Source: Phycisphaerales bacterium (GTDB lineage: Bacteria; Planctomycetota; Phycisphaerae; Phycisphaerales; SM1A02). From it: DNA of 64,000 bases. The stretch covers positions 186,001 through 250,000 of the forward strand of contig JAQWNP010000001.1 of the NCBI GenBank assembly GCA_029268515.1, in the 5' to 3' direction. The notes beneath the pieces are model-generated. The model had not been told where the DNA came from. It was given only the letters and a program-made list of their open reading frames with translations, and made no database searches. Below are positions 1 through 64,000 of the stretch, piece after piece; position 1 is the first letter of the stretch, and each line of letters begins with the position of its first letter. The position numbers and the translations under genes were made by a program.

Positions 1-127
1 CTGGTACAGGCGCATCAGGACTGAGTCTTTCAGCCGCCCCGTAGACGTACTGGTCCAGCATAAAATCACCAATGACCAGCGCTGTAAATGGCTTCCATTT
101 TGAAAGATTACCCAGCATGTTCGACAT
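1..127 (-). CDS. hldE: HldE/RfaE-type heptose-7-phosphate kinase, N-terminal fragment
   Basis: Only the first 42 codons lie in the window; the gene runs off the left edge. The reverse strand reads from an ATG at 125-127, preceded by a GAGAAGAG ribosome site about 9 bases upstream. The segment VIGDFMLDQYVYG followed by RLSPDAPVP is the typical start of the PfkB-type kinase domain of RfaE/HldE, which phosphorylates D-glycero-D-manno-heptose 7-phosphate on the way to ADP-heptose for the LPS core. It lies 50 bases after lpxK on the same strand and shares a cluster with a heptosyltransferase, which fits. Whether the gene also encodes the C-terminal nucleotidyltransferase (HldE) or is kinase only (HldA/RfaE1) cannot be seen here. 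Confidence 0.8.
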   Translation of the reverse strand, partial: MSNMLGNLSKWKPFTALVIGDFMLDQYVYGAAERLSPDAPVP

Positions 128-177
128 CAAAAAGCTCTTCTCAATTTAGCGATCGAATCATCATTACTAAGCGCGTC

Positions 178-1200
178 TTAAGCGATGTTGAGCCGGACTG
201 TTTCAACAACCCGGGCTTCTAAGAACTCACCACCCCGTAAGAATTCCATACGCAATTGTGGCACCAGAATTGGAACCGGAAACATCGCCAAGTCTACCAC
301 GTGACGCAACTTCACCCAATCTTTGGCGGTCACCAACAATGCCTCTGCCCCTTGGCAGGCAGCATTGAGCTTGCCAACAAGACTGGCATCAAAAACTTGA
401 TGATCTGCCAAAGGGATATCTTCTACAAGCTCTGCACCATAGTCCTTCACTTGTTGACATACAGCGGCGGGATTCCCAACGCCTAAAGCGGTCACAACCC
501 GCATTGCTTTGAGTTGCTCTGGGGGGCATTCCTGTTCACCAGAAACATCATGCCGCACAAGAGACTTCCAAACATGATTCACCCAGGCAAGTGGAGCGGC
601 GCCACTCATCGCTTCAATACGAGCAGACAACTCGGCATCAAAAGAATGTGCCCGTGTAACAATGACGCCATCAGCTCGTTTTAGCGACAAAGGCAACTCA
701 CGTAGGTAGCCCATCGGCAGCAGTCGATCATGCAACGTGTCTTGTGTCGCATCAATCGTGACAAGATCTAAAACGCGACCAACCATACGATGTTGAAACC
801 CATCATCTAACACACAGCAGTCAATAGTACGGTCACTTTCGCAGCGTGATCGAAGTCCCTTCATTCTATTTGGCTGAGCGATGATTGGTGTGCTTGCTCC
901 CAGCCTTTCGAAATACTCCGCCTCTTCATCACTGTGCCCATTGGTACGGGATCCATAGCCACGCATTGCAATCGCTGGGTGAAAACCTGATTCACGCAAA
1001 CGCTCCACTAACCACATCACCAATGGAGTTTTACCGCTTCCGCCTACAGAGAGGTTGCCGACCGAGATGACTGGTACCGGAGGCTTGCCAACGCGCCAAC
1101 CTCGATCAAAAGTCCAGTTGCGCAACGACGTCACACCACCAAAAATACTGCTTGCGATTGGGGCCAATGGCCGCAAACCGCTTGGTAGTTTCTCACGCAT
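178..1200 (-). CDS. lpxK: Tetraacyldisaccharide 4'-kinase LpxK
   Basis: LpxK phosphorylates the 4' position of the lipid A disaccharide precursor at the inner face of the cytoplasmic membrane. The protein (340 residues from the chosen start) carries the LpxK-type P-loop GNLSVGGSGKT near residue 50, preceded by PVISV, and the family-typical segments MRGYGSR and VLDDGFQHR. Length is normal for the family. The ATG at 1200 is preferred because AAGGTG lies 6 bases ahead; an in-frame GTG at 1209 is the alternative. It overlaps or abuts the upstream small membrane protein and is followed by hldE, so it is probably translated from one LPS operon reading leftward from about 3.3 kb. Confidence 0.95.
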   Translation of the reverse strand: MREKLPSGLRPLAPIASSIFGGVTSLRNWTFDRGWRVGKPPVPVISVGNLSVGGSGKTPLVMWLVERLRESGFHPAIAMRGYGSRTNGHSDEEAEYFERLGASTPIIAQPNRMKGLRSRCESDRTIDCCVLDDGFQHRMVGRVLDLVTIDATQDTLHDRLLPMGYLRELPLSLKRADGVIVTRAHSFDAELSARIEAMSGAAPLAWVNHVWKSLVRHDVSGEQECPPEQLKAMRVVTALGVGNPAAVCQQVKDYGAELVEDIPLADHQVFDASLVGKLNAACQGAEALLVTAKDWVKLRHVVDLAMFPVPILVPQLRMEFLRGGEFLEARVVETVRLNIA

Positions 1201-1600
1201 CACGATCACCTTGGGGGCCCTGATCTATTTCGCTTTGCAGTGCCTTAAAGAGGCCTGGCGCATCACGGCGAATATTCGCTTCTTGCCGACGAGCATGGGC
1301 ATTGGCCGTTAAGAAGATATCGATAGCGGCAAAAATCACAAGAATCATCATTGCGACCAATATGATCAGCCATGAAACAACATACTGGGTTGGTTCAATT
1401 GAGGGGTCAAGATAGCTCAACGCCCGTACAAGTATGGGAAGCGTTACCAGCATAAGTAGTAATGTCATGCGACGGATCTTACGCCGCGAAGGGGGCACAT
1501 GATCAGAACCAAGTCGCCAGCTATACCACACAATTAACATCGCTATGACGATCGCGATCGGGATTGAAATCGAAGGCAAAATATGAACTACAGCCAACAT
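1193..1600 (-). CDS. Small membrane protein in LPS operon, unknown function
   Basis: A 135-residue protein with no family I recognise. It has three hydrophobic stretches (residues about 8-27, 45-63 and 76-98), with a basic loop after the first (PPSRRKIRR), and a charged C-terminal tail of about 40 residues with HARRQEANIRR. It is therefore probably an inner-membrane protein with a cytoplasmic tail. Its ATG overlaps the maf stop codon (TGATG at 1598-1602), and its 3' end meets the start of lpxK, so it is a genuine member of a tightly packed operon. A TTG three bases upstream is a less likely start. The position suggests a role near lipid A synthesis, but nothing in the sequence proves this. 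Confidence 0.7.
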   Translation of the reverse strand: MLAVVHILPSISIPIAIVIAMLIVWYSWRLGSDHVPPSRRKIRRMTLLLMLVTLPILVRALSYLDPSIEPTQYVVSWLIILVAMMILVIFAAIDIFLTANAHARRQEANIRRDAPGLFKALQSEIDQGPQGDRDA

Positions 1601-2187
1601 CAAGAAGTGATTCCAATTCGTCCGAGCAATGGTGTCAGCGTCTGCATCGGTAATCCCATGACCGTGGTTGGATCGCCGTCAACTTCAATTGACCAGCCTG
1701 CCTCAAGTCGGTCCGCTAGATTGTAGCCACCAGCTTTGCCCTGCCAATCATCGCTTTCTATATATTGACGAATGGCATGCGCATTGAGGCGACCGAGATT
1801 AACACGTGTACGATCAACAAAGAGACATCTTTTAAATTGCTCAGCACCAAGTAAACAGACACCAGTCAATGTCTCATGACTACGGCCCTGTAACAGATCA
1901 ATCATTCCATACGCTTCATCGCGTGTCTTTGGCTGTCCAAGACACGACCCATCAATCAAACAGAGTGTGTCTGCACCTAAGACGATGGCGTCTCTTTGCC
2001 CAGAGATTTGGTACATCGTGCTCCACGCTTTGATATACGCCAGAGAAATGACCCAATCAGCTGCAACGACGTGCCCTTGCGACAATAGTCCCTCATCAAT
2101 TGGCGATGGTGCAATGCTTGGTTCAAAACCAGCTTGGCGCAGGAGCATCTGCCTGCGCGGCGATCGACTAGCCAATACTAATTTCAT
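1600..2187 (-). CDS. maf: Maf-family nucleoside triphosphate pyrophosphatase
   Basis: A 195-residue Maf/YhdE-type protein. The N-terminus LVLASRSPRRQMLL is the diagnostic Maf motif, and VLGADTLC and the later GRSHETLTGV segment match the other conserved blocks. Family members hydrolyse non-canonical or standard nucleoside triphosphates to the monophosphate and pyrophosphate and are linked to septum control and nucleotide-pool cleaning. Length is standard. Its ATG overlaps the stop codon of the upstream heptosyltransferase by four bases (ATGA at 2184-2187), and its own stop overlaps the start of the next gene, so it is translationally coupled inside an LPS operon. Exact substrate (dTTP/UTP type or m7GTP type) cannot be decided by eye. 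Confidence 0.93.
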   Translation of the reverse strand: MKLVLASRSPRRQMLLRQAGFEPSIAPSPIDEGLLSQGHVVAADWVISLAYIKAWSTMYQISGQRDAIVLGADTLCLIDGSCLGQPKTRDEAYGMIDLLQGRSHETLTGVCLLGAEQFKRCLFVDRTRVNLGRLNAHAIRQYIESDDWQGKAGGYNLADRLEAGWSIEVDGDPTTVMGLPMQTLTPLLGRIGITS

Positions 2188-3332
2188 GAGGCCTGTTCCT
2201 CGGTGGCTCGGGGCGCGACCCCCTTCGAAACCGCATGCAACGATGCTTCAACAACCTCATCGAGTTCAATGCGATCCATCCATAATGAACCAGGCTGGGT
2301 AGAGCGATAATTGACATTCTCCAATTCGTCACCATTAACGTGCTGCAGAACTGCATCTGATCGACCATATGGACCAACCTTCTCTGGATCCGTGGGCCCA
2401 AACAAAGCCACGATGGGCGTATTCAACCCAACAGCCATATGTAATGGCGCGGAGTCATTGGCAACAACTAATTGTGATGATTCAATCACCGCCATCGTCT
2501 GACCTACGGAGAAGCTTCCACAGCAATCATGCAACCTCAGCTCACCTTCATTGCCATGACGTACACCGACAATCTGAGATTGTTCACCTGGAGCCCCAAT
2601 GATTACCACATGCTGTTTTCTACAAATGTCTTTTTCACTCAGTAGAGCGGCTGCTAAAAGTGACCACTTCTGAGTGGGCCAACGCTTGCTTGCCCACCGA
2701 GACGTTGGCGCCAGAACAACATATGGATCATCACCAATGCCAATTTCTTTGCGGTAGATGTTCCACCAAGCTGCATTTTTATCTGAAATGTATAACTGCA
2801 TATCCTTGATGGCCGGCACATTGATCGTTTCAAGGATGGCAAGCATGCGATCAACTGTGTGAACACAGTGCCCGGTTTCCGCGCGACGGTTGTAACCTAA
2901 CCAGGCCGCTTCTCGGGCCTGCCTGGAACCAACCCGAACACTGGCTCGCGTCACCCAGGTAAAAAACCCACTCCGACTCAGGCCTTGGCAATCAACAACT
3001 AGATCATAGTGCGCCTTATTGAGCGATTTGAGAAATCGACCCAGCCGCGCCGTCGTCGGAGGGTGGTACCACCATCGAGCCAGTTGCTTCCTTTCAAAAC
3101 GCACACACCCATCCACTGCCGGGTGAGCATTGACCGCATCTTCAAATCCGTCTTGCACAAGCCAGTCGATATGTGCAGAGGGCCAGCGCTTCTTTAAACT
3201 TGCCGCCACGGGCACGGAACGACAGACGTCGCCAAGAGCGCTTGGACGGACGATCAAAATACGAGCAGGGTCAAGGGAAGAGAGCATGCCAGCACTTGGC
3301 TCCCGGTTCAGACCGATAAACCACCCTTTCAT
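2184..3332 (-). CDS. Glycosyltransferase family 9, ADP-heptose:LPS heptosyltransferase type
   Basis: A 382-residue GT-B glycosyltransferase of the WaaC/WaaF family, adding L-glycero-D-manno-heptose to the LPS inner core in the cytoplasm. Visible signatures are ILIVRPSALGDVCRSVPV near residue 25, the VVDCQGLSRSG block, APTSRWASKRWP, and the C-terminal VVANDSAPLHMAVGLNTPIVALFGPTDP region that binds the nucleotide-sugar. It heads a leftward operon with maf, a small membrane protein, lpxK and hldE, all linked to LPS except maf. The extreme N-terminus before ILIVRPS is longer than usual, so initiation at the internal ATG of residue 16 is possible. WaaC and WaaF types were not separated. Confidence 0.9.
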   Translation of the reverse strand: MKGWFIGLNREPSAGMLSSLDPARILIVRPSALGDVCRSVPVAASLKKRWPSAHIDWLVQDGFEDAVNAHPAVDGCVRFERKQLARWWYHPPTTARLGRFLKSLNKAHYDLVVDCQGLSRSGFFTWVTRASVRVGSRQAREAAWLGYNRRAETGHCVHTVDRMLAILETINVPAIKDMQLYISDKNAAWWNIYRKEIGIGDDPYVVLAPTSRWASKRWPTQKWSLLAAALLSEKDICRKQHVVIIGAPGEQSQIVGVRHGNEGELRLHDCCGSFSVGQTMAVIESSQLVVANDSAPLHMAVGLNTPIVALFGPTDPEKVGPYGRSDAVLQHVNGDELENVNYRSTQPGSLWMDRIELDEVVEASLHAVSKGVAPRATEEQAS

Positions 3333-3504
3333 TCATTTCAAGGTGGATTACGTTATCTTCAAGCACCTTAACAACGATGTGGCACGAAGAGTGTCATATC
3401 CTTATAGGGTAGAGAATCATCTGAGATCATGATTGCGAACGATCCTAGCATTCTCTCAAATCACCTCAATGAGCCTTTGCTCATGTTTCCTGTAGTTTTC
3501 ATCC

Positions 3505-4914
3505 ATGGCACAAGACCAACCCAAAAATAGAGCCTCTTCCCATTCTGGTGATCTCGGGCAAGATCCCTCTGAACCACTCTCACTGGCTGATTCAGACACA
3601 GGGAAGCCACATGCACCGCAACCACCCTCTCCTGTGCCAACCCCACGACCAGTCATAGCGAGTCCTGAGGGCGCCACCACCACCGGAGGATTTGAGACGC
3701 TCATGGGCAAGCTGGTGATCTCCAGTGGCTTGGCGACTCCAGAAGAAGTCGAGCAATGCAATGAGGTGCTGAAAACCCGAACCGATCAAATTGGAGCAAG
3801 AACGCTGGCTGACTTGCTCGTTGAGCGATCCTACGTCACCGACCACCAACTCAGTCGCTTACGCGATGACTTTGAGGCCAAGAAATCGGGCCAACGAATT
3901 CCGGGCTACCGTATTCAACGCAAGCTTGGATCTGGAGCAATGGCGACCGTATTCCTCGCCCATCAACTCAGCCTCGATCGCCCCGTCGCCATTAAAGTGC
4001 TTCCAAAGAAGTTCTCTGACAATGTCAAGTTCATAGAGCGCTTCTACAAAGAAGGTCGAGCTGCTGCCAAACTCAACCACCCTAATATTGTCGGGGCTTA
4101 TGACGTTGGTCACGCTGGAGAGCATCATTATTTCGTAATGGAATATGTTGATGGCATGACCGTCTATGAGGAGTTTGCCTCAAAGAAACGTCTCGATGAA
4201 GCAACGACAATCCGATATATCAAACAAGTCGCTCTGGCTTTACAGCACGCACACGATCAAGGCTTTATTCACAGGGATATTAAGCCAAAGAATATTATGC
4301 TCTCATCCAATGGCACCGTGAAACTTGCTGATCTGGGCTTGGCTCGTGCATTGACCGATCTAGAAACGGCCAAAGCTGAGGCGGGGCGCGCCTATGGCAC
4401 GCCTTACTACATCAGCCCTGAGCAGATTCGCGGAGATCTCAACCTCACGCCAGCCACTGACATCTATGGGTTGGGCGCGACCACCTTCCATATGCTCACA
4501 GGACAGGTACCTTTTCAAGGGAAAAATCCATCTGCCGTCATGCACCGACATCTCAAGGATGATCTTGTTCCACCAGATCATCTGAATCCCGCCATCAGCC
4601 CCGGCATGGCTCAGATCATCGAGATGATGATGGAAAAGCAGCCCGGCAATCGATATCAGACCGCGGAAGATCTTTTGACTGATCTCGAACTTGTTGGCAA
4701 TGGGCAACCACCACACTTTGCCCGACATGCCTTAGATCTAGCGAGTGCTGGCAAAGCAGAATCACAGGTTGCTCCGGGGCCGCCAACCGCGCCTCAGATC
4801 AACACATCAACAGGCTCTTCATTGAGTAACCTCACCATCGGCTTCATCATCGTGACGGTCGCCCTGGTGCTGAGTCTGCTGGTAAACGCGTTTCTGTTTC
4901 TAAGTTCACCCTAG
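3505..4914 (+). CDS. Membrane-anchored Ser/Thr protein kinase with GspE-like N-terminal region
   Basis: A 469-residue PknB-like kinase. Residues 1-60 are proline-rich. Residues about 65-122 (MGKLVISSGLATPEEVEQ followed by LADLLVERSYVTDHQL) resemble the helical repeats at the N-terminus of type II/IV secretion ATPases. The kinase domain starts near 134 with the glycine loop GSGAMATV, the VAIK lysine (K164), HRDIKPKN (D258), DLG (D276) and YYISPEQ. One transmembrane helix ends the protein (about 443-465), so the kinase faces the cytoplasm and the tail is anchored; there is no extracellular sensor. Its 3' end overlaps the convergent ridA gene by nine bases. Such kinases are abundant in planctomycetes; the substrate is unknown. 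Confidence 0.92.
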   Translation: MAQDQPKNRASSHSGDLGQDPSEPLSLADSDTGKPHAPQPPSPVPTPRPVIASPEGATTTGGFETLMGKLVISSGLATPEEVEQCNEVLKTRTDQIGARTLADLLVERSYVTDHQLSRLRDDFEAKKSGQRIPGYRIQRKLGSGAMATVFLAHQLSLDRPVAIKVLPKKFSDNVKFIERFYKEGRAAAKLNHPNIVGAYDVGHAGEHHYFVMEYVDGMTVYEEFASKKRLDEATTIRYIKQVALALQHAHDQGFIHRDIKPKNIMLSSNGTVKLADLGLARALTDLETAKAEAGRAYGTPYYISPEQIRGDLNLTPATDIYGLGATTFHMLTGQVPFQGKNPSAVMHRHLKDDLVPPDHLNPAISPGMAQIIEMMMEKQPGNRYQTAEDLLTDLELVGNGQPPHFARHALDLASAGKAESQVAPGPPTAPQINTSTGSSLSNLTIGFIIVTVALVLSLLVNAFLFLSSP

Positions 4915-5391
4915 ACCATCGCTCCGAGGGGCCCACGCGAGAACCTCTACCTCAACTGGGGCGCCCAGCGGCAAGCTTGATGCACCCGTGGCAGCCCGAG
5001 CGTGGCGCCCAGCTTCACCAAAAACATCCATGAACAGCTCGCTTGCACCATTTGCGACGACTGATTGCTCTGTAAAATCATTGGCACAAGCAACAAACAC
5101 GCCAATCCGAACGATCTGCTTTACCCGACTCAGGTCTCCTTCGACCATGTCAGCAAGCACCGCAATGGCATTAAGGGCACATTGCCGAGCTGCCGCCTTG
5201 GCCTGATCAATACTGACCTGCCCGGGAACAGAGCCAGTCCAGCCCAAGGCCCCATTGAGCATGGGCACTTGACCGCTGACAAAGATGAGATCATTGGCCC
5301 ACATGGCCGGCAAATACGCTGCAACAGGCCTGGGGGCCTCTGGAAGCACGATTCCCATTGCCTTGAGCTGCTTATGAGCCTGGTGTGACAT
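4906..5391 (-). CDS. RidA/YjgF-family enamine/imine deaminase-like protein
   Basis: A 161-residue protein of the RidA (YjgF/YER057c/UK114) superfamily. It has the usual opening with a LPEAPRPVAAYLPA segment, the FVSGQVPM motif, a central helix AKAAARQCALNAIAVL and a C-terminal PVEVEVLAWAP strand. Members hydrolyse reactive enamines/imines from PLP enzymes, although many paralogues have other or unknown roles. It is somewhat longer than typical RidA (about 130) and lacks the classic arginine-containing IGPYSQA form, so it belongs to one of the divergent subgroups. AGGAGAG lies eight bases ahead of the ATG. It is alone on this strand, convergent with the kinase. Confidence 0.85.
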   Translation of the reverse strand: MSHQAHKQLKAMGIVLPEAPRPVAAYLPAMWANDLIFVSGQVPMLNGALGWTGSVPGQVSIDQAKAAARQCALNAIAVLADMVEGDLSRVKQIVRIGVFVACANDFTEQSVVANGASELFMDVFGEAGRHARAATGASSLPLGAPVEVEVLAWAPRSDGLG

Positions 5392-6255
5392 ATATGAACT
5401 CTCCTAATTTTTGATCTATAAATCGTGTATTAGTTGCGGCCATTACTTGACCTGATCGTAAGGACTAGTAGGCTAAAGGAAGAGATCAGAGACATCGAGC
5501 TCTGATTTTGACTAAATGTTGCCTGTCGCAGCCAAGCTGAGGCAGGCAAAGACAATCTGGGACGAATGTTCGCGGCACGACAGTAATATCCCAAAAACGT
5601 TTTCATCTGCCACTTTTCACTGGCTTCAATCAAATATATACCGCCGCGACACGTCGACATTTCGAACTGAGCACGCGGTGATGATGCTCTTGCAATTTGA
5701 TCTACGCGCCGTTGGTATTTTTAAAAAATACCGACCACTTATGGTGCCAATATCAGTGCTAGAGGATTCACAACAGCAATAAACGCTTGGATTTAAACTG
5801 CATTCTGAATGCCTAGGGCGAGGTTGGGTTTAGCCTGATCTGGGATTGCTCGAAAGCACAGGTGCAAAGTTTTGTTTCGCTCTAAATCTGTTGAGCTACG
5901 GCTCATACAGATTGTTAGCGAGGGCTCCCAAAGGGGGGATGCCTTCAGCACCATTGATGCAAAGGTGCTCTTGAGGTTACAAGGACGGTCATGCAGGATG
6001 CTGACCGAGTGTAAATGAGTCCATGGAGGGCACTGGGCAGGCACTGGATAGTCACGAGCTCGTCTATGGCGGGTCAGCGACTGGAAGAAAAGACAAAGGA
6101 GTGTGTAGGCCAATGGCCAGCGGGCACAACTCCATAAAAAATGGTCGGCAAACAATCTTGTACTAATCGCTCATCATCGAGCAAATTTCATAAAGCACTC
6201 TATGACAATCATGCCCTCCATAATTGAGAACCAAACTGACAGGAGATTAATCCCT
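5392..6255. other. 864-bp gap without a convincing protein gene
   Basis: Between ridA and the first prepilin-like gene there is no reading frame with plausible codon use or a recognisable product; the longer frames here give low-complexity, Cys/Trp/Arg-rich translations. The left part holds the ridA promoter region. The right half (about 5820-6140) contains several consecutive stable inverted repeats, described as a separate candidate RNA. The last 60 bases carry the ribosome site (AGGAG at 6241-6245) of the pilin-like gene. Confidence 0.6.
5885..6007 (+). ncRNA. Candidate structured RNA: chain of stable hairpins
   Basis: Three hairpins follow each other. 5885-5913 is a 12-bp stem with one bulged U, capped by a UACG tetraloop closed by C-G, an unusually stable RNA loop. 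5942-5976 has a 6-bp AGCACC/GGTGCT stem plus an outer 4-bp helix. 5986-6007 has CGGTCA pairing with TGACCG plus an inner GCA/TGC helix. A short CTCCC/GGGGG helix may lie between the first two. The UNCG-type loop exists only on the plus-strand transcript, which suggests orientation. I checked for the hallmark sequences of RNase P RNA and SRP RNA and did not find them. It may be a 5' leader of the pilin genes, an independent sRNA, or chance. True ends unknown. Confidence 0.35.
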
Positions 6256-7200
6256 ATGAATCGCAGGAGAGGTTTTACCTTAATCGAAATCCTAGTTGTT
6301 GTTGCTATCGTTGGCGTCCTGATGTCATTGCTGCTTCCAGCACTGGCTAAAGCTCGTAAATCAGCACAACTTCTGCAAGATGGCAACGGCATCCGGGAAA
6401 TGCACCGTGCGGGAAAAATGCATGCCCAAGATTCCAATCAAGGCATGCCTACGCCGGGCAAAATCGCATGCCTAGATATGGACTTTGACGGCGATGGCGC
6501 AGGAGACCAATACGTCCCACTGAAAGGCCCTGAAGATACCAATCAGAACACTACAAAGGCACTTCATTCACTAATGATCGCCCTTGAGTACTACCAACCA
6601 AAACTCTGCGTAAGCGGTGTTGAGGCCAACCCAGCTGTCCAAGTTGATGATGATTACCAGTACGGTCTCTATGACCCCGCGAACCAATCATTCTGGGACC
6701 AAGGCTTCGATTGCAATATCACTGGCCAAGGCCCATTCCCAAGTAATATCTCATATGCTCACCAGTGGTTTGCCGGCAAGCGGAAGGCTACTCGATGGCA
6801 ACGAAATACTGTTGATTCCAACGTTGTACAGATGGGCAACCGTGGCCCCAAAGATGGCAACATTCACCCAGACGTGGTAGACCCAGAAGAATACAAGAAC
6901 TCTAATACGCTCCTGATGCATGGTAGTGAAAAAGATTGGACTGGCTGCTTTGTCATGGGTGACAATTCAACACGCACAGAGAACGGCTTCTATCTGGACG
7001 GTGTTGAGTACAACCCACGTGGTGGCTTCGCTGCAAAAATGGACAACCAATTCTTCGACGAAGACAATCACAGCAACGCATTCGACATAGAAGCGACCTC
7101 TAATGGCGTTTGGGAATTCAGCGACCTCAATGGTGGCGATTCCGTCCTGACCATCCAGAGAACGAATATAAACAATTTCGACACACGAATGAATGACTAA
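6256..7200 (+). CDS. Prepilin-type N-terminal methylation domain protein (pseudopilin-like) 1
   Basis: A 314-residue protein with a type IV prepilin leader: MNRRRG followed by FTLIEILVVVAIVGVLMSLLLP, with glutamate at +5 of the mature protein. A prepilin peptidase would cut after the glycine and methylate the phenylalanine. The remainder is a soluble, Asn/Asp/Gly-rich domain ending in HGSEKDWTGCFVMGDNS, which resembles the H-X9-DG C-terminal signature common in Planctomycetes and Verrucomicrobia but is altered. Start chosen at 6256 because AGGAG lies ten bases ahead and the leader is then of normal length; a start at 6202 would add 18 poorly fitting residues. It is followed after 76 bases by a paralogue. 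Exact role (pilus, secretion or surface protein) is unknown. Confidence 0.85.
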   Translation: MNRRRGFTLIEILVVVAIVGVLMSLLLPALAKARKSAQLLQDGNGIREMHRAGKMHAQDSNQGMPTPGKIACLDMDFDGDGAGDQYVPLKGPEDTNQNTTKALHSLMIALEYYQPKLCVSGVEANPAVQVDDDYQYGLYDPANQSFWDQGFDCNITGQGPFPSNISYAHQWFAGKRKATRWQRNTVDSNVVQMGNRGPKDGNIHPDVVDPEEYKNSNTLLMHGSEKDWTGCFVMGDNSTRTENGFYLDGVEYNPRGGFAAKMDNQFFDEDNHSNAFDIEATSNGVWEFSDLNGGDSVLTIQRTNINNFDTRMND

Positions 7201-7276
7201 TTCTTCTTGCCAAAAAAATGACTTATTACGACTTCTCTTATGAATGAGCAAGTTGAATAGATTGGAGACAATAACA

Positions 7277-8245
7277 ATGACAAATCGTCAGAATATTATT
7301 CGAGGTGGCTTCACCTTGATTGAACTTCTTGTGGTTATCACCATCATTGGAGTACTGATTAGCATGTTGCTTCCAGCGCTTCAAAAAGCACGAGCTACTG
7401 CAGCTTTAATGGAAGATGGCTCACAACAAAAGAGTATTGTTCAGGGAATGGCTGTTAATGCTGCTGGCTCTGGAGCTACTGGCAGCTATCTACCAGCACC
7501 AGAATTCCGCCACAGAGGCCCAAGCGCTGACGGAAACTTCTACCCAGGCATTGGCCCAACAAGCCCAGAACTAAACACACATACGAACCTCATGTCGATG
7601 CTGGTTATGTCGAACGCCATTCCAACAAAGCTACTCATTGGAACGACCGAAGACAGCATCACTGTCTATGAGGCAATCACTTACAGGTACGACGACTACC
7701 GCCCAGCCGATGGCACCTCAACAGAGCCTAGGTACTGGGAAGGTGGAACAAATCTGAGCGGTGATAACACAGGTGACTATCAGGGAGATCTAACAGAAGG
7801 CTGTAATCACTCCTACGCCGTTATGGCATTGGATGGTGACAGATACCGACGTGGCTGGAGCACCAATCACGACGCCTATACACCTCTTACAGCAAACCGC
7901 GGCCCAGCATGCGGCGAACTCGGTGGCCATGACTCGGAGAACCTACCTCAACCATTCCGTGCTCATGGTGACGAGCAATCTTGGTACGGACACATGGCAT
8001 ATGGCGACGGCCATGTAGAAGCAGGCGAGAGTTTCATCCTTGCAGACAACCAATACCAAGACGGCAATGGCAACAGTGCTCCTGATAACGTCTTTAGTCA
8101 TCAGGAAACGGCGAAAGGAAGCGATCATTGGCTCATCCATTGTGATGACAAAGAAGCCGCTTCTAACTCTGACTACGGCACACATAAATCAGTTGCGAAT
8201 TGGGAATTACTGCCTGACGGCAGCGATTCGGGCTGCAGCGACTAA
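7277..8245 (+). CDS. Prepilin-type methylation domain, H-X9-DG protein 2
   Basis: A 322-residue paralogue of the preceding gene. The leader reads MTNRQNIIRGG then FTLIELLVVITIIGVLISMLLP, again with the conserved +5 glutamate. Near the C-terminus HGDEQSWYGHMAYGDGHV gives the H-X9-DG motif typical of planctomycete pilin-like proteins. GGAG lies nine bases before the ATG at 7277, so the longer frame from 7244 is not needed. Both proteins share an ALxKARxxAxLxxDG segment directly after the hydrophobic helix. The pair probably forms one transcript ended by the strong terminator at 8269-8299. Such proteins are often expanded in planctomycete genomes; their function is mostly unproven. Confidence 0.88.
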   Translation: MTNRQNIIRGGFTLIELLVVITIIGVLISMLLPALQKARATAALMEDGSQQKSIVQGMAVNAAGSGATGSYLPAPEFRHRGPSADGNFYPGIGPTSPELNTHTNLMSMLVMSNAIPTKLLIGTTEDSITVYEAITYRYDDYRPADGTSTEPRYWEGGTNLSGDNTGDYQGDLTEGCNHSYAVMALDGDRYRRGWSTNHDAYTPLTANRGPACGELGGHDSENLPQPFRAHGDEQSWYGHMAYGDGHVEAGESFILADNQYQDGNGNSAPDNVFSHQETAKGSDHWLIHCDDKEAASNSDYGTHKSVANWELLPDGSDSGCSD

Positions 8246-8268
8246 GGCACCCACTTCTAGCTACTTTA

Positions 8269-8299
8269 GGCTGGGCACCCCTGGTGCCCAGCCTTTTTT
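8269..8299 (+). terminator. Rho-independent terminator after the pilin-like pair
   Basis: A perfect 11-bp inverted repeat (GGCTGGGCACC / GGTGCCCAGCC) with a three-base loop is followed at once by six T residues. It starts 24 bases after the second pilin-like stop codon. This is the clearest intrinsic terminator in the window and separates the pilin pair from the nfeD-floA group. Confidence 0.93.
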
Positions 8300-8367
8300 A
8301 TTGCGCCCCAACCACTAAATAAACTACTGCTGGCCAACTCACTCCTATAATCTCTAACGTAGGCATC

Positions 8368-10062
8368 ATGAAACTAAGTTCTACCCAACCTATCTTTCAA
8401 ATCGCGTTTCTACTCACGCTCATCTGTATTCTTAGTGGCATGGCCCAACAGCAAGCCACGGCCCCAATTCCTGCGGGACGTAGTGCTAGTTTAGTGGCGG
8501 TATTGCCTGTGAGAGGCGTGATTGATCGTGTGACCGTGTGGTCATTGCAACGGAGACTCGCCGCCGCCATTGAGGCTGGCGCGGATGCTGTTGTTCTTGA
8601 TCTTGATACACCTGGCGGCGAAATGACGGCCACACTTGATATTTGCCTGCTGATTAAGACACAAGCGCCTGCCAATACAGTGGCATGGATTAACCCACAA
8701 GCCTACTCGGCTGGAACGATCATCGCCCTTGCCTGCCGTGAGATCATCATGGCGCCAGGCGCTACCTTCGGAGATGCCGCTCCAATTGCTATCGGCCCTG
8801 GTGGACTTAGTGCGTTACCCCAAACAGAGCGTGCAAAAATTGAGTCGCCGCTCCTTGCGGAAGTCATTGATTCTGCAAGACGAAATCACTACGACGAAAA
8901 TCTGGTTCAAGGGTTCATCAGTGTTAGCGTTGAATTATGGCTTATCGAAAACAAAAGCACTGGACAGCGTGTGTTTGTTGATCGACCTGAGTTCAAAACG
9001 CTCTTCGGCCAAGAGCCCACCGAAACAATGACACCGGTCGGATTCTCTGCGCCTTCAGTATCAACGATTATGCCTTGGTGGAATACGCTTTTTGATCCGC
9101 CAAATCCAGGTGGCTTTTCAAGCAGCCCCCAACAAACTGAACAGGAAAAACAGGCAGAGATTGAATTCCAACAAACACTGCCTTCGAGTCGACAGCGGCT
9201 CACTGCCAATGACCGTGACCAGTGGCAAGTCGTGGGACAAGTGCTGACGAATGATCGGCTGCTGACGCTAAAAGCCGCAGAAGCGTCTCACTACGGGCTC
9301 GTGACCGCGGTCATTTCGAATGATCAGGAAATAAGTGACTTCTTTGGTGCCTCGCGGGTCATCTTGTTTAACGAATCTTGGTCAGAAGGGCTGGTTCGCT
9401 TCCTCCTCAATCCATGGACAAAAGGCACTCTCATTGTGGTCTTCATACTTGCTCTGTTCATTGAGCTTGCTTCTGGAAGTGGGGTCTTTGCCTTGCTTTC
9501 TATTAGTGCACTACTGATCTTAATTGGAGCACCAGCGCTGGTTGGCATGACCCAATGGTGGGACATTATGTTCATCGGACTTGGCTTGGTCTTGATCGGC
9601 CTGGAGCTCTTTGTCATTCCAGGCTTTGGATTTGCAGGCGTCGCTGGCGTTGTGGTGCTACTGATCGGGCTGATTGGTACATTTATCTCTGGTGACGTGA
9701 CCACTGCAGAAAGCCAGCGCGGACTATGGGTTGGAATCACCACTGTGTTCGCAGCACTCTTTGCGGCAGCTTGCGGAATCTGGATCATTTCTCGATATGT
9801 TCACACACTACCGCTATTCGATCGGGCCATCCTTCGTGCTGAAGTAGCGACTGGAGCTGGCCCCGATGTCTCTTCACCAATCACACCTAAAGTAGCCAGA
9901 GGAGATATTGGTTTGACTGAGACAGATCTACGACCCAGCGGTCGAGCTGTCTTTGCTGACCGCCCTTTCGACGTGACCTCAGCGGGAGAGTACATTGCCA
10001 AGGGCACGCCTGTTCAAGTCATCAGTGTCGATGGCCTAAGTATCCAAGTTGAGGAGGCCTAG
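8368..10062 (+). CDS. NfeD-type membrane serine protease (ClpP-class)
   Basis: A 564-residue long-form NfeD protein. After a signal/anchor segment (residues 9-27) comes a ClpP-like serine protease domain with LDLDTPGGEMTAT and AYSAGT, where S114 is the likely nucleophile. Residues about 340-460 hold several membrane helices, and the C-terminus ends in a small OB-fold NfeD domain (GRAVFADRPFDV to VQVEEA). Family members cleave membrane or stomatin-type substrates at the cytoplasmic membrane. A short NfeD paralogue starts two bases after its stop and a flotillin-like gene follows, the classic nfeD-floA arrangement. The protease and membrane parts are separated by about 130 residues of poorly conserved linker. 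Confidence 0.92.
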   Translation: MKLSSTQPIFQIAFLLTLICILSGMAQQQATAPIPAGRSASLVAVLPVRGVIDRVTVWSLQRRLAAAIEAGADAVVLDLDTPGGEMTATLDICLLIKTQAPANTVAWINPQAYSAGTIIALACREIIMAPGATFGDAAPIAIGPGGLSALPQTERAKIESPLLAEVIDSARRNHYDENLVQGFISVSVELWLIENKSTGQRVFVDRPEFKTLFGQEPTETMTPVGFSAPSVSTIMPWWNTLFDPPNPGGFSSSPQQTEQEKQAEIEFQQTLPSSRQRLTANDRDQWQVVGQVLTNDRLLTLKAAEASHYGLVTAVISNDQEISDFFGASRVILFNESWSEGLVRFLLNPWTKGTLIVVFILALFIELASGSGVFALLSISALLILIGAPALVGMTQWWDIMFIGLGLVLIGLELFVIPGFGFAGVAGVVVLLIGLIGTFISGDVTTAESQRGLWVGITTVFAALFAAACGIWIISRYVHTLPLFDRAILRAEVATGAGPDVSSPITPKVARGDIGLTETDLRPSGRAVFADRPFDVTSAGEYIAKGTPVQVISVDGLSIQVEEA

Positions 10063-10064
10063 CA

Positions 10065-10625
10065 ATGGGATCACTTGCCCTCGCTGCTATTGAGACTGCG
10101 CCCGACGACACCTTTCTAGTGATTGGCATTGTCTGTCTTTGTATTGCCGTACTGGTCATTATTATGGAGGTCTTCATACCCTCAGCTGGACTCCTCGCCC
10201 TCATTGGCGCCGCTTCTGCGGTGGCCGCGCTGGTCTCTTTCTTCCTCTATGACACACTGCTGGGTGTTGTCATGCTCGGCCTGACACTGGTGCTCGGTCC
10301 ACTGGCTGGATGGGGGCTTTTTCGCCTATGGATCAACTCTCCTATTGCTCGCCGGATGATCCTGGCCGACGAAAACGAGGCGATTTCAACTGGAGATCGC
10401 GCCTCCTTTGCGAAATCAGAAATGGAAAGAGCTCAACGGGCCCAAGAACTACAACAGCTCATAGGCAGTGAGGGAGAAACGATGACCATACTGCGTCCTG
10501 TGGGCACGGTGCGAATTGCTGGGCGTCGGCTCGATGCAATGGCAGAATCCGGTATCATTGAGGCTGGAACTGCAATCGTCGTCACGGATGTTTACGACAA
10601 TCAAGTAAAGGTACGCCCGCGCTAG
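10065..10625 (+). CDS. Short NfeD-domain membrane protein
   Basis: A 186-residue short-form NfeD protein without protease domain. Two or three membrane helices span residues about 17-90 (VIGIVCLCIAVLVIIME and the LLALIGAASAVAAL stretch), and residues about 140-186 form the C-terminal OB-fold typical of NfeD (ILRPVGTVRIAGRR, then GTAIVVTDVYDNQVKV). GAGGAGG lies close ahead of the ATG, inside the 3' end of the previous gene. In other bacteria short NfeD proteins pair with flotillins and affect membrane organisation. Here it sits between the protease form and floA, so all three are probably co-transcribed. Confidence 0.9.
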   Translation: MGSLALAAIETAPDDTFLVIGIVCLCIAVLVIIMEVFIPSAGLLALIGAASAVAALVSFFLYDTLLGVVMLGLTLVLGPLAGWGLFRLWINSPIARRMILADENEAISTGDRASFAKSEMERAQRAQELQQLIGSEGETMTILRPVGTVRIAGRRLDAMAESGIIEAGTAIVVTDVYDNQVKVRPR

Positions 10626-10698
10626 ATGGAGCTTAGCTCAGGCCTGAAAGTTTCTTGCAGACTAGTTCTCTAGCAAAGCCATCGCAGGAGTCCGTGAC

Positions 10699-11784
10699 AT
10701 GTTGCTGCTCTCCCCCGTTCTTGCCATCACTCATGCCCAACCAATAGTTCTCGGCCTTACAGGCGGGACCATTGCTGCCATCGTTTTGGGCAGTATTGGT
10801 GGGCTCATCTTATTGGTCCTCCTAGGCTTCGCCTACCAGTTCTTTGGCCTTTGGCTACAAGCATTGGTATCCAATGCCCGCGTTGGCTTCATCGACTTAA
10901 TAATGATGAAGTTTCGAAAGGTCAATGCTCGAGAAATTGTCTTCAATCGGATCAGTGCCAAGAAAGCTGGAATGGACCTGCCAACGCAGAACCTCGAAGC
11001 GCACTATCTCGCTGGTGGACGAGTCACAAATGTCGTTCGTGCAATGATTGCTGCTGATAAGGCGCACATCGATCTGCCATGGGAAACTTCAACTGCAATT
11101 GATCTTGCGGGCCGCGATATTCTTGAGGCTGTTCGTACCAGCGTCGATCCCAAAGTCATCGATTGCCCAAGCCCAACCCACGGCAAAACAACGATTGATG
11201 CAGTCGCTGGCGATGGCATCCAGCTGCGAGCTAGAGCTCGTGTAACAGTGCGAACAAACATTGCACGACTGGTTGGCGGTGCCACCGAAGAGACCATTAT
11301 CGCCCGTGTTGGTGAAGGCATCATCTCAACGATTGGCTCCGCGGCAACCCACCTGAAAGTGCTTGAGAATCCAGACAAAATATCGAAAACCGTTCTCGCC
11401 AAAGGCCTGGATGCAGGAACTGCGTTTGAGATTCTCTCAATCGATATTGCTGATGTAGATGTTGGTGAGAATATTGGCGCAAAGCTTCAAGCCGACCAGG
11501 CCGCAGCAGACAAAAAGAGATTCCAAGCTGATGCAGAGAAGCGCCGGGCGATGGCCATCGCAGCTGAAGCTGAATTCCAGGCTGATGCAAAGAAGAATCG
11601 CGCCTTGGTCATCCTGGCTGAAGCTGAAGTACCCAAGGCACTGGCCCATGCATTCCGTGAAGGCAATCTCGGCATTATGGACTATTACCGAATGAAGAAC
11701 ATCGTCGCCGATACTTCTATGAGAGATTCCATTGCCTCCCCAGGCGCTGACACTGAGGGCGACACAGGAGCCACCAAACAGTAG
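10699..11784 (+). CDS. floA: Flotillin-like protein FloA (SPFH/UPF0365 family)
   Basis: A 361-residue FloA/YqfA-type protein that scaffolds ordered membrane microdomains. Residues about 20-55 form the membrane-inserted hairpin ([19 protein letters not shown]), followed by the SPFH core with the family-typical [17 protein letters not shown] and [11 protein letters not shown] segments. Residues 265-305 are an Ala/Glu-rich coiled coil made of two 18-residue units beginning [10 protein letters not shown] and [15 protein letters not shown] lies eight bases before the ATG. It follows the two nfeD genes with a 73-base gap. Length is slightly above Bacillus FloA because of the C-terminal tail. Confidence 0.95.
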
Positions 11785-11875
11785 GCTCCGATGATGACAT
11801 TCGTCGCGACTGGACTGGGCCTTGAATTCGGGCTTCTCTAGAAGCTGGTCGATGTAGCGATAAAAGGAATCCACA

Positions 11876-12844
11876 CTGAGCCATTCAGAGGTCCCTCATT
11901 ACACTCGCCGCCGCCTGATCTTTGATCTGTCGGGCTTTGTGGTTGGCGCAGCCTTGTTGGCTTGGATCATTCAACAAGCAATTGCGAAAGGTGATTGGTC
12001 AAAAGTGCTTGAGGCGCCAGCTTGGCTACTTGTGGCACTGGTGGGGGCAACACTTGTCAGCGCGATCGCAAATGGTGCCGCATTCTGGATTACTATTCGC
12101 CCAGTTAAGAAGCTTCGGTTTTGGGATCTTCAGGCGCTCAATCTCGTTGCAAGCATGCTCAACTATGCTCCGGTCAGAGTTGGTGCCATTAGTCGATTCC
12201 TTTATCACATGCGTGTTGACCAAATGCCCTTGTTCCAAATTGTGGCCTGGTTTGTCGCCATCATGTGTATGTTTGGGGTAGGTCTGGCAGCGGTGGTTGG
12301 CGCCACCATCATTTGCCCACAGCTCAACGCCATTTGGTTCATTCTCTTAGTCGTAGGCACAGTAGGCCTTGGCTTTATATTGCGTGGCCTTGCTGCAACA
12401 CCATTTGTAATGCACTACGGCCGGGGCGCTGGCCCTATCCTGCGCAATCACCGAGCCATTTGGGGAGGTATCATCCTGCGTTTGATCGACCTGGGCGCTT
12501 TTGCATGTCGCATGGCTGCTGCCCTAGCTATTTTAGGAATCGATCTTTCCCCAACACAAACACTCGTGCTCGCTGTTGTTGCTGTGCTTGCCAATCTGAT
12601 TCCATTTGGCCGAGTTGGATTCCGAGAGTTTGCCGTCGCCATGGCTGCAGCACAATTGTTCTCCAGTGACACCACGTTTGATGTGCCCTGGGAAATGTTG
12701 GCTTTGTTTGAATCCGCCGGGGAAGCCGCTGTCTTCATACCACTTGGTGGCATACTTCTCATCTGGTTTATTCCTCGCCTGGCGAACGCACGCTCTACCA
12801 AAGAATCCGTAGACCACTCGTCATCTGACTCAATTTATGAATGA
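11876..12844 (+). CDS. LPG-synthase-type (UPF0104) membrane protein, probable CUG start
   Basis: A polytopic membrane protein resembling the transmembrane part of lysylphosphatidylglycerol synthase (flippase-like, UPF0104/AglD type). About seven or eight hydrophobic helices are visible, with the conserved FGRVGFREFAVAMAAAQLF region near the C-terminus. The first canonical start in frame is GTG at 11939, but that would cut into the first helix. The open frame extends back to a TAA at 11861, and the added residues SHSEVPHYTRRRLIFDLSGF supply the usual basic end before helix 1. Only CTG at 11876 has a ribosome site (AAGGA, seven bases ahead). It would give 322 residues. Its 3' end overlaps the convergent DUF4190-like gene. 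Substrate unknown. Confidence 0.8.
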   Translation: MSHSEVPHYTRRRLIFDLSGFVVGAALLAWIIQQAIAKGDWSKVLEAPAWLLVALVGATLVSAIANGAAFWITIRPVKKLRFWDLQALNLVASMLNYAPVRVGAISRFLYHMRVDQMPLFQIVAWFVAIMCMFGVGLAAVVGATIICPQLNAIWFILLVVGTVGLGFILRGLAATPFVMHYGRGAGPILRNHRAIWGGIILRLIDLGAFACRMAAALAILGIDLSPTQTLVLAVVAVLANLIPFGRVGFREFAVAMAAAQLFSSDTTFDVPWEMLALFESAGEAAVFIPLGGILLIWFIPRLANARSTKESVDHSSSDSIYE

Positions 12845-13192
12845 TGTGTCGTTCGAGCTGGGAAGCGGTATCACGCCCATCATGATGAGAATCACAACAA
12901 CTAATTGATAGACCACAGAGATGATTCCTAGAATCATCCCTGCACGCGTTGCATCACGGGCTTCCGGCGGCATTTCTCCACGCTTGATTCGATTGAGGTC
13001 TGCAGCACCCATCGACCATGCAATACAACCAAGGATCCAACCTCCACAGGGGATCAGCGCTAAGAAGCCGCACAATAAAACAACCGAACTTCGATTCTCA
13101 CGTGTATCCTTGGTCGGATCGACCTGACCCGGCTGATGACCAACGGCATCATGGGGTGGTTGAGTGTCTTGACCTGGATCAGCTTTGGACAT
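12830..13192 (-). CDS. DUF4190-like small membrane protein
   Basis: A 120-residue protein with a polar, Pro/Gln-rich N-terminus (residues 1-30) and two hydrophobic segments, about 36-58 (VVLLCGFLALIPCGGWILG) and 86-112. Between them lies the short motif MGAADLNRIKRGEM then ATRAGMILGIISV, which matches the DUF4190 pattern of two helices joined by a loop containing D-x-x-x-I/M-x-x-G. Proteins of this kind are small membrane proteins of unknown function. It is convergent with the UPF0104 gene, overlapping 15 bases, and stands alone on its strand. Confidence 0.75.
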   Translation of the reverse strand: MSKADPGQDTQPPHDAVGHQPGQVDPTKDTRENRSSVVLLCGFLALIPCGGWILGCIAWSMGAADLNRIKRGEMPPEARDATRAGMILGIISVVYQLVVVILIMMGVIPLPSSNDTSFIN

Positions 13193-13429
13193 AACTCAGG
13201 ATCCTAGCAGCACATTACCCCTGACATGAACAACCGCCGTTACTTCCCTCCGCAAAATGATACAAATCAACAACAGGTCGCCTAGAGGTGCTTCAGATTG
13301 CCGATTCAGTGAGATTTGAGCCGCTTTTTCAGGCCATCGCGTATCATACGGCTTGAGTAGAGGGCGGATATGACTCGTTTGCACCGCCCCACCTGACTTG
13401 AGATCTCATGTTTCCAGAATTGACTACCT

Positions 13430-14695
13430 ATGACGACAACCACTTCATCCAATCGCCCTGCACTACTGGGTGGCCAGCCCGCAGTCACCCTAGACCAAAC
13501 CGAAGCGCTCCGTTGGCCCATCGTGACGACAGAAGATGAGGAAGCAGTCCTCCGTGTGTTGCGTAGTGGCGAGATTTCAATCAACGATGAGGTCTCAAAG
13601 CTCGAAGACGATTATCGCCAATGGCTAGACCTTCCTTATGCCATTGCTCATAACAATGGCACTGGTGGCATTCATGGAGCAATGCATGCCTTTGATATTG
13701 GTCCAGGCGACGAGGTCATTGTGCAGTCAGCGACCTGGTGGGCAAGTGTGATGCCGATACTCCACCAAGGCGGCATACCTGTCTTTGCTGAACTTGATCC
13801 AGATACGCTGGGATTATGCCCAAAAGATGTTGAGCAGAAAATCACTGACCGCACCAAAGCCATCGTAGTGGTCCATCTTTTTGGCATGCCATCTAAGATG
13901 GATGAGCTCATGGAAATTGCATCTAAGTATGGCTTACTCGTCCTTGAAGATGCCTCTCACGCACATGGAGCGACCTACAAAGGTCGTAAGATCGGCACCA
14001 TTGGTGACGCAGCAGTATTCAGTATGCAAGCAAACAAACTGGTGCCCTCATCTGAAGGTGGCATGTTTCTTTGTAGTGACGAGGAAATGTATGAGAAAGT
14101 TCTGCGTTACGGCCATTACGAGCGACTGCTTGGATTGGAATCACTCAATAAATATTTGGCTGCGACGGGATTGGGTCATAAGTTCCGCATGTCACCCCTA
14201 AGTGCCGCCGTAGCACGCGTCCAACTACGACATTTGGACGAACGAAACGAAAAACGCAATCACAATTGCATCAGATTAGGTGAGCGGCTCGAGAAACTTG
14301 GAATCAAAGCTTTCTTGGCACCAGATGATGTGCAACGCACCTACTTTGAATATCTGGTCCACTACGATGAAGAGGCCACTGGCCTTCCAATTGGCGATCT
14401 CGCAACTGCATTAAGAGCCGAAGGTGCCCAAATAGAAGCACCACGCTATCCACTACTTCATCAAATGCCTGTTTTCACACACGGTTTTTGGTCGATGATT
14501 GCTCGGACGGATGAGACCGATAGCCCGCTTCGGGAATATGATATTGACGACCTGCCATTTACGGTCAAGGGCAATGGCTCTCTTCTTAAGCTTCCTGCCT
14601 TTCCAAATGCAGGCGATGATTTAGTCGATCAGTATGCCGCTGCATTTGAAAAAGTCCTCTCTCACGCTGATGAGATACCTCGAGACAGCGAATGA
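13430..14695 (+). CDS. DegT/DnrJ/EryC1/StrS-family PLP aminotransferase
   Basis: A 421-residue sugar aminotransferase-type protein. It opens with LLGGQPAVTL, as do many 3-amino-5-hydroxybenzoate synthase/StrS relatives, and contains the cofactor segments HNNGTGGIHGAMHAF, VLEDASHAHGATYKG and FSMQANKLVPSSEGGM, in which the lysine is the likely PLP Schiff-base residue. The family transfers an amino group to a keto sugar or cyclitol for glycan or secondary-metabolite synthesis. Length is normal. Its stop overlaps the start of a PlsC-like acyltransferase by four bases (14692-14695), so the two are coupled, an unusual pair that suggests an aminated, acylated lipid or cyclitol product. Substrate not determinable by eye. 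Confidence 0.9.
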   Translation: MTTTTSSNRPALLGGQPAVTLDQTEALRWPIVTTEDEEAVLRVLRSGEISINDEVSKLEDDYRQWLDLPYAIAHNNGTGGIHGAMHAFDIGPGDEVIVQSATWWASVMPILHQGGIPVFAELDPDTLGLCPKDVEQKITDRTKAIVVVHLFGMPSKMDELMEIASKYGLLVLEDASHAHGATYKGRKIGTIGDAAVFSMQANKLVPSSEGGMFLCSDEEMYEKVLRYGHYERLLGLESLNKYLAATGLGHKFRMSPLSAAVARVQLRHLDERNEKRNHNCIRLGERLEKLGIKAFLAPDDVQRTYFEYLVHYDEEATGLPIGDLATALRAEGAQIEAPRYPLLHQMPVFTHGFWSMIARTDETDSPLREYDIDDLPFTVKGNGSLLKLPAFPNAGDDLVDQYAAAFEKVLSHADEIPRDSE

Positions 14696-15540
14696 GTAAA
14701 GATCAGAGATACCAAGTATTTACAGCACAAGAAATAGAGCGGAAATTTCGCCGCCCACTCACTCGTGTGATGCGCCCTTTAGTCTTATTGACCACCAATA
14801 CACTACGCGTGGGCAATCGAATTACTTGGGAGCTACAAGGCGCTGAGTATTTAGAAGAGGCGACTGGGCCCTTTGTTCTTGCCTCCAACCACCGTAGTCA
14901 TGTTGATACAGTTTCAATCCTAGGCTTATTGCCAAAATCAATATCACGCCGGACTGTGGTTGCAGCTGCGCAAGATGTGTTTGGTCGCCAAGGAACAACT
15001 TTTAAGAAACGGTTGATGTATGGATTCGTTGGCTTGGCTGTAGCAGCTGGCTTTCGTGCATTTGCATTCGACCGAAATGGTCCCCCACTCGCTTCGATTC
15101 GAACATCTCGAGAACTCATCAAACGCGGCTGGAATCTACTGCTTTATCCGGAAGGCACCCGCACCCGTACCGGCAAGATGAAGGCCTTCAAATCCGGTGT
15201 CGGAGCGCTGGCACGTTTTACCGGCAGTCCTGTTTTACCTATTTACGTTTCTGGTGGTGATCAAGTGATGCCTGCAGGTCGCGTCTTCCCAACACGAGCA
15301 CATATCTGTGTCAAAATCGGAAAGCCACTTTATTTTCAAGATCAGTCATCGCCACGCCGTTTTACGGCTCGTCTTGAAAGAGCCGTCCGCCAACTTGGTG
15401 GCGAAGAAGTCTCCGCTAGACTCAATGCCAGAGCTGAGGGTATTTCCCAAACAGAAGAAACCCAATGTTCTCATGATAATCAACCGAACAGTGAACACCA
15501 GAACACTGGCCTTAAAGAAATAAAGCAACAGTCCGCCTAA
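14692..15540 (+). CDS. 1-acyl-sn-glycerol-3-phosphate acyltransferase-like protein (PlsC family)
   Basis: A 282-residue PlsC/LPLAT-type acyltransferase. Motif I reads NHRSHVDT (the HX4D catalytic pair), motif III is LLYPEGTRTRTGKM, and the later PVLPIYVSGG strand is also typical. These enzymes acylate lysophosphatidate or related lysolipids at the cytoplasmic membrane. The C-terminal 50 residues are polar and low in conservation. It overlaps the upstream aminotransferase by ATGA. It may be the housekeeping PlsC or a specialised acyltransferase acting with its neighbour; the sequence alone does not decide. Confidence 0.9.
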   Translation: MSKDQRYQVFTAQEIERKFRRPLTRVMRPLVLLTTNTLRVGNRITWELQGAEYLEEATGPFVLASNHRSHVDTVSILGLLPKSISRRTVVAAAQDVFGRQGTTFKKRLMYGFVGLAVAAGFRAFAFDRNGPPLASIRTSRELIKRGWNLLLYPEGTRTRTGKMKAFKSGVGALARFTGSPVLPIYVSGGDQVMPAGRVFPTRAHICVKIGKPLYFQDQSSPRRFTARLERAVRQLGGEEVSARLNARAEGISQTEETQCSHDNQPNSEHQNTGLKEIKQQSA

Positions 15541-15645
15541 GCGTGATGTAAACAAGATGCTATTGCTAAAACCCAAGGCTCTTTTTCCTCATCATAGAAT
15601 GCGCTACCGCACTGATCTTGCGCTGCGTAGAAAACTCGCACTGAC

Positions 15646-16947
15646 ATGAGCATTTTGGCGACATCTATTATCCACTGGTCAACCACTGACATTCCACTGT
15701 TTGGGCTGCTCGTAATATTGCTTATTTTTAGTGGGTGCTTCTCATCATCAGAGACTGCTCTTTTTGGACTAACTCATAGCCAACGATTGACATTGCGCAG
15801 ACGTCGATCAATCGCGAGTCGGGCTGTAGATGCCCTCCTTTCCGATCAACGCATGCTGCTGATTACCATTCTCTTTGGAAACATGTTGGTTAATGTTCTC
15901 TACTTTGTTGTCAGCTCAGTACTTCTGATCAGAGCTGAATCATCAATCTGGATTCAAGCAATTTTAGGCATTGCATTTCTTCTGATCATCGTTGCCGGCG
16001 GCGAGGTCATCCCAAAGGTGCTTGCGAATGCAAATCGCGTTGGCTTCATCCGCATACTTGCGCCGCCCTTGCTCACAATGCACCGTTTCATTGGCCCGTT
16101 TCGTGTCATTCTCAATTCGTGGGTCATAGCGCCTCTGAGTCGGCTCACCTCGCCACCACAATTGCCGCCAGAACTTGATGAAGAAGAACTCAACGCACTG
16201 CTTGACATCTCAGGTCGCCAAGGTGTGATCGACACCGACGAGCAACGCGGACTTCAAGAAGTCATCAACCTTTCACGACTGCGGGTTCGTGATGTCATGA
16301 CACCACGGGTCAAAATGGTGGCCATTAGCCAAGAAGAAGAACATGAAGAAATTCTTGCGACCATCCGCAAATCAAGGCTGACACGAATTCCAATTTACCA
16401 GGGCGATCTCGACCATATCGTTGGAAACCTTTCAGTCAAAGCTTATTTAACTCAGAGTCAGCTTGGGGCGATCGAGCTTTCTCGTGCAATCTATCCGATG
16501 CGATATGTGCCTGAAATTGCCACACTCGATCAGCTACTGGAGCACTTTCGTTCGTCGGCCTCGAAGATTGCGGTTGCGGTTGACGAATATGGTGGCACGT
16601 CTGGAATTGTCTCGCTTGAAGATATCGTCGAAGAACTTGTAGGCGACATTGTTGCTGAAACCGACCAGCAAACGACACCACCTGTGCAAATAGAGCCTGG
16701 TGCATGGCGTGTGAGTGGCGGACTTAGTATCCGAGATTGGCCTGAGGTGCTGGGGCATCTTGTATGGCGTACCAACGTCGTCACACTTGGCGGCCTGATC
16801 TTTGATCGACTTGGACGGGCGCCTTCAGTGGGAGACATTGTCAAGATTGGTAACATCCGTATTGAGGTAGAAGCAGTTGATAGCCATCATGTCACAACCG
16901 CATTAGTCAAGACGACATCAATACCCGAATCGAAGGAGGATGTGTAA
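15646..16947 (+). CDS. DUF21/CBS-domain transporter-like protein (CorC/HlyC family) 1
   Basis: A 433-residue protein of the CNNM/CorC (hemolysin C-like) family. Residues about 15-180 form the DUF21 membrane domain with GCFSSSETALFGL, the hallmark of the family. Residues about 205-335 hold two CBS domains starting near VRDVMTPRVKMVAI, and the C-terminus carries the CorC_HlyC domain (VEEIVGDI-type segment, then a CorC fold). Related proteins take part in Mg2+ or Co2+ efflux or homeostasis. Its TAA overlaps the ATG of a paralogue (TAATG at 16945-16949), so both are translated together. Confidence 0.92.
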   Translation: MSILATSIIHWSTTDIPLFGLLVILLIFSGCFSSSETALFGLTHSQRLTLRRRRSIASRAVDALLSDQRMLLITILFGNMLVNVLYFVVSSVLLIRAESSIWIQAILGIAFLLIIVAGGEVIPKVLANANRVGFIRILAPPLLTMHRFIGPFRVILNSWVIAPLSRLTSPPQLPPELDEEELNALLDISGRQGVIDTDEQRGLQEVINLSRLRVRDVMTPRVKMVAISQEEEHEEILATIRKSRLTRIPIYQGDLDHIVGNLSVKAYLTQSQLGAIELSRAIYPMRYVPEIATLDQLLEHFRSSASKIAVAVDEYGGTSGIVSLEDIVEELVGDIVAETDQQTTPPVQIEPGAWRVSGGLSIRDWPEVLGHLVWRTNVVTLGGLIFDRLGRAPSVGDIVKIGNIRIEVEAVDSHHVTTALVKTTSIPESKEDV

Positions 16948-17951
16948 TGACCCCTCTGGAGATCATTATCTACCTTGCTCTTATGATTCTGGGAATCATC
17001 CTGTCTGCCCTTTGGTCTGGACTGGAAACTGGAATGTATGTCCTCAATCCAGTTCGACTTGCTGTCAAAGCGGCTCATAATGACCCACGAGCTGTCGCTA
17101 TTCGTAGAGAGCTCATGCAGCCAGCGAGACTTTTGGCAGCGCTTCTAATCGCTACAAATGCTTCGAGTTATCTGGCAAGTTATAGCATCGCAAAGTTATT
17201 GACCGGCTTTGAATTAAGTGGATGGGGCCTGATCATTATTGAAACAGCGATCTTCACTCCCACCTTATTTATCTTTGCAGAAACACTTCCCAAGGATCTT
17301 TTCCGAACACATAGCGATGTGTGGACATATCGCCTTGCTCGCACGGTGCACATTCTGCGATGGGTTTTAACAATCACATTGCTTCTTCCTACTATTCAAT
17401 GCATTGCGCACCTCGCTGGCTTGATACTAAAAGCAAACTCAAACGACAACGAAACCGCTCGCCAACGCGTACTGCAATTGATTCGCGAGGGCATTGCTGT
17501 TGGGGTGGTCTCTGAGGCTCAAACGACGCTCGCAGATCGAATGCTCACTCTTCGAGAACGTCGCGTCCGTGATGAGATGGTCCCTTGGGCTGGTGTAGCA
17601 ACCGTGTCTCTTGAAGACCCTCTGCCAACCCGCCTCGCTTGGGTTGCTGCTCGCCACCACACGCGTTTTCCTGTCGTTGATCAGTCCGGCCGAGCAGTTG
17701 GCGTGCTCTCGATGCTGGAAGCGCTTCTAGAACCGAATACTGCAACCCAAGAGCTCATACAACCAGCTTTTGAGTGCCCCGCAGACATGAGTGTCACTGA
17801 AGCACTTGCAAGCATGCGTGTAAACCGCCAGGCACTCGCCATCGTTACTGATCCAAAGGTAAACAAGGATGATTCTGGTAACAATGTGGTCGGCATCGTG
17901 ACCCTAAAAGACCTCGTTGAGCCCCTCACCGGCGAGCTACACGCTTGGTAG
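16947..17951 (+). CDS. DUF21/CBS-domain transporter-like protein 2
   Basis: A 334-residue paralogue of the preceding protein, with the DUF21 membrane domain (residues about 5-150, including LSALWSGLETGMYVL, which replaces the usual SSSETA motif) and CBS domains (about 190-330, with VRDEMVPWAGVATV). It lacks the C-terminal CorC_HlyC domain. Tandem long and short DUF21 proteins may form a heteromeric transporter, as suggested by their overlapping codons; this is inference. Confidence 0.9.
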   Translation: MTPLEIIIYLALMILGIILSALWSGLETGMYVLNPVRLAVKAAHNDPRAVAIRRELMQPARLLAALLIATNASSYLASYSIAKLLTGFELSGWGLIIIETAIFTPTLFIFAETLPKDLFRTHSDVWTYRLARTVHILRWVLTITLLLPTIQCIAHLAGLILKANSNDNETARQRVLQLIREGIAVGVVSEAQTTLADRMLTLRERRVRDEMVPWAGVATVSLEDPLPTRLAWVAARHHTRFPVVDQSGRAVGVLSMLEALLEPNTATQELIQPAFECPADMSVTEALASMRVNRQALAIVTDPKVNKDDSGNNVVGIVTLKDLVEPLTGELHAW

Positions 17952-18042
17952 TTTTTTAAAAGAACACCGCAAAAAACAATTCAGAACTGAATATGCCACG
18001 CCTATGATGATCTAGGTGGAACCTATCGGGAGGCTAAGAAGA

Positions 18043-18798
18043 ATGTTTTTTTGCAGGTCAATTTCTATTATCGCGTTTTTGGGCATCAGTTTATTGACCC
18101 TTCAGCAGAGCGCTCTGGCTTCACACCTTGTCGTACAGGCTGGTGCTGGAATAGGCGTGAAGGACAAATGCAATAAACCGCAGAAAAAGAAAGAGAACAA
18201 AAAGAATAAGAAAAAAAAGATGACACCTGGATCATCAAACGATTGTCATTCACAACGACATAAAAACAATAGTCAAGTTGATGTCAATCACTCGGTTTAT
18301 GGTGGTGTCATTGCTTGGGCAGATCGCCCGTTCGGAGGAAGTGTCGTTGCTTGGGCAGATCGCCCGTTCGGAGGAAGTGTCGTTGCTTGGGCAGATCGCC
18401 CGTTCGGAGGAAGTGTCGTTGCTTGGTCGCAACCGCGTTGTAATAACATCAATATCGTCACGCATGCGACCCAGATTTCATGGCCTGTTATTCCAGGATA
18501 CTGGTCGCCGACAGACCCCCAAACTCTAAGCGGCAACACCATGACGTCGCAAACACCAAACACAATGACTCTAAAACAACGCCGAATGCCCTCTCGCACC
18601 CGCAGCAATGCACCACATAGTGGAAACGTGCATTGGGTCAATCAATCTCCACAGACTGAACAAACCACTTCTCTTGCTGATGCACGGCCCAGGGTCTGGT
18701 GCATCAAGCACGCCAGCCGTACTTGCGGATGCTACAGTCCATCACCCAAAACCACTGATCAGGTGCAGATGGCCAGCACACAATCTGTTCAGCCCTAG
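18043..18798 (+). CDS. Secreted protein with 12-residue tandem repeats, unknown function
   Basis: A predicted exported protein of about 251 residues. The ATG at 18043 is chosen because GGGAGG lies nine bases ahead; an in-frame GTG at 18016 has no ribosome site. A signal peptide (MFFCRSISIIAFLGISLL, then a probable cut after ALA) is followed by a very lysine-rich stretch (KKKENKKNKKKK) and then units of GGSVVAWADRPF encoded by a nearly perfect 36-bp repeat. The C-terminal half is Thr/Ser/Gln-rich, with a late C-x-x-x-x-x-x-C-x-C group. No family recognised. The composition suggests an envelope or matrix protein. It is followed by a GC-rich inverted repeat. Confidence 0.7.
   Translation: MFFCRSISIIAFLGISLLTLQQSALASHLVVQAGAGIGVKDKCNKPQKKKENKKNKKKKMTPGSSNDCHSQRHKNNSQVDVNHSVYGGVIAWADRPFGGSVVAWADRPFGGSVVAWADRPFGGSVVAWSQPRCNNINIVTHATQISWPVIPGYWSPTDPQTLSGNTMTSQTPNTMTLKQRRMPSRTRSNAPHSGNVHWVNQSPQTEQTTSLADARPRVWCIKHASRTCGCYSPSPKTTDQVQMASTQSVQP
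18311..18425 (+). repeat. 36-bp tandem repeat, three full copies plus partial
   Basis: Units begin at 18311, 18347 and 18383, with a fourth cut short at about 18425. Copies are identical or nearly so at the DNA level and keep frame inside the secreted protein, encoding VAWADRPFGGSV. A more diverged half-unit (GGVIAW) precedes them. Near identity points to recent expansion by slippage or to ongoing copy-number change. Confidence 0.95.
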
Positions 18799-18814
18799 CG
18801 GCGTTCCGCGCTGA

Positions 18815-18875
18815 CCCAGGGGAGGCCCCGTGAGCGCAAGGCGCCCCCAGGAGGAGGCGATTTGCCGACCCTGGG
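18815..18875. other. GC-rich inverted-repeat region between convergent genes
   Basis: CCCAGGG (18815-18821) can pair with CCCTGGG (18869-18875), enclosing shorter helices such as GCGC-AAG-GCGC and GGC-GATTT-GCC. The stretch is much richer in G and C than its surroundings and lies between the 3' ends of the repeat protein and the acylase. It may end transcription on either strand or be a small structured RNA. No U-run follows, so it is not a standard intrinsic terminator. Confidence 0.35.
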
Positions 18876-19038
18876 GGGCGAGGAGAAAGATATTTTCATA
18901 TGGCTAAGTACCGAGAATAACGAAGCCGAGCACCAATCCAGGCAACTATCATGAAAGCATCTCAAGCCTAGGCCTCAGACGGCAATAATCCGCTTTTAGG
19001 CAAAACAGTGCCACTGGCCTGGTTGTGATATACGTTGT

Positions 19039-21417
19039 TTACTGGTTTCCGTCTGGCTGCTGCGGAACCAGGACCAGCTCTGAAACGGGCGATCCGGGTA
19101 GAAATGGCATGGGATCACCATTGAGCCAAGCCTCTTGCATACTGCCATAGTTGGCTGACCGAGGATCTCCTGATTGCCCGGCTGGCATTTGAAAAATGCC
19201 TTCCTCGTGATGGCCCGGACTCACGGACATTCGCGCCGATGCTCCAAATCCATATTGCCCAACACGCACGGCCCGCATATGACCTGGCAGTGGTTCATCT
19301 GGCATATTGAATTGCTTACCTAACCAGGGAATGCCATCGGTCAACAGATGTGTGACACCTGTTCTATTAGAATCACCCCACGGCTCATCCCAAGTTGTAT
19401 CCATCGCTTCCATCCGTTGCTTCGTCGTCGACAAAGCGCTTCGAAACCATGATCTCCAAGAGTCATAGCCGGCTGGTTGTAAATGAGCGGGTCGCTCTTC
19501 AAGAATTTGGCGAAGTGGCTCTTCATTTATTCTGAATGGTGCTTCCTCAAGCGCAGGATGATCAAACTGACTCAGCAATGCATTTGACATTTGCGCCCGA
19601 AGAATTGCGTGAAATTGTTGCAGTAGGGCAAGTCCTCGCTGATCAATATCAGCCCGGCCATTAAATTGGTTAATGACTTCACGTATGACTCTCAATTCAG
19701 CATCACGGTCTTCTGGATCAACCGATTCGAGAATGATTTCTCTATAGAAATCATAAAATGGAACCTGGGTATCTAACTGAATCTCAAGCTGCCGCTGCTC
19801 ATTATGAGCTTCTGTTTGTTCAAGCAGCATCTTAATGCGCGCTGCTCGACTTGGGTGTGACCATTGTTGTCCAATAAGGGATGCTTGTTCAAATGGCATC
19901 GTGCGGTTATTCGCTGTGTAGAGTAATCCGCTGGGTGGATCAATGATCATGGGACGATTCTCTTCATTGAGCGCCCCATCCCATCCAACGTCTCTACTTG
20001 CCCAAGACATGGGCGTTGTACCATCAAAGCCAACTCTTTTGGGTAAATATCCGCTCACTACCCAACCAATACGACCAGAATCATCTGCCAACATCACGTT
20101 TTGCGAGGGACCGTAGAACGATCGCATGATCTCTACTGCATCATCAAGATTCTCCGCCTCGAGCATTCCAAGAATATTGAGATTGACCATCTCTGGCTCA
20201 AGGCCAACCCATTTTTCAACCAGAGGTTGATCCATCCATTTCTTATCAGAGACAACACCCCAGCGTGTTGTTTGCAGTGGCAAAATTTCACGTCGCCCAC
20301 CACGAACTTCAATAACTTCTTCTACATGACCAAACGCTTCCTGCCCGTCTGGTGTGTAGTACTCGTCAGTATTTTTGGGGTCTACCTCAACAATAATGTA
20401 ATCACGAAAGTCACCCGTGGTATTTGTAAAACCCCAAGCAACCTTCCCAGTCGATCCAATAATGACCCCCGGCAATCCAGGCAGCGTGAGTCCCCCAACA
20501 TCGACCCCAGGCCATTGCAACACAGCCCGGTACCAGATGTTTGGCACCTGCAACATGAGATGAGGATCATTGGCAACAATGGCCCCTCCGTGAGATGTGA
20601 GCGAACCAGCGATAGCCCAGTTATTAGAGTTTTGACCGCCTAATTCATCTGTTGGATTTTCTTTTCCTGATTCAACTGGTGATAAATGGGCGGGATCAGT
20701 CACCGGCGGCGACACCACAATGTCCTTGCGAAGATCAATCAGTGCAGGACCTGGGATCGGTGGCACAAGCACGCCCTCACGATCTGGCGTCAATGGAACA
20801 TCGCCACGATCACCGGGCCATACCAAGAACTCATAGAGCTCCTTGGGCAAGCCAGCTTTGATCGCACCTCGACGTAGTTCTTCATTGCCATCCTCATGCA
20901 ACATCTGGAACATAGTGAGATACACCAACAACGAATCTTGTGGCGTCCAGGCCTCTGGAGCAATGTTCAAAATACCATACTCAAGTGGCGGCTCAGCCAA
21001 ACTCGCAAGCCCTGCATTAACACCATCACAGTAACGCTGCACGGTGGTTTGCATATCTTTATCAAGAGCATTCCACAGACGTTCAACGAGCTGCCTCGGC
21101 CGGCGATAACGCGCCCTACGATCCATAGGAACCGTTGAGGGACCAATCATGGCAGAGAGTTCACCTGCAAAAAGCCTTCGCATGATATCCATTTGAAAAA
21201 ATCGGTCTTGCCCGTGCACAAAACCCTCGCCAAACATCGTGTCAAGCATATCTTTACCACGTATGGTCGGAATTCCCAGTTGATCGCGCGCTATGTAAAC
21301 CTGCTGAGAGATAACCGGCACTTCGACTTGCTCTCTAACAGGCACTTCTAGAGATTCTTCATGCGCACTCTGTAATGCGAATACAACCGCCAATATCATT
21401 CCACTAGCAACTAACAT
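19039..21417 (-). CDS. Penicillin acylase-type Ntn hydrolase (S45 family)
   Basis: A 792-residue precursor with an N-terminal signal or anchor (residues 1-18), the family opening ARDQLGIPTIRG, and the FVHGQDRFFQMDIMRR block of the alpha chain. The autocatalytic nucleophile is probably S264 in GGQNSNNWAI, which would become the N-terminus of the beta chain. The residue before it is Asn rather than the common Gly. Later NDPHLMLQVPNIWY and TGDFRDYIIVEVDP match family blocks. These periplasmic enzymes hydrolyse amides such as acyl-homoserine lactones, acyl-polyamines or beta-lactam side chains; the substrate cannot be predicted. Its start overlaps the end of recJ by seven bases. Confidence 0.92.
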   Translation of the reverse strand: MLVASGMILAVVFALQSAHEESLEVPVREQVEVPVISQQVYIARDQLGIPTIRGKDMLDTMFGEGFVHGQDRFFQMDIMRRLFAGELSAMIGPSTVPMDRRARYRRPRQLVERLWNALDKDMQTTVQRYCDGVNAGLASLAEPPLEYGILNIAPEAWTPQDSLLVYLTMFQMLHEDGNEELRRGAIKAGLPKELYEFLVWPGDRGDVPLTPDREGVLVPPIPGPALIDLRKDIVVSPPVTDPAHLSPVESGKENPTDELGGQNSNNWAIAGSLTSHGGAIVANDPHLMLQVPNIWYRAVLQWPGVDVGGLTLPGLPGVIIGSTGKVAWGFTNTTGDFRDYIIVEVDPKNTDEYYTPDGQEAFGHVEEVIEVRGGRREILPLQTTRWGVVSDKKWMDQPLVEKWVGLEPEMVNLNILGMLEAENLDDAVEIMRSFYGPSQNVMLADDSGRIGWVVSGYLPKRVGFDGTTPMSWASRDVGWDGALNEENRPMIIDPPSGLLYTANNRTMPFEQASLIGQQWSHPSRAARIKMLLEQTEAHNEQRQLEIQLDTQVPFYDFYREIILESVDPEDRDAELRVIREVINQFNGRADIDQRGLALLQQFHAILRAQMSNALLSQFDHPALEEAPFRINEEPLRQILEERPAHLQPAGYDSWRSWFRSALSTTKQRMEAMDTTWDEPWGDSNRTGVTHLLTDGIPWLGKQFNMPDEPLPGHMRAVRVGQYGFGASARMSVSPGHHEEGIFQMPAGQSGDPRSANYGSMQEAWLNGDPMPFLPGSPVSELVLVPQQPDGNQ

Positions 21418-23207
21418 GAAGCACCTTTTGTTACATTCATTGGTGATGCTGTCTTAATCTTGACATCACGAATTTCAGATTCGATTTTATGTGTATAGCT
21501 ACTTTTCTTTGGTGACGCAGCAATATCAAGCTGCATACCACGCGTCAGTTGGTGAGCATACTGACTTGATCGCCACCACACCATGCGCTGTTGAATTGGG
21601 CCGCGAGGGCTCTCTTGTTTCACAAACAAAGCGAGGTGATTGCCTTCCTTACCAAATGACTGCGGATCACGAGTCAAGATAACATCACGAACACAGACAA
21701 CTGGCCGAGCATTACCTTGTCCAAATGGCGCTAGTCTTGTGAGTGCTTTAATGCTTGTGTCATTGAATTCATGCAACTCTGCTTCACAATCAATATTGAG
21801 TTCGGGCATCAAAGTTGCTTCTGATATATTTTGGTTTGCGTGTTTTTTTAGTCCGCTGACTAAGGCATCGAGTTGTTCGGTTTTAACCGTAAGGCCAGCT
21901 GCTGCTGCATGACCTCCATAGGATTCTAGTAGAGCTTCCTGACTCACGAGCGCCGCGTGAATTGAGTATCCTGGAATACTTCTCGCAGAGCCTTTACAAA
22001 AGCCACCCTCTTGCTGAAGAAGAATGGCAGGACGGCCATACTTTTCCGCCAGTCTTGAGCACACAATGCCCACAACACCAGGGTGCCATTTTTCATGAGC
22101 CAATACAATGACCCGGCAATCTGGCGAGGTCATGCCCTTAGACTCTGCCAATTCACAAGCCTGTTCTAAAATGATTGCTTCAAGTGCCTGGCGTTTGGTA
22201 TTAAGTTGAGTCAACTCTGTGGCAATAGCATGACCTTCATCACGCGTTGCAGTGGTCAACAATTCGATCGCTTGCCTTGCATGCCCCATACGTCCGCATG
22301 CGTTGAGACGGGGCGCTAGTCGAAACCCGACTGTCTCAGCATCAATACTTCCCTTTGCAACACCTGATACTTCAATCAAAGATTGAAGACCTGAGAGATT
22401 GGTGCAGAGCATGCGCCGCAGGCCCCAACGTGCCAAAATTCGATTTTCTCCGAGCAGTGGAACGACGTCTGCAATTGTGCCCAGAGCAACTAAAGGCAGT
22501 AGATCTAACAAGACCTCTCGCAATTTTTCACTCACGCGCTGGGAGCCGCACCAATCGACTGCCAATTGCCAGGCAAGTTTGTAGGCCACGCCTGCCCCAC
22601 TCAGATCTCGGAACTGATAGCCACTGCCTGGAAGACCAGGATGCACCAATACATCTGCCGTCGGAAGTGATCCATCTGAATTGAGGGTGTGGTGATCTGT
22701 AATAATGACGGAAAGTCCCGCTTTCCTCGCTGCAGCAACTGGCTCACAAGCAGTGATTCCGCAATCAACTGATACGACAAGATCACAACCTTCTCTTGCC
22801 ATCTGCTCCAGAGCAGAGGCATTCAGGCCATAGCCATCATCAATCCGATGCGGAACGAACGTCCGAATATCTGCATCAGGATTGATCGCCTTGAGCATGT
22901 GATAGAGGATCGAGGTAGCCGTAATGCCGTCAACGTCGTAGTCGCCATAGATGACGATTGACTGCCCTGCCCTCAGAGCCACCAAAAGACGCTCGGATGC
23001 AGCACTAATCCCTGGCAGCTGGTCCGGGGACAGGAGATCTGCCAGCGATGGATCGCAGAACTTCTCGACCTCGGGGGTGGAATTGAAGCCTCTGGCCACC
23101 AGAATCCGCTGAATCAGTGGCGGCAGAGAGCTACCCTCAAGGTGGCCCCCAGCCCCAGTCCTGGGGGCAGCTTCTCGTAACATCCATCTTCGGCTCAATC
23201 CGTCCAT
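21411..23207 (-). CDS. recJ: Single-stranded-DNA-specific exonuclease RecJ
   Basis: A 598-residue RecJ. The DHH phosphoesterase motifs are clear: YGDYDVDGITATS near residue 88, VVSVDCGITA, ITDHHTL and the DHHA1 segment with GYSIHAAL and GGHAAAAGLTV. RecJ degrades single-stranded DNA 5' to 3' in recombination and repair, in the cytoplasm. Length is typical. The C-terminal OB-like part (residues about 460-590) is present. The downstream acylase overlaps by seven bases; functional linkage between them is not evident. Confidence 0.96.
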   Translation of the reverse strand: MDGLSRRWMLREAAPRTGAGGHLEGSSLPPLIQRILVARGFNSTPEVEKFCDPSLADLLSPDQLPGISAASERLLVALRAGQSIVIYGDYDVDGITATSILYHMLKAINPDADIRTFVPHRIDDGYGLNASALEQMAREGCDLVVSVDCGITACEPVAAARKAGLSVIITDHHTLNSDGSLPTADVLVHPGLPGSGYQFRDLSGAGVAYKLAWQLAVDWCGSQRVSEKLREVLLDLLPLVALGTIADVVPLLGENRILARWGLRRMLCTNLSGLQSLIEVSGVAKGSIDAETVGFRLAPRLNACGRMGHARQAIELLTTATRDEGHAIATELTQLNTKRQALEAIILEQACELAESKGMTSPDCRVIVLAHEKWHPGVVGIVCSRLAEKYGRPAILLQQEGGFCKGSARSIPGYSIHAALVSQEALLESYGGHAAAAGLTVKTEQLDALVSGLKKHANQNISEATLMPELNIDCEAELHEFNDTSIKALTRLAPFGQGNARPVVCVRDVILTRDPQSFGKEGNHLALFVKQESPRGPIQQRMVWWRSSQYAHQLTRGMQLDIAASPKKSSYTHKIESEIRDVKIKTASPMNVTKGASC

Positions 23208-23402
23208 GACAGACCACCATAGACGACTAAAGAACCTCGGGCCAGAGCACTTTCGAGACTGCCCCGACTGGAGACCTCCACTATTGAAGAAAACGTCTTA
23301 TTTTGCCCCGACTCGGGTTTTACGACCCTCCGCAGGTGCACAATACTGGCGTGTGCGGATAAGATTTGAAGCCCACGTCTGATCAGTAGACTGGATCACA
23401 CC

Positions 23403-24023
23403 ATGCAAGCTCCATATACATCCATCCTCCTATTCGGCCCTCCCGGCGTTGGCAAGGGTACCCAAGGTGCCATGCTGTCATCGATTCCAGGCTTCTATCA
23501 CCTGGGTACCGGTGACATCTTTCGAGCGCTCGATCGGAATAGTGAGTTAGGCCAAGCATTCTTGAAATACTCAACCAAAGGGCTCTTGGTTCCAGATGAG
23601 TTGACGATTGAGGTATGGCACAATCATGTTGCCAAGATGATCAAGTGTAAGGCTTATGATCCAAAACGAGATGTGCTTCTTTTAGACGGCATCCCTCGGA
23701 GCAAACCTCAAGCATTGGCTATGGATCAATATCTTGATCTTCTTGGTGTTGTCCACCTCGTCTGCAAAGATATCGATGAAATGGTGCGCCGCCTAAGACA
23801 TCGAGCTGAAGTCCAGAACCGTCCTGATGATGCAGATGACAAAGTGATACGTCGTCGTTTTGATGTCTACAAAGACGAGACTTCCCCAGTTCTGGCTCAC
23901 TATCACAAAGACCTGATCTTTAATATTGATGCAATCGGCAGCCCGGCAGCCGTCCTACTCAAGATCCTTGAGTTTGTTGTGCCTGCAACCGAATCCCGTC
24001 TGGGTAATCCTCTCTCTCAATGA
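23403..24023 (+). CDS. adk: Adenylate kinase (short form)
   Basis: A 206-residue nucleoside monophosphate kinase. The P-loop GPPGVGKGTQ lies near residue 12, followed by FYHLGTGDIFRAL and LLLDGIPRSKPQA, which replaces the common DGFPR. The LID is short, with HRAEVQNRPDDADDKVIRRR matching the R-x-DD pattern. It interconverts AMP, ADP and ATP. Its stop overlaps the start of an ABC ATPase gene (ATGA at 24020-24023). The Ile in DGIPR and the short LID set it apart slightly from the standard enzyme, so another NMP kinase specificity is possible; it may not be the only adk in the genome. Confidence 0.88.
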   Translation: MQAPYTSILLFGPPGVGKGTQGAMLSSIPGFYHLGTGDIFRALDRNSELGQAFLKYSTKGLLVPDELTIEVWHNHVAKMIKCKAYDPKRDVLLLDGIPRSKPQALAMDQYLDLLGVVHLVCKDIDEMVRRLRHRAEVQNRPDDADDKVIRRRFDVYKDETSPVLAHYHKDLIFNIDAIGSPAAVLLKILEFVVPATESRLGNPLSQ

Positions 24024-24982
24024 TCGAAGAATTTGTTGGCATGAATGACAAAAACCGTCCAGTACTTTCTGTGGTTGATGTCACCAAGCGTTTTCGAAAA
24101 AATACCGCGCTTGATAAAGCAACGTTAAGCATTGCTGCCGGTGAATTTGTTGGACTACTCGGACCAAATGGTGCTGGAAAGACCACTTTGATCCGCGCTA
24201 TTACGGGACATGTGTTAGTAAACAGTGGCTCGATACATCTCTTTGGTGAGCCCATTCTGGGCCGAACACGCAGCCGAATCATCACCGACTGCCTTGGTAC
24301 CGTTCCGCAAGATCTTGCCCTCTATCCCAATCTCACCGCGCGCGAGAATTTGTCTGTGTTTGGATCTTTGTATGGTGTGACAGGAAAGACTGCCAAAGAA
24401 CGGAGTAAGTGGGCACTGAATTGGGCTGATTTAGAAGACCGTGCTGATGAACCTATCAACAATTTCTCCACTGGCATGAAACGTCGATTAAATATTGCCT
24501 GTGGCATCCTCCATGAACCAGCATTCATACTTCTGGATGAACCAACTGTCGGCGTCGATCCACAAGCCCGCGAATGCATTTGGCAGATGTTACGCACATT
24601 GCAACAAAACGGTGCCACCCTTCTTTTGACGACACATCAATTAGATGAGGCAGAAACACTTTGCGATCGAATTATTATTATTGATGACGGCAAGCCTATC
24701 GCGCAAGGTTCATTTGATGAGTTGGTAGCTGAGACCATCGGTTCGGATCGCGTTATCGTTATAGAATGCGCACTTGATAATAAATATGCCCAATCGCTTC
24801 CAGAGCACTGGTCCTATGACGGGACTGTCATTCGCGTAAAAGTAAAAGATGTATGGAAAGAATTGCCAGGAATCATTGAAGTGCTTCAAGATATCAGCAC
24901 TCCAATTGGCAACATCCATATCAAGCTTCCGAGTTTGCATGATGTATTCCTACATCTCACCGGACGGGAGTTACGCGAGTGA
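24020..24982 (+). CDS. ABC transporter ATP-binding protein (ABC-2 exporter type)
   Basis: A 320-residue ATPase with intact Walker A (GPNGAGKTTL), Q-loop (VPQDLALYPNLTARENL), signature (FSTGMKRRLNIA) and Walker B (FILLDEPTVGVDP) motifs, followed by the H-loop TTHQLDEAE. The C-terminal 80 residues form an extra domain as in drug or polysaccharide exporter ATPases of the DrrA/CcmA class. The next gene overlaps by four bases (GTGA) and encodes the matching permease. Substrate unknown; location 25 kb from the degenerate ABC protein makes a shared transporter unlikely but not excluded. Confidence 0.95.
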   Translation: MIEEFVGMNDKNRPVLSVVDVTKRFRKNTALDKATLSIAAGEFVGLLGPNGAGKTTLIRAITGHVLVNSGSIHLFGEPILGRTRSRIITDCLGTVPQDLALYPNLTARENLSVFGSLYGVTGKTAKERSKWALNWADLEDRADEPINNFSTGMKRRLNIACGILHEPAFILLDEPTVGVDPQARECIWQMLRTLQQNGATLLLTTHQLDEAETLCDRIIIIDDGKPIAQGSFDELVAETIGSDRVIVIECALDNKYAQSLPEHWSYDGTVIRVKVKDVWKELPGIIEVLQDISTPIGNIHIKLPSLHDVFLHLTGRELRE

Positions 24983-26304
24983 TATTCACTATTTTTAGAG
25001 TTGGAGCGATACGTGTCTATCGAGATTGGATCAGTCTGGGCTTAGCTTTTGTGCTACCAATTGTTTTCTTTACGATCCTCGCACTTGTTTTTGGCGGAAT
25101 GACTGTCAACACAGAAGGCAATCGCTCTGTCAAGGTGATGTTTGTGGACCTTGACGATTCTTCTCAAAGCAGGGCGATCGTCAATTGGGTCAAGAACAGC
25201 AATGTTGGCATCATGGTGATTCCACCCCCACCAGCAACAAGCTCAGATGAACCGCCTACGAAAGAAGCATGGCGTGCTGTCCGAACAGGTCACGTTCCCG
25301 CAGCGGTAATCATCCCAAAGGATTTTGGCAAGAGCGTGAGCAATATCAAGGGCGGGACACCTCAACTCACGATCTATACCGATGAGGCGAACCCGATCAC
25401 ACCCATGATTATCCAGGGCACGCTTCAAGCTGCAATGGCGAAGGCGCTACCAGAAATTGCTTTGGCCAACGGCTATCGAATCATTGAGAAGCTCATTGGT
25501 CCACTCACACTGAAACAACAAGAGCACCTTGAACACATAAGAACATTGCTCACGAAGCATCCTTCAAATCAGAGCACTGACACGGTCGGCACACACTTTA
25601 GCTCAGACAATTTGTCGCCCGTAAAGATTCAAGTCGAATCCGTTCACAAGCAAGGCGTGACCGTCGAGTCAGGTCATGACATGGTCACGTTCTATGCTGC
25701 TGGCATTGCGGTGACGTTTCTACTCTTCACCGCAATGGGCGCTGGCGGCACGCTATTAGAGGAAGAAGAGATTGGTGTACTAGAGCGCCTCATGGATACT
25801 CGAGTTGGTATGACGAGACTACTCCTTGGCAAATGGCTTTTTCTTATGCTTCTTTCGTTTCTACAAGTCATTGTGATGTTTATCTTTGCAGAGTTTGTCT
25901 TCGGGGTGGCTCTATTTACCACCAAGCACATTATTGGCTTGCTTGTAGTCACACTCTTTACAGTGGCCACCTCATCAGGTTTTGGACTGTTACTGGCGAC
26001 CATTTGCAAAACTCGTGCCCAGCTCGCAGGCATCGGCGTTGTCGTGATTTTGATGATGAGTGCTATTGGGGGAAGCATGTTCCCCGCCTTTATGATGCCA
26101 AACTGGATGCAGACGGTTGGCATCTACACCTTTAATCACTGGGCCGTCCAGGCCTACCAAGGTGTCTTTTGGTATGACAACCCAGACCAATCAATCATTG
26201 GCATGCTTGGCACACTCTGGCCGGAATACCTTGTGCTCACTGCTTTGACGTTCATCTTTCTGGCTGTAAGTCGATTTTTGGCACGCCGATGGGAAATTGC
26301 CTAG
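24979..26304 (+). CDS. ABC-2 family transporter permease
   Basis: A 441-residue permease with one N-terminal helix (residues about 15-38), a large extracytoplasmic domain (about 45-235) and five further helices in the C-terminal half. The arrangement is that of the YhgE/LinA-type ABC-2 membrane proteins (ABC2_membrane_3). GTG is used as start and overlaps the ATPase stop codon. The motif LMDTRVGMTRLLLGKWLF at the first cytoplasmic elbow is typical. Together with the ATPase it probably exports a lipid, drug or polymer. Confidence 0.92.
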   Translation: MIFTIFRVGAIRVYRDWISLGLAFVLPIVFFTILALVFGGMTVNTEGNRSVKVMFVDLDDSSQSRAIVNWVKNSNVGIMVIPPPPATSSDEPPTKEAWRAVRTGHVPAAVIIPKDFGKSVSNIKGGTPQLTIYTDEANPITPMIIQGTLQAAMAKALPEIALANGYRIIEKLIGPLTLKQQEHLEHIRTLLTKHPSNQSTDTVGTHFSSDNLSPVKIQVESVHKQGVTVESGHDMVTFYAAGIAVTFLLFTAMGAGGTLLEEEEIGVLERLMDTRVGMTRLLLGKWLFLMLLSFLQVIVMFIFAEFVFGVALFTTKHIIGLLVVTLFTVATSSGFGLLLATICKTRAQLAGIGVVVILMMSAIGGSMFPAFMMPNWMQTVGIYTFNHWAVQAYQGVFWYDNPDQSIIGMLGTLWPEYLVLTALTFIFLAVSRFLARRWEIA

Positions 26305-26377
26305 AAACTGCCGTCAACTGACTACAATAGATGCTCAATGCCCTCTCTTGTTGAGGTCATTTTCCTCTTTGATAATT

Positions 26378-26723
26378 GGGGCCGAACTGGTATCGACCGG
26401 ACAGGGAAGGTTCGTCGTTGCACGTCGTGGACGCATCTTTGCCACGTAAAAAGGATGCAACTTTATAACTGCCAATCCGCAGTACGCACTCGCAGCTTAA
26501 TGCTGTGACAGCCACCGCCTGACGCCCGATGAGGTGGTGGCTGAAAACATCGGGCTGGTTCCAATGGGCTCACAGGCCTCGGCGGAACGAGATATTTGTC
26601 TGTGTAGGCAAAGCGAAATGCTGTCGTCGGCAGCTCGCGGCGCCGAGATTAAAACGGCGACTACACGTGTAGACGCGGCGCTCTGACTGTTTCGGCACGG
26701 GGGTTCGATTCCCCCCGGCTCCA
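26378..26723 (+). ncRNA. ssrA: Transfer-messenger RNA (tmRNA)
   Basis: The 5' end GGGGCCGAACTGGTATCGACCGG and the 3' end GGTTCGATTCCCCCCGGCTCC form the tRNA-like domain; the 7-bp acceptor helix GGGGCCG/CGGCTCC contains one G-U pair. The tag reading frame runs ANPQYALAA (26471-26497) and ends with TAA at 26498-26500; the start of the tag (GCC) is inferred from homology. CCA is not encoded. The tag ends in ALAA like most. The molecule frees stalled ribosomes with SmpB. A TACAAT box at 26323-26328 could be its -10 element. The 3' end touches the stop codon of the convergent xdhC-like gene. Confidence 0.97.
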
Positions 26724-27674
26724 CTATCCAGAATGAGAAGGCACTGAGTTAAGTCGCTGCCGCACTTCAATCAGCCTCGCGCAGATGCTAATTGCTATTT
26801 CTTCAGGCGTCTCAGCACCGATCCCTAGACCAATTGGTGAATCGATGCGATCGAGAAAGTCGCGACGAATGCCTCGCCCCTTAAGCACCTCAAGCACTTG
26901 AACGACACGTCGCTTACTACCCATCAGTCCAATGTACTGGCTTTTGACTGTGGCCAGTGCTTCGAGCGCAGCAACATCGTGTTCGTAACTACGACTCACA
27001 ATTGCTGCGTAGAGCTGACGATCAGACTGTTGACGCATAAGCGTTGCTGCGACTGATTCGCAGCACTTGATACATCCCTCAGCTAGCAAGTCATTGCCAT
27101 CAGTCATCGGTCGATCATCCTGAATCACAATCTGAAAGCCCAAAGGATGAGCCGCACGCGCGAGTGCTAAACCACAATGGCCCCCACCTATGATAAGCAA
27201 CATCGCATCAGGCAATATGTAGAAAGGATCTGCTGTTTCACTTATGAGCCGGTTTGTGCCGACCACTTGGAGTGACCACGACTGATTGTCTGGAAACTGC
27301 TGCTGTACAGACTGACCTATTTGAAGTGCTCCCAACGCCTCTTCTATAGATTCAAGTGCCGCTGGGGCGAGCAAATCCAGACGTACCTTCATCGTCCCGC
27401 CACAGATTCCATCTCGAGGCTCTTCACAAGTTCCCCGAAGATCTATCACCACTTCCTTCGGCCCATTTACCTTCTTCATCTGGCGAGCCGCCTCGACCAC
27501 TCTTGCTTCAGCTTGGCCACCACCAATCGTGCCTAAACACCAGTCTTCACCACAAGCCATTTGAGCACCGGCATAGCGAGGTGTCGAGCCACGGACGTCA
27601 CGCACAGTCGCCAATACAACTGAGCCTGTCTTCAAACGCCCGGATACTGCGCGAAAAAAATGTTCGCCAGTCAT
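26724..27674 (-). CDS. XdhC/CoxI-family protein (molybdenum hydroxylase maturation-like)
   Basis: A 316-residue XdhC-type protein. The N-terminal XdhC domain has VRDVRGSTPRYAGAQM and the GTIGGGQAEARVVE motif; the C-terminal Rossmann domain has LLIIGGGHCGLALARAA followed by GLMGSKRRV and PIGLGIGAETPEEIA. XdhC inserts sulfurated molybdenum cofactor into xanthine dehydrogenase-type enzymes. No such hydroxylase gene is in this window, though moaA for cofactor synthesis is at 62.5 kb. Its start overlaps the stop of a glycosyltransferase (27671-27674), making it the last gene of a glycan operon, an odd context. Its stop codon abuts the tmRNA 3' end. Confidence 0.92.
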   Translation of the reverse strand: MTGEHFFRAVSGRLKTGSVVLATVRDVRGSTPRYAGAQMACGEDWCLGTIGGGQAEARVVEAARQMKKVNGPKEVVIDLRGTCEEPRDGICGGTMKVRLDLLAPAALESIEEALGALQIGQSVQQQFPDNQSWSLQVVGTNRLISETADPFYILPDAMLLIIGGGHCGLALARAAHPLGFQIVIQDDRPMTDGNDLLAEGCIKCCESVAATLMRQQSDRQLYAAIVSRSYEHDVAALEALATVKSQYIGLMGSKRRVVQVLEVLKGRGIRRDFLDRIDSPIGLGIGAETPEEIAISICARLIEVRQRLNSVPSHSG

Positions 27675-28789
27675 CGTAATTCACTTTCAGAAACCTGATT
27701 CCAGCACTCCCAGAATGTCTGGCTTGGATCTGAATAAACGCGAAGCATTGCAGCTGCAATTTTCTTTGGATCATGCCATTTCTCAACAAATCGCCGTGAC
27801 TCTTGTCCTGCTTTTCGTAGCCCTTCTACATCTCGGAGATTTGCACGCAATGTCGCCAAGAGATTTTCTGGGTTTACCTGAATCAACGGCAACTCATTTC
27901 GCATTTGTTCTGGAATATACTCCAGATCTTCTTGTCTTATATAGCACATGACAGGCTTACCCATTGCCATCATCTCGACTGCAAATGCCCCGTACCATCC
28001 AACCCGCAGTTGATCAATAACTAAGTCTGCTTGCTTATATAACTCCATTGCTTGCTGGTGAGGAATGCCCTCGATAAACAGCCATTCGAGATCAAACTCA
28101 CCTTCAAGAGCACTCGCTGCCTCTTCGATAACTTTGGTCCCTTTAACCGCGCGATTTGTTGGTGCGTGCAGAATCTTCAACTTCGCTTTTTTCTCTGAGG
28201 GAACCACTTTTACGACATCAGGATTGACTGCAGCGTATGGCACAAATTCGGCCTGAGGGACCACATGCAAGAGATCCGGATTCAGGCAGAACACTCGATG
28301 CGCTGATCTGGACACATAGCTAATATTATTCGCCTTGCTCGCATCATCACGAGGATGACATAAGCCCTCGCCTTGCTGCTGACCACAACAAGATAACGAA
28401 AAGTTTTTCTGGCAATAACCAACCTGCCTCGCATCACACCCCTGATATGTCATCACCACTGTCTTACCCGCTGCGCGCAGTAACGGAAGATCAATACCAT
28501 GAGATCCGAGTCGAGGCAAAAAGCTCTGTCCAAAATTAAAATGAAACACATCGTGACGAGATATTGATTTAAGTCCGAATAGGACCCGTTTAGTCAAACG
28601 GTTCCATCGATTCGTTTGCCCAAGATTCAGATCAATATCAACTGGATATCCCAACCACGATCGTTGTAATACTGCAAGCATACTCTGTGCACCGAGTGCT
28701 TTCTCTGCTGCAACAAGACCGCTCGGATGTCCGCCGACATCAGTAGGCGCGTGTAAAACCCGAATTCCATGCGAGCGTTCTTCATTCAT
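27671..28789 (-). CDS. GT-B glycosyltransferase with N-terminal Cys cluster
   Basis: A 372-residue GT4-like glycosyltransferase. The C-terminal half shows the GT-B signature: ILHAPTNRAVKGT, then a helix EQQADL-type segment and AFAVEMMAMGKPVMCY, where the conserved Glu binds the nucleotide sugar. The N-terminal half has HAPTDVGGHPSGL. Five cysteines (118, 126, 134, 135, 144) lie in a small loop at the domain's centre, a feature shared with the paralogue at 29680. It belongs to the leftward glycan operon and overlaps the epimerase upstream by eight bases. Donor and acceptor unknown. Confidence 0.85.
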   Translation of the reverse strand: MNEERSHGIRVLHAPTDVGGHPSGLVAAEKALGAQSMLAVLQRSWLGYPVDIDLNLGQTNRWNRLTKRVLFGLKSISRHDVFHFNFGQSFLPRLGSHGIDLPLLRAAGKTVVMTYQGCDARQVGYCQKNFSLSCCGQQQGEGLCHPRDDASKANNISYVSRSAHRVFCLNPDLLHVVPQAEFVPYAAVNPDVVKVVPSEKKAKLKILHAPTNRAVKGTKVIEEAASALEGEFDLEWLFIEGIPHQQAMELYKQADLVIDQLRVGWYGAFAVEMMAMGKPVMCYIRQEDLEYIPEQMRNELPLIQVNPENLLATLRANLRDVEGLRKAGQESRRFVEKWHDPKKIAAAMLRVYSDPSQTFWECWNQVSESELR

Positions 28790-29666
28790 AGCTATTCACG
28801 GTCTCTTGCAACGCCTTTGACAGAGAAGTAAACGAAATGTCAACAAGAGAGCAGAGACGCTTTACATCCGCTATTAGATCAAATGGCCGTGTCGCCTCAG
28901 CCAATTCAAAAATAGGCTCAATACCAAGGGCCTGGCCAATACCCATTCCTATTTCACGAATACTTACACCATTTGGACCACCGACATTAATGACATTATC
29001 TCTAATCGTTCCACTCAACATGCCACCAATCAACGCTTCTAATCCAATCAGCAGATCGTTAATATAGATCAGTGAGACAACAAGCCCCCCCTCATCTTCA
29101 ATATTGGCTGGATGACGCTGCAAAGTGATCGCTTGCTGTTTTTTGATACGACCTGCCAAACCCGGAACCAGCATATTTTCTTGACCTGGGCCAAACGCGC
29201 CGAAAATTCGTATGGTCAGCGTCTGCATCTCACCAGCAATCGCACCCACGACATCTTCACCCATCACCTTACTAAGTGCATATGCATTGTCACGACGAAG
29301 TGGTGTCTGCTCATTCATGGCAGCAAAACTATCTGTATATACGTTACCTGTTGAAGCATAAACAAACAGGCGGGCACCCGACTTCTTCGCTGCAGCTGCT
29401 ACTCGAGCCGCACCGACAACATTCACGCCAAATAGATTATCTGCCTGTTCTGGAAACGATCGGTAATGTGGGGATTGTGATAAATAGACAACCACCTCAG
29501 TTCCAGGTGCGATCACAATACCATCGTTACAAACATCAATCGGCAGGACACCCGTACGTTCGCAAGGATGAATATCGTATCCAATGACATCATGCCCCTG
29601 TTCTTTCAAGCGCTTCAGCAAGTGCCTTCCAATAAACCCACTGGCTCCAACAATTGCATACTTCAT
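28782..29666 (-). CDS. NAD-dependent epimerase/dehydratase (extended SDR)
   Basis: A 294-residue extended short-chain dehydrogenase. It has the GASGFIGRHLLKRL Rossmann glycine motif at residue 7, YASTGNVY as the Ser/Thr segment, and YALSKVMGE carrying the catalytic Tyr-x-x-x-Lys. Members epimerise, dehydrate or reduce nucleotide sugars. It overlaps the next glycosyltransferase by eight bases and follows another by 13, so it probably makes a nucleotide sugar for those enzymes. A second epimerase of different length lies at the head of the locus. Confidence 0.9.
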   Translation of the reverse strand: MKYAIVGASGFIGRHLLKRLKEQGHDVIGYDIHPCERTGVLPIDVCNDGIVIAPGTEVVVYLSQSPHYRSFPEQADNLFGVNVVGAARVAAAAKKSGARLFVYASTGNVYTDSFAAMNEQTPLRRDNAYALSKVMGEDVVGAIAGEMQTLTIRIFGAFGPGQENMLVPGLAGRIKKQQAITLQRHPANIEDEGGLVVSLIYINDLLIGLEALIGGMLSGTIRDNVINVGGPNGVSIREIGMGIGQALGIEPIFELAEATRPFDLIADVKRLCSLVDISFTSLSKALQETVNSYE

Positions 29667-29679
29667 GAAGATCTCTTAT

Positions 29680-30852
29680 CTAGGGTAGCTGACCTGCTTC
29701 AACATTGAGCTGCTTGTAGGCCCGGTGCAAACGTGCGGCAAAGTGCACTGGCGTATGGTGTTGTTCAATATACTTTCGCCCAGCTGCACCAAGCTGATGA
29801 ACGCGCATTCTGTTATTGGCAAGATCCCGAAGGGTGTCTTCCAGCTGATCAGGATTCGCAGACAAGATGGGACAAGCTTCAGAATCGAGTAGATATCGCT
29901 CTGGATCTCGAATGTAACAAATAACAGGTTTCCCTAAGGCCATCCCCTCTTGAGCGGTATAACCATGAAAACCAATTAGACATTGATCAAAGAGAACGTC
30001 GGCCTGTTGATACAACTTCAACGCCTCTTCATTCGATAGGTTTTCAATAAGCTGTAACTCAATCAACACGCCCTCTTGCTGTAATCTTTCCACCGCCGAC
30101 ATCAGAAAGCGAGTTCCCTTATAGGCGCGGTTATTCGGAGCATGAACTACACACAACGCAGTAGTAGAGTCCGCGCTCGGTACGTGCGGCTTGTATTTAT
30201 TACCACTTTCTACATCGAGTTCTACCGGCCAATAAAATATATCGTTAATACTGCCTGGCGTGTAGTGAATCATATCACCCATTGAAAACACAGCAGTTGT
30301 ATTATTCCTTATTCGCTCTGCATATCTGTCACCTGTTTCCTTATTACAAATACAAAACGATCCTGGCTGGGGACACTCCATACAACAGTTATATTGCCCG
30401 AGCGATTCGGTGCGCTCACGAGAACGAACATCGCCTCCATATGCCCAACAGAATACTTCTTTCTTAATCTTTTTCAGGAGCTCAAGCTCATCCCAGTTAA
30501 ACGTGAATGGCTCTGGCGATACAAGAATGCCACGATCACAGTAAAAGTGGAACCGATCAAATTTCCAGATCGCCCATAACAACACACCGTATGGACTAAG
30601 CCTCCCAATGATAGGCAAGCGCCTCCATTTGGCTAAGTCATAGGTAAACGCACCACGAATGTGATCATGTTCAAAAACCAGCGATCGTGCATCAATTCCC
30701 AGCAAGCACTCAGCCCGTGCATTAATACCCATATTCAACACTGGATGCCCGACCCAAAGACTGCGAAGAACTCGCTTCTTTTTGCGACGTGTTCGAAAAC
30801 ACCCCAAGGTTCGAATGACCATCATAAGCAAAACGTGAATGAGCTTTGTCAT
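29680..30852 (-). CDS. GT-B glycosyltransferase with Cys cluster, paralogue
   Basis: A 390-residue paralogue of the 27671-28789 glycosyltransferase: VVHAPNNRAYKGT, a helix EEALKLYQQADVLFDQ and YTAQEGMALGKPVICYI correspond block by block. A basic, membrane-proximal N-terminus (FRTRRKKKRVLR) suggests association with the membrane. The Cys cluster (156, 157, 160, 167, 169) lies after WAYGGDVRSRE. The two genes flank the epimerase gene. The pair probably adds successive or related sugars. Confidence 0.85.
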   Translation of the reverse strand: MTKLIHVLLMMVIRTLGCFRTRRKKKRVLRSLWVGHPVLNMGINARAECLLGIDARSLVFEHDHIRGAFTYDLAKWRRLPIIGRLSPYGVLLWAIWKFDRFHFYCDRGILVSPEPFTFNWDELELLKKIKKEVFCWAYGGDVRSRERTESLGQYNCCMECPQPGSFCICNKETGDRYAERIRNNTTAVFSMGDMIHYTPGSINDIFYWPVELDVESGNKYKPHVPSADSTTALCVVHAPNNRAYKGTRFLMSAVERLQQEGVLIELQLIENLSNEEALKLYQQADVLFDQCLIGFHGYTAQEGMALGKPVICYIRDPERYLLDSEACPILSANPDQLEDTLRDLANNRMRVHQLGAAGRKYIEQHHTPVHFAARLHRAYKQLNVEAGQLP

Positions 30853-30859
30853 GATGTAC

Positions 30860-32977
30860 TCAGACTAACGTGTTTGTGAGAGCCGTTACGGCAGAGCCAC
30901 CCATCACACGAGCAATCTCATTATTGGAATGGTACCTTTGATACCAACGCTTACCAGCCTTACATAATTCCTGAGTATACTCTGGGTCCTGATAAAGACG
31001 TCTAAGATGATCAACTGCTTCTTCAGGTGTACTTGTATTCAGAATTGGCGGCAGCTCTGGAAAACACCATCTATGCCGATCCTCATCGAGCCTAAGCAGG
31101 ACAGGACGCCCATGAAGTAGTGCTTTAGGGGTCAGACTGCCGAATGCCCCAAGGTAAAACTGATCTGCCACAACATCGGATGCCAAGATATATTCAATCA
31201 TCCCATAATTGGGAACTGGCGCAATCCATTTCACTCGATCACTAATACCACACTCTTCAAGAAGCTCTTTGGTTGCATCAACTGTGAGGCCCCATTCAAC
31301 AAAGATAGCCGACGCCTTTGGACAACATTCATGGACAAAGCGGGCGAATCCGCGAATGAGGATATCATTGCCCTTTTCCCAGCTTGGATGACGGGCTTCT
31401 TCCCAATGCTGGCGAGCAGGATGAAAAACAATAAAGTCTGTATCGAGCTCCTCACAAAGCGAGGCTCGCAACTGAGAAGCTGAGGCATCTACCTGCAAGT
31501 CTTCATTAATGGGGTGTGGAACAAAACGATACTTATCCAGCTTCAACTTATGAACTGCATCAATATTGTCACAGTTCGTAATAAGTGACATATCAGCACT
31601 TCGATAAGTCAAGGCACAGAGGCGACCTTGCTTCGTTTTCTCAAATGGAATACTACGAATTGTTCCGTGTTCAAATGCTAAATATGGACGCTTCTCACAA
31701 AGCAATGGAAGAATTCCGTCAGTGGCATAACCGATAACTACGTCGTAGTAAGCTAATACCTCAGACCACTTTTCTATTACTGAAGCGTAAGCAATAATAT
31801 CATTACTGCTAATCCGACTTTCTTCCTCTGGAAACATTTCATCCTGAGCCTTCGCAAGCTTCTCTGCCAAGATATTGATCCTATGAATAATAGATGGCTT
31901 GGATTCTTGCTCTTCTGGAAATGAGAACCCCTCTGTTAGTTTAGATTCTGATGGAAACATAACAGGTGGCAAAGATTCTAACTTTGTTGAAACAGATTCA
32001 ATAATCTGCCAAAACCGTCGCAGGGGCATAAACATCAAGACGATGAGCGACATAACCACCATAGGAATTCCTAGACAGATCTGTGTCACCCGTGACTGCA
32101 ACCAATACCAGTCAAGCCACCGCATAACTCGCGACTTGGTGTTCTGGATAACTTTGTCACCACCACTCTTCTCCAGGGTGCGGAACATGCCATGTTGCAC
32201 TTTAACAACTGTTGCTCGACCACTATCACTAGCCCTGTAGCAAATCTCTTTGACTAAGTTCCTTTTTCCAGAACTCACGAGAACGAAATACCGACCTGCA
32301 TTTCGCATTCCATACTTCGTTTTTCTTATAACTTTCCTGAGCGTGTAAAGTGACAATCTTCCAGACTGCAACACCCACACTTTGGCTCGAAGTCGACGTT
32401 GATCATTTCGAAAGACCAATCTTGCTAATGCTCGGATAGGGCGAAATCGTCTTGTCTCTTCACTTGAACCAGAAACTTTTCCAGACCAATATCCAACAAG
32501 GTTCGCCCAGAGACTCTCTGCTTTCAGCGTATTACCAGCCTGCTTCGCCAGAAGATATTCCAAACAAGTCTGATGTGGCCCCTGAACAAACCATCTTGGA
32601 CGTTCAAACCCTGTAAGATCAAGCTCATGCCATTGCGGGGCAAAATGATCAATGTCACTCACAACAATTTGCAACTCTTCCCACTCGGGACATCCCATGA
32701 TGTGGTAGTAGTCATAGCAAATAACATCACATTCAAATCCACGCCTATTTAATATCTTTGCGTTTAGATAAGCATTGTTGGCGATATTTCCAATATGCAA
32801 TACGCGGGGAGCTCGCCCCTCAGCTTCCCGAAACTCCGCAAGCCACTGATCCAATTCTTCATCATTCAAGTGATTAACGATCGCACTTGCCCCATGAGCT
32901 GGACCAATCTCTACTGCTCCGGAACTTGTACCATTCTGTTTCTCACTCGAATGGCGAGAAGAGAAATCAGGAATCAT
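30860..32977 (-). CDS. Large glycosyltransferase-like protein with internal hydrophobic segment
   Basis: About 705 residues from the ATG at 32977; a TTG at 33022, which overlaps the upstream gene, is the alternative. The N-terminal part has a Rossmann-like VLHIGNIANNAYLNAKIL followed by RGFECDVICYDY. A hydrophobic stretch (residues about 298-317, VTQICLGIPMVVMSLIVLMF) and a charged linker interrupt the protein. The C-terminal part has IGYATDGILPLLCEKRPYLAFEHGTIRSIPFE and a late GT-B-like block EWGLTVDATKELLEECG. It therefore looks like a GT-B enzyme with a large insertion. I cannot assign a substrate. It overlaps or abuts the deacetylase-like gene upstream and is 7 bases from the next glycosyltransferase. 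Confidence 0.7.
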   Translation of the reverse strand: MIPDFSSRHSSEKQNGTSSGAVEIGPAHGASAIVNHLNDEELDQWLAEFREAEGRAPRVLHIGNIANNAYLNAKILNRRGFECDVICYDYYHIMGCPEWEELQIVVSDIDHFAPQWHELDLTGFERPRWFVQGPHQTCLEYLLAKQAGNTLKAESLWANLVGYWSGKVSGSSEETRRFRPIRALARLVFRNDQRRLRAKVWVLQSGRLSLYTLRKVIRKTKYGMRNAGRYFVLVSSGKRNLVKEICYRASDSGRATVVKVQHGMFRTLEKSGGDKVIQNTKSRVMRWLDWYWLQSRVTQICLGIPMVVMSLIVLMFMPLRRFWQIIESVSTKLESLPPVMFPSESKLTEGFSFPEEQESKPSIIHRINILAEKLAKAQDEMFPEEESRISSNDIIAYASVIEKWSEVLAYYDVVIGYATDGILPLLCEKRPYLAFEHGTIRSIPFEKTKQGRLCALTYRSADMSLITNCDNIDAVHKLKLDKYRFVPHPINEDLQVDASASQLRASLCEELDTDFIVFHPARQHWEEARHPSWEKGNDILIRGFARFVHECCPKASAIFVEWGLTVDATKELLEECGISDRVKWIAPVPNYGMIEYILASDVVADQFYLGAFGSLTPKALLHGRPVLLRLDEDRHRWCFPELPPILNTSTPEEAVDHLRRLYQDPEYTQELCKAGKRWYQRYHSNNEIARVMGGSAVTALTNTLV

Positions 32978-32990
32978 ATTCGCTTGCTCT

Positions 32991-34061
32991 TCAGCCACGG
33001 AAGTACTCCGGGTGAAGCACAACTAACACCTCAGCACCCAACTCTGCAGACATAACCACATCTAACATTTCAGCAAGTGATACATCCCAGACAAACGTGT
33101 TGCCTCCACCGATTACCCATCGATCCTGTCCTATGGCCCAAACCTGCAGATCCACATCCCAATCATGACACGGGTTGTTCGTTAAGTAGGTACGCATCCA
33201 GTCTTCATTACGAATCGAGGCCCCCGCAGAATGAGTCGCAAATTCAGTGGCTGCCGCTCTATCAACCTCTTCTACTACTTTGGCATAAGTACCTTCGTAG
33301 AACAAACCAAAAGACTTCTCATCAACAAGGCCTACTGGCAGCTGCTGTCCTTCTGCATCACAAACTTCGCGATTCCAGAACACTCTATTTTTAAACACCT
33401 CAGAATTGTCCGCCCCATAAACCGAGATAGAGTTGTGACCAACTGTACCTAGAACATTAGCACCATGACTTCTAAGCCAAAATAACTCTGTCCATAAAGC
33501 TCCAATAGGATCCAGATCAGTTGTCGAAGCAACATGCATTACATCATTGTGCAAACCAATTTCACAGCCGGCAACGATCAGATTTTGAACTATTGCTGCA
33601 AGCTCAGGCGATCGCACTAGTAAATCTTTTTCATATTGGCCGTAGTAGAGTGCTGTTGGCAAAAGATAAAACGAACTTCCCACACCAACCTGCGCACAGT
33701 AGCGTGCCATACGACAAGCAGTTTGTACATCCGCATCTATATCCACACGGAGACCAACATTGACCAAGTCATTACTACGTTCAGTCTTTAACTTGCACAG
33801 TGGTTTTATATTGAGGCGATCACACTTAGCCAAAGAATCAGTCATGATTCTAAAAGTATCGAAGATACCTGTCAGATCTTTATAACAAGACGAAACTTGA
33901 TCCTGGATATTCCTTGGTTCTGGTGACTGGAGCACACGAATCAAAGCCGGCTTTGGTTCTTCAACCGGCACCTCCAGCTCAGCAGCCACTTCCTCTGGTT
34001 CAGCCACCGGCAACCCGGATGCATCCCCACCACCAAAGATTTTCTGCATTCGCCTTAACAT
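32991..34061 (-). CDS. RHDVD-type polysaccharide deacetylase-like protein
   Basis: About 356 residues from the ATG at 34061, with GAGAG ten bases ahead; a GTG at 34070 is possible. The N-terminus has a Glu/Pro-rich linker (residues about 20-40). The core resembles the NodB/CE4 fold used in LPS and capsule loci: VGLRVDIDADV for the first acidic motif, SSFYLLPTALYYGQYE, and AGCEIGLHNDV. In the first motif the usual RHDVD reads RVDIDAD, so the histidine is absent. It may deacetylate an N-acetyl sugar or be a binding relative. Followed by the large glycosyltransferase-like gene. Confidence 0.7.
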   Translation of the reverse strand: MLRRMQKIFGGGDASGLPVAEPEEVAAELEVPVEEPKPALIRVLQSPEPRNIQDQVSSCYKDLTGIFDTFRIMTDSLAKCDRLNIKPLCKLKTERSNDLVNVGLRVDIDADVQTACRMARYCAQVGVGSSFYLLPTALYYGQYEKDLLVRSPELAAIVQNLIVAGCEIGLHNDVMHVASTTDLDPIGALWTELFWLRSHGANVLGTVGHNSISVYGADNSEVFKNRVFWNREVCDAEGQQLPVGLVDEKSFGLFYEGTYAKVVEEVDRAAATEFATHSAGASIRNEDWMRTYLTNNPCHDWDVDLQVWAIGQDRWVIGGGNTFVWDVSLAEMLDVVMSAELGAEVLVVLHPEYFRG

Positions 34062-34141
34062 TGCTAACACCTCTCACAGAGGACATACCACCTATCACGA
34101 CCGTTTGAAAGCTGCATCATACCTCACCCCAGAGTCCGACT

Positions 34142-35644
34142 TCATGAATCCTTACCGCGGTTTTCAGGCACGCGAGCTATTATTCTTGTTTCACGTGGAA
34201 TCGAATCATTTCCCGTTGCAACGGTACTGATCTCAATTGAATGACATCCAAGTCTTTCAAGCGTCCGCTGAGCTCGACTAGGAGACAAGTCGTTGTAAGA
34301 ACAGCCGTGTTCTTCATTCCAAGAGTATTGATGATCTGTTAATTCGGGGAACCAGCCACGATAGCACGTCACATAGATCCAACCTTGCGACCAGCGCACC
34401 ATTGCTGCCAGATACGCATCCATATCATAACTATTGTCGATGGTTCCCTGTGAAAAGACCAGATCGAACTTTTCATCAGCATCCTCAACAATAAAATCAC
34501 AAGATCGATAATGATGTTTCTTATTAGGACGGTTTTCCTGACACCATGCAATAGCAGGATGAGCAAGATCAAAACCGACATAGCGGCGATCCGCCAAAGC
34601 ATCGCAATAACCAACACCCAAACCACATCCAAAATCTGCAACCGTTTGCAACTCAGAATGACCATCTATAAATGACAATAAGTCTTGATGAACGGCTTTT
34701 CGAGACTCATACATCCACGTATACCACTCAAGACCACCATCATGCTCTTTCCAAAACTGACCATAGTTTTTGGGCTTCCATCTACTGCGAGCACAATTGC
34801 TGTATTTAAGATCGATCATCATCTGACCTGCATGCCGATCAAACGCATCCCGCATTTCCCCTGACCACCACGGCCAGGAAGCCGCTGGCCTTGGATTTGG
34901 CGTCTGCCGATATGCGAGAGAGTTAACCCGCTGATCCATAATTTCTTGTACTTGATCCCGACCAGGGGAGTCGAGACCAAGCCATTCATACATACCTTCA
35001 ATTCCCTCTACTCCATCCCGAGCGAGATCGATGCAACGGACTCGATCACCAGTCACTGATTCCAAGCCTTTAAGGTAAACAGAATTACAGGCACTCCAAT
35101 ACCAAGCACACATGTGACTTCGCGGCATTTTTTCCCATAACTCGTACACTGGATCCCCTGGCTGTGGCCGGTTACGAGCGTAATCAGAACTATCGTCACT
35201 AATCAGCAAGTTCGCTGCCGAACTCACCGCTGCTGGCTCCAACGCTTCGGATTGCAAACCTTCCCGATAAATATTTCCAAACTTCGCGATGTGCCAATTC
35301 ATCATTGAAGTCACCACATCGCGACCATCCCGAGTCAACAGCACGAAACGACAGTTGCTTTCCTTTGCGAGCGCTGGAATAAACGGACCATAGGTCACAT
35401 TTTTTTCGCCATAATTTCCGTGTTCTGTTAACCCCTTCTTAAAACGGGGCACTAACACATCCCGCACCAATTTCATTTTATCTTTGTCACTAAGGCATCC
35501 ATCTAAAGCTGCTCTTGTTTCACGATTGAGATTGGGCATGGGCTCTGAAGCACAATGACCATTCACTGCAGTATCGAGCAATGTCGCCAAAGCTGTCGAG
35601 CCAGATCTTGCTGTACTAAGAATACAATAGGGAACGTTTGTCAT
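34142..35644 (-). CDS. Fusion of sulfotransferase and SAM methyltransferase domains
   Basis: About 500 residues from the ATG at 35644; a TTG at 35656 is possible. Residues about 1-290 are a PAPS-type sulfotransferase: YCILSTARSGSTALATLL is the 5' phosphosulfate loop and CRFVLLTRDGRDVVTSMM the 3'-phosphate motif. Residues about 310-500 are a class I methyltransferase: TVADFGCGLGVGYCDAL is motif I, RYVGFDLAHPAIAWC follows, and FDLVFSQGTIDNSYD is the later acidic strand. It may sulfate and methylate one glycan unit, or supply two separate activities. Part of the leftward operon between deacetylase-like genes. Confidence 0.88.
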   Translation of the reverse strand: MTNVPYCILSTARSGSTALATLLDTAVNGHCASEPMPNLNRETRAALDGCLSDKDKMKLVRDVLVPRFKKGLTEHGNYGEKNVTYGPFIPALAKESNCRFVLLTRDGRDVVTSMMNWHIAKFGNIYREGLQSEALEPAAVSSAANLLISDDSSDYARNRPQPGDPVYELWEKMPRSHMCAWYWSACNSVYLKGLESVTGDRVRCIDLARDGVEGIEGMYEWLGLDSPGRDQVQEIMDQRVNSLAYRQTPNPRPAASWPWWSGEMRDAFDRHAGQMMIDLKYSNCARSRWKPKNYGQFWKEHDGGLEWYTWMYESRKAVHQDLLSFIDGHSELQTVADFGCGLGVGYCDALADRRYVGFDLAHPAIAWCQENRPNKKHHYRSCDFIVEDADEKFDLVFSQGTIDNSYDMDAYLAAMVRWSQGWIYVTCYRGWFPELTDHQYSWNEEHGCSYNDLSPSRAQRTLERLGCHSIEISTVATGNDSIPRETRIIARVPENRGKDS

Positions 35645-35665
35645 CGTTTTACTCAACGTTCTAAT

Positions 35666-37906
35666 TTAGACTCCAGGCTTTAGCTGTGAAGTTCTTTTTA
35701 GTGTTGTGTTTGTTCGTTTGGCATGCTTACGCCAAGCATGGAACATTCTAAACTGCTCAGTATTAATCACTCGCTCTTGGTCATTAGATGGCTTCATGAG
35801 CACCACACTTACCGGAGCTGCTACTCGGGCAGGGCTCCAGACAGACAGATTCATTTCGTCAGAAAAACACAGCTGCATTTTATTTTGTGGGCATTTCCAT
35901 TTGGCCAGTGCCAAACTAAACCAGCTAATGTTATTTGCTTCTTCTGGCAGCGCCTTCAAGAATATATAGCCTGAGCAAGATGGTATTTTTCGATACATCG
36001 ATCGTGTCCCAATGAAGAGGCTGAATCCACTTTGAGATGCTATACGCACGCCCCATTTCAAACGATGATGCCACTTTTTATGCAAGTCAACACCTTCGAT
36101 ACCAATGTATTGAATCGCTCCGAGAATATTTGGCACCGATACAACTCTACTCTTCGTTTGGTTCGGCAGCTCAACTCGCTGCCGAACACCTCCACTCAAG
36201 ACTGTTACCAATTCTGTTTTGTCACCGATATGGCCACCAATGCGCAAGACGTCTGGAAGAGGACTACTATCGAGCGTCACCTTGGCTTTCTCTGCGCAAT
36301 CGACCGAAACGGTCAACCCGTAAAGTTCCGCGATATCCTCAGGCCCACGATTTCCAGTATGTGGATCATTCCAGGATTTAATATTGATCTCATTTGGGCT
36401 CACCCGATCAACATGATCCGCAATCTGGGTCATCATGTATAAATACTGATAGAAGCAAGACGCTCGCATTACACAAATGCGTTTTTCTTCTTGTACTTTT
36501 CCAGAGAAATTGAAAACTCGATCCTGCAAACCTTGTATTGCAGGAGAATCAAACTGCCTCTCTTTATGTTCCCACCTCTGATCTGCCCCAATATGGGTAT
36601 AGAACGGAATTGCTTGTGGAACACTATTCTTCGTCGCATTCAATACAGTCATAAGACGTGATGCAAATGTTGTAATGCGGCTTCTTTTATTGACGAATTG
36701 CCCCAAAGATAGATCGATGAGATTTTCATCCTGCACTGGCAGCACACGTCGGACAACTGTAATGGGCTTCCCATCTCTTGCGATCGTAGGACTGGTAACT
36801 TGCAGTGGGTGCAGTGAGGTCCTGGGCTCTCCCGAACTACCCGATGGATTAATAAAACGAACACCCAGCTTTCGAAAATGTTCGAGAATGTAAAGTGGCG
36901 AATCTGGATCATCTGGCAGAAGAGAAACATCAACATCATCATTGGCACTATCTAACCAGAATGGCCTAACACTTTCAGGCTTCAAGATATCGAGTACTGA
37001 TGCCAATTGTTCACGATGACGTTTCGCGGATGAATCTGTGAGAAAACCACTTGCGTTATGGTCAATAAACAGACGGCAAACAGGGCGACAAGTACTTCCC
37101 AGATGATCGAGCACTTGCTTCTCTAAATCACCATCAAACGCGAGCAAACAGAGATGCTCGATCGCATCGCGTGCCTCACGACTTTCGACACAGATATTAA
37201 CCCTGTTAATAATTGTCTTTCTAGCAATCAGGTGGCCGCTAGAAAGTGGCAAATGATACTTGTAACGCTTTCTACCATTGCTCAATTCCTCAATCCCACC
37301 AAAGTCCAGCTTGCGACTCCAACCACCCGCTGAGATAAAAGTCAGCTCAGGTGGAATGCCTGAATAGTCATCGAAGTCAAGAAACGCGGCACGATAGTCG
37401 CGGACAAATCGACGGCTCACCTTTTTTTTAACAATACGACCGAGCTTCTTATTAGCACGCTTTAGGGCAACCACACGACCATTGCATTCTTTCTTCCACT
37501 CAATGAGTGATTTGGGAATCATAATTCCATTTGGAGGTGGATTCCAGAGTCCATGAATGTGGTCAATCAACCCAAGCTCTGCTAACTGCGTCAACTCACG
37601 ACTATTTCTTGCCAAGTGATTACCATGGCCAAAACACGGCGAAAACAAACTGTTCGCCATGTTTATACCGGCATCAATTGGCAGTATTGAATCTCCGAAG
37701 TCAAGATTTAAGTCGTAGCAGAGGGTAGACAGTGCATGCCAAGTATTTCTTGGATATGAGCAATCGCAATCACTGATGATTGCAAAAATGTGCTGAAAGG
37801 GATAAGGAAGTAATCGAATTCCTTGCGACTTCAAACGAGCTTCAAGATCTGCCGCCTGCTGATCACTTAAGCCTGCGTCTCGATGAAATGGTCGCTCCAT
37901 AGTCAT
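35666..37906 (-). CDS. Large protein of a paired family (746 aa), NodB-like N-terminus, unknown function
   Basis: Not recognised as a named family. Residues about 30-200 look NodB-like: PYPFQHIFAIISDCDCSY has D-C-D at 46-48, LDFGDSILPI follows, and GLIDHIHGLWN could give metal-binding histidines. Farther on, RFINPSGSSGEP, FYTHIG, LQDRVFNFSGKVQEEKR and IKSWNDPHTG are shared with the 917-residue protein at 44270. No membrane helix or signal is clear. It lies between a sulfotransferase and the sulfotransferase-methyltransferase fusion in the leftward operon. A role as a large glycan-modifying enzyme is only a guess. Confidence 0.6.
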   Translation of the reverse strand: MTMERPFHRDAGLSDQQAADLEARLKSQGIRLLPYPFQHIFAIISDCDCSYPRNTWHALSTLCYDLNLDFGDSILPIDAGINMANSLFSPCFGHGNHLARNSRELTQLAELGLIDHIHGLWNPPPNGIMIPKSLIEWKKECNGRVVALKRANKKLGRIVKKKVSRRFVRDYRAAFLDFDDYSGIPPELTFISAGGWSRKLDFGGIEELSNGRKRYKYHLPLSSGHLIARKTIINRVNICVESREARDAIEHLCLLAFDGDLEKQVLDHLGSTCRPVCRLFIDHNASGFLTDSSAKRHREQLASVLDILKPESVRPFWLDSANDDVDVSLLPDDPDSPLYILEHFRKLGVRFINPSGSSGEPRTSLHPLQVTSPTIARDGKPITVVRRVLPVQDENLIDLSLGQFVNKRSRITTFASRLMTVLNATKNSVPQAIPFYTHIGADQRWEHKERQFDSPAIQGLQDRVFNFSGKVQEEKRICVMRASCFYQYLYMMTQIADHVDRVSPNEINIKSWNDPHTGNRGPEDIAELYGLTVSVDCAEKAKVTLDSSPLPDVLRIGGHIGDKTELVTVLSGGVRQRVELPNQTKSRVVSVPNILGAIQYIGIEGVDLHKKWHHRLKWGVRIASQSGFSLFIGTRSMYRKIPSCSGYIFLKALPEEANNISWFSLALAKWKCPQNKMQLCFSDEMNLSVWSPARVAAPVSVVLMKPSNDQERVINTEQFRMFHAWRKHAKRTNTTLKRTSQLKPGV

Positions 37907-37970
37907 AATAGAAAGTCTTCTTGTATTCTGAATCCCAGATTAACCTCTGGAATAATGGACGCGCAAAACA

Positions 37971-38867
37971 TCACGCTTGTGTCCACGAGTCGAAGTCCCA
38001 ATCCATTAACTCACATAGACGCCTATTTGACGGATCATAAAAATTATCTAGTTTCTTTCGAACATCTACTGGCATAGCCAAAGCAGATATTTCTTTTGTG
38101 GCATGGTCATGAACAGAATTATGCTTTTTCCCCACTTGGCTGTAATCAATTCCATCCTGGCCTGGCTCAGGAAGATTGAGCCATGACATGACATCAGCAA
38201 GGGCTTTTAGTGGCTGATCTGCGAAATCTTGGTAGTTCGTGACAAATACTTGAGACCACCCGAACAGATGGATGTAGTTCATAAGCTGTGAATAGTACAT
38301 GCCACGGTCAAGATGCAATAAACGGGCATCAGAATACAACATATGTTGCCACCTCTGCCGATTACTGTCATCGAAGTTGTCTTTAACAGCGGCCAGTCTT
38401 TCATCTACCATAGACCCAAAGTCACTGAGAAGATCTGAGCCGCTATAGCTTTTCCGATATGAAGACCACAGACAATCTGTTGGGTTGCGTAATATGAACA
38501 GAATTCGAGCATCTGGAAGATGTTGTCGAATGTTGCAAGCAATGTGAGGGAACACCATAAAGTAAGGCCACTTCGTGCCGTAATACTTTGGCTTTGGTTT
38601 CATTAGCTTGGCTGGATTCCATCGCTCACGGCGCGGCCTATCGGCTGTCGTCATCTCTTCATAGACCTTGCCGCCATCTTCGAGCCCAATCATGCTGTAG
38701 GAGTTAAAGGGTGTCGCAAAAGGAAAGCCAACATACTCGCCTTTATAGGACAAGACTTCCTTGGAGTTACTCAGAAAGCAAATTTCTGGACTCAACATAA
38801 GAGCTTGCTTAAGAGAGCTCGTAGCCGACCGCTGGGCTCCGGCGATGATCAGATTCAGACGTGACAT
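37971..38867 (-). CDS. Sulfotransferase
   Basis: A 298-residue PAPS-dependent sulfotransferase. The N-terminal LIIAGAQRSATSSLKQAL is the phosphosulfate-binding loop and ARILFILRNPTDCLWSSYRKS the 3'-phosphate motif with its conserved Ser. NSKEVLSYKGEY after the loop is like heparan-type and bacterial glycan sulfotransferases, where a K-E-x-x-x-F/Y pattern occurs. It transfers sulfate from PAPS to a sugar hydroxyl or amine. GGAG is nine bases before the ATG. It heads the second leftward operon, divergent from the plus-strand sulfotransferase across 165 bases. Confidence 0.9.
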   Translation of the reverse strand: MSRLNLIIAGAQRSATSSLKQALMLSPEICFLSNSKEVLSYKGEYVGFPFATPFNSYSMIGLEDGGKVYEEMTTADRPRRERWNPAKLMKPKPKYYGTKWPYFMVFPHIACNIRQHLPDARILFILRNPTDCLWSSYRKSYSGSDLLSDFGSMVDERLAAVKDNFDDSNRQRWQHMLYSDARLLHLDRGMYYSQLMNYIHLFGWSQVFVTNYQDFADQPLKALADVMSWLNLPEPGQDGIDYSQVGKKHNSVHDHATKEISALAMPVDVRKKLDNFYDPSNRRLCELMDWDFDSWTQA

Positions 38868-39032
38868 AAACTCAGCTCCATCAAATATCTATTTACAGCA
38901 CTACAGTCTATCAGATTGACCCTATTGGGCCCTTCTGACAGCATCCATATACCATCTCATACCAATGACTCAGGAGTTCGCTATACTGCCGCCCACTTGG
39001 ATCCCATGGGGTCTCTATAATCGAGGTTCCAC

Positions 39033-40229
39033 ATGTCCGATCCCGTTACAGTCGTCATTGTAAACTCGCTCAGCTATACCGGTACGACTTGGCTTAATCT
39101 GGTGCTTGGATCCCACTCTAGAACCTTTACGATTGGGCCACCTGATCGCGTCTATGCCCTGCTTAAGCAGCAAACAGTTGAGCACCCTGTCAATGCCTGC
39201 CGTGTCCATGGCCCTACGTGTGAATTCTGGCAAGGCTTCTGCGAACAGTACGATTCTCGTGAGAACTACTTTGTTCAACTCGCTGATTACGCCAAGTGTG
39301 ATGTACTGGTTATCAATAATCCAATACCCAACGGCACCAGCCTAGAACTTGAGCATCCCTCAATTGTGGTCAAACCTATTCAGCTCATTCGCGATGGCCG
39401 AGCTGTCGCAGCAAGTTATAGGCGAAAGCACCCAAATGAGTCGTTTTTCGATGGCGTCAAGAACTGGCTATCAGCACCCCTCAATAGTTTCCCCTTCGAT
39501 AAAAATGACCCCGATCTTCTCTGCCTTCGATATGAAGATGTGCTTCAAAATCAGCACACCGCAATTGAGCAAATTGGCCAATTTGTGGGTGTCGATTATG
39601 ACGCGAAAGCTTTACGTTTCTGGGAACACCCACATCACATCACAGCTGGAAATTCTGGCACCATCATGATGATTAAATTGGCACAAGAACTCCGGGTTCC
39701 AGCAAACGAGAATCGCGAATATTATGAAGAGCAGCTGAAAACACTGCAAGACAATCCAAGCCACACATTTAATGACAAACGTTGGACTAGTGAGCTCTCA
39801 ACCAGAGACCGCTTTGCATTTGATTACTTTTGCGGCAAAGCAAACGCCCAGTTTGGCTATGACAGAGATTCGTTCACCACTGACGAACACCGAGAGTTCA
39901 CTAATGAACTACAACAAGTCATTCCGCCACCAGCGACAACTGCTATCAACACCTCACCTGAACAAGAAACATTTGTTGCCCCACCACCCGAAGAATCAGA
40001 GGCGACTCCAGCACCTGAGTTTACACTGTTGCCTCCACCATATGAGCCAGCGGCGTCGCCTCCACTACGACAGCAATTGTTGCCTTCATACTGGTTACAA
40101 AACGGAATAGCGATCACGTCTACTCAAGCCCGCAAACTTAGTTTTGCTATTACCATTTGCCTCGTTGTAGCCATATTAGTCATCATCACCTTGGCAATTT
40201 TACTCGGCGCCTCATCTTCTATTGGGTAA
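39033..40229 (+). CDS. C-terminally anchored sulfotransferase-like protein
   Basis: A 398-residue protein. Residues about 1-270 are sulfotransferase-like: VIVNSLSYTGTTWLNLVLGSH is the phosphosulfate loop and IQLIRDGRAVAASYRRKHP the 3'-phosphate motif; CLRYEDVL and FVGVDYDAKALRFWE follow as in family members. Residues about 290-355 form a Pro/Glu/Ala-rich linker (PPPEESEATPAPE and more). The last 40 residues hold one membrane helix (LSFAITICLVVAILVIITLAILL). It thus appears tail-anchored with the enzyme in the cytoplasm, the side where PAPS is available. The next gene begins four bases after its stop. Confidence 0.85.
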   Translation: MSDPVTVVIVNSLSYTGTTWLNLVLGSHSRTFTIGPPDRVYALLKQQTVEHPVNACRVHGPTCEFWQGFCEQYDSRENYFVQLADYAKCDVLVINNPIPNGTSLELEHPSIVVKPIQLIRDGRAVAASYRRKHPNESFFDGVKNWLSAPLNSFPFDKNDPDLLCLRYEDVLQNQHTAIEQIGQFVGVDYDAKALRFWEHPHHITAGNSGTIMMIKLAQELRVPANENREYYEEQLKTLQDNPSHTFNDKRWTSELSTRDRFAFDYFCGKANAQFGYDRDSFTTDEHREFTNELQQVIPPPATTAINTSPEQETFVAPPPEESEATPAPEFTLLPPPYEPAASPPLRQQLLPSYWLQNGIAITSTQARKLSFAITICLVVAILVIITLAILLGASSSIG

Positions 40230-40232
40230 TAC

Positions 40233-42254
40233 ATGGCCTCATCATCTGCCATCATCGAATCAGAGCAGCTTCAAGTAGATTTAAAGAACCGCAAAATACA
40301 AAAGTACCAGGTTGAAGATAGCGGCCTCTCACTACATGCTTGTATCAGCAACGTAAATCGAAACAACTTTCAGGGATATGGAGCCGACTACACGACAGGC
40401 GCGGGCGCCCAGAAGATTGTCGTTGGATGCCTACAGCAATACTACGATTTAATTAAATCTCTGGCTGCATGCCCACGAATTCGTTTTGCACCTCATTGTG
40501 ACCTAACAAAGCAACCCGTCTCCGATGATGAAATTGTTTGCAGTATTCGACATGATGTCGATGCTGATCCGCGTGTGTCGCTTGCTGAAGCTGAAATAGA
40601 AGCTGAATTTAATGCCAGCACGACTTACTTTGTTCTACACACAGCCACCTATTATGGAGCCTTCCAAAAAGGTATCTTCCGACGCAATTCATGCATGGCG
40701 GTGATTTACCAAAAGATTCAAGAGCTCGGACAAGAAATCGCCCTCCATACAGATCCTTTAGAGCTGTTCCAAAATTTAAACATAAACGGCGCCGAAGCTG
40801 TTGTCACCGAAGTCGAGTGGCTGCGTAGCCAAGGCCTTCGTATTGTCGGAAGCGTGGCTCATAACTCAGCGCCTATCTATGGAGCTGAAAACTACGCCAT
40901 CTTCAAAGGCAGAAACAAACACCACAAGCCCAACAACGCTAATCCTGATAAGAAACCTGAATACCTTGATGAAATTATTCATGAGGGTCGCTGGGCGCCA
41001 CTTGGAATTATTGATGAGCAGCAATTAGGGTTGCACTATGAGGGCAACGAGTTTCTTCATCAACGCGCAGTACCGGTCGAATATGGCGCCACTCGCGGCG
41101 TGAACCGATGGCGCTGGAACCAACATAACCTTCGCCTCAAAAAATGTCCCAATCCGAAGGAAGATCTATTTATCGATCAGACTCGACTCCTTCGAGATAT
41201 TCAGACAATGCCAGGCGGACGTTGGCTTATTCTCAATGTCCACCCCTTGTACTACGGTGCAAGGCACAACGAAACAACAGCACCACCGATGCATGTTGAC
41301 TCTATTACTGTTGATCACAAAAGCTCTGTGGGCTGGGATACCTATAAACCCAATACGCTACAGGCTCGATCTGGGAACGAACATGATGCTCAAGTCATCA
41401 ACTTCAGCGATGAAGATGGGATGCTAGACGCACCACGCCCGAAACCAGATGCGGATAACACCCTCCGAATTATGTTTCTTGGAGGCGCCAACCTAGATGG
41501 TCTTTCAACGCCAATCCCTGAACATTGCGGACAACAACTTTATCGTTTATTAGCTCGACATTTAAAACGATCTATCTGGTGCCGTACTCTTGCGTTCCCA
41601 TCGATGGGCCTTTGTCGACACTTTGATTGGTTTGAAAGACACAAGACAAGTGTTTCTCCTGATCTTGTACTCATTGGTATAGGCGCCGATGAAATCGAGA
41701 CAAGTGTTACACCACACTGGTGTCTTAACACGGGTTTTGATTCCACATTCCCACCAGCCTCTTATCTCAAAGCAAATGGCCATGGCGCAGAAGTGGTTGC
41801 AGGTGTACCTAAACAAGCAGCAATTCGTCGTAGTCAAGCTCAAGCAAAGACGACTACTACCGCAGTAAGTCTCACTACTCTTGACTCTAATAAGCACCAC
41901 CAAGCCAATGATCAGATTGCTCAGTGTGTGAAATATTATGCAGACGCTGTACGAGCAACTGGAGCCGTTCCTATGCTCTTCGTCAATGAATGCGGCGAGT
42001 CTGCCGGCCTCTGGAGTGAAGGCATTACTTCGGACCGCCGCGCAGAGGGTCATGCCCAGGCACTCTCATACATCCAGCAGTGGGGCAGCCATGCCGACAT
42101 TCCAATTATTGACCCTTATGCTGCATTTTTAACACAGAATGAGGATCTCATTTGCCATGTCACAAATGGTAAAGAATGGAATGCCACTGGACACCGACTT
42201 GCAGCTGGCGTGCTGTTCGATGCGGTTTTAGATTTTCTAGGCAATCACGATTAA
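40233..42254 (+). CDS. RHDVD-type deacetylase-like / SGNH-like fusion protein 1
   Basis: A 673-residue protein. Residues about 100-370 are a NodB/CE4-like domain: CSIRHDVDADP, TTYFVLHTATYYGAFQKG and LGQEIALHTDPLE. Residues about 405-670 resemble an SGNH/GDSL hydrolase: RIMFLGGANLDGLS at the first block, VLIGIGADEIE near the third, and EWNATGHRLAAGVL at the last. The nucleophile block lacks a clear GDS, and the D-x-x-H of block V reads N-G-K-E, so catalytic residues seem lost or moved. It is convergent with a paralogue 21 bases away and follows the anchored sulfotransferase. A glycan O- or N-acyl group handling role is inferred. Confidence 0.75.
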   Translation: MASSSAIIESEQLQVDLKNRKIQKYQVEDSGLSLHACISNVNRNNFQGYGADYTTGAGAQKIVVGCLQQYYDLIKSLAACPRIRFAPHCDLTKQPVSDDEIVCSIRHDVDADPRVSLAEAEIEAEFNASTTYFVLHTATYYGAFQKGIFRRNSCMAVIYQKIQELGQEIALHTDPLELFQNLNINGAEAVVTEVEWLRSQGLRIVGSVAHNSAPIYGAENYAIFKGRNKHHKPNNANPDKKPEYLDEIIHEGRWAPLGIIDEQQLGLHYEGNEFLHQRAVPVEYGATRGVNRWRWNQHNLRLKKCPNPKEDLFIDQTRLLRDIQTMPGGRWLILNVHPLYYGARHNETTAPPMHVDSITVDHKSSVGWDTYKPNTLQARSGNEHDAQVINFSDEDGMLDAPRPKPDADNTLRIMFLGGANLDGLSTPIPEHCGQQLYRLLARHLKRSIWCRTLAFPSMGLCRHFDWFERHKTSVSPDLVLIGIGADEIETSVTPHWCLNTGFDSTFPPASYLKANGHGAEVVAGVPKQAAIRRSQAQAKTTTTAVSLTTLDSNKHHQANDQIAQCVKYYADAVRATGAVPMLFVNECGESAGLWSEGITSDRRAEGHAQALSYIQQWGSHADIPIIDPYAAFLTQNEDLICHVTNGKEWNATGHRLAAGVLFDAVLDFLGNHD

Positions 42255-42275
42255 CGGATACGAGGCAGGCTCTCA

Positions 42276-44273
42276 CTAACGAGAGCGTACTTGTGGCGAT
42301 TGCTTGAGCTCTTCATAGAGTTCGAGTGCCGCCAAGCGGTGCGCATTCACTGTCCAAGTGCCATCTTCGTGATGAATTGGGCACTCCGCCTCCGCCTCAA
42401 ATCTTTGATAGGGACTGATGAGTGGAATACTCAATCGCCCAGCAATTTCACGCCATCTTTCAACAACAATATTTGCCTGCTTATATGCTTCCACGCTTGA
42501 ATGGGTCGCTGACAGAGCGCCCAGATGCTCTCCCGCCTCCGTCACCATAAGAAATAACTGAGAATCACGGGGCTGGATTGAATCATTAATGAAATGCAGA
42601 ATTGAACTCAGCCCGATCATTTTCTGAGATTCCACTTCCGTTAACTCTTTGCAAAATAATGTGCGTTGAAAAGACGATTCATCTTCAGGACCGCTTTTAC
42701 TTGGATTTTGCCGGTGCTTTTTCCACTTCGAACTTGCAGCCTGTACTTCAACACGCTCTCCGGCCCATTTTAGATACGAGCCAGGAGGATGTTCTGGAGA
42801 GAATCCCGTGCGCTTACTCCAATATGCTGACTCGCTCCAGGCCAGCTCTTGTGACGTTACACCAAGCACAACAATCGTCGGCTCAATTCGTTCTTGCATG
42901 ATCTTAAGCCAATGCCACAGACGCGAAATGCTCATTTCAGAGAACGCGCACTTCACACACATGGTGCTTTCATCGATCTCCTCACAAAAACGCTGCTCCA
43001 ACAATCGATGGCTCTGTGAATGGGACGCGACTGCTAATGAATCGAGCCCTCCGCCATCAAGAAACAAAATCCGGTTTCGACACTTACTTCGCTGACCTGT
43101 TAACACTCCTTCAGCGTCAAGCATGCCGAGCTCGTTCACAAATGAAACGTTGTGGTAAATCGCTTTGTCTTTATCTGGTCCAATTGCTGAAACAGAAGAA
43201 CCTGGAACCAGTGTTTCCCAACCTAATTTCTGTCCCACAGACACTTGCACATGATGTCTCGCTGAGTCAGGTGGATCAACAGCACTTGTACGACCACCGT
43301 AATAACACGGGTGAATCGTCATCACAATGCAAGCAGGTGCCTCAAGATGCCTAATATCTCTGACCATTTCATCCTGAGTACAGAATGGTGGACGGCCCAA
43401 CTCCAACCCTTTTTTAGCACGTCTATCATATGCGCGCCATCGCCAACCATCGACGGTACGTGTAGCGCCATACTCCACGTTAATTTCTTTTCGTCTTCTA
43501 AAAATGTCATTGCCTTCGTAGGTCAGACCTAACTCGGCCTCGTCCACAACACGCAGCAGCGCCAGCGTACCATTGTGCTCTAAGACGTCGGGAGGGGCGT
43601 CGGGATCATAGGCAACCTTCGCTTCATTCCGGAATCGGCCTCTAAACAACTCATAGTTTTCGGCTCCAAAAGCGGCTTTGGATCCATGAGCAACCGTACC
43701 CGTGATCCTCAACCCAATGCTCCGCAGCCATTGCACCTCTTCGATAAGTGCTGCGGCACCATCAGCTCCATCACTTTGATATACCGTAATACCATCGGCA
43801 TGCAGTCCCACTTCATGTCCCAGTGACTCTATCTCTTTATAGACAGCGCCCATAGCTTCATGCCTTCGATAACGCCCAAATCGCCTTTGCATGTAATAGC
43901 CTGCGGTATGAAGTAAATAGTGCGAGGTCGGAACACACAATTCATTTTCAATACGAGCCATCTGGTGTGCTGCAACAATATCACCATCAATGTCGTGGCG
44001 TATCGCGAGACGAATTTTATCTTGACCATCTGGCTGCCGACATAACTCTTCAAGCGTCACAAACTCAATGCCAATATCTTTCAGCTGACGAAGAAGCTGC
44101 TCGTAATAAAACATGGGGTAAGCGCACGCTTTATCTGGCTCCTTTGCACTAAGCCGAGCGCCGTAACCACTATACATATCCTTATTGCACTGGTGAAACA
44201 CGCTCTTAACTGACACTCGACTCTTCGTGACGCGATAGTCAGAAAACTGGGGATGCTCATTTTGATTGCTCAC
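42276..44273 (-). CDS. RHDVD-type deacetylase-like / SGNH-like fusion protein 2
   Basis: A 665-residue paralogue of the 40233-42254 protein with the same two-part plan. NodB-like motifs: LAIRHDIDGD, TSHYLLHTAGYYMQ and LGHEVGLHADG. SGNH-like part: RILFLDGGGLDSLAV, IVVLGVTSQEL and TWTVNAHRLAALELY. The first SGNH block is different again (DGGGLDS) and block V has no normal D-x-x-H. Both N-termini share YSGYGARL or FQGYGADY after a cysteine/asparagine-rich start. Its ATG overlaps the stop of the 917-residue protein by four bases, so it is the last gene of the first leftward operon. Confidence 0.75.
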   Translation of the reverse strand: MSNQNEHPQFSDYRVTKSRVSVKSVFHQCNKDMYSGYGARLSAKEPDKACAYPMFYYEQLLRQLKDIGIEFVTLEELCRQPDGQDKIRLAIRHDIDGDIVAAHQMARIENELCVPTSHYLLHTAGYYMQRRFGRYRRHEAMGAVYKEIESLGHEVGLHADGITVYQSDGADGAAALIEEVQWLRSIGLRITGTVAHGSKAAFGAENYELFRGRFRNEAKVAYDPDAPPDVLEHNGTLALLRVVDEAELGLTYEGNDIFRRRKEINVEYGATRTVDGWRWRAYDRRAKKGLELGRPPFCTQDEMVRDIRHLEAPACIVMTIHPCYYGGRTSAVDPPDSARHHVQVSVGQKLGWETLVPGSSVSAIGPDKDKAIYHNVSFVNELGMLDAEGVLTGQRSKCRNRILFLDGGGLDSLAVASHSQSHRLLEQRFCEEIDESTMCVKCAFSEMSISRLWHWLKIMQERIEPTIVVLGVTSQELAWSESAYWSKRTGFSPEHPPGSYLKWAGERVEVQAASSKWKKHRQNPSKSGPEDESSFQRTLFCKELTEVESQKMIGLSSILHFINDSIQPRDSQLFLMVTEAGEHLGALSATHSSVEAYKQANIVVERWREIAGRLSIPLISPYQRFEAEAECPIHHEDGTWTVNAHRLAALELYEELKQSPQVRSR

Positions 44274-47023
44274 AATTCCGACTTTCGTATAACCACTTCT
44301 AAACTATCGCCATGAACTGCAATCAGCGGCCCATTACTCGGGTCGAAACGTTTACCATCCGATTCAGCATAAAGTTCCACGATTTCATCACGAGGAAGAC
44401 CAGTGAAAGCGAAGAATCCGGAACCATCAAAGAACGCATCATCACGAACAATACGCTCTCCATCTGGTCCATTATAACTTAGCACTAATCTCAACTCCGA
44501 AAAGGCCCCTTCAATTCGGCCACCAAACACACAAGTCGTCGGCACAGCAGGCCTCAGTGAGCCAGACCGAAGAAACTCAACAGCATCTAAATCAACTTCA
44601 CATGCTGTATCACTCTCTAGAATAAAACTCATCGATGCAATAGGCGAGACAGGCAAAGGTCCACCTGGCACCGATCCACTTCGCCACTTGAGATCCACCA
44701 GCGGAATGACGCGCCGTTCCCATTCCCCAGACTCGCATTGTGATGTGAGATAAGAGGCGTTGACATCTGCCACTGATTGATGAGTGACACTGTCCCCAAA
44801 ATAAAATCGACCGCCATCTTTTGTCTCAATAAGAACCCCACAACGCGTCTGAGATGCCTGCCGCCTGACTGAATATGCAAAGTGCTGGCAACCAGCTGGA
44901 TCGATATCTTGTGGGAACCAGTTGATTCTCCCTGATCCAGGCTTCGATAATTCAACATGAGCATATCCAGAACCTCTTGCTGCATCAGTCTTGTCTGTCA
45001 GCCACTGAACCGCAACACACTCTTCCTGGCTTAACATCAACTCATTGGCAAAAGGCACCTCATCGAGAAGTACATGCGAAACATGCCCCCCAACAATTGT
45101 CACAGATTGACGCAACTCACCATCAGCTGGATTACGCACGAGGTTTTCTATTGGTTTATTATCTAAACAGACCTGTGTTTTGGAATTGTCATCAACGTAA
45201 AAGGTAATTCCATACAGATCTTCTACACTTATTGGCATGGTCTTGCCTGTGTGTTTATTTAGCCACGACTTAATTTGTATCGTGTCGCCACCAATTCGGG
45301 ATACATGTTTTGGAAGCACCTGAGCGATGAGCGAGTATTGATACAATCGAGAGGCTGAAACAAAGCCAAGCCGCTTATTTTCGGGAACCGAACCTGAAAT
45401 ATTCATCACACGATCTTGCAGCGCACTCATGACTGAATCATCGAAGTAAGGCTCCTGTGGGTTTCGCGTATTACCTAAATGGGTATAAAACGGCCACGCC
45501 TGATCAGTCTCTTGGGCTGAACGCTCAAGCAATCTTCGCATTCGCTCTGAAAACGTGTCCGTGCCCATATTATTTTCAAGCTTTTTGTCTAACACTGTGT
45601 CATTGGGCAACTCCGGAGCCATGCGCCTTGCACCAAATAAACGAGTTCTATCTCGACCTTGTGTCAGAGGCGTGATCTCAAATATATGAGCTCGCTCACC
45701 AGGCTCTCCGGACTGACCCGATGGGTTAATAAACTTAATGCCAAATGTACGAACTAAGTAATGAAGAAGATATGCAATGGAATCAGGGTGGTCTCCAAGT
45801 GCTGAAAATTTTAGATCCTCTTTACAGCCACTGATATAGAGCGACGGGAGTGGTGATTGCCCATATCGGGATGACACCGCCTCGTGAATTTCTCTCTCTA
45901 CTCTTGTGTTAACGATGTACTTTGACGCATGGTCTGTAACGAGATTCGTTCCAACATTCCATTCTGTACGAAGTGACTCAAGAAGGACGTGGCTTTTCAA
46001 TGCATCTGTATTAAAAAGATAGAGCGCTTTTACTTCAGTAGCTGGCTTTGCCGCAGAATCACGAACTATTATTCGTTCAATAGAAGAAAGAAATAAATTG
46101 TGCTCGCGACTTCGATCAAGTGGAACATCAAAATAGGCCACTTTCCAGCGAGAGCGGCCTATTTTATACTGCTCTCTTTGCTTGCTATTTGAACGTTGAT
46201 AGGCCAGCTCTGTTCCATCTGGCCTGACAACAACCAGTGTGGCACTATCGGATAGCTCAAGACCTTTTGTACAGACAGCAACTGTACACACTGGCACCCG
46301 AAATGACTTGAACTCTAACTGTCCAAACCGCGATCTTTCTAACTCTGCTGGAACCGCAATACACCACTCGCCTACACCGGGCGATGACACATCGTTCAAC
46401 ACCATTACACGTGCACCAAAGGCTGATAGCGAATGAAAATGATCGAGGTTACCCCGATGAAATTCACGAACTAACTCAATAAAACCGACTTTGCGATCGT
46501 CATCGGCGTGCGGGTACGAATGAGAAATAGGCGCACACCCATCACAATCGAAAAATGCCAGCGGCTCTGTTCGCACGCGTCGCGAAGCACGCTGATGTAA
46601 TCGAAACGAGTCTCCAAAATCAAGGCCATGCCGACGAATGAGCTGAGTGTGATACGCATTTACATCAAATGGTTTTGCCGCATCCAAATCACTAACTAAA
46701 CCAACAATGTTGGCGGCAGGATATGGGAGCAATCGCATGCCCGCGCTTTCTAAAGCAGCGAGACATTGCTTTTTCTTCTTTTGAGACAATACATTACGAA
46801 GGGACCACGGACAAGCATCGAGGCCTCGAAAGAGCCCCCAAGATCCAATGACTGGATGGCGAAGAAGGTAACGCATGCGATTAATGCGGTCATGACCTAT
46901 GGCCTGTAAGAGGCTTCGAAAAAGCCCCCAAGATCCAATGATTGGATGGCGTAGAAAATACCGCATTCGATTAACGCGGTCATAACCTATCGTCCGCCCA
47001 ACGAAATGCTTTAACCACTGCAT
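44270..47023 (-). CDS. Large protein of a paired family (917 aa) with N-terminal duplication, unknown function
   Basis: Not recognised as a named family. Residues 12-71 contain two copies of a 30-residue unit with NRMRYFLRHPIIGSWGLFR. The next 150 residues resemble the NodB-like start of the 746-residue protein: PYPAANIVGLVSDLDAAK (D112, D114), LDFGDSFRLH and GNLDHFHSLSAFG. The core shares INPSGQSGEP, FYTHLGN, LQDRVMNISGSVPENKR and IKSWLNKHTGK with that protein. The C-terminal 250 residues look beta-rich (carbohydrate-binding or Ig-like) with a final segment FFAFTGLPRDEIVELYAE like carboxypeptidase regulatory domains. Location unknown; no clear signal. Confidence 0.6.
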   Translation of the reverse strand: MQWLKHFVGRTIGYDRVNRMRYFLRHPIIGSWGLFRSLLQAIGHDRINRMRYLLRHPVIGSWGLFRGLDACPWSLRNVLSQKKKKQCLAALESAGMRLLPYPAANIVGLVSDLDAAKPFDVNAYHTQLIRRHGLDFGDSFRLHQRASRRVRTEPLAFFDCDGCAPISHSYPHADDDRKVGFIELVREFHRGNLDHFHSLSAFGARVMVLNDVSSPGVGEWCIAVPAELERSRFGQLEFKSFRVPVCTVAVCTKGLELSDSATLVVVRPDGTELAYQRSNSKQREQYKIGRSRWKVAYFDVPLDRSREHNLFLSSIERIIVRDSAAKPATEVKALYLFNTDALKSHVLLESLRTEWNVGTNLVTDHASKYIVNTRVEREIHEAVSSRYGQSPLPSLYISGCKEDLKFSALGDHPDSIAYLLHYLVRTFGIKFINPSGQSGEPGERAHIFEITPLTQGRDRTRLFGARRMAPELPNDTVLDKKLENNMGTDTFSERMRRLLERSAQETDQAWPFYTHLGNTRNPQEPYFDDSVMSALQDRVMNISGSVPENKRLGFVSASRLYQYSLIAQVLPKHVSRIGGDTIQIKSWLNKHTGKTMPISVEDLYGITFYVDDNSKTQVCLDNKPIENLVRNPADGELRQSVTIVGGHVSHVLLDEVPFANELMLSQEECVAVQWLTDKTDAARGSGYAHVELSKPGSGRINWFPQDIDPAGCQHFAYSVRRQASQTRCGVLIETKDGGRFYFGDSVTHQSVADVNASYLTSQCESGEWERRVIPLVDLKWRSGSVPGGPLPVSPIASMSFILESDTACEVDLDAVEFLRSGSLRPAVPTTCVFGGRIEGAFSELRLVLSYNGPDGERIVRDDAFFDGSGFFAFTGLPRDEIVELYAESDGKRFDPSNGPLIAVHGDSLEVVIRKSEL
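46821..46990 (-). repeat. 90-bp direct repeat coding for a duplicated 30-residue unit
   Basis: Copies at about 46821-46900 and 46911-46990 have a 90-base period. They encode IGYDRVNRMRYFLRHPIIG and IGHDRINRMRYLLRHPVIG, so third positions and a few residues have diverged. The duplication keeps frame at the start of the 917-residue protein. The basic and aromatic unit may bind membrane or nucleic acid or act as a docking segment. Confidence 0.9.
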
Positions 47024-47080
47024 TGATCTAAACCATTCCTAAAATGACTCATAGCGACTAATGAGAGCGGCACGAAAACG

Positions 47081-48940
47081 CTAGAGATCATCATCATCAT
47101 CATCGCCAAGCAACTGCAAACTACTCGCCTCTAATTTCATCTCTTTTCGCTTAGCCGTACGCTCCTTCTTCATCGAATCCCACCAATGGTGGTCACCCAT
47201 ACCCAAGACATCACCATTGATGGCCCAGATAACTTGCTCTGCAGCAACCTCCTCTCCATGAGGATTAGATGATGACACGAACAAAACAATTTTTTGATCC
47301 AGAATAGCAATCAGCTTGTCAGCATACGCTGCGTCAATATCTTCAAAAATATCCCACTCAACCAACGCTACCGATCCAGGCGTGTTACTCAAGCCAAGGA
47401 CATAGACAGCCACTTTTAGATTGGGCGACAGTGTTGCCCAAACACTCTGAGTTAATACCGTGTCACGGCCTTGCGGAAGACCTTCAATCTCGTTCTTTAA
47501 ATCTGCGTTAGTAATGAACTCTTCAACTTCTTTTGTCACTTGGTCTGAAGGCGTCTTACTACCAGTCAAGATACCTTGAAGTGGCAAAATTGGGCATGCC
47601 TGACCACTAAAGATAAAGCTGCCTGTATACCAAACAAGTGGATCCACTTCTGTCGCTGCAACGAGTGACTCTGTGACCAATCCCAATGAAAGACGGGCAG
47701 GTGATATGTTGATTGAGAACAGCGTTGGTTTCCCAGGTCGCAAGGTGAGACAATCAACACCTCCATACTTTTTGGAACCCGGCAGCTTCATATCGATACT
47801 GCTCACCTCAGTAGAAGTGTATTGCTTGCCACTGAGCTGAACTAACGGAAAGTAAATGCTGCGATAAAAACGAATACGAGGATAAGAATCCGTCATACTT
47901 GCCACGACGGCAGCGAGGCTTGTGAATGATCGACCCAACTGAGCCAAGGCCAGAATGTAAATGAGTATGGAACCCCATGAATCGGTAGATTCAATCGCTG
48001 CAGAGCCCAGGATAATGAGAATCACAACAATCATTAGAGGGCGAAGTAATGATGTCACCAAAGCCGAACGCTGAGATGTGAGCTGACGCCTGTCATAATA
48101 ATCCCAGTATTCCTTAATGCGCTGATCTGTATAGTAACTCTCGGCAATTTCATTTTTCCTTAGATCTGGGGTTACACCCCACTCTTCACCGATTGCGATG
48201 TGCTGCTTGATAGCTCCAGCGATGCCTTCACGGGCCCGCCCGTAATACTCTGTTGATGCTTGCTGTGCACGACCACCTAAAAAGTAGAGCACTGGAGCGC
48301 TTACAAGGAATAACGGCAATACGTAGATCGTCGCTCTGACATCTAGGAAAAAAAGAATTCCGATATAGGCGAACGCATAAAAGATCAACTGGACCGATCC
48401 CATCATCGACTCGGCGGCTTTTGCCATCAAACGAGGATCGCCTTTAATGGTTCGGCCTAGATACTTCTTGTTGAATGTAGTCTGGCCAGGTATCGGATGC
48501 CATCCTGCTATCAGCTGGAGCATTCTTGAACCGGCCCGGTATTGATACGACCGGGCGATAGCCCTCGATTGAACGGCACAGAAATAGGCAGTAATCGCAC
48601 TGAAGATCTGTAGAACCAGAACAATGATTGCCACAACCCAAAGTGAACTAAGCTCCGCACCAAGGTTCCAGCCAACCCCAGGAACGATCCAGGCCTCACC
48701 AACCTCTAATTTCTGAATGTAAATCGACAGCAATACCAGTGTGCTCGACACCGCAATCGCGCCAAGAAAACTTAAGACGCCAACCATAGTAACGCGGTAC
48801 ATTTTGCCTAAGAATGCGTCTTTACTGAGCCATATATAGGCCTCAATAAAACGGCTAATCCGACCCATGACGTGCGACCACCAGGCTGAACCTGAAGGAG
48901 ATTCACTTGCGTGGTGCTGGGCTGTATTTGCAGTGGACAT
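47081..48940 (-). CDS. ABC-exporter-like protein with degenerate nucleotide-binding domain
   Basis: About 619 residues from the ATG at 48940 (AAGGT ahead); an ATG at 48961 is also possible. Numbering here is from the upstream ATG. Residues 55-360 have six helices and coupling segments as in type I ABC exporters. Residues 390-595 align in order with an ABC ATPase, including EGLPQGRDTV before the signature, but the Walker A region (414-432) has no GxxxxGKS/T, the signature reads LSPNL, Walker B reads VALVEWDIF and the H-loop reads SSSNP. ATP hydrolysis is therefore improbable. The C-terminus ends in seven acidic/Leu residues (GDDDDDDL). It sits in the glycan operon after asnB. Confidence 0.82.
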   Translation of the reverse strand: MSTANTAQHHASESPSGSAWWSHVMGRISRFIEAYIWLSKDAFLGKMYRVTMVGVLSFLGAIAVSSTLVLLSIYIQKLEVGEAWIVPGVGWNLGAELSSLWVVAIIVLVLQIFSAITAYFCAVQSRAIARSYQYRAGSRMLQLIAGWHPIPGQTTFNKKYLGRTIKGDPRLMAKAAESMMGSVQLIFYAFAYIGILFFLDVRATIYVLPLFLVSAPVLYFLGGRAQQASTEYYGRAREGIAGAIKQHIAIGEEWGVTPDLRKNEIAESYYTDQRIKEYWDYYDRRQLTSQRSALVTSLLRPLMIVVILIILGSAAIESTDSWGSILIYILALAQLGRSFTSLAAVVASMTDSYPRIRFYRSIYFPLVQLSGKQYTSTEVSSIDMKLPGSKKYGGVDCLTLRPGKPTLFSINISPARLSLGLVTESLVAATEVDPLVWYTGSFIFSGQACPILPLQGILTGSKTPSDQVTKEVEEFITNADLKNEIEGLPQGRDTVLTQSVWATLSPNLKVAVYVLGLSNTPGSVALVEWDIFEDIDAAYADKLIAILDQKIVLFVSSSNPHGEEVAAEQVIWAINGDVLGMGDHHWWDSMKKERTAKRKEMKLEASSLQLLGDDDDDDL

Positions 48941-49076
48941 GGTTACCTTGCGGCCCTTCATATTTTTGATGATTCACTCGCCCATTTCAGCAACAAGTCA
49001 AAGCCGGGTTCGACTACTACAACTAAACAATATCAGCTTCACACATTGTCTGGGTAACTACAATGTCTAGACCGCA

Positions 49077-51125
49077 TCAGACCTGCAAACTATCGACTCG
49101 AGTCTGACTCATCTCTACGATATCATTCGCTTCAGTATCTACAAAGTGTCGCTGAATCCACTCTATGCTAACCAAAGACCAAATCAGTAGGCGATGATTT
49201 CTCTTGCCATCAAAGTGTTCGTTTAAGCATGAGCGAACAAAATCTTGATCAAACCAGGGACGTTCCAGCGTACGTTGATCAAAGAGGATGGACTTAATGT
49301 AGTCCATAGATGGGCCTCGATACCAATTTTCATCTGGCGGAGAAAACCCTTGCTTACGCTGATAAAGAAACTCACTTGGCAGGAACTTTTCCATTGCCCT
49401 ACGAAGAACATACTTACCCTCTGATGAATCCATGAATTCACCGCTACGACTAGATTCTTCGAGTTCCGCCAAACGCAACTTTTGAGATGGACGAAGTCGC
49501 CAAGCGAGCGTGTTGAGCGCATTGTCGAGAAATGGCACCCGCGTCTCTAAACTATGTGCCATTGAGATATGATCATCGGTAATCAAGAGTCCGTGCAAAA
49601 ACGTCTTAAACTCAAAGTACAGTGCTCGGTGTAGCAAGTTTTCTGAATGACTGGCTTCTTGATCCCAAGCTGGCGCGCTCGCCATAACTTCGTCGAAACT
49701 ATGGCGAGGATCGCCCAAATGCCTTTGAAGATCAGATGAAAACAGACGCGACAACTCCGCTTGTGGCAAGAGTCGATGCCATGAGTCAAACACCGAATTA
49801 TCGAAGTCATCTATTGAACCACCACCAAATGCGGCGCGGTAACGCCATGGATAACCAGCGAATAATTCGTCTCCACCAGTCCCAGCAAGGCACACCTTTA
49901 CGAATTTACTTGCCAATTTTGCAACATACCAATTCTGATGACACATCCCAACACGTGGATCGTCCATATGCCATGTAATTTTATCCATGGCTGCAGGCAT
50001 ATCGCCTGCATGAAGAACAACGTCATAGTGCTCAGTTTGCAAAAGATATGACAAGCGCTCTGCCAACCGTCGCTCATCAAAGCCCTGCTCAATTCCATCG
50101 ACATTTGTCAAATCAAATCCGCCGGTGAAGGTGTGCAATCGACTGATCGATGTTCCCGCGACAGCCACAATGGAACCAGAGTCCATACCTCCTGATAAAT
50201 AGGACCCCACAGGCACATCACTAATTAATTGTCTTTGTACCGCACCACGGAAGCCCATAGAAACATCATTCACGACGGACTCTTGCCCCTGCGATTCTTT
50301 TCCAAATGCGGCAACTGCATCAATGTACTTTCTGGGCTCTCCTACAACACCATTACGAGGATCAACCCGAAGATGCTCACCAGGCATCAATAACTGGACG
50401 TTCTCCCAAATCGTCTGCCGCTTGTACACATTTTGAAATGTCATGTATTCAACAAGTGACGAAGCATTCAATGCAGGTTTCACAATACCACTTGCGAAAA
50501 TGGCCTTGATCTCACTCGCAAAGAGAAAGAATCCGTCTGAGATTGCGTAATAAACTGGTTTCACACCAAAACGATCGCGAACCAGATCAAGTCGATGCTC
50601 AACTGAGTCATATATTCCAAACGCAAACATGCCGTCAAGTTGCTCGAGACAAGGTGGGCCACACTCGTTCCAGAGCTGCAAGATGACCTCTGTATCGGTT
50701 CCCGTGCGGAATCGATGGTCACGCTGCTCAAGCTCATCACGAATTGCCTGAAAGTTGTACGCCTCTCCGTTATGCACAATCCAGTGACGGCGATCGGGTG
50801 TCGCCATTGGCTGATGCCCGTAGGCGCTGAGGTCAAGAATAGAAAGACGCCGATGACCAAGTGCTACCTGAAAATCACTTTCAGCCATTTCCCTACGCGA
50901 GTAAGAGCCACCAAAGACTGGAAGGTGCTCATTGAGGTGGGCAAATTTCTCATCTGTATAGGCCGTCGAAGTTGCACCGCGATGTTTGGTACCACGCCCT
51001 GGATCAAAAAACGCATAGCCCGCATCATCCGGGCCTCGGTGCGCAATGGTGTCACACATCCGTTTGATCCATACAGGATCAACGGGGCGGCCTGTCAAAC
51101 TAACGATACCGGCGATACCACACAT
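49077..51125 (-). CDS. asnB: AsnB-type glutamine-hydrolysing amidotransferase
   Basis: A 682-residue asparagine synthetase-type protein. Cys2 (MCGIAG) is the glutaminase nucleophile, with AHRGPDDAGY, LGHRRLSILD and VHNGEAYNF completing the N-terminal domain. An insertion of about 40 residues separates the first two blocks (residues 45-85). The synthetase part has SYLSGGMDSGSIVA, the ATP-pyrophosphate loop, and GTGGDELFAGYPWRYRA. In glycan loci such enzymes often amidate uronic acids rather than make asparagine. It begins three bases after the epimerase gene. Whether it makes asparagine or modifies a glycan is undecided; the context favours the latter. Confidence 0.9.
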   Translation of the reverse strand: MCGIAGIVSLTGRPVDPVWIKRMCDTIAHRGPDDAGYAFFDPGRGTKHRGATSTAYTDEKFAHLNEHLPVFGGSYSRREMAESDFQVALGHRRLSILDLSAYGHQPMATPDRRHWIVHNGEAYNFQAIRDELEQRDHRFRTGTDTEVILQLWNECGPPCLEQLDGMFAFGIYDSVEHRLDLVRDRFGVKPVYYAISDGFFLFASEIKAIFASGIVKPALNASSLVEYMTFQNVYKRQTIWENVQLLMPGEHLRVDPRNGVVGEPRKYIDAVAAFGKESQGQESVVNDVSMGFRGAVQRQLISDVPVGSYLSGGMDSGSIVAVAGTSISRLHTFTGGFDLTNVDGIEQGFDERRLAERLSYLLQTEHYDVVLHAGDMPAAMDKITWHMDDPRVGMCHQNWYVAKLASKFVKVCLAGTGGDELFAGYPWRYRAAFGGGSIDDFDNSVFDSWHRLLPQAELSRLFSSDLQRHLGDPRHSFDEVMASAPAWDQEASHSENLLHRALYFEFKTFLHGLLITDDHISMAHSLETRVPFLDNALNTLAWRLRPSQKLRLAELEESSRSGEFMDSSEGKYVLRRAMEKFLPSEFLYQRKQGFSPPDENWYRGPSMDYIKSILFDQRTLERPWFDQDFVRSCLNEHFDGKRNHRLLIWSLVSIEWIQRHFVDTEANDIVEMSQTRVDSLQV

Positions 51126-51128
51126 GCG

Positions 51129-52133
51129 TCAGGATGCCAGCACACCGCCAACGGCAGCCTGCTTCCCACGAAGATCCCCTTCATGACTGCGCCGCCATTC
51201 AATAAGGCTCTGCATGCCATGGTCCAAATCAATGGTCCAATTGAATCCAAGATCCTTGGAAGCCTTCTTGGGACAACCAATTCTGTTTTGCACGAACGTG
51301 AGTCCGGCATCTTCATATTGAATAGATAGATTGCTTTCTGTCAGCGACAGAAGCAATTCAGTAAGGTCTTTGATTGTGGTACCGATTCCACGACCCACGT
51401 TGTAGCATTCTCCAGAAGCATCTGCTTGCATGCCAAGCACATTGGAGCGAGCCACATCCGTGACGTGAATAAAGTCGTATTGCTGCGATCCATCACCGAA
51501 TACGATTGGACTTTGCCCATTCTCAATTCGATCAAGAATCTTGTGCATCACTGCAATATAAGCGCCCTTGTAATCCTGCCGTGGACCATAGACATTCATA
51601 TAACGCAAGCCAATCCAATCAAGGTTGTAGCGAGCACCAAGACTTTTGAAGAAGTGTTCACCAGCTATCTTTGAAGCGCCATAGAAGGTGAAGTTGTTGT
51701 ACGCATGCTCCTCAGTCATTGGTGTCTCAATCGCATCCCCATAAACCGAGGCAGATGATGAGTACACCACGCGTTCGACACCTGTTTCGATGGCAGCCAT
51801 CGCCACATTAAAGGTGCCTCGAACATTCACATCGAAGGCTGTATCGGGGTATTCATGACATTGCAGAATCCAGAGAGCCGCAAGGTGAAACACACCATGA
51901 CAACCTTCCATGGCCTTGCAGAGAATATCACGCTGAAGAATGTCTCCACCGTGAGGAAAGATGGAAACCCGTGGATCTTTTAGAGCCTCACGCAGGTTAT
52001 CAAGAGAGCCCCTAAAAAAATTATCATAAATGACAATCTCACCAACATCCGTCGCCAGAAGCTCATCTACGACATGACTTCCAATGAGGCCTGCACCACC
52101 AATAACGAGTACTTTTTTCCCACTCAATTCCAC
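51129..52133 (-). CDS. NAD-dependent nucleotide-sugar epimerase (extended SDR)
   Basis: A 334-residue UDP-sugar epimerase-type protein. GGAGLIGSHVVDELL at residue 12 binds NAD, YSSSASVYGD is the Ser segment, FYGASKIAGE the catalytic Tyr-x-x-x-Lys, and RYMNVYGPRQDYKGAY the sugar-binding block. The GTG start at 52133 is supported by AAGGAAG seven bases ahead. It is the first gene of the leftward glycan operon. Specificity (4-epimerase, 4,6-dehydratase or decarboxylase type) was not resolved; the galE gene at the right edge is a separate enzyme. Confidence 0.9.
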   Translation of the reverse strand: MELSGKKVLVIGGAGLIGSHVVDELLATDVGEIVIYDNFFRGSLDNLREALKDPRVSIFPHGGDILQRDILCKAMEGCHGVFHLAALWILQCHEYPDTAFDVNVRGTFNVAMAAIETGVERVVYSSSASVYGDAIETPMTEEHAYNNFTFYGASKIAGEHFFKSLGARYNLDWIGLRYMNVYGPRQDYKGAYIAVMHKILDRIENGQSPIVFGDGSQQYDFIHVTDVARSNVLGMQADASGECYNVGRGIGTTIKDLTELLLSLTESNLSIQYEDAGLTFVQNRIGCPKKASKDLGFNWTIDLDHGMQSLIEWRRSHEGDLRGKQAAVGGVLAS

Positions 52134-52648
52134 GATTGACTTCCTTGCAGTTATAGGTGTATTGGCCCCAGAAACACGCCCTTGAAGGGATAGGAAGCAA
52201 GCCTAAAGCCGCCATCAGGTCTCGTCAATCAAGAGCTCTTCTTCAGACTGATGATCGAGTTGCAATATAGACCCCCAAACCACTACAGAACCCTCAAAAG
52301 TGCATTCATCGAATACCGCATTTTTACTGCGAAAACTAGATATTTTTGATCTTGGTTGAAGAAGGAATGATTTTGACTGTTGAGGTGTCGCCAAATCATA
52401 TCTGCCCAAATGAGCTTTGGTTTCACCGAAGGACGAACCCTGAAACCATGACTTCTTGCCACATCTGGCTTGGGCGCATTGCTTACCGCAAGATCAACCA
52501 GCACCAAGCGCTCTTTGGCATGGCCCAGTGAGATACATCACTTCCTGGCTGCATGGGTACATCGTAAACTGACTCCTGAAACTCCTACAGATAGGATGTG
52601 CCCTTCTTGCACTCTGGTCGTTTATTGATTTGGTTAAAGGGATGAAGT
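52134..52648. other. 515-bp divergent intergenic region
   Basis: This stretch separates the head of the leftward glycan operon from lhgO and should hold both promoters. I see no convincing protein gene: the frames of 61-74 codons on both strands overlap one another and lack ribosome sites. No strong hairpin or repeat was found; AAGAGCTCTT near 52240 is a short palindrome. Confidence 0.5.
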
Positions 52649-53866
52649 GTGGCTGATTTACAAGATACTCAGACAGTCATCATTGGGGCTGGAATTGTCG
52701 GCTTGGCGACCGCGAAGGCTTTGATCGACCGCGGAGATGTTGCCCCTATTCTCTTAGAGGCCGAGCCCGAGATTGCATCCCATCAAACTGGACATAACAG
52801 TGGCGTGATTCACTCTGGGCTCTACTACAAACCTGGCTCACTCAAAGCCACGCTCTGCACATCGGGGCGCGATGCAATGTATGAGTTCTGCAACAATCAC
52901 AACATCCATGTGAAGACGTCTGGCAAGATTGTGGTTGCAACCCAAGAACACGAGTTACCACAACTCGAAGCACTGCGGCAGCGTGGCACCGAAAACGGCA
53001 TCCAGGACTTAGAAATCCTCACACAAGAGCAACTCCGCGTGCATGAGCCCCACATCACGGCAATTGCAGGCATGTTCGTCAAAGAAGCAGGCATCACGGA
53101 CTACGGCCAAGTTGCGAAAGCAATGCGCAAAGAAATCGAAGACGCCGGTGGCCAAATCCATACCGGCGTCATGGCTAAGCGTTGTCAAAATCAAGGCGAC
53201 AATGTTGTTGTAGATACGACCACTGGCAAGTTCACTGCGCAGCATGTTGTTAATTGCGGCGGACTACACTGTGATCAAGTCGCTCGTGCCAGTGGACGTG
53301 CGCGTGACGTGCGCATTGTTCCTTTTAGAGGTGAGTACACACTACTTTCTGAAAGAGCTGCCAAACTTGTTCGCGGCCTCATCTACCCTGTGCCCGATCC
53401 AAGGTTCCCTTTTTTAGGTGTACACTTAACCCGTACTGTTCATGACACAGTAAAAGCTGGCCCAAACGCCATTCTCGCTTTTTCTCGTCATGGCTACAAA
53501 ATGCGTAACATCAACATTCGAGATCTACTAGGCATTGCCGCTTATACCGGTTCATGGCGTATGGCTGCACGGTATTGGCGTACAGGCGTCAGTGAGTTTC
53601 GCCGCTCTTTGTTTAAGAAGATTATGCTGAGATCGATCCAGCAACTTATTCCTCAGATTGAGTCGAGTGATTTGTTGCCAGGCCCTGCCGGAGTTCGCGC
53701 CCAGGCGGTTGACCGAGCGGGACGTCTACTTGATGACTTTTGTATTGAGCGCCATGGAAATGTGGTGCATGTACTCAACGCCCCCTCGCCAGCAGCAACC
53801 GCCTCTATCACAATTGGCCGATCTATTGCAGATCAACTGGCAATCACACCCACATCGTCTGGCTAA
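52649..53866 (+). CDS. lhgO: L-2-hydroxyglutarate oxidase LhgO-type FAD enzyme
   Basis: A 405-residue FAD-dependent oxidoreductase. VIIGAGIVGLATAKAL near residue 10 is the dinucleotide-binding motif, and HQTGHNSGVIHSGLYYKPGS is diagnostic of the LhgO/L2HGDH family. PFRGEYTLL and the C-terminal GPAGVRAQAVDRAG block also match. It oxidises L-2-hydroxyglutarate to 2-oxoglutarate at the membrane face. The GTG start is supported by AAAGGGA eight bases ahead. Its stop overlaps the convergent receiver-like gene by four bases. Confidence 0.94.
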   Translation: MADLQDTQTVIIGAGIVGLATAKALIDRGDVAPILLEAEPEIASHQTGHNSGVIHSGLYYKPGSLKATLCTSGRDAMYEFCNNHNIHVKTSGKIVVATQEHELPQLEALRQRGTENGIQDLEILTQEQLRVHEPHITAIAGMFVKEAGITDYGQVAKAMRKEIEDAGGQIHTGVMAKRCQNQGDNVVVDTTTGKFTAQHVVNCGGLHCDQVARASGRARDVRIVPFRGEYTLLSERAAKLVRGLIYPVPDPRFPFLGVHLTRTVHDTVKAGPNAILAFSRHGYKMRNINIRDLLGIAAYTGSWRMAARYWRTGVSEFRRSLFKKIMLRSIQQLIPQIESSDLLPGPAGVRAQAVDRAGRLLDDFCIERHGNVVHVLNAPSPAATASITIGRSIADQLAITPTSSG

Positions 53867-54213
53867 GACTCACCACCAGAGAAAAGAGCTGGTAGCAGAC
53901 GAACAAATGCTGAGCGTGGAAGCACATCATCAGCACCTGCTTGAGCAGCTGCGTCAAGAACCTCCCGGTCAACATGTGATCCAAAGGCCACAATCCGCGC
54001 CGCTGGTGCATGCTGCCTCACACAATCAACCAACTCTTTAACAGTGACTCTTTCGACCGATAGGTCGATGAGCACTAACTTGGCTGATTGCTCGACAAGT
54101 GCTAAATCTAAAGCCTGCACATCACGCACAACTCTGCATGCCACATGAGCCTGTGCAGCTGTACCTGTAATTCGTGACTGGAAGATCAAATCAGTGACAA
54201 CGGCAATACACAT
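53863..54213 (-). CDS. Receiver-like (CheY-fold) protein
   Basis: A 116-residue single-domain protein with the alternating beta/alpha pattern of response-regulator receivers: IAVVTDL at strand 1, KLVLIDLSV with the likely phospho-acceptor Asp at strand 3, ARIVAFGSH at strand 4 and GADDVLPRSAFVRLLP at the end, where Lys of the usual DYLxKP block is replaced by Arg. The paired acids after strand 1 are reduced to one Asp, so phosphorylation may be weak or lost. It has no output domain. It lies alone between lhgO and the A-type Fe-S carrier gene. Confidence 0.65.
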   Translation of the reverse strand: MCIAVVTDLIFQSRITGTAAQAHVACRVVRDVQALDLALVEQSAKLVLIDLSVERVTVKELVDCVRQHAPAARIVAFGSHVDREVLDAAAQAGADDVLPRSAFVRLLPALFSGGES

Positions 54214-54277
54214 ATTCAGTCATGGCACCCAGTACTTTGCCTGGCCTCATAGATAGAAAGGCGAGAACCACACGCAA

Positions 54278-54640
54278 TTAGACTGAGAAGCTACTTCCAC
54301 ATCCACAAGAGCTGGTGGCATTCGGATTATTGAATACAAACCCGCGGCCCATTACTTCATCTTTAAAATCAATCTCTGTGCCATTGAGATAAAGGAAGCT
54401 CTTTGGATCACAAATCACACGAACGCGAAAATTCTCTTCGCTTGCGTTCATTTCGTTGTCATATTCCCAGAGTTCATCGGACTCACGCTGGCTTTCAGTG
54501 AGATCAAGGAGGTAACTAAAGCCGGAGCAGCCACCACCCTTGACGCCAACTCTCAAACGAATCACCTGTGGGTCAAGCTCCTGTTGCTTGACGATGTTCG
54601 AAATCTCTCTTACGGCCGCATCGGTCAGCGTAACTGCCAT
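54278..54640 (-). CDS. A-type iron-sulfur carrier (IscA/ErpA/SufA family)
   Basis: A 120-residue protein from the ATG at 54640, chosen because AGGAG lies nine bases ahead and MAVTLTDAAVREI is the normal family start; the longer frame from 54754 adds unrelated residues. The three conserved cysteines are present in GGGCSGFSY and the C-terminal SCGCGSSF. GFVFNNPNA precedes the last pair as usual. A-type carriers pass Fe-S clusters to target proteins. It is divergent from sufB across a 274-base promoter region, so the two transcripts may be co-regulated, although I could not identify an operator. Confidence 0.93.
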   Translation of the reverse strand: MAVTLTDAAVREISNIVKQQELDPQVIRLRVGVKGGGCSGFSYLLDLTESQRESDELWEYDNEMNASEENFRVRVICDPKSFLYLNGTEIDFKDEVMGRGFVFNNPNATSSCGCGSSFSV

Positions 54641-54914
54641 CAGACATAACTCCTGGCCCAGCGAGGGCCTCAAGGTGGGTTCCATTCGAGACAAGGGGCA
54701 AACTCTTCTTTCGGGGGTTTGGCCCCAGAGCTGATGGGGAATTGTAGAGGCCAACCGGGCCAGAGGCCATTAGATAGTGACTAAAAGCCAATTTTTGGGC
54801 CAAGAAATAGGACCTAAACAACTAATGCATAACTAGAATCATTACAATGTGGGTCTGATCTATTATCTCTGCCACTACTGGGCCAGCCCATAATGTGGCT
54901 AGCAGGAGCCAACG

Positions 54915-56366
54915 ATGCCAATGGACATGACAGGAACTCTCGATCGCTGGGAGAGCGCTAAATATCGCTATGGCTTTACTACAGACATTGAAGCAGAATC
55001 GCTTCCGCCAGGTTTGAATGAAGACACCGTCGCCTTTATTAGCGCCAAGAAGAAAGAGCCACAGTGGCTTCTCGATTGGCGGCTCAAGGCCTTCAGTCAT
55101 TGGCACACAATGACTGAACCCGTGTGGCCGAATGTAAACTACCCAAAGATAAACTACCAAGACATCATCTACTACTCGGCGCCAAAGTCACCAGACGATG
55201 CCCCAAAAAGCCTTGATGAAGTCGATCCAAAGCTTCTTGAGACATATGAAAAATTAGGCATACCGCTCGAAGAGCGCGCTCGACTTGCTGGCGTTGCTGT
55301 TGATGCTGTGTTTGACAGTGTCTCTGTTGCCACAACCTTCAAAGATAAATTAGCTGCCGAGGGCATTATCTTCTGTTCAATGTCCGAAGCGGTACAAGAA
55401 CATCCCGAGCTCGTGCGACAGTACTTGGGTTCGGTCGTCCCCTATAGCGACAACTTTTTCGCCACTTTGAACTCCGCAGTATTTAGTGACGGCAGCTTCG
55501 TGTACATCCCTAAAGGTGTCACCTGCCCTATGGAGCTTTCAACCTATTTCCGTATCAACGCGATCTCGACAGGACAGTTTGAAAGAACTCTTATTGTGGC
55601 AGAAGAAGGAAGCTCCGTAAGTTATCTTGAGGGCTGTACCGCCCCAATGCGAGATGAAAACCAACTGCATGCAGCGGTCGTGGAACTCGTAGCACTCGAT
55701 CGAGCCACAATCAAATACTCCACGATTCAGAATTGGTATCCCGGTGATGAAAATGGCGTAGGCGGGATTTATAACTTTGTAACAAAGCGTGGCAAATGCG
55801 CTGGGGCAGACTCCCGAATCTCGTGGACCCAAGTTGAGACTGGTTCTTCAATTACCTGGAAGTATCCAAGTTGCATACTTCAAGGCGATCGCTCTGTCGG
55901 CGAGTTCTACTCTGTTGCGATGACGAATCATCGCCAGCAAGCAGATACCGGCACAAAAATGATTCACATCGGCCGGGACACAAAGAGCACCATTATTTCA
56001 AAAGGTATTTCAGCCGGCCACGGCCAGAATACCTACCGCGGCCAAGTAAAAGTTTTGCGCAAGGCGGCAAACGCTAGAAACTACACCCAATGTGACTCAA
56101 TGCTCATGGGTGAAGAATGTGGAGCGCATACGTTCCCATATATTGAAGTCGGAAACGAAACATCACATGTCGAGCACGAAGCAAGTACATCGAAGATTGG
56201 CGAAGACCAACTCTTCTACTGCAACCAGCGTGGTATCAAGATGGAAGATGCGGTTTCGATGATTGTTAATGGATTCTGCAAAGAAGTATTCAAAGAGCTT
56301 CCTATGGAATTTGCTGTAGAAGCCCGAAACCTGCTTGAGGTCAGCTTAGAAGGAAGCGTCGGCTAA
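54915..56366 (+). CDS. sufB: Fe-S cluster assembly scaffold SufB
   Basis: A 483-residue SufB. Family blocks include [13 protein letters not shown] near residue 48, [31 protein letters not shown], and the C-terminal [20 protein letters not shown] with the late essential cysteine. SufB forms the SufBC2D scaffold complex in the cytoplasm. AGGAG lies seven bases before ATG. It opens a compact operon sufB-C-D-S-U, a DUF59 gene and a Rieske gene, all on the plus strand. Confidence 0.97.
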
Positions 56367-56427
56367 TCAGCCCAACGTATCGTCATCAAGACACCTCTAA
56401 ATGACCAACGAAAGGAAGATGTAAAAA

Positions 56428-57192
56428 ATGGCATTGCTTGAAATCCGCAACCTGCACGCCACCGTTGAGGGCAAGGAAATCCTGCGTGGAATCGACCTCA
56501 CGGTCAATGCAGGTGAGGTCCACTCGATTATGGGCCCAAATGGCTCCGGCAAGAGCACGCTCGCACAGATACTCGCCGGACATGATGCTTATGAGGTCAC
56601 AGAGGGACAAGTTCTTTTCAACGGAGAGGACATACTTGAAGATGATCCCGATGTGAGAGCTCGCAAAGGCATCTTCCTTGCTTTCCAGTATCCAGTTGAG
56701 ATCCCTGGGGTCTCAACCAAGTACTTCCTCAAAGCAGCCATCAATGCCATTCGCAAGGAACGAGACTTAAGTGAACTTGATGCGATGGACTTCATGAAGC
56801 TGGTCAAAGAAAAGGCGACGATGGTTCATCTCGATCCATCATTGCTCGACCGAGCTGTCAATGAAGGCTTCTCTGGCGGCGAAAAGAAACGAAGTGAAAT
56901 TTTCCAGATGGCGATGCTTGACCCCACCCTCGCCGTTCTAGATGAGACCGACTCCGGACTGGACATCGATGCACTGCGAATTGTCGCTGATGGTGTCAAT
57001 GCACTACGCGATCAAGATCGCGGCTTTGTGGTCATCACTCACTACCAGAGATTACTGAATTATATCGTGCCTGATTATGTGCATGTGCTCATCAACGGGC
57101 GTATTGCCCGTTCGGGTGGCAAAGAACTTGCGCATGAACTCGAAGAGCGCGGTTATGCATGGATTCAGGAACCAACTTCAGCAACAGCCTGA
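56428..57192 (+). CDS. sufC: SufC ATPase
   Basis: A 254-residue ABC-type ATPase: Walker A MGPNGSGKSTL, Q-loop LAFQYPVEIPGV, signature FSGGEKKRSEI and Walker B AVLDETDSGLDID, where SufC typically has DETDSGLD. It powers the SufBCD complex. The gene follows sufB by 61 bases with AGGAAG ahead of the ATG. Confidence 0.97.
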   Translation: MALLEIRNLHATVEGKEILRGIDLTVNAGEVHSIMGPNGSGKSTLAQILAGHDAYEVTEGQVLFNGEDILEDDPDVRARKGIFLAFQYPVEIPGVSTKYFLKAAINAIRKERDLSELDAMDFMKLVKEKATMVHLDPSLLDRAVNEGFSGGEKKRSEIFQMAMLDPTLAVLDETDSGLDIDALRIVADGVNALRDQDRGFVVITHYQRLLNYIVPDYVHVLINGRIARSGGKELAHELEERGYAWIQEPTSATA

Positions 57193-57210
57193 GATTAGAT
57201 AACAACAGCT

Positions 57211-58533
57211 ATGCCAGACCTTATGACAAACTCAGATTCGCTCCTTGCCAGCGCTCAAGCCCACCCAACCAATGGACCCGAATGGCTCAATACCATTCGG
57301 CAGTCTGCGGCTGCGTCATTTGCCGAACTCGGCTTGCCAACACGCAAGCATGAAGATTGGAAATACACCAACCTGAGACGCGTTGGCGAGATGACCTATA
57401 CACCAATTACGTCCATCTCATCCCATGAGATGCCGACAGTTGATTCTGAACTGATACCGGAAGCCTGCGCCCATCTGGTTTTCGTCGATGGTGTTTATGT
57501 TCCAGCACTCTCTAAATGCCTCACCACCGGCCCACTGCAGATCATGACACTTCAGTCAGCGATCGAGTCAGAGGTCCCACAAGTCAAAGAGCATCTGGCC
57601 AAAATTGCTGACTTTGAAGATGAGGCAATTACAGCACTTAATACGTCACTCTTCACTGATGGAGCTGTCGTAACCATCGCTGATGGCCATGTTGCTGAAC
57701 ACCCGGTGCATATTTTAAACATCGTGACTCACACCGATCAGCCCGTGGTGGTTGCACCTCGCACACTCATCATTGCAGGCAGTCAGTCAGAAGCGTCTGT
57801 TGTTGAGAGCTTCCTAAGTCCTGATGGAACGAGTGCATTTGTTTGCCCCGTCACAGAAATCGTGGTTGGAAGTGGCTCGACCAACAAGTACTACCGAGAC
57901 GTCCGCGAAGGATCAGGGACAGTTCACTTGGCGCGAACACATGTTCATCAAGCAGATCGAACCAATACTGTTACCACTGCACTGACAGCGAGCGGAAAAA
58001 TTTGCCGCAATGCCATTTACGCAACGCTCGATGGCGCCGGCAGCAACGCCGACATGATTGGGCTCACAATGACGCGCGGCGCAGAGCATGTTGACAACTT
58101 CCTCCGCGTTGATCATGCAAAGGAACACTGTGACAGCAGAGAGTTCTTTAAGAGCGTCTTAGATGATCAGTCATCTGTTGCATTCTGCGGTCGCATCATC
58201 GTACGTGAAGGCGCCCAAAAGACAGATGCAAAACAAACCAATATGAACCTGCTGCTCAGCCCAGATGCTTCAGTTGACACTCGACCCCAACTGGAGATTT
58301 TTGCCGATGACGTCAAGTGCACACATGGTGCTACGGTTGGCCAAATCGAAGACGAAGCGATCTTCTATCTGGCAGCGCGCGGGCTCGACAAAGAAACGGC
58401 ACGAAGCATGTTGATCTATGCTTTTGCAAACGAATGCCTTGAGCATGTTTCAATCGCGTCACTTCGACAGCGCCATGAGGCCATACTTCTGGATCGCATC
58501 CCGCATGGCCACCGCCTTATGAGCGAGGTATGA
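57211..58533 (+). CDS. sufD: Fe-S cluster assembly protein SufD
   Basis: A 440-residue SufD. LPTRKHEDWKYTNL near residue 45 is the family's most recognisable motif; the middle part is a beta-helix and the C-terminus has ARGLDKETARSMLIYAFANE, shared in structure with SufB. It partners SufB in the scaffold. Four-base overlap (ATGA at 58530-58533) joins it to sufS. An internal ATG at codon 5 is an alternative start. Confidence 0.95.
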   Translation: MPDLMTNSDSLLASAQAHPTNGPEWLNTIRQSAAASFAELGLPTRKHEDWKYTNLRRVGEMTYTPITSISSHEMPTVDSELIPEACAHLVFVDGVYVPALSKCLTTGPLQIMTLQSAIESEVPQVKEHLAKIADFEDEAITALNTSLFTDGAVVTIADGHVAEHPVHILNIVTHTDQPVVVAPRTLIIAGSQSEASVVESFLSPDGTSAFVCPVTEIVVGSGSTNKYYRDVREGSGTVHLARTHVHQADRTNTVTTALTASGKICRNAIYATLDGAGSNADMIGLTMTRGAEHVDNFLRVDHAKEHCDSREFFKSVLDDQSSVAFCGRIIVREGAQKTDAKQTNMNLLLSPDASVDTRPQLEIFADDVKCTHGATVGQIEDEAIFYLAARGLDKETARSMLIYAFANECLEHVSIASLRQRHEAILLDRIPHGHRLMSEV

Positions 58534-59777
58534 CAAAACAACATTCCAAAGCACCGCTTGATGTTGAAACAGTCCGCAAGGATTTTCCTATTCTTTCAAG
58601 AGAGATGCATGGAAAACCGCTGATCTATCTCGACAGCGCTGCAACGACACAGAAGCCTCAATGCGTGCTTGACGCAATGGCAGAATACTACGTCTCTTCG
58701 AATGCCAACGTCCATCGTGGCGTCCACTTGCTCAGCATGGAAGCAACCGATGCATTCGAACTGGCGCGCCAGCAGATCCAGAATTTTCTTGGGGCACAAC
58801 AGTCACAGGAAATTGTCTTTGTTCGTGGTGCAACTGAGGCTATTAATCTCGTAGCAAATTCATTTGTACGGGAGAACATCAATACCGGTGACGAGATTCT
58901 TGTTACCGAAATGGAACATCATTCAAATATTGTTCCCTGGCAAATGTTGTGTGAAGCCACCGGCGCTACACTTCGCGTTTTACCGATCACGGATGAGGGC
59001 CTATTACGAACCGATTTACTCACCGAAATGCTGACCGATCGCACTCGCATTATGGCGGTCACTCATGTTTCAAATGTGCTTGGCACCATTAATCCAATCA
59101 AGACAATTGTTCAGGAATGCCATGCTCACGGTGTTCCAGTACTGGTTGATGGTGCCCAGGGTGCCGTTCATCAACATGTTGACGTCGTAGATCTAGATTG
59201 CGACTTCTATGTTATTTCTGGCCACAAAATGTATGGGCCCACTGGCATTGGCGCCCTATATGCGAAGCAACAACATCTAGAGAACATGGTTCCATATCAA
59301 GGTGGTGGCGAGATGATTCTCTCCGTGAGCTTTGACAAAACTGTCTACGCAGAACCACCCGCACGATTCGAAGCCGGCACCCCCGACATTGCTGGTGCAA
59401 TCGGTCTTGGCCGGGCCACTGCCTATCTCCAAGAACTGGGGCTTGCCAATATTGAGGCCTGGGAGCTCGAACTGGGTCAGTACGCCCGGGAACAGTTGGC
59501 CCGTATTCCATCAATCCGGATGTTTGGTCCAGCCCAGAATTCAGCTGCAGTGGTTTCATTCCTCATCGGTGATGTGCACCCCCATGATGTTGGCACGATC
59601 CTTGATCAAGCAGGCATTGCGGTACGAACAGGCCATCACTGTGCGCAACCTCTTATGGAACGGTTTGGCGTTGCAGCTACAGTCCGTGCCTCTTTTGGGG
59701 TCTACAATACAATGGATGAGATTGATTCACTTTGCCTTGCAATCGATGAAGTAAACTCTCTTTTTAACAATGTCTGA
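58530..59777 (+). CDS. sufS: Cysteine desulfurase SufS
   Basis: A 415-residue class V PLP enzyme of the SufS/CsdA group II. SGHKMYGPTGIG carries the PLP lysine and VRTGHHCAQPLMERFG the catalytic cysteine in its short group II loop. YLDSAATTQKP near residue 30 and TEMEHHSNIVPWQ are also typical. It supplies sulfur to SufU, whose gene overlaps by eight bases. Length is standard. Confidence 0.97.
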   Translation: MTKQHSKAPLDVETVRKDFPILSREMHGKPLIYLDSAATTQKPQCVLDAMAEYYVSSNANVHRGVHLLSMEATDAFELARQQIQNFLGAQQSQEIVFVRGATEAINLVANSFVRENINTGDEILVTEMEHHSNIVPWQMLCEATGATLRVLPITDEGLLRTDLLTEMLTDRTRIMAVTHVSNVLGTINPIKTIVQECHAHGVPVLVDGAQGAVHQHVDVVDLDCDFYVISGHKMYGPTGIGALYAKQQHLENMVPYQGGGEMILSVSFDKTVYAEPPARFEAGTPDIAGAIGLGRATAYLQELGLANIEAWELELGQYAREQLARIPSIRMFGPAQNSAAVVSFLIGDVHPHDVGTILDQAGIAVRTGHHCAQPLMERFGVAATVRASFGVYNTMDEIDSLCLAIDEVNSLFNNV

Positions 59778-60228
59778 CTTACAAGATCTCTACCAAGAAA
59801 TGATCCTTGATCATGGCCGGCGCCCCCGCAACAGTGGCGCCATGCCTGATGCAACATGCCAAGCAGATGGCTTTAACCCACTTTGTGGAGATCGCATTAC
59901 CGTTTTCGCGAAGATTAATGGTGACCAGATCGAATCACTAAGCTTCGAAGGCAATGGATGTGCGATTTCACAAGCATCTGCATCTCTGATGACGGAAGCT
60001 CTTAAGCAGGCCAACATCACGACCGTCTCTGAGCTCTTTGAAAAATTCCATACGCTTGTCACAGGCAAAGCGGAACTTGTTGATCCCGATAGCCCCCCAC
60101 CGTTGGGAAAACTTGAAGTCTTTGGAGGCGTCCAAAGGTTTCCGACACGAGTCAAATGCGCCACACTCGCGTGGCATACCCTCATGGCTGCAATCAAAGG
60201 ACAAGGCGACACCGTCACAACTGAGTAG
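59770..60228 (+). CDS. sufU: SufU sulfur-transfer/scaffold protein
   Basis: A 152-residue SufU. The start LYQEMILDHGRRPRN, NPLCGDRITVF with Cys, EGNGCAISQASASLM with Cys, and FPTRVKCATLAWHTL with the last Cys are all typical; the extra 18-residue segment before FPTRVKC separates SufU from IscU. SufU accepts sulfur from SufS through zinc-bound cysteine. Overlaps sufS by eight bases. Confidence 0.96.
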   Translation: MSDLQDLYQEMILDHGRRPRNSGAMPDATCQADGFNPLCGDRITVFAKINGDQIESLSFEGNGCAISQASASLMTEALKQANITTVSELFEKFHTLVTGKAELVDPDSPPPLGKLEVFGGVQRFPTRVKCATLAWHTLMAAIKGQGDTVTTE

Positions 60229-60242
60229 GCGCACACTAAACA

Positions 60243-60662
60243 ATGTCTGATACATCGAATAACCAACGGGAACAAATCATTACCGCACTTAAAACGGTGC
60301 GAGATCCTGAATTGCCTATCAATATTTATGACCTTGGCCTCGTCTACGAATTGGATATTTCAGATGGCCAAGCTCATGTCCGAATGACACTCACGACTCC
60401 TAATTGCCCCATGGCCGACGTGATTTTATCGCAAGCACAAAAGGCAATTGAATCAGTCGATGGTATTAGCGGCGCAACTGTGGAACTGATCTGGGAACCT
60501 GTGTGGGACCCGAGCCGAATTAGTGAGAATGCAAAACTCGAACTCGAGTTTATGGGTCTTGACCACATTTTCGAAACCTCACAGCACGGGGAGAATGTCG
60601 CTCCAAAGCCAAAGATCTCACCCTTGACTGTTAATAAGACCAGCCCACCACCTCATCAATAA
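60243..60662 (+). CDS. sufT: SufT-like DUF59 / MIP18-family protein
   Basis: A 139-residue protein of the DUF59 (MIP18) family. DPELPINIYDLGLVYELDI and the TLTTPNCPMADVI segment with Cys are characteristic. SufT assists Fe-S maturation of some targets in other bacteria. The last 30 residues (after GLDHIFE) are a polar tail. It lies 14 bases after sufU. Confidence 0.93.
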   Translation: MSDTSNNQREQIITALKTVRDPELPINIYDLGLVYELDISDGQAHVRMTLTTPNCPMADVILSQAQKAIESVDGISGATVELIWEPVWDPSRISENAKLELEFMGLDHIFETSQHGENVAPKPKISPLTVNKTSPPPHQ

Positions 60663-60681
60663 ACTGCAGGAGATCGTCGGA

Positions 60682-60990
60682 ATGGGACAGTTCATAAAAG
60701 TTGCCAATGTCTCAGAGGTGCCCGAACACCAGCCACAGTGTGTTCACGCGGAAGGCCATGCAATCTGTCTCGTCAACCTGGGCGGGGACATCAAAGCAGT
60801 AGCAGATACATGTAGCCATGCTGATGCATCGCTGTCTGATGGCGAGATTGATGGCGATGAGATTATCTGTCCACTCCATTACGGGTCCTTCTGTTTGAAG
60901 ACCGGCGAGGCTAAACAGCCGCCTGCTGATGAAGACATTCGAGTCTATAACGTACGCGTCACCAACGGGGACATTGAGGTCGAGATCTAG
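60682..60990 (+). CDS. Rieske-type [2Fe-2S] ferredoxin
   Basis: A 102-residue soluble Rieske protein. The cluster ligands are C-x-H in TCSHADASLSDG and C-x2-H in CPLHYGSFC. It has no oxygenase catalytic domain, so it resembles small Rieske electron carriers of the NirD/BphF class. AGGAGA lies nine bases before the ATG. Position at the end of the suf operon suggests an electron supply for Fe-S assembly, or just co-regulation. Confidence 0.94.
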   Translation: MGQFIKVANVSEVPEHQPQCVHAEGHAICLVNLGGDIKAVADTCSHADASLSDGEIDGDEIICPLHYGSFCLKTGEAKQPPADEDIRVYNVRVTNGDIEVEI

Positions 60991-61057
60991 TCATTGGTTC
61001 AACACAATGTGCAAGGATCTCATTCAGCCCTCCAGGTCATTAAATTCAAAGTCACGC

Positions 61058-61438
61058 TCATGACTGGGGACACCACCCCCACGCTTGTAATAACAATGTG
61101 AAATCTGTGGTATTCACAACACCATCACCCGAGACATCTGCATGGCACGGGCTCGGGCATGGAGTTGGCTGGTTTGCTCCATGCCCGGCGAACCACGTGC
61201 CCTCACTTTCGAGACAATGCCGCCCGGTGGTCACGACAGAAACGTGAGCAAGGCAACACACGCCCTCAAGTACCTCGCGGGAAAGGCAATCAGCCGCTGA
61301 TGATTCCATTACAGACTCAGGGCCAACGGCCTGTCCATAGACCGGATTCACACCATCGCCAGGTTTCAGAAATGTCCCTCCGATGAAGCTCAACATGACT
61401 GAACAACTGAATAACAATTTTTGTGATAGTGCTTTCAT
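61058..61438 (-). CDS. Secreted protein with C-terminal dockerin-like motif
   Basis: A 126-residue exported protein from the ATG at 61438, which has AAGGGA at the right distance; the longer frame (61549) has no ribosome site. The signal peptide is MKALSQKLLFSCSVMLSFIGG. The final part ADVSGDGVVNTTDFTLLLQAWGWC is one Ca2+-binding dockerin/EF-hand-like repeat, common at planctomycete C-termini. A Cys-rich middle (CLSREVLEGVCC, CPSPC) separates the two. Function unknown. Downstream of and on the same strand as the CBM9-like lipoprotein gene. Confidence 0.7.
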   Translation of the reverse strand: MKALSQKLLFSCSVMLSFIGGTFLKPGDGVNPVYGQAVGPESVMESSAADCLSREVLEGVCCLAHVSVVTTGRHCLESEGTWFAGHGANQPTPCPSPCHADVSGDGVVNTTDFTLLLQAWGWCPQS

Positions 61439-61576
61439 TGCAATTCCCTTCACAGTCGCTTCATGCAACTGATCTGAGAACAGCGTACGGGCCTGTTCCA
61501 CCACTTTTAAAAAACACCATCCAAAAAAGAGAGTTTGTACTTCTGTCACTCTGCTTGAACAAAGCAGTTGCCCGCG

Positions 61577-62449
61577 CTATCGCACGAACTGAACAAAACC
61601 CCATCGCCTTGGGCGGTGCATGTCTATCACACCAGTGGGAACCCACACCCAGTTATGTTCAGGTGTGTCCGGAATTCGCTGATACGCACCATCCACAATT
61701 TGGTGCTGCCATTGCACTCGTGAAAAATTAACACGCCAGATTTCATCAACATGCGGCGCTACCGCGGCTCGTTTCCCGCCGGTTAGACTTGACCAGGGAA
61801 TAGCCAGCTCGACCTTCCATGCCTGATCTTCATCGCTTGGATCATTCACGGTCCCTTCAACCGAGACTGCGGTTTTGAGACCGATGATATCCCAGTCAAT
61901 ATTAAAAGTACCACCTTCAACATATGGCTTGGTCAGCATCAGATCGAAGGGCGTATTCAGTGCATTGACTTCGTACTCAAAATAGTCAGTCGCATCTGAC
62001 TCAGGATCAATAAACACCTCAAAATCATTATCGTTATAAATAATCGAATCACGGGCGGTCAGCGAGCCCCATACATGCGGCTCTTCGAGTCGAGCTGCAA
62101 TATAAAAGTAGGTGTCATCCCAAGCCATTTTGACGCGTGTCTTGAACGTAGGCTCTGGTTTCTGATCACCCTCGATATCAACAAATAGACTTGTCCATGG
62201 TACCGACGACCAACTTGTCTCATTGAGAAGACCGTCAATGACTGGAGGCGATTCAATAAAAATAGCCTGATACGTGGGCGGCCTCTTGGCCAATAGTGAC
62301 ATGCCATCAGTGGTTGGCAATTGCTCAGTTGTCCGAGATTGGGTCCTGCCTGTCGGCGACTCTGAAACACATCCACCTGGCAGTCCCGATAAGCCCGCGA
62401 GCAGTAAGCAACATTGCCATTTATGCAGCCTTTGACATTGTTTATTCAT
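61577..62449 (-). CDS. CBM9-like carbohydrate-binding lipoprotein
   Basis: A 290-residue protein with a lipoprotein signal (lipobox near residue 27, LPGGC). The mature domain is CBM9-like: PPVIDGLLNETSWSSVPW, then RVKMAWDDTYFYIAARLEEPHV and DNDFEVFIDPESDATDYFEYEVN, whose acidic residues match the family. It resembles sugar-binding domains of environmental DUF1083/CBM9 proteins. It should be anchored in the envelope and bind glycans. It is divergent from moaA. Confidence 0.88.
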   Translation of the reverse strand: MNKQCQRLHKWQCCLLLAGLSGLPGGCVSESPTGRTQSRTTEQLPTTDGMSLLAKRPPTYQAIFIESPPVIDGLLNETSWSSVPWTSLFVDIEGDQKPEPTFKTRVKMAWDDTYFYIAARLEEPHVWGSLTARDSIIYNDNDFEVFIDPESDATDYFEYEVNALNTPFDLMLTKPYVEGGTFNIDWDIIGLKTAVSVEGTVNDPSDEDQAWKVELAIPWSSLTGGKRAAVAPHVDEIWRVNFSRVQWQHQIVDGAYQRIPDTPEHNWVWVPTGVIDMHRPRRWGFVQFVR

Positions 62450-62501
62450 AGGATTCCCGCCTTCGACCCCTTTGTTTCTGACGCTGTCCTATCATGGAGT
62501 A

Positions 62502-63563
62502 ATGACGCTTCCTCTCTCTGTGCTTCAAACCTCTTCCAACACCGCCAATGCGCCGCGCGGGGCACTCCGACCAAATCACCTGATCGATGCCCATGGGCGG
62601 ATGATTCAAGATTTAAGGCTCAGCGTAACCGATCGCTGCAATTTTCGTTGCACCTACTGCATGGAACCAGACACCCGTTTCATGCCCAAGCGAAATTTAC
62701 TGAACCTTCAGGAATACCTACGTTTGGCACGCGTCGTTCGTGGCCTGGGCATTACAAAAATACGGCTCACTGGAGGCGAACCCACTCTTTATCCAGATCT
62801 CGATCAGCTCATTGATGGCCTTGGAAAACTCGCGCTTGATGACCTCGCAATGACAACCAATGGTTGGCAGCTTGAGCAAGATCGCGCATTGCGGTGGAAG
62901 CAATCAGGCCTCACGCGCCTGACATTTAGCCTCGACACGCTGCGCGAAGAACGGATGTCTGCGATCACACGCTCTGTCACAAGCGTTGCTCAGGTCGTTT
63001 CATCAATTGAAACAGCTCACCGAGCCAAGCTTACGCCACTTAAAGTCAACGCCGTCATTATGCGAGGCGTCAACGATGATGAGATTACTGAGTTTGCGCA
63101 TTTTGCTTCCGAGATGAATATCGCCATGCGGCTTATTGAATTTATGCCGTTAGATGCGGGGCGAAGCTGGGACCGAAAGCAGGTTGTTCCCATGAGTGAA
63201 ATGCTAGAGCGTCTACAAGAAGTTCATGAACTGGTGCCCCATACAAACGATACGCCTCACTCAACATCGACCAATTTCAGTTTTGCCAATGGCCGCCCCG
63301 GAAGCATTGGCATCATTGCACCCGTATCGCGCCCGTTCTGTGGCGCCTGCAATCGTCTTCGTATTACGGCTGATGGAAAAATGCGCCCCTGCCTCTTTAG
63401 TCTGGAGGAATGGGATTTATCACCACTCCTAAGACAAGGTGCGACCGACGATGCGTTAGCGAGTTATATGGCTGATGGGGTATGGCAAAAGCAGAAGGGC
63501 CATGGAATTGACTCAGAGCAATTCGAACAACCCGCTCGCACCATGTCGTCAATAGGCGGGTAA
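62502..63563 (+). CDS. moaA: GTP 3',8-cyclase MoaA
   Basis: A 353-residue radical SAM enzyme in molybdenum cofactor synthesis. The first cluster motif CNFRCTYC and preceding QDLRLSVTDR are typical; the second cluster is in CGACNRLRITADGKMRPCLF, and the C-terminal GG is present (SIGG). An ATG at 62502 gives a normal N-terminus although GGAG is close to it; a TTG at 62472 would add ten residues. The xdhC-like gene at 26.7 kb may use the product. Confidence 0.96.
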   Translation: MTLPLSVLQTSSNTANAPRGALRPNHLIDAHGRMIQDLRLSVTDRCNFRCTYCMEPDTRFMPKRNLLNLQEYLRLARVVRGLGITKIRLTGGEPTLYPDLDQLIDGLGKLALDDLAMTTNGWQLEQDRALRWKQSGLTRLTFSLDTLREERMSAITRSVTSVAQVVSSIETAHRAKLTPLKVNAVIMRGVNDDEITEFAHFASEMNIAMRLIEFMPLDAGRSWDRKQVVPMSEMLERLQEVHELVPHTNDTPHSTSTNFSFANGRPGSIGIIAPVSRPFCGACNRLRITADGKMRPCLFSLEEWDLSPLLRQGATDDALASYMADGVWQKQKGHGIDSEQFEQPARTMSSIGG

Positions 63564-63571
63564 AGCGTTGG

Positions 63572-64000
63572 CTATTGATTCATCTCATTCCAGGCCGTTT
63601 CAACAATGGCATCGAGATTCTCGTACACCGGCTTCCATCCAAATGTTTTTCTAATGAGCGTGGGATCGTTGTAGAGCATGTCAGGATCTCCCGGTCGCCG
63701 CTGTTCAGTTACTGCCGGAATCGGATGCCCGGTGACACGACGACATGAATCAATCACCTCCATCACCGAATGCCCTTGCCCAATACCCACATTAAACTTC
63801 TGCATCGAACCGGGCTGCAAATGGTCCATGGCAAGCAGATGTGCTGAGATCAAATCCTCAACATGCACATAATCACGAATACAGGTTCCGTCTGGCGTCG
63901 CATAATCTGTCCCGAAGATCTTGATTTGCTCTCTCTTTCCAGCTGCGACTTCTAGACAAATTGGAATGAGGTGTGTTTCCGGCACATGGTGTTCTCCAAT
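63572..64000 (-). CDS. galE: UDP-glucose 4-epimerase GalE, C-terminal part
   Basis: The C-terminal 142 residues of an extended SDR; the gene runs off the right edge. PETHLIPICLEVA, TPDGTCIRDYVHVEDLISAHLLA and RRPGDPDMLYNDPTL are the GalE sugar-binding and C-terminal blocks, and GWKPVYENLDAI ends the fold. A start codon within the window (GTG at 63985) is only part of the ongoing frame. Convergent with moaA, eight bases apart. Confidence 0.93.
   Translation of the reverse strand: MGEHHVPETHLIPICLEVAAGKREQIKIFGTDYATPDGTCIRDYVHVEDLISAHLLAMDHLQPGSMQKFNVGIGQGHSVMEVIDSCRRVTGHPIPAVTEQRRPGDPDMLYNDPTLIRKTFGWKPVYENLDAIVETAWNEMNQ

Follow-up and report, generated by a model that had tools for sequence, protein, structure and literature searches.

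A descendant of the ABC exporters that has neither a Walker A motif nor an LSGGQ signature stands at the core of a 15-gene island in a Phycisphaerales bacterium, and it belongs to a conserved protein family that is kept by natural selection and is not a decayed gene. The island (27671-52133) was found in a window of 64,000 nucleotides, the whole stretch that we analyzed (contig JAQWNP010000001.1, positions 186,001 to 250,000). The host genome (label G000) is 3.2 Mb in size and 99.5% complete, and the related loci belong to Phycisphaerae, a class of Planctomycetota. The pseudo-ABC protein is called ABCd here, the three "deacetylase-like" proteins are DAC1-3, and ST, EPI, and GT stand for sulfotransferase, epimerase, and glycosyltransferase. 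On balance, we favor the reading that the product of the locus is a heavily modified surface glycan, which would be synthesized in the cytoplasm and handled at the membrane by ABCd.

The gene layout of the window divides the island into three blocks (Table 1). Pfam gives names to both epimerases, AsnB, three sulfotransferases (one of them a methyltransferase fusion), and three weak GT-B glycosyltransferases; layout and Pfam thus agree with the original prediction of two leftward operons and a small rightward pair with enzymes of these types. GIANT1, GIANT2, DAC1-3, and ABCd have no Pfam match and no NCBIfam equivalog. The TTG start of GT3 is doubtful because of the overlap with DAC1, and DAC1 and GT3 form one fused protein in genome G005 (L026:15059-17671). 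Orthologs of GT1 adjoin EPI2/GT2 in L028, L066-L068, and L029. At the left edge of the island, a tmRNA (26378-26724, plus strand; tag ANPQYALAA) lies directly beside an XdhC-like gene. Integration of the island at this tmRNA was considered and rejected, as the window contains no second tmRNA 3' end and XdhC lies between. Just outside the island is an ABC-2 type membrane protein (PF12698; 24020-26304, plus strand), preceded by a 320-aa ORF that is possibly its ATPase, and farther away an NfeD protein is followed by a flotillin-like FloA (8368-11784, plus strand).

Table 1. Blocks, genes, and motif positions of the island, in window coordinates.
Feature	Position	Strand	Evidence or remark
Block 1, leftward, 8 genes	27671..38867	-	
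GT1, GT-B glycosyltransferase	27671..28789	-	Glycos_transf_1, E 0.0018
EPI2, SDR epimerase/dehydratase	28782..29666	-	Epimerase, 4e-27
GT2, GT-B glycosyltransferase	29680..30852	-	Glycos_transf_1, 1e-5
GT3, large glycosyltransferase-like protein, one predicted TM	30860..33022	-	Glycos_transf_1, 0.008, C end
DAC1, RHD/D-motif protein, distant CE4-like	32991..34070	-	No Pfam match; hhalign vs CE4 prob 60, E 8.7e-5
ST_MT, sulfotransferase fused to SAM methyltransferase	34142..35656	-	Sulfotransfer_3, 7.5e-4; Methyltransf_11, 2.4e-7
GIANT2, nameless family, GIANT1 paralog	35666..37906	-	33% identity over 334 residues of GIANT1
ST2, sulfotransferase	37971..38867	-	Sulfotransfer_3, 2e-10
Block 2, rightward, 2 genes	39033..42254	+	
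ST3, sulfotransferase, C-terminal membrane anchor	39033..40229	+	Sulfotransfer_1, 1.7e-6; residues 365-398 hydrophobic
DAC2, RHD/D-motif protein with extra C-terminal half	40233..42254	+	68% identical ortholog in G001
Block 3, leftward, 5 genes	42276..52133	-	
DAC3, DAC2 paralog	42276..44273	-	30% identity to DAC2
GIANT1, large protein, C-terminal half beta-rich	44270..47023	-	Orthologs 59% in G001, 30% in G092
ABCd, pseudo-ABC exporter: TMD, motif-less NBD, acidic tail	47081..48961	-	hhalign, Foldseek, tree
Lost Walker A position, SINISPARLSL (ABCd residues 416-426)	47684..47716	-	Aligned with VGASGSGKSTL of G000's own exporter
Lost ABC signature position, LSPNL replacing LSGGQ	47417..47431	-	Alignment with G000's own exporter
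ABCd acidic C-tail, DDDDDD	47087..47104	-	
AsnB-type amidotransferase, Cys2 and SGGMDS intact	49077..51125	-	Asn_synthase, 1.2e-84
EPI1, nucleotide-sugar epimerase	51129..52133	-	Epimerase, 5.6e-50

ABCd has the make-up of a type IV ABC exporter, a six-TM domain followed by an NBD fold, according to both hhalign and Foldseek. The hhalign comparison with the two intact exporters of G000 covers the last TM helices and the whole NBD (prob 95.3%, E 2.2e-8), and in it PARLSL of ABCd, for which many relatives have LNRYTL, lies opposite the exporter GSGKSTL, and LSPNL opposite LSGGQ. Foldseek with a low-confidence AF2 model (pLDDT 54, pTM 0.44) returned only ABC exporters among its top 50 PDB matches (E 3e-9, prob 1.0); the TM-scores were low (0.20-0.28), so that the overall conformation of ABCd cannot be claimed. 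Five hydrophobic segments were counted, compared with 5-7 in control exporters, and a PDB sequence search with the ABCd profile gave nothing meaningful. The Walker A motif GxxGxGK[ST] occurs in 0/20 ABCd copies and in 17/17 canonical controls, and the LSGGQ signature in 0/20 and 15/17, respectively.

The 20 copies come from 19 planctomycete genomes of six families. In a tree with 17 canonical proteins all of them fall on one side of a branch with a support of 100/100, while the inner order is unsure because three rows have long branches. The class search left a clean gap, full-length matches (E < 1e-34) lacking Walker A and LSGGQ and the readable weak ones having Walker A; matches with E above about 1e-9 were excluded for this reason, and the incomplete locus L112 was left out. 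For the three pairs with the least saturation (dS 0.8-1.0), dN/dS was 0.10-0.17. The C-tail is acidic in most copies: the last 20 residues of the complete members hold a median of 9 D/E, vs 3 in the 17 canonical exporters. The ABCd copies of G005 and G047 have lost part of the NBD to a deletion, which, with the lost motifs, indicates that the protein is retained although its NBD is not needed as an engine. The suggestion that the degenerate ABC protein may matter has thus gained strength, and we found no description of this family in the open-licence literature.

The neighbors of ABCd are usually sulfotransferases and glycosyltransferases and sometimes a priming transferase. In family f50, which belongs to a different class, ABCd occurs with four sulfotransferases and GTs; in G373 it is found with a DAC-sulfotransferase fusion, GTs, and a PF02397 priming transferase, in G378 and G787 with a PF02397 protein bearing a CoA_binding_3 domain, and G444 carries a Wzy_C protein. 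Such surroundings tie the ABCd family to polyprenyl-linked glycan assembly.

The other genes of the island recur as well. In G001, of the same genus, ST3-DAC2-DAC3-GIANT1-ABCd and GIANT2-ST2 were found with 53-69% identity on contigs too short to show the whole locus. The order in G005 is EPI1-AsnB-ABCd-ST3-DAC2-GIANT-...-ST_MT-(DAC1+GT3 fused)-...-EPI2-GT1, and most of the gene set is also present in G047 and G015. Three further named MAGs (PLA8, 8_bin.42, and CYA N2) carry ST3-DAC2 adjoining ST_MT-DAC1-GT3-MT-GT2-EPI2-GT1, arranged as in the window, with ST3-DAC3 at a separate place. EPI1-AsnB-ABCd is a stand-alone trio in G092, G095, and G792, flanked by housekeeping genes in G092, where the neighborhood was checked, and a separate contig of G092 and of G095 carries GIANT1-ST2. 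Two units are therefore conserved, EPI1-AsnB-ABCd and ST3-DAC2 beside ST_MT-DAC1-GT3-GT2-EPI2-GT1. Across the genomes with the trio or the locus, identity is 80-82% for EPI1, which adjoins AsnB in six genomes, 61-68% for AsnB (G005, G047, G015, G092, and G095), and 17-26% for ABCd. Among 397 genomes of the class, 10 have ABCd, 11 have DAC, and 7 have both (Fisher p 1e-10, uncorrected for relatedness).

We also noted that the RHKP01 contigs L064 and L066, titled Cyanobacteria bacterium CYA N2, carry Phycisphaerae-like loci, and the label of this MAG is probably wrong. In Candidatus Tritonobacter lacicola, of another PVC phylum, EPI1 (61%) and AsnB (42%) adjoin a DAC/methyltransferase protein (L072:5736-11518). 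The DAC family is also present in a proteobacterial glycan locus: in an Accumulibacter MAG (L071:6332-15755), three DAC-like proteins are encoded consecutively, not far from a gene for a Wzt-like ATPase, and one of the three is fused to a TPR-containing methyltransferase.

As to the sugar chemistry, AsnB contains GATase II and Asn synthase domains (Pfam 1e-84 and 3e-43) and begins with MCGIAG, including Cys2, as expected of an AsnB-type enzyme. Its score against TIGR03108 (eps_aminotran_1) was 410.9 bits (E 1e-122), well below the cutoff of 816.9, so we do not claim WbpS-type membership. Among the nearest solved relatives of EPI1 are 6dnt and 6wj9/6wjb, which are described no further than as NAD-dependent epimerases. 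ST2 and ST3 score above the Sulfotransfer_1/3 gathering score and ST_MT below it. Porphyromonas gingivalis needs the AsnB-type WbpS to obtain the uronamide version of a sugar on which a putative CE4 deacetylase also acts (PMC7468200). Of the amidation and methylation functions proposed earlier, the AsnB and methyltransferase domains are present, and the functions would follow from membership in these families.

The "deacetylase-like" label goes back to an RHD-x-D motif and a His; in DAC3, R92-H-D94-x-D96-x-D98, H158, and H196 are invariant. Against the CE4 proteins of G000 itself, hhalign gave a weak match (prob 60%, E 8.7e-5), with RHDID on TFDD and EIGLHND on ELGNHSYSH and the second motif-2 His off the canonical spacing. 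PF01522 (CE4/NodB) has no match in DAC1-3, a search of the genome with it misses them, and PDB sequence searches with the DAC profile returned nothing meaningful. The hhalign match weakly suggests that DAC1-3 are deacetylases. The extra C-terminal half of DAC2 looks SGNH-like by eye only. GIANT1 and GIANT2 have no Pfam, NCBIfam, or PDB match, and we make no fold claim from the poor AF2 model of GIANT1 (pLDDT 47). We do not call the giants deacetylases, because profile comparisons of the giants with DAC and of their relatives with CE4 show no relation. A core in two parts is common to them and to 430-aa proteins that are widespread in the class (L160-L174, e.g., L168:622-1923; motif CSDLDET...SGHIDCLHSYGDL...VWVDH...YTHLGK), which occur in many of its Planctomycetota and have no Pfam or PDB match.

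Pfam and hydrophobicity searches of the locus proteins found no Wzx, Wzy, Wzm, or priming transferase, and this absence is confirmed for the locus by ABCd being its only polytopic membrane protein. The original statement of this absence applies to the locus and not to the genome. Elsewhere, G000 encodes two priming transferases, Wzm-like ABC-2 proteins (C10:188208 and C10:117264), two intact ABC exporters, and, near a glycosyltransferase family 9 (heptosyltransferase-family) gene, a WaaL/Wzy_C (O-antigen ligase) protein (G000:C16:295740-297107; L184:7741-9108), which is a candidate ligase for the locus glycan. The locus glycan may therefore take a conventional route, and the Wzm-like proteins or the two intact exporters could do the export. 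PF01943 has no match in G000, where MurJ is the only Wzx-type match, so this genome may lack a Wzx for the locus glycan while the Wzm route stays open. G001 shows the same pattern, with no Wzx seen other than MurJ; Wzx is present elsewhere in G015, G092, G095, and G792.

Recurrence bears directly on whether unrelated modification enzymes have merely come together by chance on an island of low GC, as its GC content of 45-49%, compared with about 50% around, might suggest. Four other genomes of the family have the genes together, and the three further MAGs have them as conserved blocks; because they recur in other genera with partly kept order, chance grouping is excluded, and we regard this explanation as practically negligible. 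The locus is a conserved functional gene unit. The search of other planctomycete genomes that the original prediction called for has thus borne out one composite glycan locus, whose genes, contrary to the finding that was to speak against it, do co-occur in other Phycisphaerae. Scarcely more credible is the view of an ordinary polysaccharide cluster in which the ABC-like gene is decaying into a pseudogene: the catalytic motifs have all gone and some copies are shorter, but the reading frames are open in 19 genomes of six families, and the copies share one clade, a dN/dS of about 0.1, and an acidic tail.

ABCd might also pair with an intact ABC exporter, such as that on C3 or C12, and form the inactive half of a heterodimer. 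Heterodimers of this type with degenerate sites are common (PMC7756269) and two intact exporters are at hand in G000, but no partner gene adjoins ABCd in the loci examined and the loss of both Walker A and signature exceeds the degenerate sites described, so we consider this improbable. A more serious contender, which we would still put short of even, is that ABCd acts only as a structural scaffold or regulator while Wzm/Wzt-type ABC-2 transporters or another exporter elsewhere perform the export. The two Wzm-like proteins of G000 speak for it, the further shortening of the NBD in G005 and G047 would be expected of a protein that is no longer an engine, and the acidic tail suits protein contacts; against it, the full TMD is retained under purifying selection and no strong Wzm-like match was found in G047 or G792.

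In the surface-glycan reading that we prefer, EPI1 and AsnB would provide an amidated (uronamide-type) nucleotide sugar, which GT1-3 would join to further sugars inside the cytoplasm; the carrier is probably a polyprenyl lipid, primed by a transferase whose gene lies outside the locus. Sulfation would be the work of ST2, ST3, and ST_MT, with cytoplasmic PAPS as donor, and methylation that of the methyltransferase; DAC1-3, possibly with the giants, may be hydrolases that trim off acyl groups ahead of sulfation or renewed acylation. ABCd would be the meeting point of the finished lipid-linked glycan, the enzymes, and the membrane. The product is probably a sulfated, amidated, lipid-linked surface glycan, as judged from the gene content. 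Against this reading, the enzymes and the product are predictions from sequence, CE4 membership is weak, and G020 has a full-length-type DAC without ABCd; the Wzm-like proteins and two intact exporters of G000 and the Wzx of G015, G092, G095, and G792 also weigh against it. Most likely, ABCd handles the lipid-linked glycan without ATP hydrolysis of its own. It may do so as a membrane scaffold for the enzymes, a plausible role that we nevertheless hold with reserve, or, more tentatively, as an ATP-independent flippase; that the family moves lipid-linked sulfated glycans without ATP hydrolysis and replaces Wzx in genomes like G000 is a rather unlikely, speculative extension.

The closest worked-out analog is the Wbp/Vim pathway for the A-LPS linking sugar in Porphyromonas/Tannerella (WbpS/AsnB, VimE, and VimA), in which an AsnB-type amidotransferase likewise goes with epimerase, deacetylase-type, and glycosyltransferase functions, and an aminosugar is amidated, deacetylated, and re-acylated (PMC7468200). 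Unlike our locus, that pathway has a wzx (porS), and neither sulfotransferases nor a pseudo-ABC protein were reported for it (PMC7468200), whereas no WbpA/B/D/E or VimA was identified in the locus. PglK and Wzk share with ABCd the ABC-exporter architecture in a glycan locus and the same proposed place in the pathway (PMC4990322). Wzk, a PglK-type flippase of lipid-linked oligosaccharides, has intact Walker A and B motifs and needs its ATPase (PMC4990322), which argues against ABCd, without either motif, as an ordinary flippase. The heterodimeric exporters TM287/288, TmrAB, CydDC, and TAP also have altered ATP-site motifs (PMC7756269) and are the top structural matches of ABCd; unlike these, which keep one active site, all ABCd copies lack Walker A and signature and have no adjacent partner gene. 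Clusters for sulfated polysaccharides such as synechan (PMC8205485) and those of Pontiella (PMC7356697) also combine GTs with several sulfotransferases, and the parts of these reports that we consulted describe no AsnB, giants, DAC family, or pseudo-ABC protein. The prediction of an undescribed system thus stands for the ABCd family and not for the whole, in view of the Wbp/Vim analog and the possible conventional route: the locus is ordinary in its general kind, and its unusual part is the conserved motif-less ABC exporter family at the core.

With its gene set, the locus provides a marker for glycans that are both sulfated and amidated, in a class of which few members have been cultured, and it adds protein families without a named domain, the giants and DAC. 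The ABCd clade, whose conservation extends across Planctomycetota and which goes with genes for sulfated glycans, points to an exporter fold kept for a non-ATP-driven role, and it is a test case for ATP-independent glycan translocation or pseudo-transporter scaffolding.

Follow-up and report, generated by a model that had tools for sequence, protein, structure and literature searches.

How does a protein persist that has the body of an ABC exporter but none of the residues with which exporters handle nucleotides, and what might it be doing? The question is raised by a 64,000-nucleotide stretch of a Phycisphaerales genome (hereinafter the window), which encodes a 626-residue protein that we term the pseudo-exporter. 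The initial annotation began its frame at an in-frame ATG at 48940, seven codons on from the first; this alternative start, giving 619 residues, may be the true one, since the 'MST' that follows it is also present in the orthologue from G001. The frame and its parts are as follows:

47081..48961, reverse strand: pseudo-ABC exporter frame, 626 aa, ATG at 48961, stop at 47081
47828..48850, reverse strand: membrane half, residues 38-378, with one elbow helix and six long helices ordered as in exporters (AF2 secondary structure, hhalign)
47168..47788, reverse strand: pseudo-nucleotide-binding domain (pseudo-NBD), residues 392-598 (hhalign; Foldseek of the homologous domain)
47690..47713, reverse strand: lost Walker A site, residues 417-424 INISPARL, Lys position Arg423 (hhalign)
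47453..47479, reverse strand: retained exporter stretch upstream of the signature, residues 495-503 LPQGRDTVL, LPxGLDTxL in the family (hhalign)
47417..47431, reverse strand: lost ABC signature, residues 511-515 LSPNL (hhalign)
47345..47371, reverse strand: altered Walker B, residues 531-539 VALVEWDIF (hhalign)
47261..47275, reverse strand: lost H-loop, residues 563-567 SSSNP (hhalign)
47180..47203, reverse strand: family-conserved segment past the H-loop, residues 587-594 GMGDHHWW (family alignment)
47084..47107, reverse strand: acidic C-terminal tail, residues 619-626 GDDDDDDL (C-terminal composition)

Taken singly, the window protein betrays little of its ancestry: it has no Pfam match at E<=0.1, its PDB sequence search is without a match, and MsbA-type NCBIfam exporter models match it weakly and below threshold. 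With these single-sequence Pfam and PDB searches empty, the exporter signal emerges only with profiles. An hhalign comparison of 13 family members with 14 intact exporters from the same phylum returned a probability of 99.2 and an E-value of 7e-20 over 548 columns (residues 35-598), and a family profile of 16 rows recovered from PDB first BmrA (E 1e-16, profile positions 84-578) and then MsbA, IrtA, TAP1 and PglK. At the structural level, an AF2 model of the window protein built with three aligned homologues (pLDDT 53, pTM 0.46) displays six long helices and an elbow helix in the order of type IV exporters. A Foldseek search of PDB with this whole model has ABC transporters among all the matches listed (best E 6e-11, about 600 columns), with TM-scores of about 0.3 that make the domain arrangement in the model untrustworthy. 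Likewise, the C-terminal domain of the homologue L064, searched alone from a low-confidence model (pLDDT 54), has ABC NBDs among the matches listed, CFTR NBD2 being the best (E 2e-5). As the alignments held four sequences, the models are of low confidence and served for fold search only. By the profile comparisons and fold searches, both halves of the protein are genuinely homologous to ABC exporters, and the low-confidence model suggests the six-helix layout of the type IV homodimeric exporters BmrA, MsbA and PglK/WlaB. The intact-looking membrane half and full-length frame of the initial annotation are thereby upheld, and the ABC fold that it expected of the C-terminal part finds a counterpart in the NBD matches of the low-confidence L064 domain model.

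The nucleotide-handling residues have fared differently. When mapped by hhalign, the Walker A motif GPNGSGKT falls on residues 417-424, its Lys on R423; LSGGQ corresponds to LSPNL at 511-515, the Walker B motif to residues 531-539 (VALVEWDIF), and the H-loop His to S564 in SSSNP. The signature, Walker B and H-loop had thus been correctly placed by the initial annotation, and its claim that every ABC motif is lost can be put more strongly: relatives with the same loss exist, no family member is an orthologue with intact motifs, and the sharing of these losses across the family excludes a chance event. The Walker A pattern GxxGxGK(S/T) is absent from the window protein and from every family member read, whereas neither LSGGQ nor the H-loop His, replaced by LSPNL and SSSNP in the window protein, is kept across the family. 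In place of the Walker B Asp and catalytic Glu the window protein has EW; among 30 members, 22 have an acidic residue at the first of these positions and seven a Glu at the second. Arg occupies the Walker A Lys position in 25 of 34 members, often within a motif near [LVI][DN]R[YLF][TS]L, Gly410 is kept in 33 of the 34-35 members with this region aligned, and past the H-loop G589 recurs in 30 and W593 in 26 of 32. Most members share, by this alignment, a derived pseudo-NBD. An ABC exporter by descent, the pseudo-exporter has none of the motifs for handling nucleotides, and is not to be classed as an ABC ATPase.

Homologues are present in 14 of 61 relatives, and a profile search covering genomes of Planctomycetota added further genera of the family, other families of the order and class, and genomes from other parts of the phylum. 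In total, homologues with an open frame occur in some 40 genomes of Planctomycetota, which range from Phycisphaerales to f69, a distant family resembling anammox bacteria. Weak profile matches (E 1e-5 to 1e-15) were left out of the membership, and most of those read are intact exporters. When 31 members were placed in one tree with 17 intact exporters, the latter all from Planctomycetota, a branch with 100/100 support split the two sets, as would be expected if the ATPase was lost a single time, which was probably the case.

The loss of motifs and the low similarity to known exporters are also what a pseudogene or a dying exporter might present. The dN/dS values between close orthologues (three from f69 and a second pair, used since dS is saturated or nearly so against the G001 orthologue) are 0.13-0.25 for the pseudo-NBD and 0.06-0.18 for the membrane half; purifying selection acts on each half, and is the stronger on the membrane half. 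These values, far below 1, together with the open frames in about 40 genomes, the well-supported clade and the recurring gene context described below, make neutral decay highly improbable, and we reject it on the low dN/dS in both halves and the single well-supported clade. The earlier suggestion of selection for another role gains support from the values for the pseudo-NBD.

The family further displays a graded erosion of the NBD. From about 590-670 residues, the members shorten through 526-555 (L032, L050) and 485 (L054) to 457 (L056 in G084; also G090) and 360 (L053), the last consisting of the membrane part and the acidic tail. In three lineages the NBD is almost gone while the six-helix part and the tail persist, and the forms of 457, 485 and 360 aa, with the NBD reduced or gone, still have membrane half and tail. 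The shortest forms have long branches in the tree, where their position is unsure. The tail is itself a constant: D or E makes up 33-67% of the last 15 residues in all 35 members with a readable C-terminus. In an earlier subset, 14 intact exporters had 0-13%, and not one of 220 neighboring frames reached 40%; by this composition, the tail is a family character rather than a habit of the genomes. Its final residue is hydrophobic in 16 of the 35. Within the membrane part, a position in TM6 that is Ala in intact exporters is Arg in 20 of 36 members, the window protein itself lacking this Arg, and no acidic residue conserved family-wide was seen in the membrane helices.

A first clue to function comes from the gene neighborhood. 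In the window, the pseudo-exporter belongs to an apparent operon with an epimerase, an amidotransferase, a 917-aa protein and a protein clustering with deacetylase-sulfotransferases, and two sulfotransferase genes lie beyond:

51129..52133, reverse strand: NAD-dependent sugar epimerase, upstream in the same apparent operon
49077..51125, reverse strand: asparagine-synthase-like amidotransferase, directly upstream; the same neighbor occurs in several relatives
44270..47023, reverse strand: 917-aa protein without a Pfam match, directly downstream, homologous to the product of window 35666-37906
42276..44273, reverse strand: protein in a similarity cluster with the relatives' deacetylase-sulfotransferases
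39033..40229, forward strand: sulfotransferase (PF00685, E 1.7e-6)
37971..38867, reverse strand: sulfotransferase (PF13469, E 2.1e-10)

The relatives' pseudo-exporters are likewise flanked by family 4 glycosyltransferases, sulfotransferases, amidotransferases, initiating sugar transferases and Wzy-type ligases, as well as by proteins that are deacetylase-like in their sequence features and have no Pfam match. Of 16 genomes, 10 have a PF13469 sulfotransferase within 3 kb of the pseudo-exporter, where uniform placement would give 0.32; the nominal P of 5e-14 overstates the real strength of this association, as the genomes are related. In G010 another sulfotransferase family is close by, and four of the 16 (G544, G368, G364 and G549) have no sulfotransferase close by. 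As an informal control, most intact exporters encoded in these genomes lie a long way from any sulfotransferase. The association is not exclusive to pseudo-exporters, as one intact exporter of the window's own genome (L066; G000 C12:54067-57970) has a sulfotransferase within 3 kb; it is possibly an active counterpart in another glycan locus. In one case the link is a natural fusion of 1311 aa in G013 (L022:8474-12409; also L062:7892-11827), in which a deacetylase-like and a sulfotransferase-like part precede a C-terminal pseudo-exporter. The first two parts resemble, in their order, heparan sulfate N-deacetylase/N-sulfotransferase. The link with glycan enzymes raised in the initial annotation is thus supported by the neighboring genes both in the window and in the relatives.

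Two further observations concern the same region of the window. The 917-aa protein (44270-47023) and its 746-aa homolog (35666-37906), both without a Pfam match, have relatives adjoining pseudo-exporters in L019, L032 and L084, and the frame at 34142-35656 combines a methyltransferase domain with a weak sulfotransferase match.

Could the pseudo-exporter pair with an intact exporter from another part of the genome, as the catalytically dead half of a heterodimer? Degenerate halves are common in heterodimeric exporters such as TM287/288, TmrAB and TAP, where catalytic residues were lost under continuing selection and one site remains active (PMC7756269), and intact exporters do occur elsewhere in each of the five genomes checked. 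However, the degenerate sites of those systems still bind ATP, whereas here the P-loop is gone with all the other motifs and some members have no NBD. Moreover, a search by the combined Walker A and signature patterns, of imperfect sensitivity, recognized no exporter-type ABC gene near the pseudo-exporter in about 40 loci, and thus lent no support to a nearby partner for the heterodimer contemplated in the initial annotation. The sole ABC gene it picked out (window 56428-57192) lies 7.5 kb away and has no predicted membrane segments. The limit on its sensitivity is evident from an ABC ATPase that it missed and Pfam detects at window 24020-24982, adjoining an ABC-2 permease 22 kb from the pseudo-exporter. 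On balance, we regard a heterodimer as improbable.

Wzx-type flippases (PF01943) were found in 11 of 12 genomes searched; in none of the 12 does the contig with the pseudo-exporter have one at a distance of 20 kb or less from it, although contig ends could hide one, and the window's own 99.5%-complete genome (G000) has no PF01943 match.

Against this background, we advance, as a leading but tentative proposal to which we give slightly less than even confidence, that these proteins are ATP-independent membrane modules of surface-glycan assembly. Briefly, a type IV exporter half-transporter would have lost its ATPase function, probably once, in an ancestor shared by the planctomycete lineages concerned, and the membrane part would have been retained for assembling surface glycans. 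The protein would form a homodimer enclosing the usual exporter cavity, through which an anionic, probably lipid-linked, glycan might pass or be flipped without ATP. The drive might be mass action or the proton motive force, as in SbmA; with no acid conserved in the membrane helices, any proton coupling would operate without a visible residue. The acidic cytoplasmic tail might dock glycan-modifying enzymes at the membrane, with the pseudo-NBD persisting as a remnant dimerization or docking domain that some lineages could shed. Several features favor passage or flipping: the membrane half is the more constrained, its six helices persist where the NBD is gone, no Wzx was found nearby, and many members have the TM6 Arg. 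A more specific version, which we consider rather doubtful, is that this as yet unnamed Planctomycetota family turned the exporter body into a flippase that needs no ATP, handles lipid-linked glycans of an anionic and often sulfated kind, and replaces Wzx in these loci.

The same loci can be read as those of a pure membrane scaffold, across which nothing passes and whose exporter fold anchors glycosyltransferases, deacetylase and sulfotransferases via the pseudo-NBD and acidic tail. The G013 fusion to a deacetylase-sulfotransferase, the direct adjacency of modification enzymes in many loci, a docking-like tail that often ends in a hydrophobic residue, and the lack of a visible coupling residue or conserved membrane acid speak for such a role and bring it close to passage or flipping in likelihood; yet the six-helix part is under the strongest constraint and is in no case reduced, for which a mere anchor would have no need. 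We thus see the pure scaffold as a real possibility, albeit one that we would not expect to prevail. Conduit and scaffold are not mutually exclusive. Both correspond to alternatives of the initial annotation, a non-pumping channel and a scaffold for glycan enzymes.

Among known systems, MsbA and PglK flip lipid-linked sugars, and the pseudo-exporters are homologous to them and to BmrA in membrane half and NBD; they differ in having no Walker A, signature or H-loop, in their acidic tail, and in the reduction or absence of the NBD in some lineages. SbmA/BacA (SLiPT) is an exporter fold that functions without ATPase or NBD and has a presumed origin in an ABC exporter (PMC13316013). SbmA, derived from YddA, imports peptides and has no NBD at all, whereas most pseudo-exporters retain a pseudo-NBD and reside in glycan loci. 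No Pfam SbmA/ABC_membrane_2 match at E<=0.1 was obtained for 16 members, of which five matched PF00664 and nothing else. Hence, if the pseudo-exporter transports, its working would by analogy be SbmA-like, without its being, by Pfam, a member of the SbmA family. A description of such a pseudo-exporter family was not found in the limited collection of literature searched.

The family would show in nature how the body of a pump can be put to new use without ATP. The best-documented case of an exporter fold that works after losing its ATPase completely is SbmA, which simply has no NBD. The pseudo-exporters offer a graded natural series, from a full-length pseudo-NBD through a shortened one to none, always with the acidic tail and in glycan loci, which makes the role of the NBD beyond hydrolysis directly testable.

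They also draw attention to a membrane component of surface-glycan loci in planctomycetes that has gone unstudied, also in the anammox-like f69, where 10 of 33 genomes carry a homologue. The hydrazine-synthase alpha domain PF18582 alone is no proof of anammox, as contig C1 of G253, from the window's class, has three matches to it, in frames of 841, 1093 and 977 aa. Of three f69 genomes tested, two have this domain in an 809-aa frame, which fits the hydrazine synthase alpha of Kuenenia-type anammox bacteria, and f69 is likely to consist of anammox bacteria.
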